DNA of 53,557 nt, from NCBI RefSeq assembly GCF_000220985.1, contig NZ_AFRW01000099.1, forward strand, positions 1 through 53,557, read 5' to 3'. Below the pieces are notes generated by a model that ran no database searches, had not been told where the DNA came from, and saw only the letters and a program-made list of their open reading frames with translations. The stretch comes from Nesterenkonia sp. F (GTDB lineage: Bacteria; Actinomycetota; Actinomycetes; Actinomycetales; Micrococcaceae). This document shows positions 1-53,557 of the stretch, in pieces. The first letter of the stretch is position 1. Each line of letters starts with the position of its first letter. A program made the position numbers and the translations under genes.

Positions 1-50
1 GGCCTGACGCCCCGACCGGCCCCCGACCCGGCTGCCTGACCGGCGGCGGC

Positions 51-2738
51 TCAGTCCCGCGACGCGGAGCCGGAGGAGGTCAGCGCCGGGATGCCGGAAT
101 ACTCCGGCTCCCACCGCTCCTCGCCGACCTCAGGCCCCGCGCCGGGAGCCCGCGGCCCGTCGTCGGCGCCCGGACCATCGGGACCGCCGGATCCGCCCGA
201 ACCGCCGGATCCGGGCGATCCGGGCGAACCACCCTCGTCGTCGGCGTCGAGCGACCGACGCTCCAACGCCGCCCCCTCGACGTCGACGTCCGGCAGCATC
301 CGGTCCAGCCAGCGGGGCAGCCACCAGGCCGCCCGACCGCAGAGGGTCAGCAGCGCCGGCAGCAGGAGCAGCCGGACGACGAAGGCGTCGAGCAGCACGC
401 CCAGCGCCAGGCCGAGTCCGATGGACTTGACCATCGGATCGTCGGTGAAGATGAATCCGGCGAAGACCGAGCCCATGATCAGCGCCGCGGCGGTAACGAC
501 CGAGCGGCCGGCGTGCAGGCCGCGGCGCACCGCCACCTTCGGCGAGGCGCCGTGGACATAGGCCTCCCGCATCCCCGAGGCGGTGAACAGCTGATAGTCC
601 ATCGCCAGGCCGAAGAGGATGCCGGCGGTGAGGATCGGCAGGAAGGTCAGGATGGGGCCCGGCTCGGTGATGCCGAAGACCGGCTGCATCCAGCCCCATT
701 GGAAGACCGCGACGACGCCGCCCAGTCCGGCGGCGTAGGAGCCGACGAATCCGAGGGTGGCCAGCACCGGCAGCAGCAGCGAGCGGAAGACCACCACCAT
801 GAGCACCAGCGACAGACCGACCACCAGCCCCAGGTAGAGCGGCAGGGCGTCGGCGATGACCTCGGAGATGTCGATGTTCGCCGCGGTCATGCCGGCCACG
901 GAGAGCTCGACGTCGGAGACGTCCGAGCCGTCCAGCAGCACGCCGTCGCGCAGATCGTGGACGAGCTGCTCGACCTCCGCCGAGGCCGGACCCTTCTCCG
1001 GGATCACCTGGAAGGCCGCGATCTCGTGGTCATCGTCGACGGCGGCGGGGACCGCCGCGGCGACCTGATCGTCGGCGCGCAGCGCCTCGCCGATCGCGAT
1101 CTGCTGCTCCTGCGCTCCGGCCTCGTCGAGGCCGTCGGACAGGTCGGCGACCGCCAGCAGCGGGCCGTTGCGGCCCTCGCCGAAGGCTTCCTCCATGGCG
1201 GTGTATGCCTGGTACGAGGTCGACTCGGCGGGGTCGGAGCTGGCGTCGGGCAGGCCCAGGCGCATCGAGCCCACCGGGATGGCCATCACCGCCAGCGCGA
1301 GGACGGCGACGACGCTGATCAGCGCCGCCCGTCCGGTCGGCATGGCGGTGGAGATCTCCGTGCGGCGTCGCATGCCGATGTGACGCCGCTCGCCGCGGCG
1401 CAGGATGTGCCGGCCGACGAGCGAGAGCACCGCCGGTGTCATGGTGATCGCCATCAGCACCGCCACGGCCACGCAGGCCGCACCGATCGAGCCCATCAGG
1501 CCCAGGAAGCCGATGCCGGTGACATTGAGCGCCAGCAGCGCGATGATCACCGTCGCCCCGGCGAAGAGCACCGCATTGCCGGCGGTGCCGGTGGCCAGCG
1601 CGATGGATTCGCGCAGCTCGAGGCCGTCCTTCAGCTGGGTTCGATGCCGGTGCAGGATGAACAGCGCGTAGTCGATGCCCACCGCCAGGCCGAGCATCAG
1701 GCCCAGGATCGGGGTCACCGACATCATCTCGACGAAGCCGGAGAGCGACAGCGCCCCGGCGACGCCGATTCCCACGCCGATCAGCGCGTTGACCAGCGGC
1801 AGCCCCGCGCCGACGAAGGTGCCCAGCATGACCAGCAGCACCACAGCGGCGATCATCAGTCCGATCGCCTCGGTGGGGCCGAAGAGGGCGGGCATCTCCA
1901 TGTCCAGGTCGCCCGAGGGCAGCACCTCCACGCCGTCGAGGTCTGCCTCGGTCAGCACGTCGGAGACCTCGGAGAGGTCGCCCATACCGACCTCGGCCAT
2001 CGCCTCGGTGAAACCGATGCTCAGCACGGCGACGTCGCCGTCTTCTGAGACCATCGACACGTCGGAGGCCAGGTCCATCATGGCCTCGCCGCGCTCGAGC
2101 TCGTCCTGACCGTCGGCCAGCTCCTCGGCGCCGGAGTCGAGCTCCTCCGCGCGGGACTCCAGCTCCTCGCGCTGGGCCTCGAGCTCCTCCTGCTGCTGGG
2201 CGAACTGCGACTGCATGGACTCGTAATAGCCCTGCTGCTGGGCCTGGGCGATCGCGTCGTCGAGCTCCTGCTGGCCCTGGTCCAGCTGCTCGCGACCCTG
2301 TTCGATCTGGTCGCGCCCGTCGGAGATCTCCTCGCGCGAGTCCTCGATCTCGGTGCGCGAGTCGGAGAGCTGGTCCTGCTGCTCCTGACGGTCCTGCGCG
2401 GCGGCGAAGGGATCGGTGACGCCGTCGACGGCATCGACCTCCTCGACCTCCTCGGCGAGGTCGGCGACGGCGTCCTGCTGCGCGTCGGTGAAGGCCTCGC
2501 CGTCCTCGGTGCGCAATACCGCCGTGGCCGAGCCGCCGGAGACGTCCGGCAGCTCCTCGGCGAGCCGGTCGGTGACGCGGGTGGTCTCCAGGTCGGGCAG
2601 CGAGATCTGGTCGGTCAGCTGCCCGCCGAAGGAGAGGAAGGAGGTGACGGCCAGCGCCAGCACCGCGAGCCAGGCCGCGACGACGGTCTTGGCGCGACGG
2701 GCGGCGAGCAGTCCGAGTCGATGCAGCAGAGCAGCCAT
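51..2738 (-). CDS. MMPL/RND-family exporter
   Basis: An 895-residue membrane protein of the MMPL branch of the RND superfamily, which exports lipids, drugs or other hydrophobic compounds using the proton gradient. There is one N-terminal membrane helix (about residues 15-40), then a large extracytoplasmic domain, a helix bundle, a second extracytoplasmic domain and a second helix bundle, which is the standard duplicated fold. The first loop contains a long Q/E-rich coiled coil (about residues 115-215, repeating EELxxxxEEL/GQxELD). This insert is unusual for a plain MMPL pump and recalls the coiled coils of YhgE/Pip-type proteins. The C-terminus is a Gly/Pro/Asp-rich cytoplasmic tail rather than a folded domain. 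A TetR gene lies just upstream on the same strand and is the likely regulator. The substrate cannot be read from sequence. Confidence 0.93.
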   Translation of the reverse strand: MAALLHRLGLLAARRAKTVVAAWLAVLALAVTSFLSFGGQLTDQISLPDLETTRVTDRLAEELPDVSGGSATAVLRTEDGEAFTDAQQDAVADLAEEVEEVDAVDGVTDPFAAAQDRQEQQDQLSDSRTEIEDSREEISDGRDQIEQGREQLDQGQQELDDAIAQAQQQGYYESMQSQFAQQQEELEAQREELESRAEELDSGAEELADGQDELERGEAMMDLASDVSMVSEDGDVAVLSIGFTEAMAEVGMGDLSEVSDVLTEADLDGVEVLPSGDLDMEMPALFGPTEAIGLMIAAVVLLVMLGTFVGAGLPLVNALIGVGIGVAGALSLSGFVEMMSVTPILGLMLGLAVGIDYALFILHRHRTQLKDGLELRESIALATGTAGNAVLFAGATVIIALLALNVTGIGFLGLMGSIGAACVAVAVLMAITMTPAVLSLVGRHILRRGERRHIGMRRRTEISTAMPTGRAALISVVAVLALAVMAIPVGSMRLGLPDASSDPAESTSYQAYTAMEEAFGEGRNGPLLAVADLSDGLDEAGAQEQQIAIGEALRADDQVAAAVPAAVDDDHEIAAFQVIPEKGPASAEVEQLVHDLRDGVLLDGSDVSDVELSVAGMTAANIDISEVIADALPLYLGLVVGLSLVLMVVVFRSLLLPVLATLGFVGSYAAGLGGVVAVFQWGWMQPVFGITEPGPILTFLPILTAGILFGLAMDYQLFTASGMREAYVHGASPKVAVRRGLHAGRSVVTAAALIMGSVFAGFIFTDDPMVKSIGLGLALGVLLDAFVVRLLLLPALLTLCGRAAWWLPRWLDRMLPDVDVEGAALERRSLDADDEGGSPGSPGSGGSGGSGGPDGPGADDGPRAPGAGPEVGEERWEPEYSGIPALTSSGSASRD

Positions 2739-2802
2739 GGGCGGCGGCCTCCGGGGACGAGGATGATGCGCGGAACGGGACGGCCGAGCGGCCGCCGCAC
2801 CC

Positions 2803-2808
2803 AGCCTA
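2803..2808 (-). promoter_or_regulatory. Candidate -10 box of the MMPL gene
   Basis: TAGGCT on the minus strand, about 65 nt before the exporter start. A TTCCGA hexamer 17 nt upstream (2826-2831) could be the -35. TCGGAAA occurs twice as a direct repeat 13 bp apart (2826-2832 and 2839-2845), overlapping this -35, so it could be a TetR-family contact site. It is not palindromic, so this is weak. Confidence 0.35.
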
Positions 2809-2909
2809 ATGCGGCTCGGCCCGTCTCGGAAATCATCGTCGGAAAGATCACACCGCCGCTCTGCGGAGCGTCGGGGACGTCCAGCCGACCCGTGGCCTCG
2901 CGGCCCCGC

Positions 2910-3590
2910 TCAGCGGAGCATGGGGTCCAGCACCGTGTCGACCAGCGAGTGCGCCCACCTGTCACCGGGGCGCCCGGTGGAGACGATGCGCAGCAGCAGC
3001 GGATCGGTCAGCGCCGCCGACATCGTCTCCGGGACGGCCTGCTCCCCCAGCCGTCCGGCCGCGCGCTCGGCGACGAGACGCTCGACCAGCGGAGTGTCCT
3101 CCCAGAACGTGGTGGTGGCCAGCAGCTCCTCGTCGGCCGCACCGGGGGTGACCAGCGCCTGCATGATGCTGCGCGCCATGCCGATGGTCTCCTCGGTGAA
3201 GACCAGCTCCAGCGTGTGGTCCATCCACCGGTGCAGGTCCGCGCGCAGGTCGCCGGTGTCCGGCAGCGGGGCGAACTCCAGCCGCATATGTCCGGCCAGC
3301 AGCGCCTCCAGCACGACGGCGGCCTTGTTCGGCCACCAGCGGTAGATGGTCTGCTTGCCCACGCCGGCCTCGGCGGCGATGCGCTCGATGGTCAGCGAGT
3401 CGTAGCCGACCTGCTCGTCGTCGAGCAGCCGGGCGACCGTGGTGAGCACCGCCTGATGCGAGGCGACGCTGCGCGGGCGGCCGCGGCGGGGAATCTGCCC
3501 CGCGTCGACGACGTCGGGGGCGGAGGAGCCGCCGCACGGGGCCGGGCCTGTGTCTCGAGTCTCGGTGCTGTCGTCGGTCACGCCGGCCAT
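2910..3590 (-). CDS. TetR/AcrR-family transcriptional regulator
   Basis: About 226 residues. The N-terminal helix-turn-helix is clear: LTIERIAAEAGVGKQTIYRW, followed by WPNKAAVVLEALL, is the canonical TetR DNA-binding signature. The rest is the helical ligand-binding domain. I start it at the ATG at 3588-3590 (MAGVTDDS...). The frame stays open further upstream, but that part is Arg/Asp-rich read-through of the opposite gene and would overlap 3666-3869. The gene precedes the MMPL exporter on the same strand with a 171-bp gap holding a promoter-like box, so it is probably the local repressor of the pump. The ligand is unknown. Confidence 0.88.
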   Translation of the reverse strand: MAGVTDDSTETRDTGPAPCGGSSAPDVVDAGQIPRRGRPRSVASHQAVLTTVARLLDDEQVGYDSLTIERIAAEAGVGKQTIYRWWPNKAAVVLEALLAGHMRLEFAPLPDTGDLRADLHRWMDHTLELVFTEETIGMARSIMQALVTPGAADEELLATTTFWEDTPLVERLVAERAAGRLGEQAVPETMSAALTDPLLLRIVSTGRPGDRWAHSLVDTVLDPMLR

Positions 3591-3653
3591 CGTACCGCCG
3601 CGCGACGAGCCGCCACGGCCTGACCGGCCCGGCATCCGCCGGCGACCGCGCCC

Positions 3654-3659
3654 TAGACT
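3654..3659 (+). promoter_or_regulatory. -10 box for a leaderless transcript (small membrane protein/pabB)
   Basis: TAGACT ends six bases before the ATG at 3666. Transcription from this box would begin at or next to the start codon, giving a leaderless mRNA. No Shine-Dalgarno sequence is visible before the ATG. Confidence 0.55.
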
Positions 3660-3665
3660 GGACCC

Positions 3666-3905
3666 ATGCCGCATCCCCGATCCTCCGACGAGGGACCCGC
3701 CCCCGACGTCGTGGTCCAGCCGCGCCGCGCCTCGTGGGGCACGGTGGTCGCCGGCGTCTGCATCGCTCTGACCGGCGCTCTGCTGATCGACCCGGACGGC
3801 TGGCCGCTGTGGATCTCGATCATCCAGATCATCATCGGCGCGGCGATCGCCGCCGACGGCGCGCGCCACCTGATCCGCCGGCGCCGGCTGCTCGGCGATG
3901 GGTGA
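3666..3905 (+). CDS. Small two-helix membrane protein
   Basis: A 79-residue protein with a charged N-terminus (about 22 residues), two membrane helices (about 24-40 and 47-67, separated by a DPDGWPLW turn) and a basic C-terminus (RRRRLLGDG). I do not recognise a named family. It starts at an ATG six bases after a TAGACT -10 box, so it is probably leaderless. Its last codons overlap the ATG of pabB at 3898, which suggests translational coupling with the folate gene. The function is unknown; the position suggests only that it is co-expressed with pabB. Confidence 0.7.
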   Translation: MPHPRSSDEGPAPDVVVQPRRASWGTVVAGVCIALTGALLIDPDGWPLWISIIQIIIGAAIAADGARHLIRRRRLLGDG

Positions 3906-5605
3906 GCCGGCACGGGGTGAGCCGGCGACGGGTGAGCCGCCGGTCGTCCGCGCGCCCGTCGCCGTCGGCGGCCTCGGCGCCGACGGGCTGCCCGAGGACG
4001 TCGCCGTGACGCTCTTCGCCCGGCTCTGCCCGACGGACGAGGAGGCGACCCCGGCGGCGCTGCTGGACAGCAGCGACCACGCGACCCCCGGGGCGGCCGC
4101 GCAGCCGACACAGCATCATCGCCCTCTCCCGCGGCCCGCACGCCGTCGAAGTGCGCCACCGCGCCGGAGTGACCGTCGAGATCGCCGACGGCGGCGAGCG
4201 CCGCACCGAGGAGGGCTTCTTCGCCTGGCTGCGCCGCCGCTGGCCGCACGCACCCGCGGCCTCCGAGGACGCCGGAGATGCCGGAGACTCTCCCGACTTC
4301 GCGCTGGGCTGGGTCGGCTGGCTGGGCCACGAGCTCTGGCACGAGCTCGCCCCGCGGCCGGGACACGGGCCGACTCCCGCCGTCGCCGCCGACGCCGCCT
4401 CCGAAGGTCCGGCCGGGCGGGAGCCGGGCACCGACGACGCCCGACTCTTCCGCGCCACGCACGCCGTCGTCGTCGACCATGCTTCCGGCACCGTGGAGCG
4501 GCAGAGCCTCGGCGAGGACTCCGCCTGGGCCGCCGCGGTCGACGCCGCGGCGGCCCAGGCGGTCGCCGCGGCACGGCAGGCAGACCGCCGCCCCGGAGGA
4601 GCCGAGGAGCCCGACCTGCCGCCGACCGTGGCCGAGCTCGCCGTCCGCGACTCGCGCACCCGCCACCTGGCCGCGATCGACGAGGTGCTGGCCGAGATCC
4701 GCGAGGGCACCACCTACGAGGCCTGCCTGACCACGGCGGTGACCGGCCGTCTGGTCGCCGGCTCCGCGGGATCCCTGGACGTGCTGTCCCTGTATCGCCG
4801 GCTGCGCGCGGCCAACCGGGCGCCGTTCACCCAGCTGCTGCGCTTCCCCGGCGCCGGCCGAGCGGCGGACCTGCTGTCCACCTCGCCGGAACGTTTCCTC
4901 AGCCTCTCCGCCGACGGCACCGCGCGCACCGAACCGATCAAGGGCACGCGGCCGCGCGGCGCCGACGCCGCCGAGGATGCCGCGCTGCGCGATGAGCTGG
5001 CCTCCCACCCCAAGGACCGTGCGGAGAACGTGATGATCACCGATCTGGCGCGCAACGACCTGTCGATCCACGCCGAGCCGGGCACCCTGCGCACGGAGCG
5101 GCTCTGCGCGGTCGAGAGCTACCCGACCGTGCATCAGTTGGTCTCGACGGTCAGCGCCCGGGCGGCCGCGGGCGTGGCCCACGCCGACGTCGTCGCCGCC
5201 GCCTTCCCGCCCGGCTCGATGACCGGGGCGCCGAAGCTCTCCACCCTCGAGATCCTCGAACGGCTGGAGACCGGACGACGCGGCCCCTATGCCGGGGTGG
5301 CCGGGTACTTCAGCACCACCGGCGCGGCCGATCTCTCCGTGCTCATCCGTACGCTGGTGCTGGAGCACGAGGACGGCGCCGAGGGCGCCGAGGGCGCCGG
5401 GGACGCGGAGGGCGCCGAGGACGTCTCGCCCGCCCGCCGAGCGACGCGCGGACCGGCGCCGGGAGCAGCACCGGGAACAGCACGGATGCATCTGGGCCTC
5501 GGCGGGGCGATCGTCGCCGACTCGGATCCCGCCGCGGAATGGGAGGAGATCGTCGCGAAGGCCGCCGGAGTGCTCGGCGCGCTCGGGGTGGACTTCCCCG
5601 GGTGA
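3898..5605 (+). pseudogene. pabB: Aminodeoxychorismate synthase component I (PabB), apparent frameshift
   Basis: Chorismate-binding enzyme that makes 4-amino-4-deoxychorismate for folate, normally with a glutaminase partner. The C-terminal part is intact and carries the family signatures: EPIKGTRPRG, AENVMITDLARNDLS, VESYPTVHQLVSTV and FPPGSMTGAPK. The N-terminal part reads in another frame: from 3898 (MGEPARGEP...) through LLDSSDHATPG to about 4093, after which the sense continues in the +1 frame as RPRSRHSIIALSRG and joins the large open frame. One extra base in the C5-G4 run at 4085-4093 explains this. An alternative GTG start at 4151 would lose the N-terminal domain. Short acidic GAEGAEGAG repeats near the end are low complexity. 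This could be a real lesion or a homopolymer sequencing error. It overlaps the upstream small membrane protein. Confidence 0.85.
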
Positions 5606-5656
5606 CCGGGGCCGCTCGACGGTGCGCGGTCCGGGGACGCGCGACCCCGGCGCCGC

Positions 5657-6505
5657 TCAGCCGAGCAGGTCCGGATGCTCCTCCAGGGCCGCCCGCTGGA
5701 CCTCCAGCGCCTGGTCGAAGGACTCGCGGCTCAGACCCACGCTGGAGATGCTCAGCACGTGGTGCCCGAGATCCGCTGTGACGGAGAAGCCGTCCACACG
5801 GGAGGAGATGGTCCCGCCGGTCGGCGCGGCCGAGGACTCGCCGCCGCCGTCGTCGATGGACATCGACAGGCCGCGGAAGGGGCCCTCGGCGAGCGCGCCG
5901 AAGCTGACACCGTCGTGGCGGCTCTCCAGCGACTTCCCGTCGCAGGCGGCCAGGACCTCGTCCCAGACCTCGCCCCGGGAGACGGGACGGTCGTAGGCGA
6001 GCATCCACACATGGAGGGTGTGCTCGCCCGCGTCGTCGGTCACCGTGGCCTCGCGGTAGACGCCGTCGACCGGGTCCTCGCCGACCAGGCGCTCGTTGAC
6101 CGTGTCCATCTGCCGGGCGCACGCGTCGTCCTCGCCGAAGCTGCGGCGATAGGCCTGGCCGGTGACGCCGATGCTCTCCTCGAAGTACTCCAGGCCGGTG
6201 CGCCGGACGACCTCGTCGGCGGTGAACGGGTACTCCCCCTCCCCGAGGAGCACCTCCTGCATGTCCTCCCGGTCCAGCCGCGCCGCGGCGGGCTCGCCCC
6301 CGCCGGAGGCGCTCGGGCCGCCCGCGCCCTCGTCCGAGCTCTCGGTGGCCACGGCGGCGTACGGGTCGCGGGAGCCGGCGCTCGAACCGTCCTCGGCGAC
6401 TGCGGAGCAGGAGGAGAGCGCGAAGGTCGAGGCCAGCGCGGCCGCGAGCACCAGCCGCCGCCGCGATGGGGCCGAGTCGGCTCCCGGGCGCGGGTCTGTG
6501 CTCAT
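5657..6505 (-). CDS. Putative secreted lipoprotein
   Basis: A 282-residue protein with a lipoprotein signal peptide: SRRRLVLAAALASTFALSSC, where the Cys is the lipidation site, followed by a flexible Ser/Gly/Ala/Glu linker. I see no catalytic motif in the mature part (about residues 90-282) and do not recognise a family; it may be a sensor- or PknH-like extracellular domain protein. I chose the ATG at 6505 because it gives an ideal signal peptide and has GGAGAG in front of it; the frame extends 34 more residues upstream without signal-peptide character. A TAAGCT box at 6631-6636 could be its -10. It is convergent with pabB. Confidence 0.75.
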   Translation of the reverse strand: MSTDPRPGADSAPSRRRLVLAAALASTFALSSCSAVAEDGSSAGSRDPYAAVATESSDEGAGGPSASGGGEPAAARLDREDMQEVLLGEGEYPFTADEVVRRTGLEYFEESIGVTGQAYRRSFGEDDACARQMDTVNERLVGEDPVDGVYREATVTDDAGEHTLHVWMLAYDRPVSRGEVWDEVLAACDGKSLESRHDGVSFGALAEGPFRGLSMSIDDGGGESSAAPTGGTISSRVDGFSVTADLGHHVLSISSVGLSRESFDQALEVQRAALEEHPDLLG

Positions 6506-6689
6506 CGTCTCTCCGGGTAGGAAGCAGTGCGGTGGTGCGGGCGGCGGGGCGACGTCGGCCGGTGCGGCCGTGCGGTCGCCGTCGAACGCGGGGACTCGCC
6601 GGAGCACCCGGTGCGACGACGAGCCCGTCCAGCTTAGCCCATCGTCGCGGGCCGACGGGCTGCGCTCGTGACCGCGCCGGAGGCGAGGC

Positions 6690-8231
6690 TCACTGCAGGG
6701 CGGAGGTCAGCCGGAAGACGTTGTCCAGGTAGCGCACGTACCAGGGGCGGTGCGTCCAGTCGTGCAGGGTCAGCAGCGAGGAGACCGAGCGGTACCGGGC
6801 GAAGACCGTCTCCAGCTCGCGGACCTTCTCCGGATCGACGATCATCAGCGTGACCTCGAGGTTCAGCGAGAACGACCGCATGTCCATGTTCGACGACCCC
6901 ATGACCGCGACGTCGTCGTCGATGATCATGAACTTCGAGTGGAGCACGTCCGGATCCGGGTAGCGGTGGATGCGCACTCCGGCCTCGAGCAGCTGCTGAT
7001 AGTAGGACTGCTGGGCATGCTGGACCATGAACTGGTCGGCCTTCCGCGAGACCATCAGCGTCACGTCCACCTCACGGTGGGCGGCGTTGGTGATCGCACA
7101 GAGCAGCGAGTCGTCGGGCACCAGATAGGGGGTGCAGATGATCACCCGCTCGGTGGCCTGGTAGATGAGGTCGTTGAACAGCCGGAGGTTGTTCTCGTCG
7201 GGGAAGCCGGGGCCGGAGGGGACGACCTGCACCAGCGAGCCGCCGGAGGCCCGCTCGTCGGCCTCGATGTCGACGCGCAGCACGTCGCCGAGGCTCTCCC
7301 CCGTCTCGGCGTACCAGTCGGAGGCGAAGACGATGTCCAGCCCGGTGACCGCCGGGCCGGTGAGCACTGCGGTCATCTCCACCCAGCGGCGGCCCATGCG
7401 CGCGGCCGACGGGCGCTGGTAGTGCGGCTCGATGAGGTTCGCCGAGCCGGTCAGCGCGGTCCTGCCGTCGACGACGACGATCTTGCGGTGGTTGCGCAGA
7501 TCGATCCGGGAGAACCGGCCCTGGAACGGCCGCACCGGCAGCACCCGGTGCCACTGGATCCGCGAGCCCTTCAGCCGGCGGACCAGTCGCCGGTAGCCGT
7601 GGACGCGCATGGTGCCCAGGTGGTCGTAGAGCAGCCGCACGGCGACGCCGCGCTCGGCGGCGCGCTCCATCGCGTCGAGCACCGGGCCGGCGTACTCCTC
7701 GTCATCGCCGACGATGTAGAAGAGCACGTGGACGTAGTCCTCGGCGGCGTCGATGCTGGCGACCATCCATTCGAAGGACTCGCGATAGTCGGGCAGCAGC
7801 CGGATCCGGTTGCCCTCCTGCAGCGGGAAGGCCCCGAGGTTGCGGTTCAGCGCGGCGGTGGCGCCGAGCTGCGCGTCGTCGGCGCGCAGCTGGTCGGAGA
7901 GGTCCATGTGGCTGGTGATCTCCAGCAGCTCCCGGTTGATCCAGGCCTGGCGCTCCTGACGCTTCGCGGAGAGCTTGTTGCGGCCGATCAGCAGGAACAG
8001 CGGCAGCGCGACCACCGGGATGAAGAAGATGGCCAGCAGCCAGGCCATGGCCGTGTTGGGACGCCGGTCGCCGGGCACGATGCCCAGCACCGCCAGGCGC
8101 ACGACGATCTCGAGGACCACGAGCACCGCGAAGATCCAGTCGGCGAGGCCTTCCAGGCCCAGCACGCTCAGCGGCCACAGCACAGTTCTGCCCACCCCCT
8201 CCGGTCGGCCGTCCGACGCCTGATCCACCAT
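6690..8231 (-). CDS. cls: Cardiolipin synthase (phospholipase D family)
   Basis: A 513-residue membrane enzyme that condenses two phosphatidylglycerols to cardiolipin. Two N-terminal helices (about 28-50 and 62-83) anchor it. Both HKD catalytic motifs are present: HRK at about 248-250 followed by D and GSANL, and HSK at about 431-433 followed by DDDVAVMGSSNMD. Size and domain order match bacterial Cls. I start it at the ATG at 8229-8231 (MVDQASDG); a 25-residue upstream extension would run over the pabC promoter. Divergent from pabC. No unusual residue replacements are seen in the motifs. Confidence 0.93.
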   Translation of the reverse strand: MVDQASDGRPEGVGRTVLWPLSVLGLEGLADWIFAVLVVLEIVVRLAVLGIVPGDRRPNTAMAWLLAIFFIPVVALPLFLLIGRNKLSAKRQERQAWINRELLEITSHMDLSDQLRADDAQLGATAALNRNLGAFPLQEGNRIRLLPDYRESFEWMVASIDAAEDYVHVLFYIVGDDEEYAGPVLDAMERAAERGVAVRLLYDHLGTMRVHGYRRLVRRLKGSRIQWHRVLPVRPFQGRFSRIDLRNHRKIVVVDGRTALTGSANLIEPHYQRPSAARMGRRWVEMTAVLTGPAVTGLDIVFASDWYAETGESLGDVLRVDIEADERASGGSLVQVVPSGPGFPDENNLRLFNDLIYQATERVIICTPYLVPDDSLLCAITNAAHREVDVTLMVSRKADQFMVQHAQQSYYQQLLEAGVRIHRYPDPDVLHSKFMIIDDDVAVMGSSNMDMRSFSLNLEVTLMIVDPEKVRELETVFARYRSVSSLLTLHDWTHRPWYVRYLDNVFRLTSALQ

Positions 8232-8291
8232 TCTACGGCCCCGAAGCCCCTGACCGGGCGGTGCGGGTGCCCCCGAGCCGGGCGCAGGGCC

Positions 8292-8297
8292 TATGCT
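8292..8297 (+). promoter_or_regulatory. -10 box for leaderless pabC transcript
   Basis: TATGCT followed by seven bases and the ATG at 8305. The spacing puts the transcription start at the start codon. It decides for MAEHF... over the upstream ATG at 8293, which lies inside the -10 box. Confidence 0.55.
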
Positions 8298-8304
8298 GGC
8301 CGGC

Positions 8305-9264
8305 ATGGCTGAGCATTTTCAGGAAGACTCCGTCGCCGCCGTCGGAGTGCGCATCGACGCCGAGCACCCCCACGGGATGATCTTCGATCCGCACCAGCCC
8401 CAGCTGCGGGTGACCGACCTCGGCGCGATCCGCGGCGACGGCGTCTTCGAGACGATGTACTGCCTCGGCGGAGAGATCCGGAAGCTGGACGCCCATCTGC
8501 GCCGTCTGGCGCGCTCGGCCGGGATCTGCCAGCTACCCCTTCCGCCGGCGGAGTCCTGGCGGGGCGCCGTCGACCTGGGCATCGAGGAGTTCAGCACCCG
8601 CGGCACGCTGCCGGAGCACCTGACCATCAAACTCGTGGTCACCCGCGGCGTCGAGGGCGAGCCGGCCGCCGACGACCCGGCCTTCGCCGGCACCGCCTGG
8701 GTGCTGCTCACCCCCGCCTCGGAGTCGCTGCTGGCCTCCCGCGGCGAGCCGATCGCGGTCACCCTGCTTGACCGCGGCCATGACTCCACCGCCGCCGAGC
8801 GCGCCCCCTGGCTGCTGCTGGGGGCGAAGACGCTGAGCTACGCGGTCAACATGGCGGCGCTGCGCCACGCGAAGGAGCATGGCTTCGACGACGTCATCTT
8901 CCACACCAGCGACGGACAGATCCTCGAGGGCCCGACGTCGACGGTGCTGCTGGTGCATCGCGGGGCCGAGGGCTCGCCGCCTCGGCTGTCCACCCCGGAG
9001 CGGGAGTCCGGCATCCTGCCCGGCACCACGCAGGGGGCGATCTTCGCCGCCGCCGAGCGCGCCGGGTGGGAGCTGGGCTACGGCCCGCTGACCCCGGAGG
9101 AGCTGCGCGCCGCCGACCACGTCTTTCTGGCCTCCTCGGTGCGGCTGGTCTCGCCGGTCACCCGGATCGACGACGTCGAGAAGCCGGTCGACCACGATCT
9201 CACCGCCGAGCTGACCGCGCTGCTGGCCGAGGATCTGCCAGTGGGCCGCCCGCTGGACGACTGA
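8305..9264 (+). CDS. pabC: Aminodeoxychorismate lyase (class IV PLP enzyme)
   Basis: A 319-residue fold-type IV PLP protein. It splits aminodeoxychorismate into 4-aminobenzoate and pyruvate, the step after PabB, and pabB lies 2.7 kb upstream. Visible signatures are RGDGVFETM near residue 44, the Schiff-base lysine in LLLGAKTLSYAVNMAALRHA (Lys175) and DGQILEGPTSTVLL. Branched-chain aminotransferase or D-amino-acid transaminase activity is the usual confusion in this family, but the context with pabB favours PabC. The start is set by the leaderless -10 box. The gene ends in front of a 13-bp tandem repeat and a large hairpin. Confidence 0.88.
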   Translation: MAEHFQEDSVAAVGVRIDAEHPHGMIFDPHQPQLRVTDLGAIRGDGVFETMYCLGGEIRKLDAHLRRLARSAGICQLPLPPAESWRGAVDLGIEEFSTRGTLPEHLTIKLVVTRGVEGEPAADDPAFAGTAWVLLTPASESLLASRGEPIAVTLLDRGHDSTAAERAPWLLLGAKTLSYAVNMAALRHAKEHGFDDVIFHTSDGQILEGPTSTVLLVHRGAEGSPPRLSTPERESGILPGTTQGAIFAAAERAGWELGYGPLTPEELRAADHVFLASSVRLVSPVTRIDDVEKPVDHDLTAELTALLAEDLPVGRPLDD

Positions 9265-9277
9265 ACCCTCCCCTCTG

Positions 9278-9316
9278 ACCCTCGGCGATGACCCTCGGCG
9301 ATGACCCTCGGCGATG
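9278..9316 (+). repeat. 13-bp tandem repeat, three copies
   Basis: ACCCTCGGCGATG occurs three times without change at 9278-9290, 9291-9303 and 9304-9316. The last copy runs into the left arm of the palindrome that follows, because CGATG is shared. Confidence 0.9.
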
Positions 9317-9373
9317 ACTCCGTGGAAGGTGTGGGAATACGTCGCGTTTCCCACACCTTCCACGGAGTCATCG
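9312..9373. repeat. Intergenic palindrome family A, copy 1 (likely bidirectional terminator)
   Basis: A perfect 26-bp inverted repeat: left arm 9312-9337 (CGATGACTCCGTGGAAGGTG...), 10-nt loop 9338-9347, right arm 9348-9373. It sits between the convergent pabC and LLM genes. Two related copies occur at 28376-28439 and 45591-45654, also between convergent genes. There is no long U tract, but the fold is strong enough to act as a terminator on both strands. Confidence 0.9.
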
Positions 9374-9381
9374 AGGGGCGG

Positions 9382-10698
9382 TCAGCGCGACGCCGGCTCC
9401 GGCACCTCCAGCCCCAGATGCCCGCGCAGCGTCGTCGCGCCGTACGCGGTGCGGAACCGGCCGCTGCGCTGCAGCTCCGGGACCACCTGGTCCACGAAGT
9501 CCTCCAGACTCGCCGGCAGCGCCGGCGGCATGAGGTTGAATCCGTCGGCGCCGCCGCGGTCGAGCCAGCGCTCGATCTCGTCGGCGACGGACTCCGGGGT
9601 GCCGACCATCGTGCAGTGGCCTCCCCCGGCGGCGAGCCGGCCCAGCAGCTGCCGCACCGTCGGACGCTCCGACTCGATGATCCGCAGGATCGTCGCATAG
9701 CGGCCCTGCGGCCCGGTGAACGCCTCCAGCGGCGGCAGCTCCGGCACCGGGGCGTCGAGCTCCCAGTCGGAGGTGTCCTGCTGGGTGAAGACCGCCAGCT
9801 GGCGCAGCGAGTCCTCCACCGGCAGCAGCTCGTCGAGGGCGGCCTGCTTCTCCCGGGCCTCGGCCATGGTCGAGCCGACATAGGTCACCAGTCCGGGCAT
9901 GACCGCCACAGAGTCCGGGTCCCGACCGGCCGCGGCGATCCGGGCGCGCACATCGCTGCGGTACGCCTGCCCGGCGGCGAGGTCGTAGGCCACCGCGTAG
10001 ATCGCCTCCGCCCGCCGCGCGGCCAGATCCCGGCCCTGCTCGGAGGAGCCGGCCTGGAAGAGCACCGGGCGGCCCTGCGGCGGGCGCGGGACGTTCAGCG
10101 GCCCGCGGACGGCGAAGTGCTCGCCGGCGTGCTCCAGCGAGGCCAGCCGGGAGCCGTCGACGTAGCGTCCGTCGCGCTCGACCACCAGCGAGTCCTCCGG
10201 CCAGGAATCGAGCAGCCGGGTGACGACGTCGACGAACTCCTCGGCCCGGCCGTACCGGACGGCATGGGGCGGCATGGCCTCCATCCCGTGGTTCTGCGCC
10301 TCGGCGTCGAACATGGAGGTCACCACGTTCCAGCCGAGCCGCCCGCCGGAGATGCGGTCCAGACTGGCCAGCAGCCGGGCGGCGTGGAAGGGAGCGTAGA
10401 ACGTCGCCGACACTGTGGAGACCAGCCCGATGCGCTCCGTGGCCCGGCTCAGCGCGGTCAGCAGGGTCAGCGGCTCGAAGTGCCACATCGGCCCGTCCTC
10501 GACGCCGGTGATGCTGATCGACTGCCCGTCGGCCAGGAAGACCGCGTCCAGCAGCCCGCGCTCGGCGATGCGGGCGATCTCCTCGTACCAGCCCAGGTCG
10601 GCCAGCTGGTCGGCGGACGAGTCCGGCGCCCGCCAGGCGGCCTTGTGGTGGCCGGCGCCGTGGAGGAAGAGGTTGAAGTGTGCCGGCTTCGGGCTCAT
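9382..10698 (-). CDS. LLM-class flavin-dependent monooxygenase (NtaA/SnaA/DszA type), TPP-regulated
   Basis: A 438-residue bacterial luciferase-like monooxygenase that uses FMNH2 and O2. The N-terminal HFNLFLHGAGHHKAAWR, the FEPLTLLTALSRATERIGL segment, GWNVVTS and the phosphate-binding FQAGSSEQGRDLAARRAEA are hallmarks of the NtaA/SnaA/DszA/DmoA subfamily, whose members oxidise nitrilotriacetate, sulfones and sulfides. The substrate cannot be read. The ATG overlaps the stop of the SDR gene (ATGA at 10695-10698), so the two are translationally coupled, and the transcript begins with a TPP riboswitch. This suggests a role in thiamine or thiamine-fragment metabolism rather than sulfur, unlike the two other LLM genes in this window, which are under SAM riboswitches. 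Confidence 0.88.
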   Translation of the reverse strand: MSPKPAHFNLFLHGAGHHKAAWRAPDSSADQLADLGWYEEIARIAERGLLDAVFLADGQSISITGVEDGPMWHFEPLTLLTALSRATERIGLVSTVSATFYAPFHAARLLASLDRISGGRLGWNVVTSMFDAEAQNHGMEAMPPHAVRYGRAEEFVDVVTRLLDSWPEDSLVVERDGRYVDGSRLASLEHAGEHFAVRGPLNVPRPPQGRPVLFQAGSSEQGRDLAARRAEAIYAVAYDLAAGQAYRSDVRARIAAAGRDPDSVAVMPGLVTYVGSTMAEAREKQAALDELLPVEDSLRQLAVFTQQDTSDWELDAPVPELPPLEAFTGPQGRYATILRIIESERPTVRQLLGRLAAGGGHCTMVGTPESVADEIERWLDRGGADGFNLMPPALPASLEDFVDQVVPELQRSGRFRTAYGATTLRGHLGLEVPEPASR

Positions 10699-11561
10699 CC
10701 CTTCACCAGCCCGCCGTCGACGATCAGGTTCTGCGCCGTCACCCCGCGCGCCCAGGGCGAGGCGAAGAAGACCGCGGCGTCGGCCAGCTCCTCCGGGGTG
10801 GTGACCCGCCGCAGCGGCGTGGACGCGGCGATGGCGTCGAAGACCTCGGTCGGCGTGGCCGCGGAGGCGTCGGTGCTGCGCAGCAGCCCGCCGGAGATCA
10901 TGTTGACGGTGATCCCCTCCGGCCCCAGGTCCTCGGCGAAGGTCCTGGTCAGCGAGAGCAGCGCCGCTTTGGCGGCGGTGTAGTCGTGGTACGGCACCAC
11001 CGGGTGCTGGAAGAGGTTGGTGCCCACGGAGATGATCCGGCCGACGCCGGCCTCGCGCATCCCGGGCAGCGCGGCCTGGATGACCTGCAGCGGAGCCTGC
11101 ACCGATCCGGAGAACTGCGTCGAGAGCTCGGCGGCGGTGATCTCGCCGGCCGTCGAGCGGGCGTCGCCGGTGAAGGCGAAGTCCACCAACGCGTTGTTGA
11201 CCACTGTGGTGATCGGGCGGCCGAAGTGCTCGCGCGCGGCATCGACCAGCGTCCGGACCTGGGCGGCGTCGCGGACGTCGGCGGCGACGGCGAGCGCCCG
11301 GCCCGGGTGCTCGGCGGCCAGCGCCTCGGCGGCCTCGCGCGAGCTGCGGTAGTTGATCACCACGCTCGCCCCCTCGCGGAGGAAGGCCCGGGTGATCGCC
11401 GCGCCGAGGCCGCGGGCGCCGCCGGTGACCAGCACGAGCTGCTCGGACAGCGGCGCGGCGGGGCGGAGCGCGTCGGCGGCGGTGTCGGCAACAGTGTCGG
11501 CAACAGTGTCGGCAACAGTGTCGGCGACGGAGTTCTCGGCGTTCTGGGAGTCGGTGCTCAT
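10695..11561 (-). CDS. Short-chain dehydrogenase/reductase, TPP-regulated
   Basis: A 288-residue classical SDR. The NAD(P)-binding TGGARGLGAAI starts at about residue 46; later come VVNNALV in place of the usual NNAG, an active-site Ser-region (IISVGTN) and the catalytic YTAAKAALLSL. The C-terminal LIVDGG is typical. The first about 30 residues are a low-complexity stretch of VADT repeats encoded by a 12-bp tandem repeat and are probably disordered. It is the first gene after a TPP riboswitch and is coupled to an LLM monooxygenase. A TPP-regulated oxidoreductase called oarX has been described from comparative genomics of thiamine regulons; I cannot say whether this is its orthologue. Substrate unknown. 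Confidence 0.87.
   Translation of the reverse strand: MSTDSQNAENSVADTVADTVADTVADTAADALRPAAPLSEQLVLVTGGARGLGAAITRAFLREGASVVINYRSSREAAEALAAEHPGRALAVAADVRDAAQVRTLVDAAREHFGRPITTVVNNALVDFAFTGDARSTAGEITAAELSTQFSGSVQAPLQVIQAALPGMREAGVGRIISVGTNLFQHPVVPYHDYTAAKAALLSLTRTFAEDLGPEGITVNMISGGLLRSTDASAATPTEVFDAIAASTPLRRVTTPEELADAAVFFASPWARGVTAQNLIVDGGLVKG
11480..11527 (-). repeat. 12-bp tandem repeat in the SDR N-terminus
   Basis: GTGTCGGCAACA (plus-strand reading) is repeated three times, with partial copies at the ends, coding for VADT units near the start of the SDR. It is in frame, so copy-number change would not break the gene. Confidence 0.8.
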
Positions 11562-11665
11562 GCGTGCCTCTCGTCTCGAGGCGAAGGAGCATGCGCCGGG
11601 CGGATGCGCGCGTCTCGACGGTCTCGGTCGACCGCTGCGCTCCGGCCGCGACCGCGAGCCGCACC

Positions 11666-11750
11666 GTGACGGACATTCCCTTCGCCAGTGCGAACTGGAT
11701 CAGGTTCGACGGGTGTCATCTCAGCCGCGGATCGCGGCACCCCGTGTCAC
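11666..11750 (-). promoter_or_regulatory. TPP riboswitch upstream of the SDR-LLM operon
   Basis: Read on the minus strand, the region contains the conserved THI-box elements in order: ACACGGGGTGCC, GCTGAGATGACACCC, GAACCTGATCCAG, then CACTGGCGAAGGGAA. GTGAC (11746-11750) and GTCAC (11666-11670) can close the P1 stem. The SDR start is about 105 nt downstream, with GAGAGG in front of it. TPP binding would be expected to shut the operon off. Confidence 0.93.
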
Positions 11751-11801
11751 GTCCCTATGCAACCACACTCACCCACGACGGGGCGGGATGTTGCGCAGAT
11801 C

Positions 11802-12620
11802 TCAGCTCCGCGGGATCTCCCGGGCGTTGGCGAGCACCGGCAGCCGCTCGCGCGCCGAGGCGACGGCGTCGACGTCGAGGTCGGCCACCAGCAGCTCCGG
11901 GGCCTCGCCGGCCTCAGCGAGCACCTCGCCGGTCGGACCGATGATCATCGAGTGTCCGACGCCGGTCGGTGCGCCGTCGACGGGCTCGACGCCGGCGGCC
12001 GAGGGCAGCCCCTGGCCGCAGGCGATGACGTACTGTGTCGAATCCAGCGCGCGGGCGCGGGCCAGCAGCCGCCACTGGTCGACCTTGCCCGGTCCGGCGC
12101 CCCAGGAGGCCGGCAGGATCGTCGCGATCGCGCCGGCGCGGGCGTGGGCGGTGAACAGGTCGGGGAAGCGGACGTCGTAGCAGGTCGCCAGCCCGAAGGT
12201 CGCGGCGTCGACGTCGACGCGCACCGGAGTCTCCCCCGGAGCGACGGTGGTCGACTCGCGGAAGCCGAAGGCGTCGTAGAGGTGAATCTTGTCATAGGAG
12301 GCCTCGACTCCGGGGCCGACGGCCAGCAGCGTGTTGGCCACCCGCTCGCGGCCCTCGTCGCTCGGCGGCGCGGGGGTGAACATGCCGACCACCACGACGA
12401 CGTCGTGCGCCGACGCGATCTCCCGGGCCGCGGTCGCCCAGGGTCCGTCGATCGGCTCCGCGATCGAGGTCAGAGGATGCCCGAAGGCGCGCTGCGTGGC
12501 CTCGGGGAAGACGACGACGTCGGCGCCGGCCTCGGCGGCCTGCTGCGTCCAGTCGCGGACGAGCTCGAGGTTCTGCTGCGGGTCCTCGCCGGTGACGAGC
12601 TGAGCTGCTGCGATGCGCAT
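11802..12620 (-). CDS. Carbon-nitrogen (nitrilase-superfamily) hydrolase
   Basis: A 272-residue nitrilase-fold amidase. The catalytic triad is visible: Glu40 in VVVFPEAT, Lys111 in YDKIHLYD, Cys147 in LATCYDVRFPD. The YDKIHLYD-FGFRES and CYDVRFPDLF pattern resembles omega-amidase and deaminated-glutathione amidase (Nit1/Nit2) proteins, so a repair or dicarboxylate-monoamide role is likely. The ATG at 12618-12620 lies six bases after a TACGCT -10 box on the minus strand, so the message is probably leaderless; the open frame runs 23 residues upstream through a tandem repeat and is not used. It stands alone between the TPP riboswitch and the peptidase gene. Confidence 0.87.
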   Translation of the reverse strand: MRIAAAQLVTGEDPQQNLELVRDWTQQAAEAGADVVVFPEATQRAFGHPLTSIAEPIDGPWATAAREIASAHDVVVVVGMFTPAPPSDEGRERVANTLLAVGPGVEASYDKIHLYDAFGFRESTTVAPGETPVRVDVDAATFGLATCYDVRFPDLFTAHARAGAIATILPASWGAGPGKVDQWRLLARARALDSTQYVIACGQGLPSAAGVEPVDGAPTGVGHSMIIGPTGEVLAEAGEAPELLVADLDVDAVASARERLPVLANAREIPRS

Positions 12621-12626
12621 GGAGCC

Positions 12627-12632
12627 AGCGTA
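12627..12632 (-). promoter_or_regulatory. -10 box for leaderless nitrilase-family gene
   Basis: TACGCT on the minus strand, six bases before the ATG at 12620. It supports that start codon. A 14-bp tandem repeat lies where upstream promoter elements would be. Confidence 0.45.
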
Positions 12633-12640
12633 CCGCGGGC

Positions 12641-12696
12641 CGTCCAACCCGGATCGTCCAACCCGGATCGTCCAATCCGGATCGTCCAATCCGGAT
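12641..12696. repeat. 14-bp tandem repeat, four copies, in a promoter region
   Basis: CGTCCAACCCGGAT at 12641-12654 and 12655-12668, then CGTCCAATCCGGAT at 12669-12682 and 12683-12696. It fills the gap between the peptidase stop and the nitrilase-family promoter. On the minus strand each unit contains TTGGAC, which resembles a -35 hexamer, though its distances to the -10 (9 or 23 nt) are not ideal. Confidence 0.9.
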
Positions 12697-12704
12697 CGTC
12701 CGCG

Positions 12705-13442
12705 TCACCGCTGCAGCCGGGGGTCCTCACCGGGGTCCGCGTACTTCGGCGGGCAGCCCCGTGTCACCGCCTCGGGGCGCAGCTCATAGTGCCAGGATTC
12801 GTTCGCGTAGATCTGGCAGAGCCCGTAGTCGGCGCCGTGGCGGCGCATCCAGTCGATGGCGTCGTAGGGGCCGACATCGACGGCGTCGCCGCTGACATGC
12901 TGCGAGGTCTCCGCCGTGGCGGCCCAGCGGGACGCCGCTTCATGGGACCCGTGCTCGTCGACGGCGTCCTCGAAGAGGTCCTCCTGGTACCTCTCCGAAC
13001 GCCACCCGCTGGTGATGCCGATGCTGACCCCCTCGGCGACCGCGTCCTCCGCGGCCGAGCGGAGTGCCTCGAGGAGGTCATCGTCGAGTCGGGTCACAGC
13101 CGGGTGGTCCTGGTCGGCAGCGGGGAGATGGACGTCCTGATCGACCACGCCGTCCTCGACGCCTGGCTCTCCCGTGAGCTCCTCCATGAAGGATCCCCAG
13201 GATGAGCCGGCATCCGTCCTCTCCGCCGCAGCGGAGGAGTCCGAGTCCCCGGACGATGAACCTCCGGCAGACGGGACCGACCCCTGCACGACGCAGACCG
13301 CCAGCACCGCGGCCACGGCCAGGAGGACCACGGCGACGGCGGCGGAGCGACGGTGGCCGCCCCGAGGGGGCGCTCCCGTCGGGGCGGCATCCGACGGGTC
13401 GCGTGATGAACTGGCTGATGTCGCATGTCTTGTGGTGTTCAT
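12705..13442 (-). CDS. VanY-like D-alanyl-D-alanine carboxypeptidase (M15 family)
   Basis: A 245-residue zinc peptidase that trims the terminal D-Ala of peptidoglycan stem peptides. A signal-anchor helix lies at about residues 33-54, followed by a Ser/Asp-rich linker and the peptidase domain. The metal-binding signature is SQHVSGDAVDVG (His182, Asp189), with ESWHYELR (Glu215, His218) completing the active site; SGWRSERYQEDLF is also typical of VanY. It is divergent from a response regulator/histidine kinase pair, an arrangement like vanRS-vanY, with a perfect 22-bp palindrome between them. It could be a cell-wall maintenance enzyme or contribute to glycopeptide tolerance; no vanHAX genes are in the window. 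Confidence 0.9.
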   Translation of the reverse strand: MNTTRHATSASSSRDPSDAAPTGAPPRGGHRRSAAVAVVLLAVAAVLAVCVVQGSVPSAGGSSSGDSDSSAAAERTDAGSSWGSFMEELTGEPGVEDGVVDQDVHLPAADQDHPAVTRLDDDLLEALRSAAEDAVAEGVSIGITSGWRSERYQEDLFEDAVDEHGSHEAASRWAATAETSQHVSGDAVDVGPYDAIDWMRRHGADYGLCQIYANESWHYELRPEAVTRGCPPKYADPGEDPRLQR

Positions 13443-13474
13443 GGCCCCAGCCCATCGGTCCCCGTGTTGTCACA

Positions 13475-13496
13475 GCGTATGCGGATCCGCATACGC
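13475..13496. promoter_or_regulatory. 22-bp perfect palindrome, candidate operator
   Basis: GCGTATGCGGA followed by its exact reverse complement, in the 87-bp gap between the divergent peptidase and response-regulator genes. It covers the -35 region expected for the regulator gene, whose -10 is at 13517-13522. This is the layout of an autoregulatory site for the response regulator, though OmpR-type regulators usually bind direct repeats. A related GATATGC lies just downstream. Confidence 0.6.
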
Positions 13497-13516
13497 CGAC
13501 GATATGCAGGCCTGCG

Positions 13517-13522
13517 TAGACT
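13517..13522 (+). promoter_or_regulatory. -10 box for leaderless response-regulator gene
   Basis: TAGACT, seven bases, then the ATG at 13530. It fixes the start at MRVLIVEDE and argues against the long upstream extension of the frame. Confidence 0.55.
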
Positions 13523-13529
13523 GCCGGTG

Positions 13530-14243
13530 ATGCGCGTACTGATCGTCGAGGACGAGCCCTACCTCGCCGAGGCCGTCCAGCAGGGACTGCGTCGCGAGGC
13601 CATGGCGGCCGACGTCGCCGGAGACGGAGACTCCGCACTGGAGCTGCTGGATCTCACCACCTACGAACTGGTGGTCCTCGACCGTGACATCCCCGGCCCG
13701 TCGGGCGACGAGGTCGCCCGTCGGATCGTGGACTCCGGGTCCGGGACGCCCATCCTCATGCTGACCGCCGCCGACCGATTGGACGACAAGACCTCCGGGT
13801 TCGAGCTCGGCGCCGATGACTATCTCACCAAGCCGTTCGAGCTGAAGGAGCTGGTACTGCGCCTGCGAGCCCTGGCCCGCCGACGCCGGGACCCCAGACC
13901 ACCCGTGCTCGAGGGCGCCGGGCTGCGGCTCGATCCGTTCCGTCGCGAGGTCTTCCGCGGAGGCCGCCATGTGGCCCTCACCCGCAAGCAGTTCGCGGTG
14001 CTGGAGGTGCTGCTGAGAGCCCAGGGCGGCGTCGTCGGCGCCGAGGAGCTGCTGGAGCGGGCCTGGGACGAGAACGCCGATCCCTTCACCAATGCGGTGC
14101 GGATCACCGTCTCCGCACTGCGGCGCCGGCTCGGGGAGCCCTGGGTGATCGCGACGGTGCCCGGAGTGGGGTACCGCATCGACATGTCCGCGGCGGAGGG
14201 CCCGGGCGACGACCCCGGCGCCGGCGGGCGGAGCGCCCCATGA
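13530..14243 (+). CDS. OmpR/PhoB-family response regulator
   Basis: A 237-residue DNA-binding regulator. The receiver domain (1-115) has the acidic pair in VEDE, the phospho-acceptor Asp51 in VVLDRDIPG, Thr in LMLTAAD and Lys101 in YLTKPF. The C-terminal winged helix (about 130-225) has LTRKQFAVLEVLL, TNAVRITVSALRRRLG and the wing GVGYRIDM. The start is set by the leaderless -10 box. Its stop overlaps the kinase ATG (ATGA at 14240-14243), so the pair is coupled. The divergent VanY-like peptidase and the palindrome between them suggest it controls cell-wall stem-peptide trimming. The signal is unknown. Confidence 0.93.
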   Translation: MRVLIVEDEPYLAEAVQQGLRREAMAADVAGDGDSALELLDLTTYELVVLDRDIPGPSGDEVARRIVDSGSGTPILMLTAADRLDDKTSGFELGADDYLTKPFELKELVLRLRALARRRRDPRPPVLEGAGLRLDPFRREVFRGGRHVALTRKQFAVLEVLLRAQGGVVGAEELLERAWDENADPFTNAVRITVSALRRRLGEPWVIATVPGVGYRIDMSAAEGPGDDPGAGGRSAP

Positions 14244-15379
14244 AAAGACCGCCGGGGATGAGCGTGCGGGTACGGCTGACGCTCAGCTACGCGGGATTCC
14301 TGGTGCTGGCCGGAGGACTGCTCCTGGCCGTCGTGTGGGTGTTCCTGCTGCGCTATGTACCGGATCGCACGATCCGCTCGCAGGGCGGGTTCGTCCCGGC
14401 TCGCTCCGATCTCGTCGAAGCCTTCGCCCCGGCCGCTCTCGCGGCGCTGACATTCCTGCTGGTCATCGGGCTGGCGGGCGGCTGGATCCTCGCCGGCCGG
14501 ATGCTGAGGCCGCTGGACCGCATCACCGAGGCCACCCGGGCGGCGGCCGACGGCTCGCTGGCCCATCGCATCGCCCTGGCGGGCCGCCAGGACGAGTTCC
14601 GCGAGCTCGCCGACGCCTTCGACACCATGATGGCGCGGATCGAGTCTCATGTCGCCGAGCAGAGGCGCTTCGCGGCCAACGCCTCCCACGAGCTGCGCAC
14701 TCCGCTGGCGACCACACGGATGCTGCTCGACGTCGCCCGGGATGATCCGGACCGCGGCGGCGGGGAGCTGATCGACAGGCTCCGGGCCGTCAACGACCGT
14801 GCCGTCGAGTTGACCGAGGCGCTGCTGCTGCTCAGCCGGGCCGAGCAGGGCACCTTCGACATGCGGCCGGTGGAGCTCTCGCTGATCGCCGAAGAGGTCG
14901 CCGAGGACCTGCTGCCGCTGGCCGAACGTCGCGGAGCGCATCTCGAGGTGGTCGCCGACGCCGCGCCGACGGCGGGCTCAGAGACTCTGCTGACGCAGCT
15001 GGCCGCCAATCTGGTGCAGAACGCCATCGTGCACAACCTGCCCTCCGAGGGTCGGGTCGTCCTCCGCACGGCGCCAGAGGACGACGGTGCGAGCCCGTCC
15101 ACGGTGCTGACAGTGGAGAACACCGGGGAGCTCCTGTCCCCGGCGCACGTCGCCGTGCTCGCCGAACCGTTCCAGCGCGGTGCCGGACGATCCCGCAGCA
15201 CCTCGCCCGCCGGCGACGGCTCCTCCCTCGCATCGAGTTGGGACCACACCGGCGCGGGACTCGGCCTGGCCATCGCCCGGCGCATCGTCGAGGCCCACGG
15301 AGGGACCCTCGAGCTGAGCGCGAGGCCGACGGGCGGGCTGCTCGCCGTCGCGCGTCTTCCACCCGCCTCCCACCCCTGA
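14240..15379 (+). CDS. Sensor histidine kinase
   Basis: A 379-residue membrane kinase. Two helices (about 15-38 and 62-86) flank a very short, roughly 25-residue extracellular loop, so it probably senses within or at the membrane rather than a soluble ligand. A HAMP domain follows (about 87-140), then the HisKA box FAANASHELRTPL (His150), an N-box (LVQNAIVHN) and a G-box (GAGLGLAIARRIVEAHGG). A Ser/Gly-rich insert lies before the G-box. It is coupled to the response regulator upstream. It resembles VanS/CutS-type kinases in size. Convergent with the thiamine-transporter operon. Confidence 0.93.
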   Translation: MKRPPGMSVRVRLTLSYAGFLVLAGGLLLAVVWVFLLRYVPDRTIRSQGGFVPARSDLVEAFAPAALAALTFLLVIGLAGGWILAGRMLRPLDRITEATRAAADGSLAHRIALAGRQDEFRELADAFDTMMARIESHVAEQRRFAANASHELRTPLATTRMLLDVARDDPDRGGGELIDRLRAVNDRAVELTEALLLLSRAEQGTFDMRPVELSLIAEEVAEDLLPLAERRGAHLEVVADAAPTAGSETLLTQLAANLVQNAIVHNLPSEGRVVLRTAPEDDGASPSTVLTVENTGELLSPAHVAVLAEPFQRGAGRSRSTSPAGDGSSLASSWDHTGAGLGLAIARRIVEAHGGTLELSARPTGGLLAVARLPPASHP

Positions 15380-15431
15380 GCCCGCTCGAAGGCACGGTGT
15401 CTCCGTCGTCGGCGCGGGCCCGCGGACCGCC

Positions 15432-18175
15432 TCACCACACCGGGTTCCACGCCCCGACGCCGATCGAGACCGCCGTGGCCGCCGCGGCGAGCGCCAGCCC
15501 GCCGAGGATCAGTCCGACGTCGGCCGCGTCGGTGCGCGCGGGCCGCGCCCAGGTGCGCGGCCCGGCGCCGAAGCCGCGGGACTCCATGGTGACCGCCAGG
15601 CGGGTGGCGATGCGGATCGCCTGCACCAGCAGCCCGAAGGCCTGCGAGAGCGTCGCCCCGATCCGGGCGACGAGGCCGCCGTGGGCGCCGATGCCGCGGG
15701 CCCGGCGGGCATGGCCGATCGTCGTCCAGTGCTGGGCCAGCAGGCCCAGCAGCCGCATCGCCGCCAGCGCACCGAGGACGAAGCGCGCCGGCAGCCGCAG
15801 CTGCTGGGCCAGCCCGTCGGCGAGATCCGTGGGGTCGGTGGTCGAGAAGACCAGCACCGAGGGGATCACGATGGCCAGCGCGCGGGCGCCCATGGCCACG
15901 CCGAGCTCCAGCGAGCCGGCGGAGACCGTGGTGAAGCCCAGGTCCAGCAGCGTCTCGCCGGACGCCTCGGCGGCGACGGCGGTCCCCCAGACGGCGACGA
16001 CGGCGCCGACGGCGAAGGGCCACAGGCGCCTCAGGAACTGTCCGAGCCGCAGCCCGGCGGCCGGGACGAGCAGCAGGCCCGCGGCGATCACCACCGCCGA
16101 GCTGACCCAGTCCATCGTCGCCACCAGGGCGACGGTCACCAGCAGCACGGCGGCGAGCTTGGCCAGCGCGCCGCGGCGGCCCAGGAACGACTCGCTGCGG
16201 ACGCCGGAGAGCATCGGGACGGTGGAGCCGGAGGCGGGCTCGCGGGCGGGGGCGGCCCGGCGGCCGGACGACGACGGCGCGACGTCGCCGGAGATCTCGG
16301 ATGCCTCGGCGTCGTCCTCCCGCGCCCCTCCCGCCGGCTCGCCGAGACGCAGCTCCTCGGCGTCCAGGGCCTGCAGGAAGGCGGCGTCGTGGGTCACCGC
16401 GATGAGCGCGCCGCCGGCGTCGAGGTGCTCGCGCAGCAGCCGGACCAGCTCCGCGAAGGTGTGGGCGTCCTGGCCGAAGGTCGGTTCGTCGAGCAGCAGC
16501 ACCGCCGGACCGGCGGAGAGCACCGTGCCCACTGACAGCCGGCGCTTCTCCCCGCCGGAGAGGGTGAAGGGATTGGCATCGGCCAGCTCGGTGAGCCGCA
16601 GGCGCTCGAGCAGCTCGGCGACCCGGGCGGCGACCTGCTCCTCGGTGAACAGCGGGTCCTCGGTGCCCGGACGGCGGGCCTGGCGCGCGCCGAGGGCCAG
16701 CTCCTCGTGGACGGTGGGACGGACGAACTGGTGCTCGGGCTCCTGGAAGACCACCCCGAGGCGGGCGACCAGATCGGCCGCGCGCCAACCGCCCGGGTCC
16801 TCGCCCAGCCGATTCCGGCCGCCCGCGGCGCCGGGAGCGCCGGCCGCCTCCCCGGCACTGCCGGCACCGCCTATCAGCCCCGCCCCGGCGATCACCCGGC
16901 CGCCGTGGAGCGGCAGCAGCCCGGCCAGGCTGAGCAGCAGCGTGGACTTCCCCGTGCCGTTGCGTCCGGTCAGCCCCAGTGCCCGGCCGCGGCGCAGCGT
17001 CAGGTCCACACCGTCCAGCACCGGCCGAGGCGCCGATCCGGCGCGCGGACCGCGCCGTCGACCGTGCCGTCGACCGTCGCTTCGGCCCCGGCGCGGGGCG
17101 GTGCGGTCGACGGCGAGCGCCTCGGCGGACAGCAGCTCCTCGCCGTCGTGTCCGGACGGCGCCGGGTCGACGACATCGCCACGGCGCGGCGACCACGACG
17201 GCAGCTGCGGGGGCATGCCGGGGACCCAGAGCCCCATGGCGGCCAGCTCGTCGCGCAGGGGCTCGTCGTCGGCGATGCGCGCCGCATCGACCCGGCGCGC
17301 CACGCCGCCGCCGGTCTCGAGCACGACCAGCGTGTCGAAGTGCTCGGCCCAGACGCCCAGCCGGTGCTCGACGACGATCAGCGTCGCCCCGGTGGCCTCG
17401 GCGGCGGCGAGGACCGCGTCGCGGACCTGGACGACGCCGGCCGGGTCGAGGTTCGCCGTCGGCTCGTCGAGGAGCAGCAGCCTCGGACGCATCGTCAGGA
17501 TCCCGGCCAGCGCGAGCCGCTGCTTCTGCCCGCCGGAGAGCTGGGCGGTGGGATGGTCGAGCATCCGGGCGGCCGTCGCGCCCGTCCCGCCGGGGCCGCC
17601 GGGGCCGCCGGGGCCGAGCCCGACGGCGTCGAGCGCCTCACGCACCCGCTCCCAGATCTCGCCCCGTTCCACGGCGAGGTTCTCCGCGGCGAAGGCGACG
17701 TCGTCGCCGATGCGGGAGAGCACCACCTGCGACTCGGGATCCTGCTGCATCAGGCCGGCCCGGCCGCGGGCGGTGTCGGGAGCGGCGCCGTCGATCCGCA
17801 GCGCACCGGCGGACACGGCGTCCTCGTCGTGGAGGACCCCGGCGAGCCCGTGCAGCAGCGTGGACTTCCCCGCCCCGAGGGGCCGGCCAGCAGGACCTTC
17901 TCCCCCGGGGCGACGTGCAGATCCAGATCCTCCAGCGCCGGGGCCGGACGGTCGGCGTGCTGGAAGGTCCAGCCCTCGGCCCGGACCTCGGCGCCGGCCG
18001 GGTGCGGTGATGTGCCGGCCGCCGACGGCGCATCATCAATCGGTGCATCAGCGATCGGTGCATCAGCGATCGGTGCATCAGCGATCGGGGCGGGGGCGAA
18101 CGGTGCGGAATCGCTCGGCGCGGTCCCGGCCCGCCCGTCGTCGACGGTCCCGCGCGGCGTCGGCGTCGCGCTCAT
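15432..18175 (-). pseudogene. ykoD: Fused ECF transporter ATPases plus T component (YkoD-YkoC), frameshift in first Walker A
   Basis: One gene coding for two ABC ATPase domains followed by an EcfT-type transmembrane domain, the energy-coupling part of a thiamine/hydroxymethylpyrimidine importer. It starts at 18175 (MSATPTPRG) with a tandem IADAP linker; the first ATPase begins at about residue 65. The Walker A reads GPSG then shifts frame: one base is missing from the C run at 17873-17876 (plus strand). Restoring it gives GPSGAGKSTLLHGLAG and joins the downstream frame (SAGALRIDG..LMQQDPESQVV..LSGGQKQRLALAG..LLLLDEP). The second ATPase has GRNGTGKST, LSGGEKRR and LLLDEPTFG. The C-terminal about 250 residues hold several helices and the EcfT ARRARG motif. 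As given, the frame is broken; a homopolymer sequencing error is possible. ATGA overlap with ykoE upstream. Confidence 0.87.
18038..18088 (-). repeat. 15-bp tandem repeat in the YkoD linker
   Basis: GCATCAGCGATCGGT (plus-strand reading) is repeated about three times with a diverged edge copy, coding for IADAP units in a disordered linker before the first ATPase domain. Confidence 0.8.
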
Positions 18176-18858
18176 CGGCCCGCTCCGGAGCCGACGACCG
18201 GCTCACGGTGGGCGCGCCGCGAGGCCAGCGGGCCGAGCACCGAGGTCGCGGCCAGCCCACGCGTCGCGACCCACATCAGCGCTCCGGCGATGATCGCTCC
18301 GGAGAGGGTGAAGCAGCCGATGTGGACGGCGGTCTCCAGCGGCGCATAGGCGTACATCGGGATGATCCAGTGGTAGGTGGCCCCGCCGAAGAAGCCCGAG
18401 AGCGCACCGGCGAGCACGGCGGTGTCGAGGGTGAAGCGGCGGTAGAGGAAGGCCAGGAAGATCAGCTCCGCGCCCAGACCCTGCACGAAGCCCGAGGAGA
18501 GCACGGTCAGTCCCCATTGCGAGCCCAGCAGGGCGGAGACGACGGCGGCAACGAGCTCACAGTAGATCGCCGCGCCGGGCTTGCGGATGATCAGCGCGCC
18601 GAGCACGCCGGGGAAGAGCCACATGCCGTGCACGATGGTGGCCATGGGCGGATAGGCGGCGAAGAGGCCCCCGATGACCTGGTAGCTGAGGTTCCAGCCC
18701 CAGAAGATGACGCCGGCGGCGACGGCGAGGGTGGAGGCGACCACGATGTCGGAGACCGACCAGCGGGTCGTCTTCGCGCTCCGGGTGGTCGGCGACGGCG
18801 TCGCGGCGGCCCGCTGCGGATCCTTCTTCGATGCCTTCGAGGCGTCGGTGCTGCTCAT
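18172..18858 (-). CDS. ykoE: ECF transporter substrate-binding subunit YkoE (thiamine precursor)
   Basis: A 228-residue membrane S component. The segments FWGWNLSYQVIGGLFAAYPP, GMWLFPGVLGALIIRKPGAA, GSQWGLTVLSSGFVQGLGAE and YHWIIPMYAYAP are typical of YkoE, which with YkoD and YkoC imports thiamine or hydroxymethylpyrimidine. It has about six helices with a polar, Lys-rich N-terminus. It is first in the operon, overlaps the next gene by four bases, and is preceded by a TPP riboswitch, which fits the assignment. The Shine-Dalgarno AGGGAGC is partly complementary to an upstream GCTCCCT. Confidence 0.93.
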   Translation of the reverse strand: MSSTDASKASKKDPQRAAATPSPTTRSAKTTRWSVSDIVVASTLAVAAGVIFWGWNLSYQVIGGLFAAYPPMATIVHGMWLFPGVLGALIIRKPGAAIYCELVAAVVSALLGSQWGLTVLSSGFVQGLGAELIFLAFLYRRFTLDTAVLAGALSGFFGGATYHWIIPMYAYAPLETAVHIGCFTLSGAIIAGALMWVATRGLAATSVLGPLASRRAHREPVVGSGAGR

Positions 18859-18861
18859 GAT

Positions 18862-18908
18862 GCTCCCTGGTCGTCACAGTGATGGACCACGAGCACGCAG
18901 GAGGGAGC
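18862..18908 (-). promoter_or_regulatory. Possible Shine-Dalgarno sequestering helix for ykoE
   Basis: On the minus strand GCTCCCT (18902-18908) can pair with AGGGAGC (18862-18868), which contains the ykoE Shine-Dalgarno. The helix lies between the TPP aptamer and the start codon and could be the expression platform. Confidence 0.4.
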
Positions 18909-18989
18909 CGGGGACGACGGTGCGGCAGGACCGCAGGTGCGCGGACTGATGCCGCCGTCGTCGGCGATCCGGCATCCGAGGACGAGTCT

Positions 18990-19094
18990 CGACTTCCTTC
19001 GCAGGTGCTGGCCTGATCAGGTTCGAGGGTCTGGGCCTTCAGCCCACTCTCAGCGCCTTCCGGCACGTGCGTGCCGAGGGGCGCTCCCCTGTCG
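18990..19094 (-). promoter_or_regulatory. TPP riboswitch upstream of ykoE-ykoDC
   Basis: On the minus strand: ACAGGGGAGCGCC, a variable stem rich in GGCACGCACGTGCC, GCGCTGAGAGTGGGC, then ACCCTCGAACCTGATCAGG and CACCTGCGAAGGAAGTCG. These are the conserved THI-box blocks in order. The rest of the leader to ykoE is about 130 nt. It ties the transporter to thiamine status. Confidence 0.95.
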
Positions 19095-19180
19095 TGTCTC
19101 GAATGACGTGCCCCACCGTACCTCACCGGCGCCGCGGCGGGGAGAGGGCCGGGCGGCGGCCAAGCCTGCGGCGCCTGGGC

Positions 19181-19186
19181 TAGGCT
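19181..19186 (+). promoter_or_regulatory. Candidate -10 box of the DUF4235 gene
   Basis: TAGGCT, about 76 bases before the ATG at 19263. No clear -35 is visible, as is common in actinobacteria. Confidence 0.35.
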
Positions 19187-19262
19187 GGGGACGAGGTCGG
19201 CCGCCCGCGATCCGCGCGGCGGCGGCCGGGCGCGCACAGAGACCGACCCGCGAGGAGTGCCG

Positions 19263-19535
19263 ATGGACAAGATCATGGACAAGCTGCTGACCACCGGGAT
19301 TTCGCTGGCCGGGGGCTTCGCGGCCACGAAGGCGTTCGAGTTCGCATGGAAGCAGGCCACCGGCGAGGAGACGCCGAAGAGTTCGGAGGACGAGGACATC
19401 TCGCTGCAGAAGGCGCTGATCTTCGCGGTGAGCTCCGCGGCGGTCTCCGCCGGGGTGCAGGTCCTCTCCCAGCGCGGAGCGAAGGCCTCGATGCGGAAGA
19501 TCAAGGGCGCCGCCAAGGACCCTTCGGAGGTCTGA
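19263..19535 (+). CDS. DUF4235 small membrane protein
   Basis: A 90-residue protein matching the DUF4235 pattern: MDKIMDKLLTTGISLAGGFAATKAFEFAWKQATGEETP followed by a second hydrophobic segment (KALIFAVSSAAVSAGVQVL) and a basic tail. The start at 19263 is favoured over the ATG at 19257 because GAGGAG (19252-19257) sits at normal Shine-Dalgarno distance from it. The function of the family is not established. It is alone on this strand, convergent with the mrp operon, with a family-B palindrome between them. Confidence 0.82.
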   Translation: MDKIMDKLLTTGISLAGGFAATKAFEFAWKQATGEETPKSSEDEDISLQKALIFAVSSAAVSAGVQVLSQRGAKASMRKIKGAAKDPSEV

Positions 19536-19560
19536 GGGGCTTTCCGCGGCTCCCGCCCGG

Positions 19561-19644
19561 CATCGAGTGGCCGCCGATGACGACGAATCGGCCGCCGATC
19601 CCCTCGTCAGGCGCAGAACTCTCGTCACCGGCGGCCACTCGATG
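19561..19644. repeat. Intergenic palindrome family B, copy 1
   Basis: Arms CATCGAGTGGCCGCCGATGA.. (19561-19582) and its reverse complement at 19623-19644, with one mismatch in 22 bp, around a 40-nt centre containing a further short inverted repeat (ATCGGCCGCCGAT). It sits between the convergent DUF4235 and mrpG genes. The second copy, at 29624-29694, shares the outer ATCGAGTGG. Confidence 0.85.
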
Positions 19645-19681
19645 ACGTCGGTGCCTCCTGGCCCGGGCGTCGGCGGGGCCG

Positions 19682-20083
19682 TCAGGAGCTCGGCCGGTCC
19701 TCGTCGAGCTCCGGGCGCGAGGTGTCCTCGCGGGCGATGCGGTCGACGGCGCGCGCCAGCTCGTCGACGACGAGCGCGTCGCGCCGCACGTGCCGGCTCC
19801 GGTACCCGGCCCGGCCGACCATATGGGCGCTGACCGGTGCGGTGAGGATCTGCACGCCCCAGGTCAGCAGCGCGATGGCGATCAGCTCCCAGCTGCGCCA
19901 GGTCAGCGCGGCGGCCAGCACGAACATCAGCAGCCCGAGCACCTGCGGCTTGGTGGCCGCGTGCATCCGCGAGTGCAGGTCCGGGAAGCGCAGCAGCCCG
20001 ACGCCGGCGGCCAGCGACATCAGCCCGCCGATCACCAGGAACACCGCCGCGACGCCGTCGAGGATCGGGGCCAGCTCGCTCAT
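19682..20083 (-). CDS. mrpG: Na+/H+ antiporter subunit MrpG (MnhG)
   Basis: A 133-residue three-helix subunit of the multi-subunit Mrp antiporter, which exchanges cytoplasmic Na+ for H+. The family signature GVGLLRFPDLHSRMHAATKP is at about residues 28-47, followed by two helices. The last gene of the operon; its ATG overlaps the mrpF stop (ATGA at 20080-20083). The C-terminus has a charged tail (REDTSRPELDEDRPSS). Confidence 0.93.
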   Translation of the reverse strand: MSELAPILDGVAAVFLVIGGLMSLAAGVGLLRFPDLHSRMHAATKPQVLGLLMFVLAAALTWRSWELIAIALLTWGVQILTAPVSAHMVGRAGYRSRHVRRDALVVDELARAVDRIAREDTSRPELDEDRPSS

Positions 20084-20622
20084 CGCTCCTCCTCCCGCCG
20101 ATCCGCGCCGTCACGGCCTGCGCCCTCGGGGTCGCCATGGCCCTCGTCGTGGTCCTCGTCGTGGTCCTGCCGCGCGCGGGCCCGCCGCTGCTCCTCGCGC
20201 CGCGAGCGGGCCAGGGCGGTGAACCACGACGTCGCCGGGTCCTCGTCGCCGACGGCCTCCGACGTCGGCCGCGAGGGCTCGGCCCCCGCCGTCCGCGCCG
20301 TCCCGGCCGTCCGGGTCTCCCCCGCGGCGGCCGCGGCCGGATCCGGCCGGGCGACCTGCTCATGGCGGCGCACCGGGATGAAGCGGGCGATCGCGACGGC
20401 GCCGAGGAAGCCGATCATCGCCCCGGCGATGACGAAGAGCACGAAGTCCCGGTGGTCGCGGGCGATCATGTCCACCAGCAGCATCGAGGAGACCACCAGC
20501 AGGGTCACGTCGACGGCGATGACCCGGTCGAGCACCGACGGGCCGCGGAAGACGCGGACCACCGCACAGAGCACGGCGGCGCCCAGCAGCGCCTGGGTGA
20601 TCAGCAGCGCAGTCTCCAGCAT
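20080..20622 (-). CDS. mrpF: Na+/H+ antiporter subunit MrpF with long charged tail
   Basis: The first about 90 residues are a normal MrpF: three helices with RVFRGPSVLDRVIAVDV between the first two. The remaining about 90 residues are a hydrophilic Ala/Thr/Arg/Asp/Glu tail ending in a highly charged RRARARQDHDEDHDEGHGD region. The usual length is about 90-100, so this protein (180) is roughly doubled. The start at 20622 gives a TGATG overlap with mrpE. Confidence 0.92.
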   Translation of the reverse strand: MLETALLITQALLGAAVLCAVVRVFRGPSVLDRVIAVDVTLLVVSSMLLVDMIARDHRDFVLFVIAGAMIGFLGAVAIARFIPVRRHEQVARPDPAAAAAGETRTAGTARTAGAEPSRPTSEAVGDEDPATSWFTALARSRREEQRRARARQDHDEDHDEGHGDPEGAGRDGADRREEER

Positions 20623-21281
20623 CAGGACCTCCCTCCTCCGGACGCGTCGACGTCGCCCAGTGCAGCGCACCGGGCGGCGGACCCGGCGATCGGCGGATGC
20701 GCCCGCAGCTCGGCGGGGCTGAGCCCGGGCGTGCGCCCCAGGCGCTTCTCGGCGCGGATCCCCGCCAGATCCGACGGCGTCCCGCCGGCGCGGATGAGCA
20801 GCGCCTCGTCGCGCAGCACCGAGCGGCGCACCTGTTCGATGTCCTCCGGGCCGCGGAAGTCCAGGCAGTGCAGGTAGAGCGTGGTGGTCGTGCGGTCGAC
20901 GTCGAGCACCAGCGAGCCCGGCACCAGCGCGACGGCGTGGCCGACCATCGTGACGAGGAAATCGTCGTGGCTGCGCAGCTGCACCGCCACGATCGCGCTG
21001 CGCACCCGGGGGCCGCGGACGACGGCCAGCCAGGCCACTTGGAAGGAGGCGGCCACCATCCGCCCCAGGAAGCGCCCGGCGAAGACCGCCCACCAGAACA
21101 GGTTGAAGCGCCCCGTGCCGCGCAGCGGCGGCAGGTAGAACACCCGCACGATCACCGTGCCGAGCACCAGACCGACCAGCAGCGTGCCGAGCGTGAAGTC
21201 GCGCCAGACCGCCATCCAAAGGAACGCCAGGAAGGCGATCAGCGGCATCTCCAGCCGCAGCGGGGTCCTCGGTCGCCTCAT
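20622..21281 (-). CDS. mrpE: Na+/H+ antiporter subunit MrpE
   Basis: A 219-residue subunit, longer than the usual about 160. Two to three N-terminal helices are followed by the conserved soluble part: VALVPGSLVLDVDRTTTTLYLHCLD is the typical MrpE motif (TPGT/VPGS..D). The C-terminal about 60 residues (AEKRLGRTPGLSPAELRAHPP..) are an extension. It overlaps mrpD by four bases (ATGA at 21278-21281) and mrpF by one. Confidence 0.92.
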   Translation of the reverse strand: MRRPRTPLRLEMPLIAFLAFLWMAVWRDFTLGTLLVGLVLGTVIVRVFYLPPLRGTGRFNLFWWAVFAGRFLGRMVAASFQVAWLAVVRGPRVRSAIVAVQLRSHDDFLVTMVGHAVALVPGSLVLDVDRTTTTLYLHCLDFRGPEDIEQVRRSVLRDEALLIRAGGTPSDLAGIRAEKRLGRTPGLSPAELRAHPPIAGSAARCAALGDVDASGGGRS

Positions 21282-23098
21282 CGGGACTCACCTCCTGCCT
21301 CGTCGCCGGCATCATCGCCGGCACCGGACCCGGCACCGTCGCCGGCACCATCGCCGGCACCGGACGCGGCGTCGTCCGCGTGGCCGTCGGCGGCGTCGTC
21401 GGACTCCAGCTGCTCGGCGTCGCGCGGCTCCACCGAGGTGTGCACCGGAGCGTGCTCCTCCGCGCCGCCGTCGCCGGTCTCGAGGCCGTCGACCTGCGCG
21501 GCCAGCTCGCGCAGCTCGGCCCGGACGCCGTCGACGCGCTCCTCGCCCAGCACCGCCTCGAGATAGGGGGTGCGCTCGTACATGTCCTGCGCCGCCGCCC
21601 GGGAGAAGCTCAGCAGCGGGCCGGCGAAGACGGTGAAGGCCAGCGAGAGCCCGACCAGCAGCGCCGTCGGAACCGTCATCGACGTCGGCAGCAGCCGCTT
21701 GTTGGCCGCCCGCGCGTGGGCCAGCGTCTTCGACATCAGCAGCGGGTCGGGGTCGTCGGCGTCCTCGGCGCGGCGCCAGAACGCCCGGGCCCAGATGCGG
21801 GCCAGCGCCAGCAGCGTCAGCAGCGAGGTGACCACCGAGCCGACCACCAGCGTCCAGGCGATCGCGGTGTTCTCCGCGACGCCGCCCTGGATCATCCCGA
21901 GCTTGCCGATGAAGCCGCTGAACGGCGGGATGCCGGCCAGATTCATCGCCGGCAGGAAGAACAGCACCGCCAGCACCGGGGAGATCTTCGCCAGCCCGCC
22001 CAGCCGGTCCACCGCCGAGGTCCCGGACCGGCGCTCGATCAGCCCGGTGACCAGGAACAGCGTGGTCTGGATGGTGATGTGGTGGGCGACGTAGTAGATC
22101 GTCGCCGACATCCCGGTGATCGACAGCAGCGAGAGCCCGAAGACCAGATAGCCGATGTGGCTGGTGAGCGTGAAGGAGAGCATGCGTTTGACGTCGCTCT
22201 GCGCCAGCGCGCCCAGGATCCCGACGAGCATGGTCAGCAGTGCGACGATCATCAGCGCGGTGTTCAGCCGTTCGCCGGGGAAGAGCAGCGTCTCGGTGCG
22301 GATGATCGAGTAGATGCCGACCTTGGTCAGCAGGCCGGCGAAGACCGCGGTCACCGGCGCCGGCGCCGTCGGGTAGGAGTCCGGCAGCCAGAAGGCCAGC
22401 GGGAAGACCGCGGCCTTGATCCCGAAGCCGACCAGCAGCATCACATGCAGCAGCAGCTGCATGCCGCGGTCCAGCTCGCCCAGCGCCAACGCCAGATCCG
22501 CCAGGTTCACCGTGCCGGTGGCCGCATAGATGACCCCGATGGTGATCAGGAAGAGCAGCGAGGAGACGATGGAGACGACCACGTAGGTCACTCCGGCCCG
22601 GATCCGCGCCTCGCCGCCGCCGAGGGTGAGCAGCACGTAGGAGGCGGTCAGGAAGATCTCGAAGCCGACGTAGAGGTTGAACAGGTCCCCGGCCAGGAAG
22701 GCGTTGGAGACGCCGGCGACCAGGATCAGATACGTCGGGTAGAAGATCGACACCGGACCGTCGTCGCGCCGCTCCTCGGCCGCGGCGCCCTGCCCGACCG
22801 CATAGAGCAGCACTGCCAGCGTGATGATCGACGAGACCACCAGCATCAGCGCGGAGAACCGGTCGATGACCATCGCGATGCCGAAGGGCGCCGGCCAGCC
22901 GGCCAGATGGACCGCCTGCGCCCCGCCCTGCCAGACGTCGGCCAGCAGCACGATCTCCAGCACCACGGTCAGCGTCAGCGTGCCCAGAGTGACGGCGCGC
23001 TGGGTGGTCTGCTGGCGGTAGAAGGCGAAGCCGAAGCCCGCGCCGAGCACCGGCAGCAGCACCGCCAGCGGGATGAGGGAGGCCAGATCGCCGTCCAT
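21278..23098 (-). CDS. mrpD: Na+/H+ antiporter subunit MrpD
   Basis: A 606-residue proton-pumping-like subunit related to complex I NuoN/NuoM. It has about 14 helices and carries the quinone-oxidoreductase signature (LFNLYVGFEIFLTASYVLLTLGGG, AVFPLAFWLPDSYPTAPAPVTAVFAGLLTKVGIY, HHITIQTTLFLVTGLIERR). The C-terminal about 110 residues form an acidic, low-complexity tail ending in Gly-Ala-Gly-Asp repeats. I start at the ATG at 23098 because AAGGAGG lies at normal distance; the GTG at 23116 would overlap mrpC. Mrp complexes give salt and alkali tolerance. Confidence 0.94.
   Translation of the reverse strand: MDGDLASLIPLAVLLPVLGAGFGFAFYRQQTTQRAVTLGTLTLTVVLEIVLLADVWQGGAQAVHLAGWPAPFGIAMVIDRFSALMLVVSSIITLAVLLYAVGQGAAAEERRDDGPVSIFYPTYLILVAGVSNAFLAGDLFNLYVGFEIFLTASYVLLTLGGGEARIRAGVTYVVVSIVSSLLFLITIGVIYAATGTVNLADLALALGELDRGMQLLLHVMLLVGFGIKAAVFPLAFWLPDSYPTAPAPVTAVFAGLLTKVGIYSIIRTETLLFPGERLNTALMIVALLTMLVGILGALAQSDVKRMLSFTLTSHIGYLVFGLSLLSITGMSATIYYVAHHITIQTTLFLVTGLIERRSGTSAVDRLGGLAKISPVLAVLFFLPAMNLAGIPPFSGFIGKLGMIQGGVAENTAIAWTLVVGSVVTSLLTLLALARIWARAFWRRAEDADDPDPLLMSKTLAHARAANKRLLPTSMTVPTALLVGLSLAFTVFAGPLLSFSRAAAQDMYERTPYLEAVLGEERVDGVRAELRELAAQVDGLETGDGGAEEHAPVHTSVEPRDAEQLESDDAADGHADDAASGAGDGAGDGAGSGAGDDAGDEAGGESR
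21297..21366 (-). repeat. Imperfect 12-bp tandem repeat in the MrpD tail
   Basis: Repeating GCCGGCACCATC/GTC/GGA units (plus-strand reading) code for GAGDGAGDGAGSGAGDD at the MrpD C-terminus. Confidence 0.7.
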
Positions 23099-23099
23099 G

Positions 23100-23735
23100 T
23101 CAGCGCCTCCTTCCACGGCGGGGCGGGCCGTCGGAGGAACCGTCGGCAGAACCGGCGTCGGGCTCCGCCGCTCGCCCGCGAGCCCCTGCGTCGTCGTCGG
23201 GTTCGTGCAGCCCGCGGCGCAGCTGGTCCTCCACCGCGCCGCCGGCGGTCGCGTCCCGGCCGGCCTGCGGATTCAGCAGCCGGCCGCGCTGGCGGGCCTG
23301 GTGCGGGTCCGCAGGGTCGGCCTCGGAGAACTCGCTGGTCTCGGCGGGCACGTCGGAGTCCTCCTCCGGGTCGTGGACGGGCTGGGCGGCCACGCGACGA
23401 TCCTCCTCGTCGTCGGCGACCTCGTCCTGCCGCGCCAGCGCCCAGGAGCGGTAGATCAGCGCCAGCATCAGGCTGGTCAGCGCGAAGGAGATCACGATGG
23501 CGGTGAGCACCAGCGCCTGCGGCAACGGGTCCAGCATGTCCTCGAAGCCGGCGTCGCCGCGGACGATCGGCGCCAGTCCGGCCCGGCCGGCGGTCTGCAG
23601 CATCAGCAGGTTCACCCCGTTGGAGATCAGGATGATGCCCAGCAGCACGCGGGTCAGCGAGCGCTCCAGCAGCAGGTGGACGCCGACGGCGAAGAGCGCG
23701 CCCATCAGCACCAGCAGCGTCAGATTGATCGTCAT
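23100..23735 (-). CDS. mrpC: Na+/H+ antiporter subunit MrpC with long charged tail
   Basis: The N-terminal about 115 residues are a complete MrpC/NuoK-like three-helix protein (LLLERSLTRVLLGIILISNGVNLLML, DPLPQALVLTAIVISFA). The last about 95 residues are a hydrophilic extension rich in Asp, Glu, Arg and Pro. The usual MrpC length is about 115, so this protein (211) is nearly doubled. It lies three bases after mrpA and one base before mrpD. Confidence 0.93.
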   Translation of the reverse strand: MTINLTLLVLMGALFAVGVHLLLERSLTRVLLGIILISNGVNLLMLQTAGRAGLAPIVRGDAGFEDMLDPLPQALVLTAIVISFALTSLMLALIYRSWALARQDEVADDEEDRRVAAQPVHDPEEDSDVPAETSEFSEADPADPHQARQRGRLLNPQAGRDATAGGAVEDQLRRGLHEPDDDAGARGRAAEPDAGSADGSSDGPPRRGRRR

Positions 23736-23738
23736 GGC

Positions 23739-26700
23739 TCAGTCCCCCATCCCGGCCCAGGCCGAGGCCATGCGCCCGCGGCGGCGCAGCCGCGAGGCCT
23801 CGGCCAGGCTCTGCTGCTCGGACCGCACGTCGATCTCCGCGCCCAGGCTGCGCAGGATGTCCAGGATCAGCCCGGCGACCACCAGGTAGACCCCGACGTC
23901 GAAGACCACCGAGGACACCAGCGCATGCTCGCCGAGCAGCGGCATCGTCAGCTCGACGTAGGCCGATTGGAAGAGCTGGCCGTCCACCAGCAGCGGCATC
24001 AGTCCCGAGGCGCAGGCGACGGTCATCCCCCAGCCCATCAGTGCGCTGGCGCTGAACGGCACGGCGGCCTCCAGCTCGTAGCGGCCGCCGGCCAGGTAGC
24101 GCAGCATCAGCGCCAGCCCGACGAGCAGGCCGCCGGCGAACCCGCCGCCGGGGTCGTTGTGCCCGGCCAGCAGCAGGTAGACCGAGAGCAGGATGATCGC
24201 GTGGAACAGCAGCCGGGTGACCACCTCGAAGACGATCGAGCGGTGCTCCGGGGCCACGGTGCGGCCCGCCACCAGCCAGGCCTCGCGGGCGACGGTCGCG
24301 AAGGAGCGGGCCACGCGCAGCTCCTGGGCGTGCTGCGGGGAGAGCTCGGCGTCGTCGACCACGCGCCCCACCGATCCGGTGGGGACCTCGTGGAGACTGC
24401 GCCGTCGCACGTCGCGGCGCTGCACGAAGATCAGCGAGGCGACGCCGGTCGCCGCCGAGGCCAGCACCGTGATCTCGCCGAAGGTGTCCCAGGCGCGGAT
24501 GTCGACCAGCGTGACGTTGACGATGTTGGCGCCGTGACCGACGTCGTGGGCGAGCCAGGGGAACTCCACCGAGACCGGGTCCGCCGAGCGCGCGGCGAGG
24601 CCGACGGCGACGGCGGCCATCATCACCAGCCCGAAGGCGGCGCCCAGCAGCGCGCGGGCGGTGCGGAAGCCGGTGGGGTTCTGCGTCCAGATGCCGGCGG
24701 GCAGCATGCGCAGCGCCAGCACGAAGACCACCAGCACCGCCGACTCCACCAGCAGGATGGTCAGCGCCAGGTCCGGCGAGCCCTGCAGGGCGAAGATCCC
24801 CGCCGAGCCGAAGCCGCACAGCGAGACGAGCAGCACCGCCATGAAGCGCTTAGGGGCGCGCACGGCGCCGACCGCACCGGCGAGGACCACCACCGCCAGC
24901 ACCACCTGCAGCGGGTCCTCGGCGAGGATCCAGTCGGCGGGCACCCGGTGGCCGGCCAGCAGCAGCACGCTCAGCGGAACCAGCGTGGCCACGGTCAGGA
25001 TGATGAACAGGTAGAAGCCCAGCGAGCCGCGCTGGGTCTTCGAGGTCAGTCGGACCGCCAGCGCGTCCAGCCCGCGCACCAGACCGCGATAGGTGCGCTC
25101 GGCCTCCAGCCGCCGCGGCACCCGTCCCGGCCAGTCGACGTCGCGCCGGCTCAGCAGGAAGAGGCCGGCGCCGAGCAGCCAGGCCGCCGCCGAGAGTCCG
25201 AGTCCGGGGGTCAGCCCGTGCCACAGCGCCAGCTCGGCCGTCGTCTCCTCGCCGGCTCCGGAGAGCGCGCTGACCGGCCCGCCCAGCAGACCGATCGGCC
25301 GCGGGACCGGCCCCAGCAGCAGCCCGAGGAGGGCCAGCGCCGCCGGCGCGGCCAGGAAGACGATGCCGAGCCGGCCGGTCGGGGTGGTCTCCATGCCGGG
25401 CTTGGTCGCGAAGGCTCCCCAGAGGAAGCGGGCGCTGTAGGCCACGGTCAGCCCCGATCCCAGCGCGACGCCGGCCGCGACCGTCCAGCCGAGCCAGCCG
25501 CCGACGGCGACCATCGACTCCAGCGCCGACTCCTTGGCGACGAAGCCGACCAGGGGCGGGATGCCGGCCATCGAGGCCGCGGCGAGGACTGCGGTCACCA
25601 GCAGTGCCGGCTGCGCGCGGCCGAGGCCGGAGAGCTGGCGCAGATCGCGGGTGCCGGTCTCATGGTCGATGATGCCGACGACCATGAACAGCGCGGCCTT
25701 GAACAGTCCGTGGGCCAGCAGCATCGCGACCCCGGCCAGCGCCGCCTCGGCGGTGCCCAGGCCGTTGACCAGCACCAGCAGGCCCAGCTGCGAGACCGTG
25801 CCGTAGGCCAGGACCAGCTTCAGGTCCGTCTGCCGCAGCGAGCGCCAGGCGCCGATGATCAGCGTCAGCAGGCCGAGGACGATCACCGTCGGATCCCAGA
25901 AGGCGGTGTCGTGGAAGCCCGGGGCCAGCCGGGCGACGAGGAAGACGCCGGCCTTCACCATCGCCGCGGCGTGCAGATACGCCGAGACGGGGGTGGGGGC
26001 GGCCATCGCCGCCGGCAGCCAGAAGTGGAAGGGGACCAGCGCAGACTTGGTGACCGCGCCGACCAGGAGCAGCAGCACCGCGACGTCGACGCCGGCCCCG
26101 GAGAGCTGGGCGACGTCGCCGGCCTGTCCGGCCCCGGCGGCGGCGAGGATCTCGGAGAGCCGGTAGGTGCCGGCCAGCTCTCCCAGCAGCACCAGCCCGA
26201 CCAGCATCGCCAGCCCGCCGAAGGTGGTGACCACCAGCGCCTGGATCGCCGAGCGGCGCGCGACGATGCGGTGCGAAGCGTGGCCGATCAGCAGGAAGGA
26301 CAGCACCGTGGTCAGCTCCCAGAAGATGAAGAGCATGATCAGGTCGTCGCTGAGCACCAGGCCGAGCATGGCCGCGGCGAAGGCCAGCAGCTCGGCGGCG
26401 AAGGGGCCGGCGCTGCGGTCGGCGGAGCTGAAATAGCGGGCGCAGTAGACCATCACCAGCGCGCCGACGCCGAGGATCAGCAGCGCCATGACCAGGCTCA
26501 GCACATCGGCGCGCAGCGCGATGTCCACACCGAGGTCGGGGATCCACTCGGTGACCTGGACCGGCGGGGCGCGCGGACCGACGACGGCGGCCTGGTCGGC
26601 GTCGAGCACCGGCGGCAGCGTGCGCACCAGCAGCACCGTCAGCGCGACGGCGAGCAGCAGGGCCAGCAGATGGAAGGTGGCTCGGCCGAGGCGGCGCATG

Positions 26701-26753
26701 ACCCAGGGGACCACGAGGCTCGCGGCGAACAGCGCGGCGAGCAGGGTCAGCAT
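23739..26753 (-). CDS. mrpA: Na+/H+ antiporter subunit MrpA fused to MrpB
   Basis: A 1004-residue membrane protein and the first gene of the mrp operon. The N-terminal about 700 residues are the NuoL-like proton channel (FWELTTVLSFLLIGH, PFHFWLPAAMAAPTPVSAYLHAAAMVKAGVFL, HGLFKAALFMVVGIIDHETGTRD). The C-terminal domain is MrpB-like (VTRLLFHAIILLSVYLLLAGHNDPGGGFAGGLLVGLAL), so no separate mrpB is needed; the operon reads A(B)-C-D-E-F-G. GGAAGGA precedes the ATG at 26753. The complex sits in the cytoplasmic membrane and drives Na+ export at the expense of the proton gradient. Confidence 0.95.
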   Translation of the reverse strand: MLTLLAALFAASLVVPWVMRRLGRATFHLLALLLAVALTVLLVRTLPPVLDADQAAVVGPRAPPVQVTEWIPDLGVDIALRADVLSLVMALLILGVGALVMVYCARYFSSADRSAGPFAAELLAFAAAMLGLVLSDDLIMLFIFWELTTVLSFLLIGHASHRIVARRSAIQALVVTTFGGLAMLVGLVLLGELAGTYRLSEILAAAGAGQAGDVAQLSGAGVDVAVLLLLVGAVTKSALVPFHFWLPAAMAAPTPVSAYLHAAAMVKAGVFLVARLAPGFHDTAFWDPTVIVLGLLTLIIGAWRSLRQTDLKLVLAYGTVSQLGLLVLVNGLGTAEAALAGVAMLLAHGLFKAALFMVVGIIDHETGTRDLRQLSGLGRAQPALLVTAVLAAASMAGIPPLVGFVAKESALESMVAVGGWLGWTVAAGVALGSGLTVAYSARFLWGAFATKPGMETTPTGRLGIVFLAAPAALALLGLLLGPVPRPIGLLGGPVSALSGAGEETTAELALWHGLTPGLGLSAAAWLLGAGLFLLSRRDVDWPGRVPRRLEAERTYRGLVRGLDALAVRLTSKTQRGSLGFYLFIILTVATLVPLSVLLLAGHRVPADWILAEDPLQVVLAVVVLAGAVGAVRAPKRFMAVLLVSLCGFGSAGIFALQGSPDLALTILLVESAVLVVFVLALRMLPAGIWTQNPTGFRTARALLGAAFGLVMMAAVAVGLAARSADPVSVEFPWLAHDVGHGANIVNVTLVDIRAWDTFGEITVLASAATGVASLIFVQRRDVRRRSLHEVPTGSVGRVVDDAELSPQHAQELRVARSFATVAREAWLVAGRTVAPEHRSIVFEVVTRLLFHAIILLSVYLLLAGHNDPGGGFAGGLLVGLALMLRYLAGGRYELEAAVPFSASALMGWGMTVACASGLMPLLVDGQLFQSAYVELTMPLLGEHALVSSVVFDVGVYLVVAGLILDILRSLGAEIDVRSEQQSLAEASRLRRRGRMASAWAGMGD

Positions 26754-26972
26754 GGGCGGCGTCCTTCCTCGGCTCGTGCGCCGACGGCGCGGGGGCGGGA
26801 CGCGTGCGACCTCAGGGACCCCGTCAGCCGCACTGCGAGGGACTCGCCCAGCTTAACACGCGCCGCGCGTCGGGCTCAGGGCCGAACCCCGGTGTGACGG
26901 GGGACGACGCCGTCGTCGCCGGTTCCGGGACGCCCCTGTCCGGGAGGCGGGCGCGCCGATACGATGCTGAGC
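26754..26972. other. Divergent intergenic region, mrpA / MFS
   Basis: 219 bp between divergent genes. On the plus side it ends in a leaderless promoter box for the MFS gene. I see no clear -35/-10 pair for mrpA and no riboswitch. Confidence 0.4.
26960..26965 (+). promoter_or_regulatory. -10 box for leaderless MFS gene
   Basis: TACGAT, seven bases, then the ATG at 26973. An earlier in-frame ATG at 26964 lies inside the box and is therefore unlikely to be used. Confidence 0.55.
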
Positions 26973-28382
26973 ATGAGCTCCCCCTCCGCGCCGTCCGGCG
27001 GCTCCTCCGAGACCAGGTTCAGCCTCGGGGACTCCTCCCGACGGACCGCGGCGACGCGGTCCAGGATCCTGTCGTGGGCGCTGTGGGACTGGGGGATGCA
27101 GCCGTTCAACACGGTCATCCTGACCTTCGTCTTCACCGCCCTGTACCTGACCACCGATGCGTTCCTGCCGGCGGAGCTGCAGGCCCTCGACGATGACGCC
27201 CCGGCCAAGGAGCGCGCGCTGGCCGATCTCGCCGGCGGCCTCGGGGCCGGGACGACGATCGCCGGACTGCTCATCCTGCTGGTCGCTCCGCTGCTGGGCC
27301 AGCGCGCCGACGCCCGAGGGCGTCAGAAACTCTGGCTGGGGATCGGCACCGTGGGCACGATCGGCTGCATGCTCGGGCTGTGGTTCGCCGAGCCGGCGCC
27401 GGCATACTTCTGGTTCGCCGTCGCGCTCATCTCCGCCGGCACGGTCCTCGGCGAGATCGCCGGGGTGAACAACAACGCGCTGCTAACCAGCATCGCGCGG
27501 CCGGGCGACGTCGGCCGTCTCTCCGGACTCGGCTGGGGCTTCGGCTATCTCGGCGGCGTCACGATGCTGGTGCTGGTGGCGGTCTTCTACGTCGCCGACT
27601 GGTTCGGGGTGCCCTCCGACGACGGCGTGCCGTTCCGGCTGGTCGCCCTCGGCTGCGCCGTGTGGGCGATCGTCTTCACCCTGCCGGTGTTCCTGAACGT
27701 TCCGGAGCCGGCTCCGCAGGGCCGGCCGGAGCGGCGCGCGGGCATCCTGGCCGGCTACAGGCTGCTGGTCCGGGACGTCGTCGGGCTCTACAGGACTCCG
27801 GCGACGCGCAGCACGTTCTGGTTCCTGCTGGCCAGTGCGGTCTACCGCGACGGCCTCAGCGGCGTGTTCACCTTCGGGGCGATCATCGGCGCGCAGGTCT
27901 TCGGCTTCGACGTCCTCCAGCTGGTGGCCTTCGGGATCGCCGCCAACCTCATCGCCGGAGTCTCCACCATCCTCGCCGGGCGCTTCGACGATCGCTTCGG
28001 GCCGAAGGTGCTCATCGTCGTCGCGCTGATCGTGATGGTGGTCGCCGGACTGGCGGTCTTCGCGCTGGCCGACCGCGGGCAGCTGGTCTTCTGGATCGGC
28101 GGTCTGACGCTCACCGCCTGCGTGGGACCGGCCCAGTCGGCCGGCCGCTCGTTCCTGGCCCGGATCACCCCGTCGGGACGCGAGGGCGAGATCTTCGGGC
28201 TCTATGCGACCACCGGACGGGCGGCGAGCTGGATGTCGTCGCTGGCGTGGACGGTCCTGGTCGCGACCACCGGCGCGACGATCTTCGGCGTCCTGGGGAT
28301 CACCGCCGTGCTGCTGATCGGACTTCTGCTGATCCTGCCGGTGCGCGCCCCGGCCAGCTCGCAGGCCCGCTCACCGCGATGA
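26973..28382 (+). CDS. MFS transporter of the UMF1 (Atg22-like) family
   Basis: A 469-residue transporter with about 12 helices. The opening SWALWDWGMQPFNTVILTFVFTALYL is the UMF1/Atg22-type first helix, followed by GQRADARGRQKLWLG (MFS loop 2-3 motif) and GEIAGVNNNALLTSIARPGDVGRLSGLGWGFGYLGG, typical for the family. In yeast Atg22 exports amino acids from the vacuole; bacterial substrates are not defined. Start chosen by the leaderless -10 box. The stop codon TGA (28380-28382) lies inside the left arm of a family-A palindrome, so the last codons and the terminator-like hairpin overlap. Confidence 0.9.
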   Translation: MSSPSAPSGGSSETRFSLGDSSRRTAATRSRILSWALWDWGMQPFNTVILTFVFTALYLTTDAFLPAELQALDDDAPAKERALADLAGGLGAGTTIAGLLILLVAPLLGQRADARGRQKLWLGIGTVGTIGCMLGLWFAEPAPAYFWFAVALISAGTVLGEIAGVNNNALLTSIARPGDVGRLSGLGWGFGYLGGVTMLVLVAVFYVADWFGVPSDDGVPFRLVALGCAVWAIVFTLPVFLNVPEPAPQGRPERRAGILAGYRLLVRDVVGLYRTPATRSTFWFLLASAVYRDGLSGVFTFGAIIGAQVFGFDVLQLVAFGIAANLIAGVSTILAGRFDDRFGPKVLIVVALIVMVVAGLAVFALADRGQLVFWIGGLTLTACVGPAQSAGRSFLARITPSGREGEIFGLYATTGRAASWMSSLAWTVLVATTGATIFGVLGITAVLLIGLLLILPVRAPASSQARSPR

Positions 28383-28439
28383 CTCCGCGGAAGGTGTGGG
28401 AAAGAACGTGTATTCCCGCACCTTCCACGGAGTCATCGC
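28376..28439. repeat. Intergenic palindrome family A, copy 2 (overlaps MFS stop codon)
   Basis: Arms 28376-28402 and 28413-28439 with one C-A mismatch and one G-T wobble; an about 10-nt loop. It has the same core as copies 1 and 3 (GATGACTCCG.GGAAGGTG.GGGAA). It lies between convergent MFS and dcd and supplies the MFS stop codon. Confidence 0.88.
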
Positions 28440-28455
28440 CTCGGGGAAGGCGGGA

Positions 28456-29034
28456 TCATTGGATGATCGTGCGGTGGAAGTTCTCGTGGCTTCGCGAGGC
28501 CGTCGGTCCGCGCTGGCCCTGGTAGCGGGACTGGTGAGCCTGCGTGCCGTAGCCGTGCTCGGCCGGCGAGGTCAGCCGGAAGAAGCAGAGCTGGCCGATC
28601 TTCGAGCCCGGCCACAGCTTGATGGGCAGCGTGGCCATGTTCGACAGCTCCAGGGTGACCTGCCCGGAGAAGCCGGGGTCGATGAATCCGGCGGTGGAGT
28701 GGGTCAGCAGCCCCAGCCGCCCCAGCGAGGACTTGCCCTCCAGCCGGGCGGCGACGTCCTCGGGCAGGGAGACCTGCTCATAGGTGGCGCCCAGGACGAA
28801 TTCGCCGGGGTGGAGCATGAACGGCTCGTCGGGGTCGACCTCCACCAGCCGGGTGAGGTCGGGCTGCTGCACCGAGGGGTCGATGTGGGCGTACTTGTGG
28901 TTGTCGAAGAGCCGGAACATCCGCTCCAGGCGCACGTCGACGCTGGAGGGCTGGATCAGCGACTCGTCGAGCGGATCCAGGCGGATGCGGTCGGCGGCCA
29001 GCTCGGCGCGGATGTCTCGGTCGGAAAGCAGCAC
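28456..29034 (-). CDS. dcd: dCTP deaminase (probably bifunctional, releasing dUMP)
   Basis: A 192-residue trimeric nucleotide enzyme supplying dUMP for dTTP synthesis. Family motifs: [51 protein letters not shown] and QLCFF. The [14 protein letters not shown] stretch is as in the Mycobacterium enzyme, which also hydrolyses the triphosphate, so a bifunctional activity is inferred. I set the GTG start at 29032-29034: a TACTCT -10 box lies exactly seven bases upstream, and there is no Shine-Dalgarno. The longer open frame upstream crosses the divergent SseB gene. Confidence 0.93.
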
Positions 29035-29041
29035 GACGCCG

Positions 29042-29047
29042 AGAGTA
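29042..29047 (-). promoter_or_regulatory. -10 box for leaderless dcd
   Basis: TACTCT on the minus strand, seven bases before the GTG start. The same spacing is seen before four plus-strand ATG starts in this window. Confidence 0.55.
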
Positions 29048-29125
29048 CCAGCGCCGCCCCGCGCGGCGGCGTCGCACGGACGCCCCGACTTGGCAACACG
29101 GCGCTCGGCGTGATCGCGTGGAGGG

Positions 29126-29599
29126 ATGAGCGAGACTCCCCAGAACTCCGACGCCCAGACTCCCGACGAGAACCCCGAGGGCGCCGCCCCCCAGCAGTCG
29201 CTGCAGGAGGTGCTGATCGCCGGCAAGGACGGCGAGGCCCAGCCCGGCGACATCATCCGCGCGTTCCTGACCAGCTCGGTCTACTTCCTGAGCCCCCACG
29301 AGATCTCCGACGAGACCAGCTCGGTGAACCCGCTGACGTTGCAGGACAACGAGGGCAACCCGCTGATCGCGCTCTTCAGCGCCACCGACATCATTCCGGA
29401 GGAGTACTCCGAGCACGCCCCGCACGCCGTCGACGCCCCCGGCGTCGCCGTGGTGCAGTCGCTCTCCGGCGCCGGCATCATCATCGACGCCGGCCAGGAG
29501 CACGGTTTCCAGATCTCCGCCGAGGGCGTCGACCGCATCCGCGAGGACTTCCTCACCCCGGCCGCCGAGGCCGAGGGAGAGGGCGAGCAGCAGCAGTGA
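29126..29599 (+). CDS. SseB-family N-terminal domain protein
   Basis: A 157-residue soluble acidic protein. The core (about 25-145), with [35 protein letters not shown] and [24 protein letters not shown], fits the SseB-like domain found in many actinobacterial cytoplasmic proteins; despite the name there is no type III secretion here. Its role is not established. GAGGG directly abuts the ATG, too close for a normal Shine-Dalgarno. It is divergent from dcd and followed by a family-B palindrome. Confidence 0.78.
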
Positions 29600-29623
29600 G
29601 CTGAGGCTCCTGCCCCCTCTTCC

Positions 29624-29694
29624 ATCGAGTGGGCGGCCTGTCGAGGTTTCTTCCCGATGCGGGATCCGGGACCTCGACAGACCGCCCACTCGAT
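29624..29694. repeat. Intergenic palindrome family B, copy 2
   Basis: Arms 29624-29647 (ATCGAGTGGGCGGCCTGTCG..) and 29671-29694, with one mismatch in 24 bp and a 23-nt loop. It shares the outer ATCGAGTGG with copy 1 at 19561. Placed just after the SseB-like gene, it may act as its terminator. Confidence 0.88.
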
Positions 29695-29768
29695 CTGTGT
29701 CTGGACCCGCGCGCCGCCCTCCTCCGGCCCGCTCCACGTCATCCCCGCCGCCCGCCCGCCGACGGGCG

Positions 29769-29774
29769 TAGAAT
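29769..29774 (+). promoter_or_regulatory. Candidate -10 box of the AEC gene
   Basis: TAGAAT, about 76 bases before the ATG at 29851; GAGGAGG precedes that ATG. Confidence 0.4.
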
Positions 29775-29850
29775 CACCCGGGTCGGGACCGGGCCCCATC
29801 GCCCCGCCCCGGCACGATGAGCAGCCCGGAGCGGAGAGGAGGCAGGCAGC

Positions 29851-30810
29851 ATGGCGGCCGTCTTCTCCGGCTTCATCGTCATCTGGCTGGTCATCGGCGC
29901 CGGCTTCCTGATCGGCCGCTTCGGCCTCCTCGGCGCCGAGTCCCGCGTGGTGCTCTCCCGCGTGGCCTTCTTCGTGGCCTCGCCCTGCCTGCTGTTCACC
30001 ACCGTCGCCGACGCCTCGCTGCACGCGGTGCTGGGTCCGCAGTTCCTCATCGCCGCGCTGGGCGCCTTCGCCACGCTGATCGTCGGCCTGCTGCTGAATC
30101 GGCTCATCGCCGCCCGCCGCACCGGCGGCGAGCGGATGATCGGCGGAATGAGCGCCTCGCTGGTGAACTCGGCGAACCTCGGCTTCCCGATCGCCGCCTA
30201 CGTCCTCGGCGACGTCGCCTTCGCCGCGCCGATCGTGATGTTCCAGCTGGCGCTCTACACGCCGGTCTACGTCATCGCGATGGACTGGCTGACCGGCGGC
30301 CAGAGCAGCCGCGCCCGGGTCCGTCCCGCTCCGCGCACCGCGGTGCTGCGCAGCGTCGGCCAGTCGCTGATGAACCCGATGATCATCGGCGCGATCCTCG
30401 GGCTGCTGTTCTCCTGGCAGGACTGGTCCTTCCCGGGTCCGGTGCGCGAGTCCATCGAGACCGTCGCCGGGGCCTCCATCCCGCTGATGCTGCTCTCCTT
30501 CGGGCTGTCCCTGGTGGGCAGCCGTCCGCTGGACAAGAAGGCCGGGCGACGGCGCGACGTCGTGCTGGCCTCGCTGCTGAAGCTGGTGCTGCACCCGACG
30601 CTGGCCTGGCTGTTCGCCCACCTGGTCTTCGGGCTCGACGGCCACGACCTGCTGGCCGCCGTCGTGATGGCCTCGCTGCCCAGCGCGCAGAACGTGCTGG
30701 TCTCCGCGATCCGCTACGAATCCGGCGAGGTCATCGCCCGGGACACCGTGCTGGTGACCACCGTCCTGGCGATCCCGGCGATGATCGGCGTCTCCGCGCT
30801 GCTGATGTGA
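29851..30810 (+). CDS. AEC (auxin efflux carrier) family transporter
   Basis: A 319-residue protein of about ten helices in two repeated halves, as in the AEC/bile-acid-Na+ symporter fold. Helix-break motifs are visible: SLVNSANLGFPIAAYVLGD in the first half and MASLPSAQNVLVSAIRYESG in the second. Bacterial members move malate, malonate or similar organic acids, or are uncharacterised; the substrate here is unknown. GAGGAGGC supplies the Shine-Dalgarno. Confidence 0.9.
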   Translation: MAAVFSGFIVIWLVIGAGFLIGRFGLLGAESRVVLSRVAFFVASPCLLFTTVADASLHAVLGPQFLIAALGAFATLIVGLLLNRLIAARRTGGERMIGGMSASLVNSANLGFPIAAYVLGDVAFAAPIVMFQLALYTPVYVIAMDWLTGGQSSRARVRPAPRTAVLRSVGQSLMNPMIIGAILGLLFSWQDWSFPGPVRESIETVAGASIPLMLLSFGLSLVGSRPLDKKAGRRRDVVLASLLKLVLHPTLAWLFAHLVFGLDGHDLLAAVVMASLPSAQNVLVSAIRYESGEVIARDTVLVTTVLAIPAMIGVSALLM

Positions 30811-30903
30811 GGCCGGGACCGACCGAGCGGCCCCGGACGCAGGACCGGCCCGCCGACGGCCCCGCCGCCCGGACGCGCCGCCCGGACGCGCCGCCCGCGG
30901 TTG

Positions 30904-30909
30904 CTAGGC
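30904..30909 (+). promoter_or_regulatory. Candidate -10 box of the membrane-anchored protein gene
   Basis: TAGGCT, about 70 bases before the ATG at 30981. No -35 match. Confidence 0.35.
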
Positions 30910-30980
30910 TGAGCCGCAGGTCCGACGTCGCGGCCGCAGCCGCCGACGCCCACGCACGACGAGAGCGGCACACCAGCACC

Positions 30981-32144
30981 ATGACCCTTCCCGGACAGCA
31001 TGATCCCCACGCCGCGGACCCGCAGCGTCCCGCCGCGGACGACGCCGCGGGAGGCGCGGGCGGATCCAGCGGTTCCGGCCGATCCGTGATCGCATGGGCG
31101 GCCTGGTCGGCCGCGCTGATCGTCGCCCTGGTGCTGGGCGGATTCGCCGTCTGGCTCGTCGACACGAAGGTCTACACCACCGAGGCGCTCGGCGAGCAGT
31201 GGTGGGAGGCCGTCCAGGCCGGCGAGGGCGAGGTCGTCCTCGGACAGTTCGACGACGTCCCCGAGGCCGCCGGCGAGACCGGCGAGGGAGAAGACCCGCG
31301 GCTGCCCGCCGGCTCGCTGGACACGCTGCTGCTGGACGGCGCCACGCTGGAGCGCTCCGCCGAGCAGATCGAGGACCTGCGCGTCGTCGAGCGCTCCGGG
31401 TCGGCCGACCTGGTCTTCACCGTCGACGGCGAGGAGCACCGCTCCCGGCTTCCGATGGAGAAGGCCGACGAGGCCTGGGGCATCTTCGACCAGTGGGCGC
31501 TGGACCCGGCGGTGCTGGCCGAGGTCTCGCTCTCCGTCCCCGGCGCCTCAGCCGGGGGCATCGGCCAGGTGGAGGTCAACGGCGAGCCGGTGAACCTGCA
31601 GGAGGACACCGCCGAGCTCGCCGCCTACGCCCCCTCGGTGCTCGACGTCGCCGTGGACAGCGAGTGGCTGACCGGCTCCGCCCGCCAGGTGCTCGCCCTC
31701 GACCCGCAGGACGCCGACGGCGGCTCCGGCGGCTCCAGCGGCTCCGGCGAGGCGGGGCCGTCCGAGGAGATCGAGATCGAGCTGGAGGCCTCCTCGGCGG
31801 CGGCCGAGGCGATGCATCGGAAGGTCGAGGCGTACCTCTCCTCCTGCGCCGAGCAGCCGGTCCTGATGCCCTCGGGCTGCCCGATGGGCGTGGAGACGCC
31901 CAACCGGGTGGAGGCCTCCACCATCGAATGGAGCATGCCGAAGGCGCAGGATCTCACGCTGACCTTCGGCCCCGACGGCTGGTCGGTGACGGGCGCGGAC
32001 CGGATGACCGCGACGGTGAGCTTCACCGCCCAGGACTACTACTCCGGCGAGACGCTCGAGGAGAGCCACGACGTGACCTTCGGCCTGGACGTCGAGGTCG
32101 GGGCCAGCGGCGAGGACCTGCTGGTTGCGGTCACCGGCGACTGA
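30981..32144 (+). CDS. Membrane-anchored extracytoplasmic protein of unknown function
   Basis: A 387-residue protein with a short Pro/Ala/Gly-rich cytoplasmic tail, one membrane helix (about residues 38-60) and an acidic extracellular domain. The domain includes a PEGA/carboxypeptidase-like stretch (GQVEVNGEPVNL) and a Gly-Ser spacer, followed by KVEAYLSSCAEQPVLMPSGCPMG with two cysteines that could pair. I recognise no enzymatic motif. The fold looks like repeated beta-rich extracellular modules, as in anti-sigma-like or cell-envelope proteins, but this is a guess. Convergent with the P-type ATPase. Confidence 0.75.
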   Translation: MTLPGQHDPHAADPQRPAADDAAGGAGGSSGSGRSVIAWAAWSAALIVALVLGGFAVWLVDTKVYTTEALGEQWWEAVQAGEGEVVLGQFDDVPEAAGETGEGEDPRLPAGSLDTLLLDGATLERSAEQIEDLRVVERSGSADLVFTVDGEEHRSRLPMEKADEAWGIFDQWALDPAVLAEVSLSVPGASAGGIGQVEVNGEPVNLQEDTAELAAYAPSVLDVAVDSEWLTGSARQVLALDPQDADGGSGGSSGSGEAGPSEEIEIELEASSAAAEAMHRKVEAYLSSCAEQPVLMPSGCPMGVETPNRVEASTIEWSMPKAQDLTLTFGPDGWSVTGADRMTATVSFTAQDYYSGETLEESHDVTFGLDVEVGASGEDLLVAVTGD

Positions 32145-32171
32145 GGCCGGCCCGGCCCACGGCGCTCGGGC

Positions 32172-34760
32172 TCACCGGGGCGCCGGGTCCAGCGGGTCCT
32201 GCTCCACGTGCCGCTCGTGGAGGCGCCAGGCGCCCTCGACGAGGCCGGCGCCGAGGATGGAGGCGACGAAGGCCGCCGCCAGCAGCTCCGGGCCGGGCAT
32301 CTCGAACAGGTGATACCGCTGGGAGACCGGCAGCAGCAGGACCACCGCCAGCAGTCCGTACATCGCCGCGACCAGGATCATCCGCGGAGCGGTCATCGGC
32401 CGCAGCGCCACCGCCAGCACCCACAGCCCGATGACCGTCAGGCACAGCGTCGAGGCGGTCTGCACCGCGGAGGCGGGCTCGTCGAGCAGGCGTCCGGCGA
32501 TGCTGACGGCGATGACGCCCAGACAGATCGCCACGGCCATCGGCACCGAGAACAGCACCGATCGTCGCAGGAACCCGGGACGGTAACGACGGGTGTTGGG
32601 CATCAGGGCCAGGAAGAAGGCCGGGCAGCCGATCATCAGGAAGTCCACGGTGGAGAACTGCCGCGGCAGGAACGGGAACTCCCAGAACAGCAGCCCGCAG
32701 AACAGCCCCAGCAGGATCGCGTAGAGCGTCTTGGTCAGGAACAGATGGGCGACGCGCTCGGTGTTGGCGATGACCTTGCGCCCCTCGGAGACGACGTCGG
32801 GCAGCCGGTCGAAGCGTCCGTCGAGCAGCACCATGCGCGAGACGGCCTTGGTCGCCGGGGCGCCGCTGCCCATCGAGATGCCCAGGTCCGCACTCTTCAG
32901 CGCCAGCGCGTCGTTGACGCCATCGCCGGTCATCGCGACCACGTGGCCGTTGGCCTGCAGCGCCTGGACCATCGCTCGCTTCTGCTCGGGCGAGACCCGC
33001 CCGAAGACCTGGTGGGCCGCCATCGCGCGGCGCAGCCCCTCGGGGTCGTCGGGCAGCTCGGAGGCGTCGACGCCGTGGCCGGCCACCTCCATGCCGACCT
33101 CGCGGGCGACGGCGGCCACAGTGCGCGGGCTGTCGCCGGAGATCACCTTCATCTCCACGTGCTGGCGGGAGAAGTACTCCAGCGTGGAGCGTGCGTCGGG
33201 ACGGATGTTCTCCTTGAAGGTCAGCAGCGCCACCGGCCGCAGCTCGTCCGGCAGCCGCTCGCCGCGTCCGAGCTCGCCGGTCGCACCGGGCACCACCGGC
33301 CCGTGCAGCGGGGCGTGGGCGAGGATCATCGTGCGCAGCCCGCGGTCGGCCACCGCCTCGGTGCGGTCGAGCAGCTCGTCGACGGCGACGCCGGCGGCGG
33401 TCGTCGGCGCACGCAGCAGCTCGGGCGCGCCGAGCACCCAGTGGCCGGCCAGCTCCCCGGCGTCGTCGGCGAAGGTCACCGCCGACCAACGCCGCGCCGA
33501 GGAGAACTGCACCCGGGAGGTCTCCCGGTGGCGCGGCAGCGCGCGGAAGGGGCCGCTCAGCGCCGCGGCGGTGGCGTTGGCGGACTCGTCGGCGCCGAAC
33601 CAGGCCAGCACCTGCTGCCAGGGCTCGGTGCCCTCCAGCGCCGTCGACGACCGTCTCCGAGCCGGCGTCGGACGACCGACGGCGTCCAGCGGCTCGGCGC
33701 CGTGGAAGGCGATGGTCCCGTCGGTGAGCGTGCCGGTCTTGTCCAGGCCGACGACGTCGACGCGGGCGAGGATCTCCACCGCCGGCTGCTCCTGGATCAG
33801 CACCTGCGACCGGGCGAGCTTCACCGCCGCGACGGCGAAGGCGATGGTGGTCATCAGCGCCAGCCCGGCGGGGATCATCGCCGTCACCGAGGAGACGGCG
33901 GTGACCATCGCCTCGCGCCACCGGCCGTCGCGCCAGGCCTCGCCCCAGCCGCCGAAGGCCTGCATCTGTCCGTTGAGCACGACGGCGACGATGGGCAGCA
34001 GCACGATCGACAGCCAGAAGGCGACCCGTTCCAGCGCCCGGCGCAGCTCGGAGTTGATCTTCTGGTAGCGCCTCGACTCGGCGGCCAGCCGCACGGCGTG
34101 GGCGGAGTCGCCGACGGCGGTGACCTGGAAGCGTCCGGAGCCGGCGAGCACCGCGGTGCCGGAGAGCACGCGGTCGTCGCGGCGCTTGGGCACCGCGTCG
34201 GACTCGCCGGTGAGCATCGACTCGTCGACGTCCAGGCCTGCCGAGGAGAGCATCACGCCGTCGGCGGGGATCTGGTCGCCGCGACGCAGCTCGACGACGT
34301 CGTCGAGCACGATGTGTTCGCGGTGGATCTCCACCAGCATGCCGTCGCGCAGCACGTGGATGTCGTCCTGGTGCAGCAGCGCGATGGCGTCGAGCTTGCG
34401 CTTGGCGCTGTACTCCTGGAAGAGCCCGATGATCACGTTGGCCACCGCGGAGATCGCGAAGAGCAGGTCCAGCCAGCGGCCCAGCAGGATGATCACCAGC
34501 GCGCAGGCGCCGATGATCAGGTTGAACAGCGTCATCAGGTGGGTGCGCAGGATCTCCAGCAGCGAGCGCGAGGTGGTGTGCGGCTGGACGTTGGCCAGCT
34601 GCAGCCGCTGACGCTCGGCCACCTGGAGAGAGTTCAGCCCGCGGGCCTCCAGGGCGGCAGGATCGACGGGCGACCGCTGGGCGGCGGGATCGCTCTCGTC
34701 GGTCTTCTCTACGGCCACTGCGCTTGAACCTCGCTGACGCTTCGACGGACGAGCAGGCAT
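32172..34760 (-). CDS. P-type cation-transporting ATPase
   Basis: An 862-residue ion pump. Actuator motif TGESDAVPK (about 184), phosphorylation motif DKTGTLT (Asp340), hinge TGDGVNDALALKSADLGISMG. Four helices precede the catalytic domains and about six follow. Helix 4 reads MIPAGLALM instead of the PEGL of Ca2+/Mg2+ pumps, so ion preference cannot be assumed. The family is the HAD-IC class often annotated as a generic cation ATPase in actinobacteria. A TAGAAT box (34782-34787, minus strand) is a candidate -10. The N-terminal 25 residues are charged and could be shorter. Confidence 0.9.
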   Translation of the reverse strand: MPARPSKRQRGSSAVAVEKTDESDPAAQRSPVDPAALEARGLNSLQVAERQRLQLANVQPHTTSRSLLEILRTHLMTLFNLIIGACALVIILLGRWLDLLFAISAVANVIIGLFQEYSAKRKLDAIALLHQDDIHVLRDGMLVEIHREHIVLDDVVELRRGDQIPADGVMLSSAGLDVDESMLTGESDAVPKRRDDRVLSGTAVLAGSGRFQVTAVGDSAHAVRLAAESRRYQKINSELRRALERVAFWLSIVLLPIVAVVLNGQMQAFGGWGEAWRDGRWREAMVTAVSSVTAMIPAGLALMTTIAFAVAAVKLARSQVLIQEQPAVEILARVDVVGLDKTGTLTDGTIAFHGAEPLDAVGRPTPARRRSSTALEGTEPWQQVLAWFGADESANATAAALSGPFRALPRHRETSRVQFSSARRWSAVTFADDAGELAGHWVLGAPELLRAPTTAAGVAVDELLDRTEAVADRGLRTMILAHAPLHGPVVPGATGELGRGERLPDELRPVALLTFKENIRPDARSTLEYFSRQHVEMKVISGDSPRTVAAVAREVGMEVAGHGVDASELPDDPEGLRRAMAAHQVFGRVSPEQKRAMVQALQANGHVVAMTGDGVNDALALKSADLGISMGSGAPATKAVSRMVLLDGRFDRLPDVVSEGRKVIANTERVAHLFLTKTLYAILLGLFCGLLFWEFPFLPRQFSTVDFLMIGCPAFFLALMPNTRRYRPGFLRRSVLFSVPMAVAICLGVIAVSIAGRLLDEPASAVQTASTLCLTVIGLWVLAVALRPMTAPRMILVAAMYGLLAVVLLLPVSQRYHLFEMPGPELLAAAFVASILGAGLVEGAWRLHERHVEQDPLDPAPR

Positions 34761-34781
34761 CGATCCTCGATCGACCCGGCC

Positions 34782-34787
34782 ATTCTA
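34782..34787 (-). promoter_or_regulatory. Candidate -10 box of the P-type ATPase gene
   Basis: TAGAAT on the minus strand, about 21 bases before the ATG at 34760. Confidence 0.4.
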
Positions 34788-34835
34788 TGCGCGCGGCTCG
34801 CGGCGCACGTCAGTCTGCGGGATGAGGGCGGGGGC

Positions 34836-34870
34836 GGGTCAGGGACGAGTCAGGGACAGGTCAGGGACGG
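34836..34870. repeat. Short tandem repeat upstream of the YtxH-like gene
   Basis: GGTCAGGGAC-type units repeated three times (separated by GA or A), between the divergent ATPase and YtxH-like genes. A TAGGTT -10-like box follows at 34911-34916. Confidence 0.65.
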
Positions 34871-35004
34871 GCCCGGGTCCTGCACTGGTGACACCGTCGG
34901 CTCCGCCCCGTAGGTTCGACGCAGAGGCCTTCGACCGCCGGTCGCGGGCCGCGCTGCAGACCACCCGACCCGACGACGGTCGTGACGGAAGGACGGAACA
35001 CATC

Positions 35005-35466
35005 ATGGGACTGTTCTCACTGGGCGTCGGCGTGGCCGTGGGCTACGTGCTCGGCTCGAAGAACGGCGGAGAGAGCCTGGACAGGGCCCGCCGCACCGCC
35101 TCGGAGACGTGGAACGATCCGACGGTCCAGGAGCAGGTGAACCGCGCCTCCGACGTCGCCGCCCGCACCGCCCAGGACGTCGCCGCCGGTGCGCGGAAGG
35201 CCGCCGACGCCGCCGCCGAGGCGGTGCGCACCTCCGCGGAACGCGTGCGCGAGGCCGCCGACGCCGACCTGGCCGACGCCTCGCCGTCGGCGGGATCCGG
35301 CGGGGAGGACCCCGGGGACCCGGACTCCTCCCCCACCACGACGGCCGCCGGCGCCGAGGGCGGCGGCGACGTCGTCTCCGATCCCGGACTCTCCACCGAG
35401 GAGACGGGCGGCGACTGGGCCGACGAGGGCGGCCGTCCCGCCGAGCGCGGCGGCACTTCGGCCTGA
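35005..35466 (+). CDS. YtxH-like small membrane/stress protein
   Basis: A 153-residue protein. The N-terminal MGLFSLGVGVAVGYVLGSKNG is a membrane helix ending in the GSKNG/GxK turn typical of YtxH-domain proteins, followed by an Ala-rich amphipathic helix (about 30-90, AARTAQDVAAGARKAADAAAEAVR) and an acidic disordered tail. The start is the ATG at 35005; upstream sequence in this frame is not protein-like. Members are often general-stress proteins, but no stress promoter is certain here. Confidence 0.75.
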   Translation: MGLFSLGVGVAVGYVLGSKNGGESLDRARRTASETWNDPTVQEQVNRASDVAARTAQDVAAGARKAADAAAEAVRTSAERVREAADADLADASPSAGSGGEDPGDPDSSPTTTAAGAEGGGDVVSDPGLSTEETGGDWADEGGRPAERGGTSA

Positions 35467-35490
35467 CGGCGACCACCCCGGCCCGGGCGC

Positions 35491-35496
35491 TATCCT
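35491..35496 (+). promoter_or_regulatory. -10 box for leaderless ATP-grasp gene
   Basis: TATCCT, seven bases, then the ATG at 35504. Confidence 0.55.
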
Positions 35497-35503
35497 GGGG
35501 CGC

Positions 35504-36670
35504 ATGGCCAGCTCCACGCCCCCAGCCCGCGACACCTCCGCCGCCGACGCCGCCGAGGAGGCCGACGCGGAGTCCGGCGCCTCCGCCGACTCTCCGGACG
35601 AGGCGGCCGCCGCGCCGTCCCGCGACGAGAGCGAGCATGCCGTCGAACAGTTCATCGCCGACCGCCTGGCCGGCGACGCCGGGGCCGTCGCCTCGGTGCC
35701 GCGCCCGGCGACCGACGACGAGCTGATCCGCGCGGCGCTGAGCCGCCGCGGAGTGCGCACCGAGGAGGTCGACGGCCAGCAGGTCCTGCTGCTCGGCGGC
35801 ATCGTCGTCGGCGGGCTGCGCGACGGCGTCACCACGCTGGTCGGCGCCCACGCCCGGCGCGTCGGCGACAACGCCTGGCTGACCAAGCGGCATCTGCGGG
35901 TCCGCGACGTGCCGGTGCCCGCCGGGCGGATGCACGGCCCGGATGCGCTGGACGCCGCCTGCGAGCAGCTCGCCGAGCTCGACGGCCCCGCGACGCTCAA
36001 GCCCGTCGCCGGCCACCCCGGCGCCGGGATCACCACCGGCCTGCGCACCGAGGACCAGCTGCGCGCCGCCTGGCGACCCGCGCTGCAGGCGCGCCGTCGC
36101 GGCCCCGGGGCCAATCTCAACCTGCTGCTCGAGACCCACCACGACGGTCTGGACCTGCGGGTCTTCGTCGTCGGCGACCGGGTCGTCTCGGCGATCGTCC
36201 GGGTGCCGCTGCACGTCGTCGGCGACGGCTCCACGACGGTGCGCGAGCTGTTCGAGCGCGAGGCCGACCGCCGCCGCGGCCATGCGATCCTCGCGCCGCG
36301 GACGCCCCACCTGGACGACGAGGCCCTGGAGGCGGCCGGCCTGCGCGCCGACGCCGTGCCGGAGGCCGGCGAGGTGCGGATCCTGGCGGCGACCGCCGGC
36401 CTGGACGCCGGCGGGCTGCCCGTCGACGTCACCGACGAGCTCGCCGACGAGCTCGCCGAGATGGCCGCCGACGCCGTCGGCGCGATGCCCGGCCTCGGCG
36501 CCGGGGCTGCGGATCTGGTGGCCCCGCGGCTGAGCTCCGCCGACGGCGCGGTCGTGGTCGACGTCGAGCCGACCGCCTCGCTGATCCCGCATCACGTCCC
36601 CGCCGTCGGCGCGGGCCGTGATGTGGCCGGGGCGCTGGCGGACATGCTCCTGATCCGCGCCTCGCGGTGA
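35504..36670 (+). CDS. ATP-grasp domain protein, cyanophycin-synthetase-like
   Basis: A 388-residue protein with an about 60-residue Ala/Asp/Glu-rich start, then an ATP-grasp fold: LTKRHLRVRDVPVPAG, ATLKPVAGHPGAGITTGL (phosphate loop), HHDGLDLRVFVVGDRVVSAIVRVP and VVGDGSTTVRELFE. The last is almost the same as the VGDG(K/S)TVRELI segment of cyanophycin synthetase. Only the ATP-grasp part is present; the Mur-ligase-like C-terminal half of cyanophycin synthetase is missing, so it may ligate an amino acid to a different acceptor. Leaderless promoter at normal spacing. Convergent with the LLM gene. Substrate unknown. Confidence 0.78.
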   Translation: MASSTPPARDTSAADAAEEADAESGASADSPDEAAAAPSRDESEHAVEQFIADRLAGDAGAVASVPRPATDDELIRAALSRRGVRTEEVDGQQVLLLGGIVVGGLRDGVTTLVGAHARRVGDNAWLTKRHLRVRDVPVPAGRMHGPDALDAACEQLAELDGPATLKPVAGHPGAGITTGLRTEDQLRAAWRPALQARRRGPGANLNLLLETHHDGLDLRVFVVGDRVVSAIVRVPLHVVGDGSTTVRELFEREADRRRGHAILAPRTPHLDDEALEAAGLRADAVPEAGEVRILAATAGLDAGGLPVDVTDELADELAEMAADAVGAMPGLGAGAADLVAPRLSSADGAVVVDVEPTASLIPHHVPAVGAGRDVAGALADMLLIRASR

Positions 36671-36692
36671 GGGTTCCTGCCTCGCCGACCGC

Positions 36693-38048
36693 TCAGCCGC
36701 GGCGGCCGGGGTGGTCGGCGGCCAGATGCGGCCCCTCGCCGCCGAGCTGCTCGCGCAGGGTGACCGGCTGCTCGGGCCGCTTGCCCAGCAGCCCGCGGCG
36801 CCGCAGCTCCGGGGTCACCAGGTCGCGGAACCGCTCGAAGTCGGCCGGACGCACCGCCGCGGAGACGTTGAAGCCGTCGACGCCGGCGACGTCCCGCCAG
36901 CGTTCCAGCTCGTCCACCACCTGCGCGGGATCGCCGACGATCAGCGGGCCGCGGCCGCCGATGGCGATGAACTCCGCCGCGTCGCGGACCGTCCAGCGCT
37001 GCTCCGGGTCTCGGGTGAACATCGCCAGCGCCGACTGGTTGGCCTCGGTCTGCACATCGGCGATGACGTCGTCCTCGGCCAGGTCCGAGAGGTCGACGCC
37101 GGTCCAGCCGCCGAAGAGCGTCAGCGCGGCCTCGGTGTCGACGTGCTCGCGGTACTCCTCCACCCGCGCCCGCGCCTGGTCCTCAGTCTCGCCGACGACG
37201 ATGGTGACCATCGCGAAGAAGCGCACCGACCCGGGATCCCGGCCGGCGGCGGAGAGCTCCTCACGCGTGGCGGCGACCTGATCGGCCAGCTTCTCCGGCC
37301 GCGAGGTGATCGCGAAGATCGCCTCGGCATGGTCGACGGCGAACTGCTGTCCGCGGGCCGAGGAGCCGGCCTGGAAGAGCAGCGGAGTGCGCTGCGGCCC
37401 CGGGTGGGTGAGCATGCGCCCGGGCACGGAGAACCAGCGGCCCTCGTGGCCGACGTCGTGGACCTTCTCCGGATCCACGAAGACCCCGCGCTCGGCATCG
37501 GCGACCACCGCGTCGTCCTCGACGGAGCGCTCGAAGAGCCCGTACATCACCTCCATATACTCGTCGGCGCGGTCGTAGCGCTCGTCGTGCGGGATCTGTC
37601 CCTGCATGCCCAGGTTCCGCGCCGCCGAGTCCTGGTAGCTGGTGACGATGTTCCAGGCCACCCGGCCGCCGGCGAGGTGGTCCAGCGTCGCGAAGCGCCG
37701 CGCGAGCAGGTACGGCGCCTCGTAGGTCACCGAGGCGGTCACCCCGAAGCCCAGATGGGTGGTCGCCGCGGCCAGGGCCGGCACGATCACCTGCGGATCC
37801 AGCAGCGGGTATTGGACGCCGCCGCGCGCGGCGGCGTCGCCGCTGCCGCCGTAGACGTCGTAGACCCCGGGCACGTCGGCCAGGAAGAGGCAGGAGAAGC
37901 CGGCATCCTCCACCGTCCGCGACAGCTCGGTCCAGAAGTCCAGCGTGTCGAAGTCGGCGATCCGCGAGTCCGGGTGGCGCCACAGCCCCGGGGACTGGTG
38001 GACGGGGACGAGCATGTCGAAGGCGTTGAACAGCATCGGCTGGGGCAC
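36693..38048 (-). CDS. LLM-class flavin-dependent monooxygenase, sulfur operon
   Basis: A 451-residue FMNH2-dependent monooxygenase of the NtaA/SnaA/DszA group. Typical segments: HQSPGLWRHPDSR, FLADVPGVYDVYGG, GGRVAWNIVTSYQDSAARNLG and LLFQAGSSARGQQFAVDHAEA. I use the GTG at 38048 (MPQPMLFNAFDM) because GGAG stands seven bases upstream; an ATG four codons later is the alternative. It is the last gene of the S-box-led operon metN-metI-metQ-sfnB-like-LLM, so it probably attacks a C-S bond in an imported organosulfur compound. The reduced flavin would come from the flavin reductase at 48612. Confidence 0.88.
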   Translation of the reverse strand: MPQPMLFNAFDMLVPVHQSPGLWRHPDSRIADFDTLDFWTELSRTVEDAGFSCLFLADVPGVYDVYGGSGDAAARGGVQYPLLDPQVIVPALAAATTHLGFGVTASVTYEAPYLLARRFATLDHLAGGRVAWNIVTSYQDSAARNLGMQGQIPHDERYDRADEYMEVMYGLFERSVEDDAVVADAERGVFVDPEKVHDVGHEGRWFSVPGRMLTHPGPQRTPLLFQAGSSARGQQFAVDHAEAIFAITSRPEKLADQVAATREELSAAGRDPGSVRFFAMVTIVVGETEDQARARVEEYREHVDTEAALTLFGGWTGVDLSDLAEDDVIADVQTEANQSALAMFTRDPEQRWTVRDAAEFIAIGGRGPLIVGDPAQVVDELERWRDVAGVDGFNVSAAVRPADFERFRDLVTPELRRRGLLGKRPEQPVTLREQLGGEGPHLAADHPGRRG

Positions 38049-38118
38049 GGGATCGCTCCGTTCTCTGGGTCTGGGCAGGGGCTCCGGCGCGACGGCCGGC
38101 CGGGGACGTCGACCGCCG

Positions 38119-39414
38119 TCAGGACGACGACGCCGCGTCGCCGGCTCCTCCGGCGGCGGTCCGCGCCTCGCCGATCGCGTTGAGCCCCTCGGGCAGGGTG
38201 CCGTTGACCTCCCAGTCGCCGACGGCGCGGGCGCGGAAGGCGACGGGATTGTGCGTGGCGATCGTCTGGGCGTTGCGCCAGTGGCGGTCCAGAGCCTTGC
38301 CGCGCAGCGTCGCCGAGGCGCCCGCGGTCTGGAACAGCTCCTGGGCGACGCCGATGGTCGTCTCCGGCACGGTGATCTGTGCCTGCTCGACGGCGATCTC
38401 GGCGTCGTGGACCGCACGCGGCAGCTCGGCGTGCGGATCCTGCGTGCCGGCGGCCAGCCCGGCGGCCAGCGCGCGGTCCTGGATGCGGGCGACCTCGAGC
38501 ACCGTCGCCTCCGCCGCGAAGGTCCGCGCCGACATCCGGCCGACGATCTGCTGGATCAGCGGGTCCTCGCGGAACAGCTGCCCGGCCCCGGAGGTGTTGA
38601 AGGTGCGGGTGCGCGCGGCGACCAGTGCGGAGGCGTCGGCGAGGGCGGCGCGGGCGATGCCGACCTGCACCGCCAGCAGGTGGAGCTGGAAGAAGGCCGC
38701 CTCATGGACGGCCTCGTGCGAGCCGGGCACCCGATCGAGCACCGCGTCCTCGGCGACCGGCACGCCGTCGAACTGCGTGGTGCCGGTGCCGGTGAGCCGC
38801 TGGCCGAAGCCGTCCCAGTCGTCGTGGACGGTCACGCCGGCGGCGTCGGTCGGCACGACGGCGAAGCCGCGCCCCTCGCCCCCGGGCCGGGAGACCGAGA
38901 CGCGGGTGTGGTCGGAGAAGATCGTGCCGGTGGAGTAGAACTTCTCGCCGTCCAGCCGCAGCATGCCGTCCTCGCCGCGGGTGAGGACCGTGTTCAGCGT
39001 GCCCAGCGCATTGCCGCCCTTCTCCGTGGAGGCGTTGCCGACGGTCTCGCCGGCCAGCACCCGCGGGTACCAGGCGCGGCGGATCTCCCCGGGCTGGAAG
39101 CGCAGCGACTCCACGAAGCCGAAGTGCCCGCGGTAGAGGTGGGCGACGTTGGAGTCGGCGGCCGCCAGCCGGATCACCTGACGGGCCAGGTCCTCGATGC
39201 TCGCTCCGGGGCCGCCGGCCTCGCGGGGCACGCGCAGCGCGCCGAAGCCGGCCGCGTCCAGCGCGGCGACGGGGCCGTGCGGCAGGTCGCGTTCCAGCTC
39301 GCGGGCCGCCGCGCCGTCGGCGATCCCGGCGAGCAGGTCCTCGCCGAGCTCGATCCCGTCGGCGGAGCGACGGGCCTCGGGGGCGAGCGTCTCGGCCGGT
39401 GTGCTCGTGCTCAT
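38119..39414 (-). CDS. Acyl-CoA-dehydrogenase-fold monooxygenase (SfnB/DszC type)
   Basis: A 431-residue flavoprotein with the acyl-CoA dehydrogenase fold. LRVPREAGGPGASIEDL, NASTEKGGNALG and the C-terminal RHWRNAQTIATHNPVAFRARAVGDW are those of the SfnB/DszC branch, which are FMNH2-dependent monooxygenases in sulfone and thiophene sulfur metabolism; a catalytic base for acyl-CoA oxidation is not needed. It lies between MetQ and the LLM gene and is on the same S-box-controlled transcript. The 154-bp gap before it contains a 7-bp hairpin (TCGGGAG/CTCCCGA), which might reduce expression of the two last genes. Confidence 0.85.
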   Translation of the reverse strand: MSTSTPAETLAPEARRSADGIELGEDLLAGIADGAAARELERDLPHGPVAALDAAGFGALRVPREAGGPGASIEDLARQVIRLAAADSNVAHLYRGHFGFVESLRFQPGEIRRAWYPRVLAGETVGNASTEKGGNALGTLNTVLTRGEDGMLRLDGEKFYSTGTIFSDHTRVSVSRPGGEGRGFAVVPTDAAGVTVHDDWDGFGQRLTGTGTTQFDGVPVAEDAVLDRVPGSHEAVHEAAFFQLHLLAVQVGIARAALADASALVAARTRTFNTSGAGQLFREDPLIQQIVGRMSARTFAAEATVLEVARIQDRALAAGLAAGTQDPHAELPRAVHDAEIAVEQAQITVPETTIGVAQELFQTAGASATLRGKALDRHWRNAQTIATHNPVAFRARAVGDWEVNGTLPEGLNAIGEARTAAGGAGDAASSS

Positions 39415-39568
39415 CGTGGCATCACGTCCTCGGGCGGTGCAGGCGGTGCGAGCCGTGCGGCATCCGGCGGCGCCGGCTCGGGAGGGAGACTCCCGACGGC
39501 GGTCGTCGCGGCCATGCCCAGTGCACCGCGCGACCGCCGCCGGGAGGGTTCGGAGGGGGCGGTCCGGC

Positions 39569-40495
39569 TCAGCCGGCGAAGTCCGCCCAGACGTCCTCGA
39601 CGGTCGAGAGGGTGAACTCGTCGGTGAAGTCGATGGCGCCGTCGAGGTACTCGGCGTACCACTGCCGGACCTCCTCGGACTGGAAGGCCTTCTGCAGCGC
39701 CCGGGCCTTCTCGGTGTCCTGGAAGCCGGGCTGGCCGGCGACGACGATCGTGTAGGGACGCCGGACCTCGGCGTCGTCCTCCAGGATCAGCGCGGTCTCG
39801 TCGACGTCGTGGCCGGCCTCGGCGATCAGCCGGGCGAAGGCGAAGCCGGCGTCGACGTCGGGCAGCGTCTGCGGCGTGGACTGCTGGTCGACCTCGATGA
39901 ACTCGAAATTCTTCGGGTTGGCGGTGATGTCGCGCTGGCTGAGCTCGGTCACCGGCTTGGACTCGTCGATCTCCAGCGCGCCGGCTTCGGCCAGCAGCTT
40001 GATGCCGCGGCCGTTGTTGGCGGTGTCCACCGCCAGCGCGATCTGCGCGCCCTCGGGCAGGTCCTCGATGCTGTCATGCTCGAGCGAGAAGATGCCGCTG
40101 GGCGCGTAGTACACCGAGAAGGCCGGCTCGACGTCGGTGCCGTTGTCCTCGTTGAACTGGCGCAGGTAGGCGATGTGCTGGAAGAAGTTCGCGTCGTACT
40201 CGCCCTGGGAGACGACCTGGTTGGGCTGGATGATGTCGGTGACGTAGGTCGTCTCCAGCGTCCAGCCGTCCTCGGCCAGCAGCTCCTTGGCGATCTCGGT
40301 GGGCTCCTGGAAGGGCGCGGACTCGGTGACGATCATGCTGATGGTCGTGTCGTCGCCGCCTCCGCCGCCGACCGCGTCGGCCAGCCCGCAGGAGGTCAGC
40401 GCCAGCGCACCGGCGGCGCCGAGGCTGCCGACGAGCACGCCGCGGCGGGAGGGGCCGCCGAGCGAGGATCCGGAGGTGTTCAGCAGATGAGACAT
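39569..40495 (-). CDS. metQ: Methionine ABC transporter binding lipoprotein MetQ
   Basis: A 308-residue NlpA/MetQ lipoprotein. Signal peptide with lipobox LTSC (Arg-Arg at 17-18, so Tat export is possible). Conserved segments: YDANFFQHIAYLRQFNEDNG, GIFSLEHDSIEDLPEGAQIALAVDTANNGRG and DAGFAFARL. It binds methionine or an oxidised or related sulfur compound outside the membrane and delivers it to MetI/MetN, which lie upstream in the operon. 112 bp separate it from metI. Confidence 0.92.
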   Translation of the reverse strand: MSHLLNTSGSSLGGPSRRGVLVGSLGAAGALALTSCGLADAVGGGGGDDTTISMIVTESAPFQEPTEIAKELLAEDGWTLETTYVTDIIQPNQVVSQGEYDANFFQHIAYLRQFNEDNGTDVEPAFSVYYAPSGIFSLEHDSIEDLPEGAQIALAVDTANNGRGIKLLAEAGALEIDESKPVTELSQRDITANPKNFEFIEVDQQSTPQTLPDVDAGFAFARLIAEAGHDVDETALILEDDAEVRRPYTIVVAGQPGFQDTEKARALQKAFQSEEVRQWYAEYLDGAIDFTDEFTLSTVEDVWADFAG

Positions 40496-40607
40496 GGTGG
40501 ATGCTTTCGTGTCAGAGGTGCGGTGAGCAGTCGACGCGACGAGCGGGTCGCGCCGGACTGCGGACGGATGGAGCCGGAGACGGTCCCGGCGAGCGGGAGC
40601 AGAGCGG

Positions 40608-41269
40608 TCAGACCCGTTTGTCGGCCAGTCGGGAGAGCCGACCGCCGCCCCATTGGACGACGCTGACCAGGGCGAGCATCAGCACGATGGCCACCAGCAT
40701 CACCGCGGTCTCGTAGCGGTAGTAGCCGTAGCGGATGGCGAAGTCGCCGATCCCTCCGCCGCCGACCAGCCCGACCATCGCCGAATAGGAGATGAAGCTG
40801 ACGGTGGTGATGGTGATCGACCCGATGAGGCCGGGCCGGGCGTCGACCAGCAGCACGTTGCGGATGATCTGCCCCCGCGTCGCGCCCATCGCCCGGGATG
40901 CCTCCACGGCGCCGGTGCCGAGCTGACTGATGTTCTGCTCGACCAGCCGGGCGAAGTACGGGATCGCGTTGACCGTCAGCGGCACGATCGCCGCGGCGGT
41001 GCCGACGGTGGTGCCCACGATGAGCCGGGTGAACGGGATGATCGCGATGAGCAGGATCAGGAACGGGAAGGAGCGCACGGCGTTGACCAGTCCGCTGACC
41101 ACCGCGTGGCTGCGCGGCGACGGCGAGATCCCGCCCGGGGCGTGGACGAAGAGCCACACGCCCAGCGGCGTGCCGAGCAGCACCGCCAGCGGGATGGCCA
41201 CGCCGATCATCACGAAGGTCTCCAGCAGGGCCTGGACCAGCTCGGGCTGCAGTTCGAGGATGCGATGCA

Positions 41270-41270
<1 letters not shown>
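40608..41270 (-). CDS. metI: Methionine ABC transporter permease MetI
   Basis: A 220-residue permease with five to six helices. The cytoplasmic coupling loop is EASRAMGATRGQIIRNVLLVDARPGLI, and GLVGGGGIGDFAIRYGYYRYETAVM is the MetI signature. The ATG at 41270 overlaps the metN stop by one base (TGATG). Confidence 0.93.
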
Positions 41271-42157
<887 letters not shown>

Positions 42158-42165
42158 GGGCATTC

Positions 42166-42258
42166 TCCATCGGTCCTGGCGGTAGCACCCGGCGCGGCGT
42201 GGCCTTTCCGGGTTGCTGCGACGTCGTCGAGCCAGATCTCTCAGTCGCTCTGGATGGT
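42166..42258 (-). promoter_or_regulatory. SAM-I (S-box) riboswitch A, upstream of metN
   Basis: On the minus strand: CCATCCAGAGCGACTGAGAG, ATCTGGCTCG, ACGACGTCGCAGCAACCC, a variable P3 arm, GGGTGCTACCGCCAGGACC and GATGGAG. CCATC pairs with GATGG to close P1, and GGAG is also the metN Shine-Dalgarno, so P1 formation on SAM binding would hide it. Translational control is inferred. Confidence 0.92.
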
Positions 42259-42269
42259 GGCTGGACTCA

Positions 42270-42300
42270 ACTGTACGGGCCGGCGATGAACACTCGTCAA
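42270..42300 (-). promoter_or_regulatory. Promoter of the metN operon
   Basis: TACAGT (-10, 42270-42275) and TTGACG (-35, 42295-42300) on the minus strand, spacer 19. The divergent LLM operon at 48 kb has the same TACAGT (48356-48361) before its S-box. Confidence 0.5.
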
Positions 42301-42319
42301 ATCTGCGCAGAGTGTTCAT
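42286..42319. promoter_or_regulatory. 34-bp dyad, candidate operator at the metN promoter
   Basis: ATGAACACTC, 14 bases, then its exact reverse complement GAGTGTTCAT. It straddles the -35 of the metN promoter. The matching position upstream of the LLM gene at 48 kb has no such dyad. Confidence 0.55.
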
Positions 42320-42438
42320 GTCACAGTTCGTCAGATTCGCCGCGCCGCGACGGGGCCGGACGGGGACGTGCATGCTTCAGACCCATGCCTCCGCAACACC
42401 CCCGCCTGTCTCCGCATGTCTCACATCGTGGGCGCGCT

Positions 42439-42468
42439 TTGGCCGCGGCACGTCCGACCTCGTACGGT
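42439..42468 (+). promoter_or_regulatory. Promoter of the SsuABC-type operon
   Basis: TTGGCC (42439-42444), 18-bp spacer, TACGGT (42463-42468), about ten bases before riboswitch B. The operon at 48.6 kb has the same layout with TTGGAC-18-TACCGT. GTCTCACATCGTGGGC (42418-42433) just upstream is also conserved there. Confidence 0.6.
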
Positions 42469-42477
42469 GAACCGCGT

Positions 42478-42572
42478 ATCCATCCCGAGCGGCCGAGAGA
42501 TCTGGCTCGACGACGCCGCAGCAACCCGGGTGCTTCTGTCACGCCGGGTGCTACCGCCAGGACCGATGGGAG
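42478..42572 (+). promoter_or_regulatory. SAM-I (S-box) riboswitch B, upstream of the SsuABC-type operon
   Basis: ATCCATCCCGAGCGGCCGAG, AGATCTGGCTCG, ACGACGCCGCAGCAACCC, a P3 arm with GGGTGCTTCTGTCACGCC, then GGGTGCTACCGCCAGGACC and GATGGGAG. The order and spacing match S-box elements. GGGAG at its end is 12 bases before the ATG at 42585. Confidence 0.92.
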
Positions 42573-42584
42573 CGTGATTCCTCC

Positions 42585-43463
42585 ATGACGACGTCCGCAT
42601 CCGCCCTCGCGACGCCGCGCGCCGAGCGCGCCTCCGACGCCGAGTCCCCCGCCGCACGCCCCGCCGCGACGACCGGGTCCGCCCGCCGGTCGCTGCCGGT
42701 GGATCTGCGGGCGGTGGGCCGGCGCTTCGGCGAGCGCACCGTGCTGCGCGACGTCGACGTCGCGCTCCGGCCCGGCGAGGTCGTGGCCGTCCTCGGCGCC
42801 TCCGGCTGCGGCAAGTCCACGCTGCTGCGCGCCGTCGGCGGCCTCGACGCCGGCCACGACGGCCGGGTGCTGATCGACGGCGACCCGGTGAGGCCCTTCG
42901 ACGAGCGCACCGCCGTCGGCTTCCAGGAGCCGCGGCTGCTGCCCTGGCGCTCGATCCGCCGCAACGTCGCCCTGGGACTGCCGCGCGGCGTCTCGCGCGC
43001 CGAGGGCCGCGACCGCGTCGACGAGCTGCTGCGCCTGGTCGGTCTGGCCGAGCACGCCGAGCTGCGGCCGCGCGAGATCTCCGGCGGCATGGCCCAGCGC
43101 GCCTCGCTGGCCCGGGCTCTGGCCCGCCGGCCCGGAGTGCTGCTTCTCGACGAGCCCTTCGGCGCGCTGGACGCGCTGACCCGGCTGAAGATGCAGGACC
43201 TGCTGCTCGACGTCCACGCGCAGACCTGCACCACCGTGCTGCTGGTGACCCACGACGTCGACGAGGCCCTGCAGCTGGCCGACCGGATCCTGCTGCTCGG
43301 CGCCGATCCGCACGAGGAGCCCGAGCCCGCCCGCGAGGGGGCGACGGTCTCCCGGCTGCTCGACGTCCCCGGCGAGCGCCCGCGCGACCGCGCCTCGGCC
43401 GAGCTGGCCACGCTGCGCGGCGAGCTGCTCGCCGGCCTCGGCGTCGACGCCCACGAGCACTGA
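42585..43463 (+). CDS. ABC transporter ATPase, nitrate/sulfonate/taurine type
   Basis: A 292-residue ATPase. Walker A GASGCGKST, Q-loop GFQEPRLLPWRSIRRNV (the sequence typical of SsuB/TauB/NrtD), signature ISGGMAQRASLARAL, Walker B VLLLDEPFGALDALTR. It powers import with the binding protein and permease that follow. Substrate is inferred to be a sulfonate or other organosulfur compound, because the operon is preceded by an S-box riboswitch and flanked by sulfur genes. About 45 N-terminal residues before the domain are Ala/Arg/Ser-rich. Confidence 0.9.
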   Translation: MTTSASALATPRAERASDAESPAARPAATTGSARRSLPVDLRAVGRRFGERTVLRDVDVALRPGEVVAVLGASGCGKSTLLRAVGGLDAGHDGRVLIDGDPVRPFDERTAVGFQEPRLLPWRSIRRNVALGLPRGVSRAEGRDRVDELLRLVGLAEHAELRPREISGGMAQRASLARALARRPGVLLLDEPFGALDALTRLKMQDLLLDVHAQTCTTVLLVTHDVDEALQLADRILLLGADPHEEPEPAREGATVSRLLDVPGERPRDRASAELATLRGELLAGLGVDAHEH

Positions 43464-43543
43464 CGCTCCCCCGCTTCAGCGTCGCCGACGCCCCGGCACC
43501 ACCGCCCCTTGATGAGACGACTGCACGAAAGGCCGTTCCCGAG

Positions 43544-44653
43544 ATGAATCGTTCGCAGCACACCGCCCTCCGCACCGCCCGCACCACCCGCACCACCCGC
43601 ACCACCCGCACCACCCGCACCACCCGGCTGGCCCGCATCGTCGCCGCCGGCACCGCAGTGACCGCACTGGCCGCCGGCTGCGTGCAGGGCGAGGGGCCGT
43701 CCGACGCCGAGGGCGGCTCGCTGGAGACGCTGACCATCGACTTCGCCACCTACAACCCGCTGAGCCTGATCATGAAGGAGCAGGGCTGGCTGGAGGAGGA
43801 GCTCTCCGAGGAGGGCACCGAGGTCGAGTGGGTCCAGTCCCACGGCTCCAACGACGCCAATGAGAAGCTCCGCGCCGAGGCGATCCAGGTCGGCTCCACC
43901 GCCGGGTCGGCCGCGCTGCTGGCCCGCGCCAACGGCGCCGAGCAGAAGATGATCCTCATCGAGAACCAGCCCGAGTGGTCGGCGCTGGTCACCGGGCCGG
44001 ACTCGGACATCGAATCGATGGAGGACCTCGAGGGCGCCAGCGTGGCCGCCACGCTGGGCACCGACCCCTACTTCTTCCTGGTCCAGGCGCTGCAGGAGGC
44101 CGGGATGAGCGTCGACGACGTCGAGGTCCAGAACCTCCAGCACGCCGACGGCGCCACCGCGCTGTCCAACGGCGACGTCGACGCCTGGGCGGGCCTGGAC
44201 CCGATCATGGCCGGCTCCGAGCAGGAGGGGGCCGAGCTCTTCTACCGGAACGTGGACTTCAACACCTACAGCGTCATCAACGCCACTGAGACGTTCATCG
44301 AGGAGCACCCGGACACGGCGCAGACCGTGGTCGACGTCTACGAGCAGGCCCGGCAGTGGGCGCAGGAGAACCCGGACCAGACCGCCGAGATCCTCGCCGA
44401 GTACGGCAACATCGAGACCTCGGTGGCCGAGCAGGTCATCACCGAGCGCACCACCTTCGACGTCGACCCGGTGCCGGGCGAGGCGCAGCGCGAGGTCCTC
44501 GAGGAGGTCGGCCCGATCTTCCTGGACACCGGAGACGTCTCCGAGCAGGAGGACATCGACCAGGCCCTCGAGACCCTGTTCCACCCCGAATTCGCCGAGG
44601 ACCGCGAGGCCGCCGACGCCGAGGGGACGACCTCCTCCGGAGGTGATGAGTGA
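43544..44653 (+). CDS. ABC transporter binding lipoprotein, SsuA/TauA type, with repeat-expanded signal peptide
   Basis: A 369-residue substrate-binding lipoprotein. The n-region of its signal peptide is stretched by RTT repeats (five perfect copies of a 9-bp unit at 43580-43624); the hydrophobic core LARIVAAGTAVTALAAGC ends at the lipidated Cys. The mature part (IDFATYNPLSLIMKEQGWLEEEL, VEWVQSHGSNDANEKLRAEAIQVGSTAG, GASVAATLGTDPYFFLVQAL, WAGLDPIMAG) is the SsuA/NMT1 fold for aliphatic sulfonates. A Glu/Asp-rich tail follows. It is co-transcribed with the ATPase and permease. The exact ligand is unknown. Confidence 0.9.
   Translation: MNRSQHTALRTARTTRTTRTTRTTRTTRLARIVAAGTAVTALAAGCVQGEGPSDAEGGSLETLTIDFATYNPLSLIMKEQGWLEEELSEEGTEVEWVQSHGSNDANEKLRAEAIQVGSTAGSAALLARANGAEQKMILIENQPEWSALVTGPDSDIESMEDLEGASVAATLGTDPYFFLVQALQEAGMSVDDVEVQNLQHADGATALSNGDVDAWAGLDPIMAGSEQEGAELFYRNVDFNTYSVINATETFIEEHPDTAQTVVDVYEQARQWAQENPDQTAEILAEYGNIETSVAEQVITERTTFDVDPVPGEAQREVLEEVGPIFLDTGDVSEQEDIDQALETLFHPEFAEDREAADAEGTTSSGGDE
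43580..43624 (+). repeat. 9-bp tandem repeat in a signal peptide, five copies
   Basis: CGCACCACC five times without change (a diverged CGCACCGCC precedes). It codes for RTT units and lengthens the positively charged n-region of the binding-protein signal peptide. A slip of one unit would keep the frame. Confidence 0.93.
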
Positions 44654-45576
44654 TGGCTGAGGCGACGCAGGAGAGCTCCCGAAAGGTCGCTGACCAGGGA
44701 CGTCACCAGACCGGAGGGACGGGCCGGCCCGAGCAGGCCGTCGGGACCCACCGCTCCGAGTGGGCGCGGAAGCCCTCCGGGCCAGAGTCGGCCGAGGAGA
44801 GCACCCCGCGCCGCGTCCGTCGCATCCCCGGCGCCCGGCCGGCGCTCGGCGCGGTCGTGCCGCTGATCCTGCTGCTGGCCTGGTGGCTGGTGACCGATGT
44901 CTTCGGCCTCTTCTCCTCCGTGCAGCTGCCGGCGCCGCAGGACGTCGTCGCCGCCGGCGTGGAGCTGCACGAGCGCGGCGAGCTGGGCCAGCACATCGCG
45001 ATCTCCGTGCAGCGCGTGCTGCTCGGCTTCGGCATCGGCGCGGTGCTCGGGCTGGCGATCGGGTCGCTGCTGGGACTGTCGCGGATCGCCGACACGCTGC
45101 TGCAGCCGACGATCGGCGCCTTCCGGGCCGTGCCCTCGCTGGCCTGGGTGCCGCTGCTGATCCTCTGGATGGGCATCTACGAGGACTCGAAGGTCACGCT
45201 GATCGCCATCGGCGCCTTCTTCCCGGTGTTCACCGCCGTGTATTCGGCCCTGCGGCATGTGGACCCGCATCTGGTCGAGGCCGGCCGGGCCTTCGGGCTG
45301 CACGGGGTGCGGCTGCTGACCACCGTCCAGCTGCCGGCAGTGGTTCCCTCGGTGTTCTCCGGCCTACGGCTGGCGCTGGCCCAGGCCTGGCTGTTCCTGG
45401 TGGCCGCCGAGCTCATCGCCTCCTCGATGGGCCTGGGCTTCGTGCTCACCGACTCGCAGAACACCGGCCGCACCGATCGGCTGCTGCTGGCGATCATCCT
45501 GCTGGCGGTCATCGGCAAGATCACCGACGCCCTGCTGGGCCTGGTCGAGCGTCGCGCGCTGACGAGCTGGGCGTAG
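44653..45576 (+). CDS. ABC transporter permease, SsuC/TauC type
   Basis: A 307-residue permease. The N-terminal about 60 residues are polar; six helices follow. The coupling loop EAGRAFGLHGVRLLTTVQLPAVVPSVFSGLRLALAQAW and AFRAVPSLAWVPLLILWMGI are those of SsuC/TauC/NrtB. The ATG at 44653 overlaps the binding-protein stop by one base (TGATG). It ends before a family-A palindrome. Confidence 0.9.
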   Translation: MAEATQESSRKVADQGRHQTGGTGRPEQAVGTHRSEWARKPSGPESAEESTPRRVRRIPGARPALGAVVPLILLLAWWLVTDVFGLFSSVQLPAPQDVVAAGVELHERGELGQHIAISVQRVLLGFGIGAVLGLAIGSLLGLSRIADTLLQPTIGAFRAVPSLAWVPLLILWMGIYEDSKVTLIAIGAFFPVFTAVYSALRHVDPHLVEAGRAFGLHGVRLLTTVQLPAVVPSVFSGLRLALAQAWLFLVAAELIASSMGLGFVLTDSQNTGRTDRLLLAIILLAVIGKITDALLGLVERRALTSWA

Positions 45577-45590
45577 ATCCGGCGGCGACG

Positions 45591-45654
45591 GCGATGACTC
45601 CGTGGAAAGTGCGGGAAAGCGTGAACTTTCCGCCATCTTCCACGGAGTCATCGC
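45591..45654. repeat. Intergenic palindrome family A, copy 3
   Basis: Arms GCGATGACTCCGTGGAA.. (45591-45619) and 45626-45654, with mismatches in the inner third (AGTGCG against GATGGC). It lies between the convergent permease and BHMT-like genes. The outer 17 bp match copies 1 and 2. Confidence 0.85.
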
Positions 45655-45678
45655 CAGGAAGGAGGCCCCGCACCTCCC

Positions 45679-46728
45679 TCAGGCGGTCTCGCCCAGCCCG
45701 GCGATGTGCTCGGGCAGCCGCTCGTGGGAGCCGTACATGAAGTGGTTCTGCATCCGCTCGCCGTCCCGGCTCGACGGCGTCGTCCGCCCGGCGGCCTCGG
45801 CGACCTCGCGGATGTGGATCGGCGCGGCCCCGCAGCACACCCCGAGGTACTGCACGTCCAGCGCCAGCGCCTCCTCGGCGAAGGAGCGGATCTCGTACCG
45901 GTTGGTGAACAGCGGATCCAGCGCCGTCGGGAAGGTCCGCCCGTGCGGTGCGGGCACCGCCGCGGCGTCGTCGGAGAGGTTGAAGAAGGTCGGCTCCTCC
46001 TCCGTGGTCCGGTAGGGCACCGGCAGCGCGCCCACGTGGCAGGAGACCGCCTCGCGGATCCGGCGCAGCCACGGCATGGTGGTCTGCGGCCCGCGGAAGC
46101 AGTTGAGCCCGACGACGTCGGCGCCGGCCTGCTCCAGCCGCTGGGCGGTCTCGACGATGCCGACGTCGTCGGACATCCTCTCCGTGGCCATCGGCGCGAG
46201 CGTGGTGACCACCGCGAGGCCGCTCTCCTTCGCGACCTCCAGGGCCGCGAGCGCCTCGCCGGCGTAGTAGAACGTCTCGGCGACGATGAGGTCGGCGCCC
46301 TCGTCGACGGCCCAGCCGACCATCTCCTCGAACATCCCGCGCACCTCCGCCTGGGCGGCCGGATCCGCCGGGTCCCAGATGTTGGTGTTGGAGATGTTGC
46401 CGGCGACCAGGTCGCCGGGCCGCTCGTCGGCCACCTGCCGGGCGATCTGCAGAGCCGCGCGGTTCAGCGGCTCGAGCAGGTCCTCCTTGCCGATGACCCG
46501 CATCTTCTCGCGGTGCCCGTTGTAGGTGAAGGCCTCGACGACGTCGGAGCCGGCGCGCTGGAAGTCGACGTGCAGCCCGCGCAGCGCCTCCGGGTGCTCG
46601 AGGGCGACCTCGGGGACGAACTCGCCGGCGGAGAGGTACCCGCGCCGCTCGAGCTCGAAGAGGAAGCCCTCCGCGCAGATCACCGGCCCGGCGTCGAGGC
46701 GCCGGGTGAAGTCCTGGGGTGTGGTCAT
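45679..46728 (-). CDS. BHMT-like homocysteine S-methyltransferase
   Basis: A 349-residue zinc methyltransferase. It follows betaine-homocysteine methyltransferase along its length: LDAGPVICAEGFLFELERRGYLSAGEFVPE, HPEALRGLHVDFQRAGSDVVEAFTYNG, GADLIVAETFYYAGEAL, and the zinc ligands Cys210 (GLNCFRGP) and Cys298-Cys299 (GVCCGA). It makes methionine from homocysteine using a methyl donor that could be glycine betaine, S-methylmethionine or a sulfonium such as DMSP. BHMT-like proteins are less common than MmuM in bacteria. It lies 13 bp after the LLM gene, under riboswitch C. Confidence 0.88.
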   Translation of the reverse strand: MTTPQDFTRRLDAGPVICAEGFLFELERRGYLSAGEFVPEVALEHPEALRGLHVDFQRAGSDVVEAFTYNGHREKMRVIGKEDLLEPLNRAALQIARQVADERPGDLVAGNISNTNIWDPADPAAQAEVRGMFEEMVGWAVDEGADLIVAETFYYAGEALAALEVAKESGLAVVTTLAPMATERMSDDVGIVETAQRLEQAGADVVGLNCFRGPQTTMPWLRRIREAVSCHVGALPVPYRTTEEEPTFFNLSDDAAAVPAPHGRTFPTALDPLFTNRYEIRSFAEEALALDVQYLGVCCGAAPIHIREVAEAAGRTTPSSRDGERMQNHFMYGSHERLPEHIAGLGETA

Positions 46729-46741
46729 GGCTGGTCGCTCC

Positions 46742-48169
46742 TCAGCCGTTCTGCGCCTGCCGGCGCAGCTGGAACTGGGCGCCGTGGTGGGTCTCGGGCA
46801 GGTGGTCGCCGGCGCCGAAGAGCTTGTGGCGCATCGTGCCGGAGGTGTATTCGGTCTTGTAGCGGCCGAGCTTCTGCAGTTCGGGCACCACGTGCTCGAC
46901 GATGTCCTCGAAGGTCCCGGGCGTGATGTGGTACGCCAGGTTGAACCCGTCGACGTCGGTCTCCTCCTGCCACTCGACCAGCTGCCGGGCCGCGGACTCG
47001 CCGCCGCCGACGATCACCGGGCCGAAGCCGCCGACGCCGACCCACTCGGCCAGCTGACGCACCGTCCACGGCTCGCCCTCGCGGCCGGAGGCCTTCTGGA
47101 AGGTCTCGACGGTGGACTGGATGGCGTTGGACTCGACGTCGCCGATCGGCTGGTCGAGGTCGAACTGGCTGAGGTCCAGCCCCATCCATCCCGACATCAG
47201 CACCAGTCCGCCGATCGGGTCGATGTACTGGACCAGGTCGTCGTACTTCGCCTGCGCGGCGGCGTCGTCGGCCCCGGTGACCACGGTCTGCATGGCGAAG
47301 ATGCGCACCGAGTAGGGGTCGCGACCGGCGTCGGCGGCGGCCTGGCGGATCCGCTGCACCGACTGCTCGGCCAGCTCCTTCGTCGGCGGATTGATGAACA
47401 CCGCCTCGGCATGCTTGCCGGCGAAGGCCCGCCCGCGGGTGGAGGCGCCGGCCTGGTAGATCACCGGCGTGCGCTGCGGCGAGGGCTCGACCACCGAGAT
47501 GCCCGGGGTCTTGAAGTGTTCGCCCTGGTGCTCGATGCGGTGGACCTTGGACGTGTCGGTGAAGACGCCGGCGGCCTTGTCGGCGACGACGGCGTCGTCC
47601 TCCCAGGAGCCCTCGAGCAGCTTGTAGACCACGTCCATGTACTCGTCGGCATGGTCGTAGCGGGCGTCGTGCTCGAGCTGGTCGTCCTGGCCCATGTTCT
47701 GCGCGGCCGAGGGCAGATAGCCGGTGACGACGTTCCAGCCCACGCGGCCGCCGGTGAGGTGGTCCAGCGTGCCCAGGCGGCGGGCGAAGGGGTAGGGATG
47801 CTCGTAGGCGGTGCCGGCGGTCAGTCCGAAGCCGAGGTGCTCGGTCACCGCGGCCATCGCCGAGACCAGCAGGAACGGGTCGTTGACCGGCACCTGCGCG
47901 CCGGAGGACAGCGCGGCGTCGGGGCTGTCGGCGTAGACGTCGTAGGGGCCGAGCACGTCGGCGATGAACAGGCCGTCGAACAGCCCCTTCTCCAGGGTCT
48001 TCGCGACATCGGTCCAGTACTTCAGCGTGTTGTACTCCCGCGCCCGGTCCTCCGGGTGGCGCCACAGTCCCGGGGACTGGTGGACCACGCAGTTCATGTC
48101 GAAGGCGTTGAACAGGATCTCGCGCTGTCCGGACGGGGTGGTCGGCGGCTGGGACGGGGTGTGCGTCAT
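46742..48169 (-). CDS. LLM-class flavin-dependent monooxygenase, SAM-regulated
   Basis: A 475-residue NtaA/SnaA/DszA-type monooxygenase. Motifs: FNAFDMNCVVHQSPGLWRHPEDR, FIADVLGPYDVYADSPDAAL, GGRVGWNVVTGYLPSAAQNMG and VIYQAGASTRGRAFAGKHAEA. It is similar to the LLM at 36693 and likely a paralogue with another substrate. Start at the ATG at 48169: GAGGAG lies seven bases upstream; the open frame extends 39 residues into the leader, which is riboswitch RNA. First gene after riboswitch C, followed by the BHMT-like gene. Confidence 0.9.
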   Translation of the reverse strand: MTHTPSQPPTTPSGQREILFNAFDMNCVVHQSPGLWRHPEDRAREYNTLKYWTDVAKTLEKGLFDGLFIADVLGPYDVYADSPDAALSSGAQVPVNDPFLLVSAMAAVTEHLGFGLTAGTAYEHPYPFARRLGTLDHLTGGRVGWNVVTGYLPSAAQNMGQDDQLEHDARYDHADEYMDVVYKLLEGSWEDDAVVADKAAGVFTDTSKVHRIEHQGEHFKTPGISVVEPSPQRTPVIYQAGASTRGRAFAGKHAEAVFINPPTKELAEQSVQRIRQAAADAGRDPYSVRIFAMQTVVTGADDAAAQAKYDDLVQYIDPIGGLVLMSGWMGLDLSQFDLDQPIGDVESNAIQSTVETFQKASGREGEPWTVRQLAEWVGVGGFGPVIVGGGESAARQLVEWQEETDVDGFNLAYHITPGTFEDIVEHVVPELQKLGRYKTEYTSGTMRHKLFGAGDHLPETHHGAQFQLRRQAQNG

Positions 48170-48263
48170 GCGGTGCTCCTCGTGTGGCTCGCCGATGCAG
48201 GCGCCCCTCGCGCGACGGCCGACGGAGCGATCCGCCGATCGGGTGTGCGCGAGGAAGGAGACC

Positions 48264-48347
48264 TCCATCGGTCCTGGCATTAGCACCCGGCGGGTCCGGG
48301 TTGCTGCGGCGTCGACGAGCCAGGTCTCTCAGCCGCTCTGGATGGTA
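48264..48347 (-). promoter_or_regulatory. SAM-I (S-box) riboswitch C, upstream of LLM-BHMT
   Basis: On the minus strand: ACCATCCAGAGCGGCTGAG, AGACCTGGCTCG, TCGACGCCGCAGCAACCC, GGACCCGCC, GGGTGCTAATGCCAGGACC and GATGGAGG. P1 closes by CCATC/GATGG. About 95 nt separate it from the ATG at 48169, unlike the other three copies, where the Shine-Dalgarno abuts the aptamer. Confidence 0.92.
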
Positions 48348-48355
48348 CGGCTCGC

Positions 48356-48361
48356 ACTGTA
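48356..48361 (-). promoter_or_regulatory. -10 box of the LLM-BHMT operon
   Basis: TACAGT on the minus strand, nine bases before riboswitch C, the same hexamer as at the metN promoter. The -35 is not clear. Confidence 0.45.
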
Positions 48362-48477
48362 CATGCCCGGTCGGGCTCACACGACCCGCCGTCCACATTC
48401 CGGACACCTCCGGGCGGAGTGCCCGAGCAGCGCGGATGACTCCCGATGACGCCGCGTCTCACATGATGGGCCGCGCG

Positions 48478-48507
48478 TTGGACCCGGGGATCGGCACCCC
48501 GTACCGT
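48478..48507 (+). promoter_or_regulatory. Promoter of the flavin reductase-acs-metY operon
   Basis: TTGGAC (48478-48483), 18-bp spacer, TACCGT (48502-48507). GTCTCACATGATGGGC (48456-48471) just upstream is nearly the same as before the SsuABC-type operon. Confidence 0.6.
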
Positions 48508-48515
48508 GAATCAGG

Positions 48516-48601
48516 TATCCATCCCGAGCGGCCGAGAGATCTGGCTCGTCGACGCCGCAGCAACCCGTTGAGTCGGGTGCTACCGCCAGGACCGATGGGA
48601 G
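48516..48601 (+). promoter_or_regulatory. SAM-I (S-box) riboswitch D, upstream of flavin reductase-acs-metY
   Basis: ATCCATCCCGAGCGGCCGAG, AGATCTGGCTCG, TCGACGCCGCAGCAACCCG, TTGAGTC, GGGTGCTACCGCCAGGACC and GATGGGAG. The first about 40 bases are almost identical to riboswitch B. GGGAG ends ten bases before the ATG at 48612. Confidence 0.92.
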
Positions 48602-48611
48602 TGAATCGCCG

Positions 48612-49172
48612 ATGTCCGCATCCGCACCGGTCGCCGCCGAGACGCCGACCGCCCTCGACCCGCTGCAGCTGCGCCGGGCCTTCTCCGAGTTCCCGCAGGG
48701 CGTGGTCGTCGTCGCCGCCGAGGTCGACGGCGCCCCCGAGGCGCTGGTCGCTTCCACCTTCACCGTCGGGGTCTCGCTGGATCCGCCGCTGGTCACCTTC
48801 GCGGTGCAGCACACCTCGAACACCTGGCCACGGCTGCGCGACGGCGCCGACCGGCTGGGCATCTCGGTGCTCGGCCGTGGCCAGCACGGGCTGTGCCGCC
48901 AGATCGCCTCGAAGGACCGCGCCTCCCGTTTCGACGGCGTCGCCCGGACCGCCGACGACGACGGCGCGATCGCCCTGGACGGCTCGCCGCTGACGCTGAC
49001 CACCCGCGTCCACGACCAGGTCACCGCCGGCGACCACGACATCGTCGTCCTGGAGGTCCTCGACGTCGCCGTCGACGAGCGCGACGAGGCCCGCCCGCTG
49101 GTCTTCCACCGCAGCGACTTCGCCCAGGTGCACGCCCCCGCTCCCGATCCCGCCCCGGAGGACGCCCGGTGA
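48612..49172 (+). CDS. Flavin reductase (FMN-reductase-like) for two-component monooxygenases
   Basis: A 186-residue flavin-binding protein with the split-barrel flavin reductase fold: LRRAFSEFPQGVVVVAAEVDG, VASTFTVGVSLDPPLVTFAVQHTSNTWPRLR, LGISVLG and the C-terminal PLVFHRSDFAQV. It makes FMNH2 from FMN and NAD(P)H for partner enzymes; the window holds three LLM and one SfnB/DszC-like monooxygenases that need this. First gene of the SAM-controlled operon. Its stop overlaps the GTG of acs (GTGA at 49169-49172). Confidence 0.9.
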   Translation: MSASAPVAAETPTALDPLQLRRAFSEFPQGVVVVAAEVDGAPEALVASTFTVGVSLDPPLVTFAVQHTSNTWPRLRDGADRLGISVLGRGQHGLCRQIASKDRASRFDGVARTADDDGAIALDGSPLTLTTRVHDQVTAGDHDIVVLEVLDVAVDERDEARPLVFHRSDFAQVHAPAPDPAPEDAR

Positions 49173-51250
49173 CCCGACCCGCCGAGACCATCGGCGACGC
49201 CGCCGTCGCGTCCGCCGAGCCGCTGGCAGCCGACGTCCACGCCTGGGCCGATCCGCAGACCGAGGACGAACGCCTGGACTTCTGGGCCCGCGCGGCCGCC
49301 CTGCTGGACTGGGAGAGCCCCTGGACCACCACCCACTCCTGGACCCCGCCGGATCCCGACGCCCGGCGGGGACCGGACATCCGCTGGTTCTCCGGCGGGA
49401 GGCTCAACGCCGCGGTGAACTGCGTCGACCGCCATGTCGCCGCCGGCCGCGGCGACGTCGTCGCGCTGCACTTCGAGGGCGAGCCGGGCGACCGGCGCAA
49501 GGTCACCTACACCGAGCTGCAGGATCAGGTGAACCGCGCGGCGAACGCCCTGACCGCCCTGGGCGTCGGCGCCGGCGACCGGGTGGTCATCTACCTGCCG
49601 GTGCTCGTGGAGACGGTGGTCGTCACGCTGGCCTGTGCGCGCATCGGCGCGGTGCATTCGCTGGTCTTCGGCGGCTTCTCGGCCGAGGCGCTGCGCTTCC
49701 GCGTCGAGGACACCTCCGCGAAGCTGCTGGTCACCACCGACGGGCAGTTCCGCCGCGGGCAGGCGGTGCCGGTGAAGACGAACGCCGACGCCGCCGTCGC
49801 CGGGGAGAACGCGATCGAGCATGTGCTGGTCGTCGAGCGCACCGGCTCGGACGTCGCCTGGGCCGAGGGCCGCGACGTGGCCTGGCGCGACGTCGTCGAC
49901 ACCGCCTCGCCGGTGCACGAGCCGGAGTCCTTCGACGCCGAGCACGAGCTGTTCATCATGTACACCTCCGGGACCACCGGGAAGCCCAAGGGTCTGGTGC
50001 ACACCACCGGCGGCTATCTGACCGGCGCGCTGTTCACCCACCTGCGGCTCTTCGCCCACCCGGATCCGGCGCGGCGGAGCGAGGACGTCCACTGGTGCAC
50101 CGCCGATCTGGCCTGGGTCACCGCCCACACCTATGAGATCTACGGACCGCTGGCCGCCGGCGCGACCCAGGTCATCTACGAGGGCACGCCGACCACCCCG
50201 CATCCCGGACGGCACTTCGAGATCATCCAGCGCCTCGGCGTGACCAGCTACTACACCGCCCCGACGCTGGTGCGTTCGCTGATGGGCGCCTTCCCCGACG
50301 GCATTCCGGACGAGTACGACCTCTCCAGCATCCGGCTGGCCGGCACCGTCGGCGAGGCGGTCAATCCCGAGGCCTGGCGGTGGATCCGGCGGGAGATCGG
50401 CCGCGACGCCGTCGACGACGCCGGACGACCCGCACTCCCCCTGGTCGACACCTGGTGGCAGTCCGAGTCGGGCTCCACCGTGCTCTCCCCGCGCCCGGAG
50501 GATGCCGCGACCCGCGCGCTGAAGCCCGGCTGCGCGACCCGGGCGATGCCCGGTTGGGAGGCCGCAGTCGTCGACGACGCCGGCGCATCGGTCGACGCCG
50601 AGACCCAGGGCAACATCGTGCTCACCCGCACCGGCCCGTCGATGGCGCGCACCGTCTGGGGCGATCCCGAGCGGTACTACACCTCCTACTGGGCCCAGTA
50701 CGCCGAGCAGGGCTGGTTCCTGGCCGGCGACGGCGCCAAGCAGGACGGCGACGGCGACCTGTGGATCCTCGGCCGCATCGACGAGGTCATCAACATCTCC
50801 GGCCACCGGCTCTCGACCATCGAGATCGAGTCGGCCCTGGTCTCCCACCCCGACGTGGTCGAGGCCGGCGTCTGCCCGGTGGAGGATGCGACCACCGGCC
50901 ACGCCGCAGTGGCCTTCGTCGTGCTGACCGACGCCGCCCGCGAGCGCCTCGCCGACGCCGGATCGGCGGGCGACGCCGCGGCCGAGGATCAGCTGCTGGC
51001 CGGGCTGCGCGCCCACGTCGGAGAGGTGATCGGGCCGGTGGCCAAGCCGCGGCGGGTGATCCCGGTGCCCGAGGTGCCCAAGACCCGCTCCGGCAAGATC
51101 ATGCGCCGGCTGCTGGCCCAGCTGCACGACGGCGATTCCCTCGGCGACACCACCAGCCTGCAGAATGAGCACTGCGTGGACCAGATCGCCGCGATCTGCC
51201 ACGCCCGCGGCACCGCCGCCACCCGCCCCACGACCCAGGAGACCGCATGA
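49169..51250 (+). CDS. acs: Acetyl-CoA synthetase (AMP-forming)
   Basis: A 693-residue acyl-adenylate enzyme. It has the Acs layout: an N-terminal acetyl-CoA-synthetase domain (WFSGGRLNAAVNCVDRH), YTSGTTGKPKGLVHTTGGYL (P-loop), WWQSESGS (acetate-binding Trp region), GDGAKQDGDGDLWILGRIDE and the C-terminal PKTRSGKIMRR with the conserved catalytic, acetylatable Lys. It is expected to make acetyl-CoA from acetate; a related short acid (sulfoacetate, propionate) cannot be excluded. Its place between a flavin reductase and metY under a SAM riboswitch is unusual. Acetyl-CoA could feed O-acetylhomoserine, the MetY substrate. GTG start coupled to the gene before it; ATGA overlap with metY. Confidence 0.92.
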   Translation: MTRPAETIGDAAVASAEPLAADVHAWADPQTEDERLDFWARAAALLDWESPWTTTHSWTPPDPDARRGPDIRWFSGGRLNAAVNCVDRHVAAGRGDVVALHFEGEPGDRRKVTYTELQDQVNRAANALTALGVGAGDRVVIYLPVLVETVVVTLACARIGAVHSLVFGGFSAEALRFRVEDTSAKLLVTTDGQFRRGQAVPVKTNADAAVAGENAIEHVLVVERTGSDVAWAEGRDVAWRDVVDTASPVHEPESFDAEHELFIMYTSGTTGKPKGLVHTTGGYLTGALFTHLRLFAHPDPARRSEDVHWCTADLAWVTAHTYEIYGPLAAGATQVIYEGTPTTPHPGRHFEIIQRLGVTSYYTAPTLVRSLMGAFPDGIPDEYDLSSIRLAGTVGEAVNPEAWRWIRREIGRDAVDDAGRPALPLVDTWWQSESGSTVLSPRPEDAATRALKPGCATRAMPGWEAAVVDDAGASVDAETQGNIVLTRTGPSMARTVWGDPERYYTSYWAQYAEQGWFLAGDGAKQDGDGDLWILGRIDEVINISGHRLSTIEIESALVSHPDVVEAGVCPVEDATTGHAAVAFVVLTDAARERLADAGSAGDAAAEDQLLAGLRAHVGEVIGPVAKPRRVIPVPEVPKTRSGKIMRRLLAQLHDGDSLGDTTSLQNEHCVDQIAAICHARGTAATRPTTQETA

Positions 51251-52596
51251 GCGATCGACAGTTCGGATTCCGCACCCGGGCGCTGCACGCCGGGACCGTC
51301 CCGGACGCCGTCCACGGCACCCGGGCGGTGCCGATCCACCAGTCGACGTCCTTCGTCTTCAAGGACACCGACGACGCCGCGAACCTCTTCGCGCTGCAGA
51401 AGTACGGCAGCATCTACTCGCGGATCGGCAACCCCACGGTCAATGCGCTGGAGGAGCGGCTGGCCTCGCTGGAGGGCGGCATCGGGGCGGTGGCCACCGC
51501 CTCGGGGATGAGCGCGGAGTTCCTGGTCTTCGCCGCGCTCTGCGGCACCGGCGACCACATCGTCGCCTCCTCGAAGCTCTACGGCGGCACCGTGACCCAG
51601 CTGGACGTCACGCTGCGCCGCTTCGGCATCGAGACGACCTTCGTCGACACCACCGACCCGGAGGCCTTCCGCGCCGCGCTGCAGGAGAACACCAAGGTCG
51701 TCTACACCGAGACGGTGGCCAACCCCAGCTCCGACGTCGCCGACCTGCGCGGGCTGGCCGACGTCGCCCATGAGCACGGGGTGCCGCTGGTGGTCGACTC
51801 CACCCTGACCACGCCCTACCTGCTGCGGCCGATCGAGCACGGCGCCGACATCGTCGTCCACTCGGTGACGAAGTTCCTCGGCGGACACGGCACCACGCTG
51901 GGCGGCGTCGTCGTCGAGGCCGGGACCTTCCCCTGGGACAACGGAAAGTTCCCCTCGATGACCGAGCCGGTCCCCTCCTACGGAAACCTCTCGTGGTGGG
52001 GGAACTTCGGCGAGTACGGCTTCCTGACCAAACTGCGCTCCGAGCAGCTGCGCGACGTCGGCCCGTCGCTGAGCGCGCAGGCGGCGTTCCAGCTGATGCA
52101 GGGCATCGAGACGCTGCCCCAGCGGATGGGCGAGCATGTCGCCAATGCGCAGCGGGTCGCCGCATGGCTGGAGGCCGACGAACGCATCTCCTACGTCAAC
52201 TACGCCGGACTGGCCTCGCATCCCGACCACGCGCGGGCGCAGGAGGTGCTGCCGCTGGGCGCCGGCTCGGTGTTCAGCTTCGGCGTGGCCGGCGGCCGCG
52301 AGGTCGGCGCACGGTTCATCGAGTCGCTGCAGCTGGCCAGCCACCTGGCCAACGTCGGCGACGTGCGCACGCTGATCCTGCACCCCGGCTCGACCACCCA
52401 CCAGCAGCTCACCGAAGAGCAGATGGACGCCGCCGGCATCCCGGAGGATCTGATCCGCATCTCAGTGGGTCTGGAGGACGTCGAGGACATCCTCTGGGAT
52501 CTGGACCAGGCGCTGGACGCCGCCCTGGCCGCGACGGCGGTCGAGAGCGACGGCGAGCAGGGCGAGCAGGCTGAGCAGAGCGAGGAGGCCCGATGA
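51247..52596 (+). CDS. metY: O-acetylhomoserine sulfhydrylase
   Basis: A 449-residue PLP enzyme of the Cys/Met metabolism family. It makes homocysteine (or methionine, if methanethiol is used) from O-acetylhomoserine and sulfide. Motifs: IHQSTSFVFKDTDDAANLF, YSRIGNPTVNALEERLASLEGG, ASGMSAEF and the Schiff-base lysine Lys209 in HSVTKFLGGHGTTLGG. The length matches MetY rather than the shorter MetB/MetC. ATGA overlap with acs upstream and with the CoA-binding gene downstream (52593-52596). A Glu/Gln-rich C-terminus is a small addition. Confidence 0.93.
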   Translation: MSDRQFGFRTRALHAGTVPDAVHGTRAVPIHQSTSFVFKDTDDAANLFALQKYGSIYSRIGNPTVNALEERLASLEGGIGAVATASGMSAEFLVFAALCGTGDHIVASSKLYGGTVTQLDVTLRRFGIETTFVDTTDPEAFRAALQENTKVVYTETVANPSSDVADLRGLADVAHEHGVPLVVDSTLTTPYLLRPIEHGADIVVHSVTKFLGGHGTTLGGVVVEAGTFPWDNGKFPSMTEPVPSYGNLSWWGNFGEYGFLTKLRSEQLRDVGPSLSAQAAFQLMQGIETLPQRMGEHVANAQRVAAWLEADERISYVNYAGLASHPDHARAQEVLPLGAGSVFSFGVAGGREVGARFIESLQLASHLANVGDVRTLILHPGSTTHQQLTEEQMDAAGIPEDLIRISVGLEDVEDILWDLDQALDAALAATAVESDGEQGEQAEQSEEAR

Positions 52597-53111
52597 GCAC
52601 CACGGAGACCACCGCCGAGCACCCGCACGGGATCTGGGAGCCGCCGTCGCCGGTGCGCCGACTGCAGCTGCTGCACTCTGCGCAGTCGATCGCGATCGTC
52701 GGCGCCTCGGACAAGCCGCAGCGCGCCAGCCATTTCGTGGCGACCTATCTGCTGAGCTCGTCGAGCTACCGGGTGCACTTCATCAATCCCCGGCTGGACG
52801 AGATCCTGGGCCAGCCGGTGTACCCCTCGTTGGCCGACCTGCCGGAGGTCCCCGACATCGTCGACGTCTTCCGCCGCCCCGGGGACGTGCCGGGCATCGT
52901 CGACGAGGCCGCCGAGGTCGGCGCCCAGACCGTATGGATGCAGCTGGGCATCCGGAACCCGGAGGCGGCGCAGCTGGCCCGCGACCGGGGCATGGAGGCG
53001 GTGCAGGACCGCTGCGTGAAGATCGAGCACGCCCGCTTCCACGGCGGGCTGAACCTCGCCGGCTTCAACACCGGGGTGATCAGTGCCAAGCGTCAGCGCC
53101 TGGACGGCTGA
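52593..53111 (+). CDS. CoA-binding (YccU-like) domain protein
   Basis: A 172-residue Rossmann-type protein: IAIVGASDKPQRASHFVATYLLSSSSYRVHFINPRLDEILGQPVYPSLADLPEVPDIVDVFRRP is the CoA-binding-domain signature. It is a single-domain member, not part of a succinyl-CoA synthetase. Its biochemical role is not established; such genes are often seen near metY, which suggests a link to acyl-CoA or O-acetylhomoserine metabolism. Last gene of the operon, followed by two strong hairpins. Confidence 0.85.
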   Translation: MSTTETTAEHPHGIWEPPSPVRRLQLLHSAQSIAIVGASDKPQRASHFVATYLLSSSSYRVHFINPRLDEILGQPVYPSLADLPEVPDIVDVFRRPGDVPGIVDEAAEVGAQTVWMQLGIRNPEAAQLARDRGMEAVQDRCVKIEHARFHGGLNLAGFNTGVISAKRQRLDG

Positions 53112-53141
53112 GCGGTGCCCGGGGCGTCCCCCGGGCACCGC
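53112..53141. terminator. Hairpin after the metY operon
   Basis: A perfect 13-bp stem (GCGGTGCCCGGGG, loop CGTC, right arm to 53141), placed just after the CoA-binding gene stop. There is no U tract. Convergent with the surface-protein gene. Confidence 0.7.
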
Positions 53142-53149
53142 CGACCGGC

Positions 53150-53183
53150 GACGGGTGCCGACGACGCTCCGCCGGCACCCGTC
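53150..53183. terminator. Second hairpin in the convergent gap
   Basis: GACGGGTGCCG (53150-53160) and its reverse complement (53173-53183), 12-nt loop. It could terminate the surface-protein gene on the minus strand. Confidence 0.65.
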
Positions 53184-53191
53184 CGACCGGA

Positions 53192-53557
53192 TCAGTGACC
53201 GCGACGACGACGCAGGCCCACGGCCGTCACCGCCGCACCGACCAGCAGCAGCGCCCCTGCGGCGATGCCCAGCATCGTGGTGCTGATGCCGGTCTCGGCG
53301 AGATCCTCCGGCGCCTGCGCCTCGGCACTCGGATCGGTGCTCTGGTCGACGCTCGGACCGGTGCTCGAGGATGGACCATCGGTGGGGCCATCCTCCACAG
53401 TTCCGTTCATCGGGGTCTCCGACGGCGATCCCGACAGCGTCTCCTGCGAGGTCTTCGAGGGAGTCTCTGATGGAGTCTCGGACGGGGCCTCCGATGGAGT
53501 CTCGGACGGGGCCTCGCTCGGCGTCTCCGAGGGCGTCTCCGAAGGGGTCTCGCTCGG
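53192..53557 (-). CDS. C-terminal end of a sortase-anchored surface protein (partial)
   Basis: The minus-strand frame runs from the stop at 53192 to the window edge without a start, so the N-terminus lies outside. The visible about 120 residues begin with PSETPSEAPSETP repeats, a wall-spanning low-complexity stalk. They end with the cell-wall sorting signal LAETG (an LPXTG variant), a hydrophobic helix (MLGIAAGALLLVGAAVTAVGL) and RRRRGH. The ATG at 53410 is internal. The nature of the extracellular domain cannot be seen. Confidence 0.82.
   Translation of the reverse strand, partial: PSETPSETPSETPSEAPSETPSEAPSETPSETPSKTSQETLSGSPSETPMNGTVEDGPTDGPSSSTGPSVDQSTDPSAEAQAPEDLAETGISTTMLGIAAGALLLVGAAVTAVGLRRRRGH

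What the first reader, a model, noticed from the sequence alone, without database searches (positions are those of the whole stretch)
36693..53111. SAM-controlled organosulfur salvage island with four operons
Two importers (MetNIQ, SsuABC-type), three FMNH2-dependent monooxygenase genes (two LLM, one SfnB/DszC-like), one flavin reductase, a BHMT-like methyltransferase, MetY, Acs and a CoA-binding protein are all placed behind S-box riboswitches. Family knowledge says LLM/SfnB/DszC enzymes cleave C-S bonds in sulfones, sulfides or sulfonates, and MetY fixes sulfide or methanethiol. Together this suggests a full path from an imported organosulfur compound to methionine, regulated by SAM rather than by the CysB/Cbl or McbR systems known elsewhere. 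The substrate is unidentified.
Basis: partly seen in the sequence, partly recalled or inferred. Interest (0 to 1): 0.8.

Follow-up and report, generated by a model that had tools for sequence, protein, structure and literature searches.

The report
Riboswitch-run organosulfur scavenging gene cluster
A bacterium of the genus Nesterenkonia keeps four neighbouring gene sets for importing and dismantling organic sulfur compounds behind RNA switches that read S-adenosylmethionine, and related bacteria share the arrangement, although the compounds it takes up are still unknown.

Summary
Four SAM-I (S-box) riboswitches above Rfam's cut-off precede four operons at 36693-53111: a MetNIQ-like importer with SfnB/DszC-like and DmoA-like monooxygenases; SsuBAC; a second DmoA-like monooxygenase (LLM2) with a BHMT-like protein; flavin reductase-Acs-MetY-CoA-binding protein. 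The genome's fifth S-box leads a sulfite/PAPS-reductase operon. Two SAM-IV riboswitches lead MetY2-MetX and MetF-MetE.

The unit is conserved. Among 120 family genomes, 65 have an LLM2 orthologue of 60% identity or more; 57 of these 65 have a SAM riboswitch upstream (49 SAM-I, 8 SAM-IV), 60 if three hits just under Rfam's threshold count. Of 22 loci outside the family none has an S-box within 1.5 kb.

Corrections: the BHMT-like gene is a local addition; MetX and sulfite reductase lie elsewhere; of 41 island MetQs none keeps Asn213 and three keep Asn238, so the importer probably does not carry methionine.

Most likely a low-SAM-induced system turns imported organosulfur into sulfite or methanethiol and feeds MetY. 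Ligand response and substrates are unproven. New variant of a known kind.

The parts
36693..38036 (-). LLM1, DmoA-like FMNH2-dependent monooxygenase (TIGR03860), last gene of operon 1
   Evidence: 493.8 bits, cut-off 279.7; closest solved relative DmoA 6ak1; start chosen
38119..39414 (-). SfnB/DszC-like flavoprotein monooxygenase (acyl-CoA dehydrogenase domains)
   Evidence: SfnB 277.8 of 430.9 bits needed; 5xb8, then methanesulfinate monooxygenase 6u76
39569..40495 (-). MetQ-like substrate-binding lipoprotein with altered methionine site
   Evidence: model, fold
40608..41270 (-). MetI-like permease (start inferred; ORF open to 41387)
   Evidence: 198.1 of 212 bits needed for the MetI model
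41270..42157 (-). MetN-like ATPase, first gene of operon 1 (ATG 42157, or 42163)
   Evidence: (274.7 of 499.7 bits needed for MetN)
42164..42260 (-). SAM-I riboswitch of operon 1; ribosome-binding site lies in the 3' strand of P1
42477..42572 (+). SAM-I riboswitch of operon 2; ribosome-binding site GGGAG in P1
42585..43463 (+). SsuB-like sulfonate importer ATPase
43544..44653 (+). SsuA-family sulfonate-binding protein
   Evidence: (TIGR01728 209 bits, cut-off 163.5)
44650..45576 (+). SsuC-like permease
45679..46728 (-). BHMT-like homocysteine S-methyltransferase (local addition to the unit)
   Evidence: only PF02574 protein found in the genome; context
46742..48169 (-). LLM2, DmoA-like FMNH2-dependent monooxygenase (TIGR03860)
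   Evidence: searches (549.1 bits; DmoA 6ak1, 539 bits; 53.8% identity), tree
48262..48348 (-). SAM-I riboswitch of operon 3, followed by 92 nt down to 48170 that can act as expression platform
   Evidence: folding
48516..48601 (+). SAM-I riboswitch of operon 4; ribosome-binding site GGGAG in P1
48612..49172 (+). flavin reductase (PF01613)
49169..51250 (+). acetyl-CoA synthetase Acs (TIGR02188 over cut-off)
51247..52596 (+). MetY, O-acetylhomoserine sulfhydrylase (TIGR01326 over cut-off)
52593..53111 (+). small CoA-binding protein (PF13380)

Best explanation
This is a SAM-repressed organosulfur scavenging regulon. When SAM is high, SAM binding stabilises P1 of each S-box and hides the ribosome-binding site (directly in operons 1, 2 and 4; through a downstream anti-SD in operon 3). 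When SAM falls, translation starts. SsuBAC and a re-specialised MetNIQ-type importer bring in anionic organosulfur compounds; the flavin reductase makes FMNH2; the two DmoA-like monooxygenases and the SfnB/DszC-like flavoprotein oxidise them and break C-S bonds. The sulfur leaves as sulfite (reduced by the operon behind the genome's fifth S-box) or as methanethiol. MetY joins sulfide or methanethiol to O-acetylhomoserine from MetX, giving homocysteine (methylated by MetE or the BHMT-like enzyme) or methionine directly; Acs reclaims the acetate that MetY releases. Shown by sequence: the RNA elements, their placement, gene families, conservation. Inferred: ligand response, substrates, the released sulfur species, the Acs role.
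For: Four S-boxes over cut-off. SD in P1 of operons 1, 2, 4; over the fetched loci 123 of 185 distinct S-boxes have an SD-like motif in P1 with a start codon 4-13 nt on and an ORF of 100 aa or open to the end of the stretch, a mode already described for SAM-I (PMC2258182, passages). Operon 3: the LLM2 SD is 0.75 unpaired when P1 is free and 0.03 when P1 is forced. Conservation in 30 Nesterenkonia genomes: the window's layout, apart from the gene beside LLM2, in 7; S-box-led MetN operon in 20, SsuBAC in 19, flavin reductase or Acs operon in 16 (hand counts). LLM2 orthologues of 60% or more in 65 of 120 family genomes, 57 of 65 with a same-strand SAM riboswitch upstream (recount), 8 of them SAM-IV. 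Closest solved relative of LLM1 and LLM2 is DMS monooxygenase. Acetyl-type MetX present. Dibenzothiophene-grown, sulfate-starved Rhodococcus IGTS8 raises the same kind of set, TauAB, MetNQ, NtaA, MetY, SsuD (PMC8557817, passages). MetY making methionine plus acetate from methanethiol is described for Pelagibacter, where SAM riboswitches control bhmT and metY (PMC5069961, passages).
Against: No ligand binding, expression or growth data. LLM1/LLM2 are only 46.5% and 53.8% identical to DmoA, and the tree does not place either as DmoA's supported sister. The SfnB, DszC, MetN and MetI models are missed (I ran no control showing how often true actinobacterial MetN or MetI pass). J1/2 of operons 2 and 4 carries C where the Rfam consensus has A (CCGA in 61 of 191 S-boxes of the family loci). 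In operon 3 the P1-forced fold is 3.9 kcal/mol less stable than the free one without ligand. Of 65 orthologues 8 lack a SAM riboswitch over threshold within about 4 kb; 5 lack one even with a laxer search. Protein regulators were not searched.
Confidence: 0.7

Rival explanations
1. Narrower version: the cluster is a sulfonate and sulfonate-ester system, functionally the ssu/seu genes of Corynebacterium glutamicum, releasing only sulfite; MetY fixes the sulfide made from it and no methanethiol is involved.
For: SsuA over its model's cut-off; two LLM enzymes plus one DszC-like enzyme recall SeuABC (composition recalled, not tested); the sulfite reductase operon is under the fifth S-box; in C. 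glutamicum ssu/seu genes and metY are in the McbR regulon (PMC2580772, passages).
Against: LLM1 and LLM2 are in a clade with DmoA that excludes LadA (99/94) and match the SsuD and SfnG models only weakly.
Confidence: 0.4
2. The cluster mainly salvages methionine and its oxidised forms: MetNIQ imports methionine or its sulfoxide or sulfone, and the rest reworks them.
For: MetQ family membership and fold; SAM control fits methionine homeostasis.
Against: Of 41 distinct island MetQs none keeps Asn213 and 3 keep Asn238; Asn238 to Ala costs over 10^5-fold in L-methionine affinity (PMC6739813, passages). Five canonical MetQs from Nesterenkonia and Brevibacterium all keep Asn213, and the four rows that reach Asn238 keep it. 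MetN and MetI models are missed.
Confidence: 0.1
3. It is a dimethyl sulfide or dimethyl sulfone pathway serving carbon as well as sulfur, as in methylotrophic Arthrobacter and Hyphomicrobium sulfonivorans.
For: DmoA is the nearest solved relative; 17 of 20 listed DmoA binding residues are kept in each LLM; DMS degradation is reported in Arthrobacter (PMC9259527, passages), also a Micrococcaceae genus.
Against: SAM control and MetY point to sulfur supply, not carbon; dimethyl sulfide should need no importer (inference); the 20 residues came from comparison with LadA and do not separate the two.
Confidence: 0.12

Closest known systems
Corynebacterium glutamicum ssu/seu sulfonate genes with McbR, CysR and SsuR (PMC2580772, passages)
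   Same: Sulfonate utilisation, sulfite reduction and metY in one hierarchy; McbR's effector SAH ties it to the SAM cycle
   Different: Protein repressor and activators there; SAM riboswitches here; MetNIQ-like importer, DmoA-like enzymes and Acs added
SAM-V and SAM-II riboswitch regulon of Candidatus Pelagibacter ubique (PMC5069961, passages)
   Same: SAM riboswitches control metY and bhmT during organosulfur limitation
   Different: Other riboswitch classes; DMSP import and cleavage proteins stayed constant there
Bacillus subtilis S-box regulon and ytmI/yxe organosulfur operons (recalled)
   Same: S-box control of methionine genes; NtaA-family monooxygenases with amino-acid-type importers
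   Different: In B. subtilis the monooxygenase operons are under protein regulators and S-boxes mostly act on transcription (both recalled)
Dimethyl sulfide monooxygenase DmoA of Hyphomicrobium (6ak1)
   Same: Nearest solved relative of LLM1 and LLM2; NtaA/DmoA family model met by both
   Different: 46.5-53.8% identity, substrate untested, genetic setting different
Rhodococcus qingshengii IGTS8 sulfur-starvation proteins (PMC8557817, passages)
   Same: TauAB, MetNQ, NtaA-type monooxygenases, MetY and SsuD are listed as upregulated on dibenzothiophene
   Different: The word riboswitch does not occur in the main text; CymR- and ROK-type regulators are proposed; dsz pathway present

Membership tests
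SAM-I (S-box) riboswitch RF00162 | Score over the curated gathering threshold, full-length model match | tested here: met
   51.2-56.5 bits against 44.4, positions 1-108 in all four
SAM-I (S-box) riboswitch RF00162 | Four-helix fold and conserved core (GCAACC, GGUGC) | tested here: met
   alignments; invariant columns in all five S-boxes of the genome
SAM-I (S-box) riboswitch RF00162 | Consensus J1/2 nucleotides (the spermidine variant differs in J1/2 and the P3 internal loop, PMC10853860, passages) | tested here: inconclusive
   CAGA in operons 1 and 3, CCGA in operons 2 and 4; CCGA is common in the family loci (61 of 191); gene context is not polyamine
SAM-I (S-box) riboswitch RF00162 | Ligand-dependent control of the next gene | not testable with these tools
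   only anatomy and folding
DmoA dimethyl sulfide monooxygenase | NtaA/DmoA family model TIGR03860 | tested here: met
   493.8 and 549.1 bits, cut-off 279.7
DmoA dimethyl sulfide monooxygenase | Binding residues listed in PMC9259527 | tested here: inconclusive
   17 of 20 identical in LLM1 and in LLM2; the list does not separate DmoA from LadA
DmoA dimethyl sulfide monooxygenase | Groups with DmoA to the exclusion of other characterised enzymes | tested here: inconclusive
   DmoA, LLM1 and LLM2 together without LadA (99/94), but the fork that holds DmoA with LLM1 has 89/57
DmoA dimethyl sulfide monooxygenase | Methanethiol from dimethyl sulfide | not testable with these tools
   needs enzyme assay
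SfnB equivalog | TIGR04022 cut-off | tested here: not met
   277.8 of 430.9 bits
DszC dibenzothiophene monooxygenase | NF043015 cut-off | tested here: not met
   126.7 of 850 bits
MetNIQ methionine importer | MetN and MetI curated models | tested here: not met
   MetN 274.7 of 499.7, MetI 198.1 of 212 bits; no control run on other actinobacterial MetN or MetI
MetNIQ methionine importer | Methionine-site residues Arg156, Asn213, Asn238 (NmMetQ numbering) | tested here: not met
   with PMC6739813: Arg156 41 of 41, Asn213 0 of 41, Asn238 3 of 41 (window: Arg, Phe, Ile)
MetNIQ methionine importer | MetQ fold | tested here: met
   mean pLDDT 83.6, low only in residues 1-47; the 31 best Foldseek matches are MetQ/NlpA-type proteins
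SsuA sulfonate-binding protein | TIGR01728 cut-off | tested here: met
   209 bits, cut-off 163.5
MetY | TIGR01326 cut-off | tested here: met
   584.6 bits, cut-off 495.1
Acetyl-CoA synthetase | TIGR02188 cut-off | tested here: met
   747.7 bits, cut-off 724.95
Betaine-homocysteine methyltransferase | Zinc-binding Cys, CysCys (role recalled) and PF02574 domain | tested here: met
   the alignment pairs NC and CC with the mammalian BHMT chain
Betaine-homocysteine methyltransferase | NF005718 bacterial BHMT cut-off | tested here: not met
   68.3 of 338 bits

The most novel reading that the evidence does not exclude
Micrococcaceae run much of their sulfur economy with two SAM riboswitch classes: SAM-IV mostly on core methionine synthesis (metY2-metX, metF-metE) and SAM-I on acquisition (organosulfur island plus sulfite reduction), with the two classes exchanged at the same gene in some genera. 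The island's MetQ family has lost methionine's asparagine clamp and gained an invariant arginine, so the importer carries an unrecognised anionic organosulfur nutrient, which DmoA-like enzymes cut to methanethiol for MetY, with Acs reclaiming the acetate.
Probability: 0.3. Interest if true: 0.7.

Novelty: new variant of a known kind. Interest (0 to 1): 0.52.

Why it matters
It places importers and probable C-S-cleaving monooxygenases, not only methionine enzymes, behind SAM riboswitches across much of a bacterial family. It gives a ready test case for why two SAM riboswitch classes coexist in one genome, and names a MetQ subfamily whose ligand can be found by a binding screen. Because the genes are marked by RNA elements, the same search could find further uncharacterised organosulfur enzymes.

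Tried and rejected
Considered and dropped: that the BHMT-like gene is central (only the window and N. halophila have it in the unit among the fetched stretches); that intrinsic terminators run the switches (one terminator-like site in 36500-53557 against 2.6 expected in shuffles, inside acs and not at an S-box); that direct SD-in-P1 control is new (already described, PMC2258182, passages). Thought unlikely but not excluded: that the S-boxes are the spermidine-sensing variant (described from 13 examples in Gram-positive genera such as Bacillus and Oceanobacillus upstream of polyamine genes; PMC10853860, passages; here the gene context differs, but operons 2 and 4 do depart in J1/2, and binding was not tested). 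Foldseek on the MetQ model recovered MetQ-type proteins and could not name a ligand. Alignment A2 mixed strands and was discarded for A3. Literature searches whose listings showed no paper describing this unit; the library lacks most subscription papers, so this is not proof of absence. A paper on the sulfur response of Brevibacterium aurantiacum is recalled; it was not in the listing.
Full report
What is there. The window lies in a 2.81-Mb genome of the genus Nesterenkonia, family Micrococcaceae (inferred: its relative L036 is N. halophila with 89-97% identical proteins in the same order; lineage). Four SAM-I riboswitches pass Rfam's gathering score. They form two divergent pairs, at 42164-42260(-)/42477-42572(+) and 48262-48348(-)/48516-48601(+), and lead four operons whose genes were named with NCBIfam and Pfam: metN-metI-metQ-sfnB/dszC-like-LLM1; ssuB-ssuA-ssuC; LLM2-BHMT-like; flavin reductase-acs-metY-CoA-binding protein.

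The rest of the SAM circuit. The genome has one more S-box, C37:11211-11321, in front of a nitrite/sulfite reductase, a PAPS reductase and, further down, a pyridine-nucleotide-disulfide reductase. It also has two SAM-IV riboswitches: one leads MetY2 and an acetyl-type MetX, the other MetF and MetE. The BHMT-like protein is the only PF02574 protein found, so no MetH or MmuM of that family was seen in the assembly, which is 93% complete. So acquisition sits under SAM-I and core synthesis under SAM-IV in this genome.

How the switches probably work. In operons 1, 2 and 4 and at the fifth site the ribosome-binding site is the 3' strand of P1, a few bases before the start codon. Across 185 distinct S-boxes in the fetched loci, 123 have this form; 36 have an SD-like motif but no start found in range, 19 have no such motif and 7 could not be parsed. 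The mode is known for SAM-I (PMC2258182, passages). In operon 3 the start is 92 nt on; with P1 forced the LLM2 ribosome-binding site is 0.03 unpaired, without it 0.75; without ligand the P1-forced fold is the less stable by 3.9 kcal/mol. This is a predicted OFF switch of translation; ligand response is inferred.

Conservation in the genus. LLM2 matches at E of 1e-60 or better occur in 27 of 30 Nesterenkonia genomes; 24 of the 30 have an orthologue of 85% identity or more, one of them split in two pieces. S-boxes lie at matching places. Counting by hand, the window's layout, apart from the gene beside LLM2, is seen in 7 of 30 (window, L147, L157, L165, L166, L167, L168); S-box-led MetN operons in 20 of 30, S-box-led SsuBAC in 19 of 30, and S-box-led flavin reductase or Acs operons in 16 of 30. 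The fetched stretches do not always cover the whole cluster, so these are lower bounds. In L157, L161 and L165-L168 a second SfnB-like gene, not BHMT, stands beside LLM2. Of 80 fetched BHMT-like relatives, 79 lie without the cluster.

Conservation in the family. In a sample of 120 genomes, 73 have an LLM2 match at 1e-150 or better. I examined the 65 with 60% identity or more; the remaining eight, at 53-55%, were left out, except G002, whose locus has an S-box on the other strand. A SAM riboswitch lies upstream on the same strand in 57 of 65: SAM-I in 49, SAM-IV in 8 (one genome, G012; recount). Three more (G014, G044, G068) have an S-box of 36.8-43.0 bits, under the 44.4 threshold, about 3 kb upstream, which would make 60. 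Without one are G090 (S-box on the other strand), G108, G099, G075 (only 1.4 kb upstream available) and G066 (nearest same-strand S-box 7.4 kb upstream). With about four S-boxes per 3 Mb, chance would give well under 1% (my arithmetic). At class level 25 of 394 genomes match; of the 22 loci outside the family none has an S-box within 1.5 kb, and 18 of those 22 were also scanned against Rfam with no SAM-IV found.

Which genes each class controls. Of the 30 best S-boxes, one per genome, the next gene is LLM2 in 7, MetN in 5, SsuB in 5, SfnB-like in 4, a MetY-like protein of 43% identity in 3, and other or unmatched in 6. Of 20 SAM-IV sites (19 genomes) that I picked across genera from the best-scoring hits, 15 lead MetY2-MetX, one MetX alone and four none of my reference proteins. 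SAM-IV is in 120 of 120 genomes; SAM-I in 98 of 120, over the cut-off in 90. The division is a tendency, not a rule, since SAM-IV also stands before LLM2 in eight genomes.

The enzymes. DmoA is the closest solved relative of LLM2 and LLM1 (539 and 462 bits); identities are 53.8% and 46.5% and 17 of 20 listed binding residues are kept in each (list from PMC9259527, passages). In a 61-row tree, thinned from 116 sequences, DmoA, LLM1 and LLM2 form a clade without LadA (99/94), but DmoA's own place is weak. This supports an FMNH2-dependent monooxygenase of that subgroup and does not fix a substrate. Acs resembles acetyl-CoA synthetase over its length and is the first gene behind 11 of 72 S-boxes in 20 family clusters that I had chosen for their clustered S-boxes, so it belongs to the response; reclaiming MetY's acetate is my inference.

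The importer. Forty-one distinct island MetQs were aligned with five canonical MetQs of Nesterenkonia and Brevibacterium and two solved proteins (one divergent relative, L192, was set aside). None of the 41 keeps the residue matching Asn213, three keep Asn238, all keep Arg156, and all have Arg two places after the Asn213 site. The five canonical ones keep Asn213 and Arg156; four keep Asn238 and the fifth row ends before it. In N. meningitidis MetQ these three residues hold the amino and carboxyl groups, and Asn238 to Ala weakens L-methionine over 10^5-fold (PMC6739813, passages). An anionic ligand without methionine's amino group would fit; this is inference. The model keeps the MetQ fold.

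Judgement. What it takes up is unknown. The closest systems are the C. glutamicum ssu/seu genes under McbR (PMC2580772, passages) and the Pelagibacter SAM regulon (PMC5069961, passages). The listings of my searches showed no paper describing this unit in Micrococcaceae; one comparative study of RNA regulons lists only Corynebacteriaceae and Mycobacteriaceae for Actinobacteria (PMC3766115, passages).

Noticed in passing
window 9382-11754 (-): A TPP riboswitch (11659-11754) leads a short-chain dehydrogenase (10695-11561) and a third NtaA/DmoA-family monooxygenase (9382-10677, 519.8 bits), which groups with BdsA rather than with LLM1/LLM2; possibly a thiamine-related salvage pair.
   Followed up: partly
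window 15432-19100 (-): A second TPP riboswitch (18977-19100) upstream of an ECF-type transporter frame with ABC and CbiQ domains (15432-17816).
   Followed up: no
L267, L274, L275, L276, L277, L279, L280, L282: SAM-IV riboswitches stand where other genera have SAM-I, directly upstream of the LLM2 orthologue.
   Followed up: partly
L291-L295: In the five genomes of one genus (g14) LLM2 is kept at 79-81% identity, but three have only a sub-threshold S-box (36.8-43.0 bits) about 3 kb upstream, one has an S-box on the other strand and one has none; decaying or diverged switches.
   Followed up: partly
L193, L157, L165-L168: Two or three tandem MetQ paralogues in one operon in several Nesterenkonia, suggesting several ligands for one importer.
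   Followed up: partly
window 45679-46728: By the alignment, residues that I recall as betaine contacts in mammalian BHMT (Trp44, Tyr77, Tyr160) are replaced while the zinc cysteines are kept; the methyl donor may not be betaine.
   Followed up: no
L123, L129, L136, L137, L138: LLM2 matches in five Nesterenkonia genomes are listed with one stop codon; not examined.
   Followed up: no
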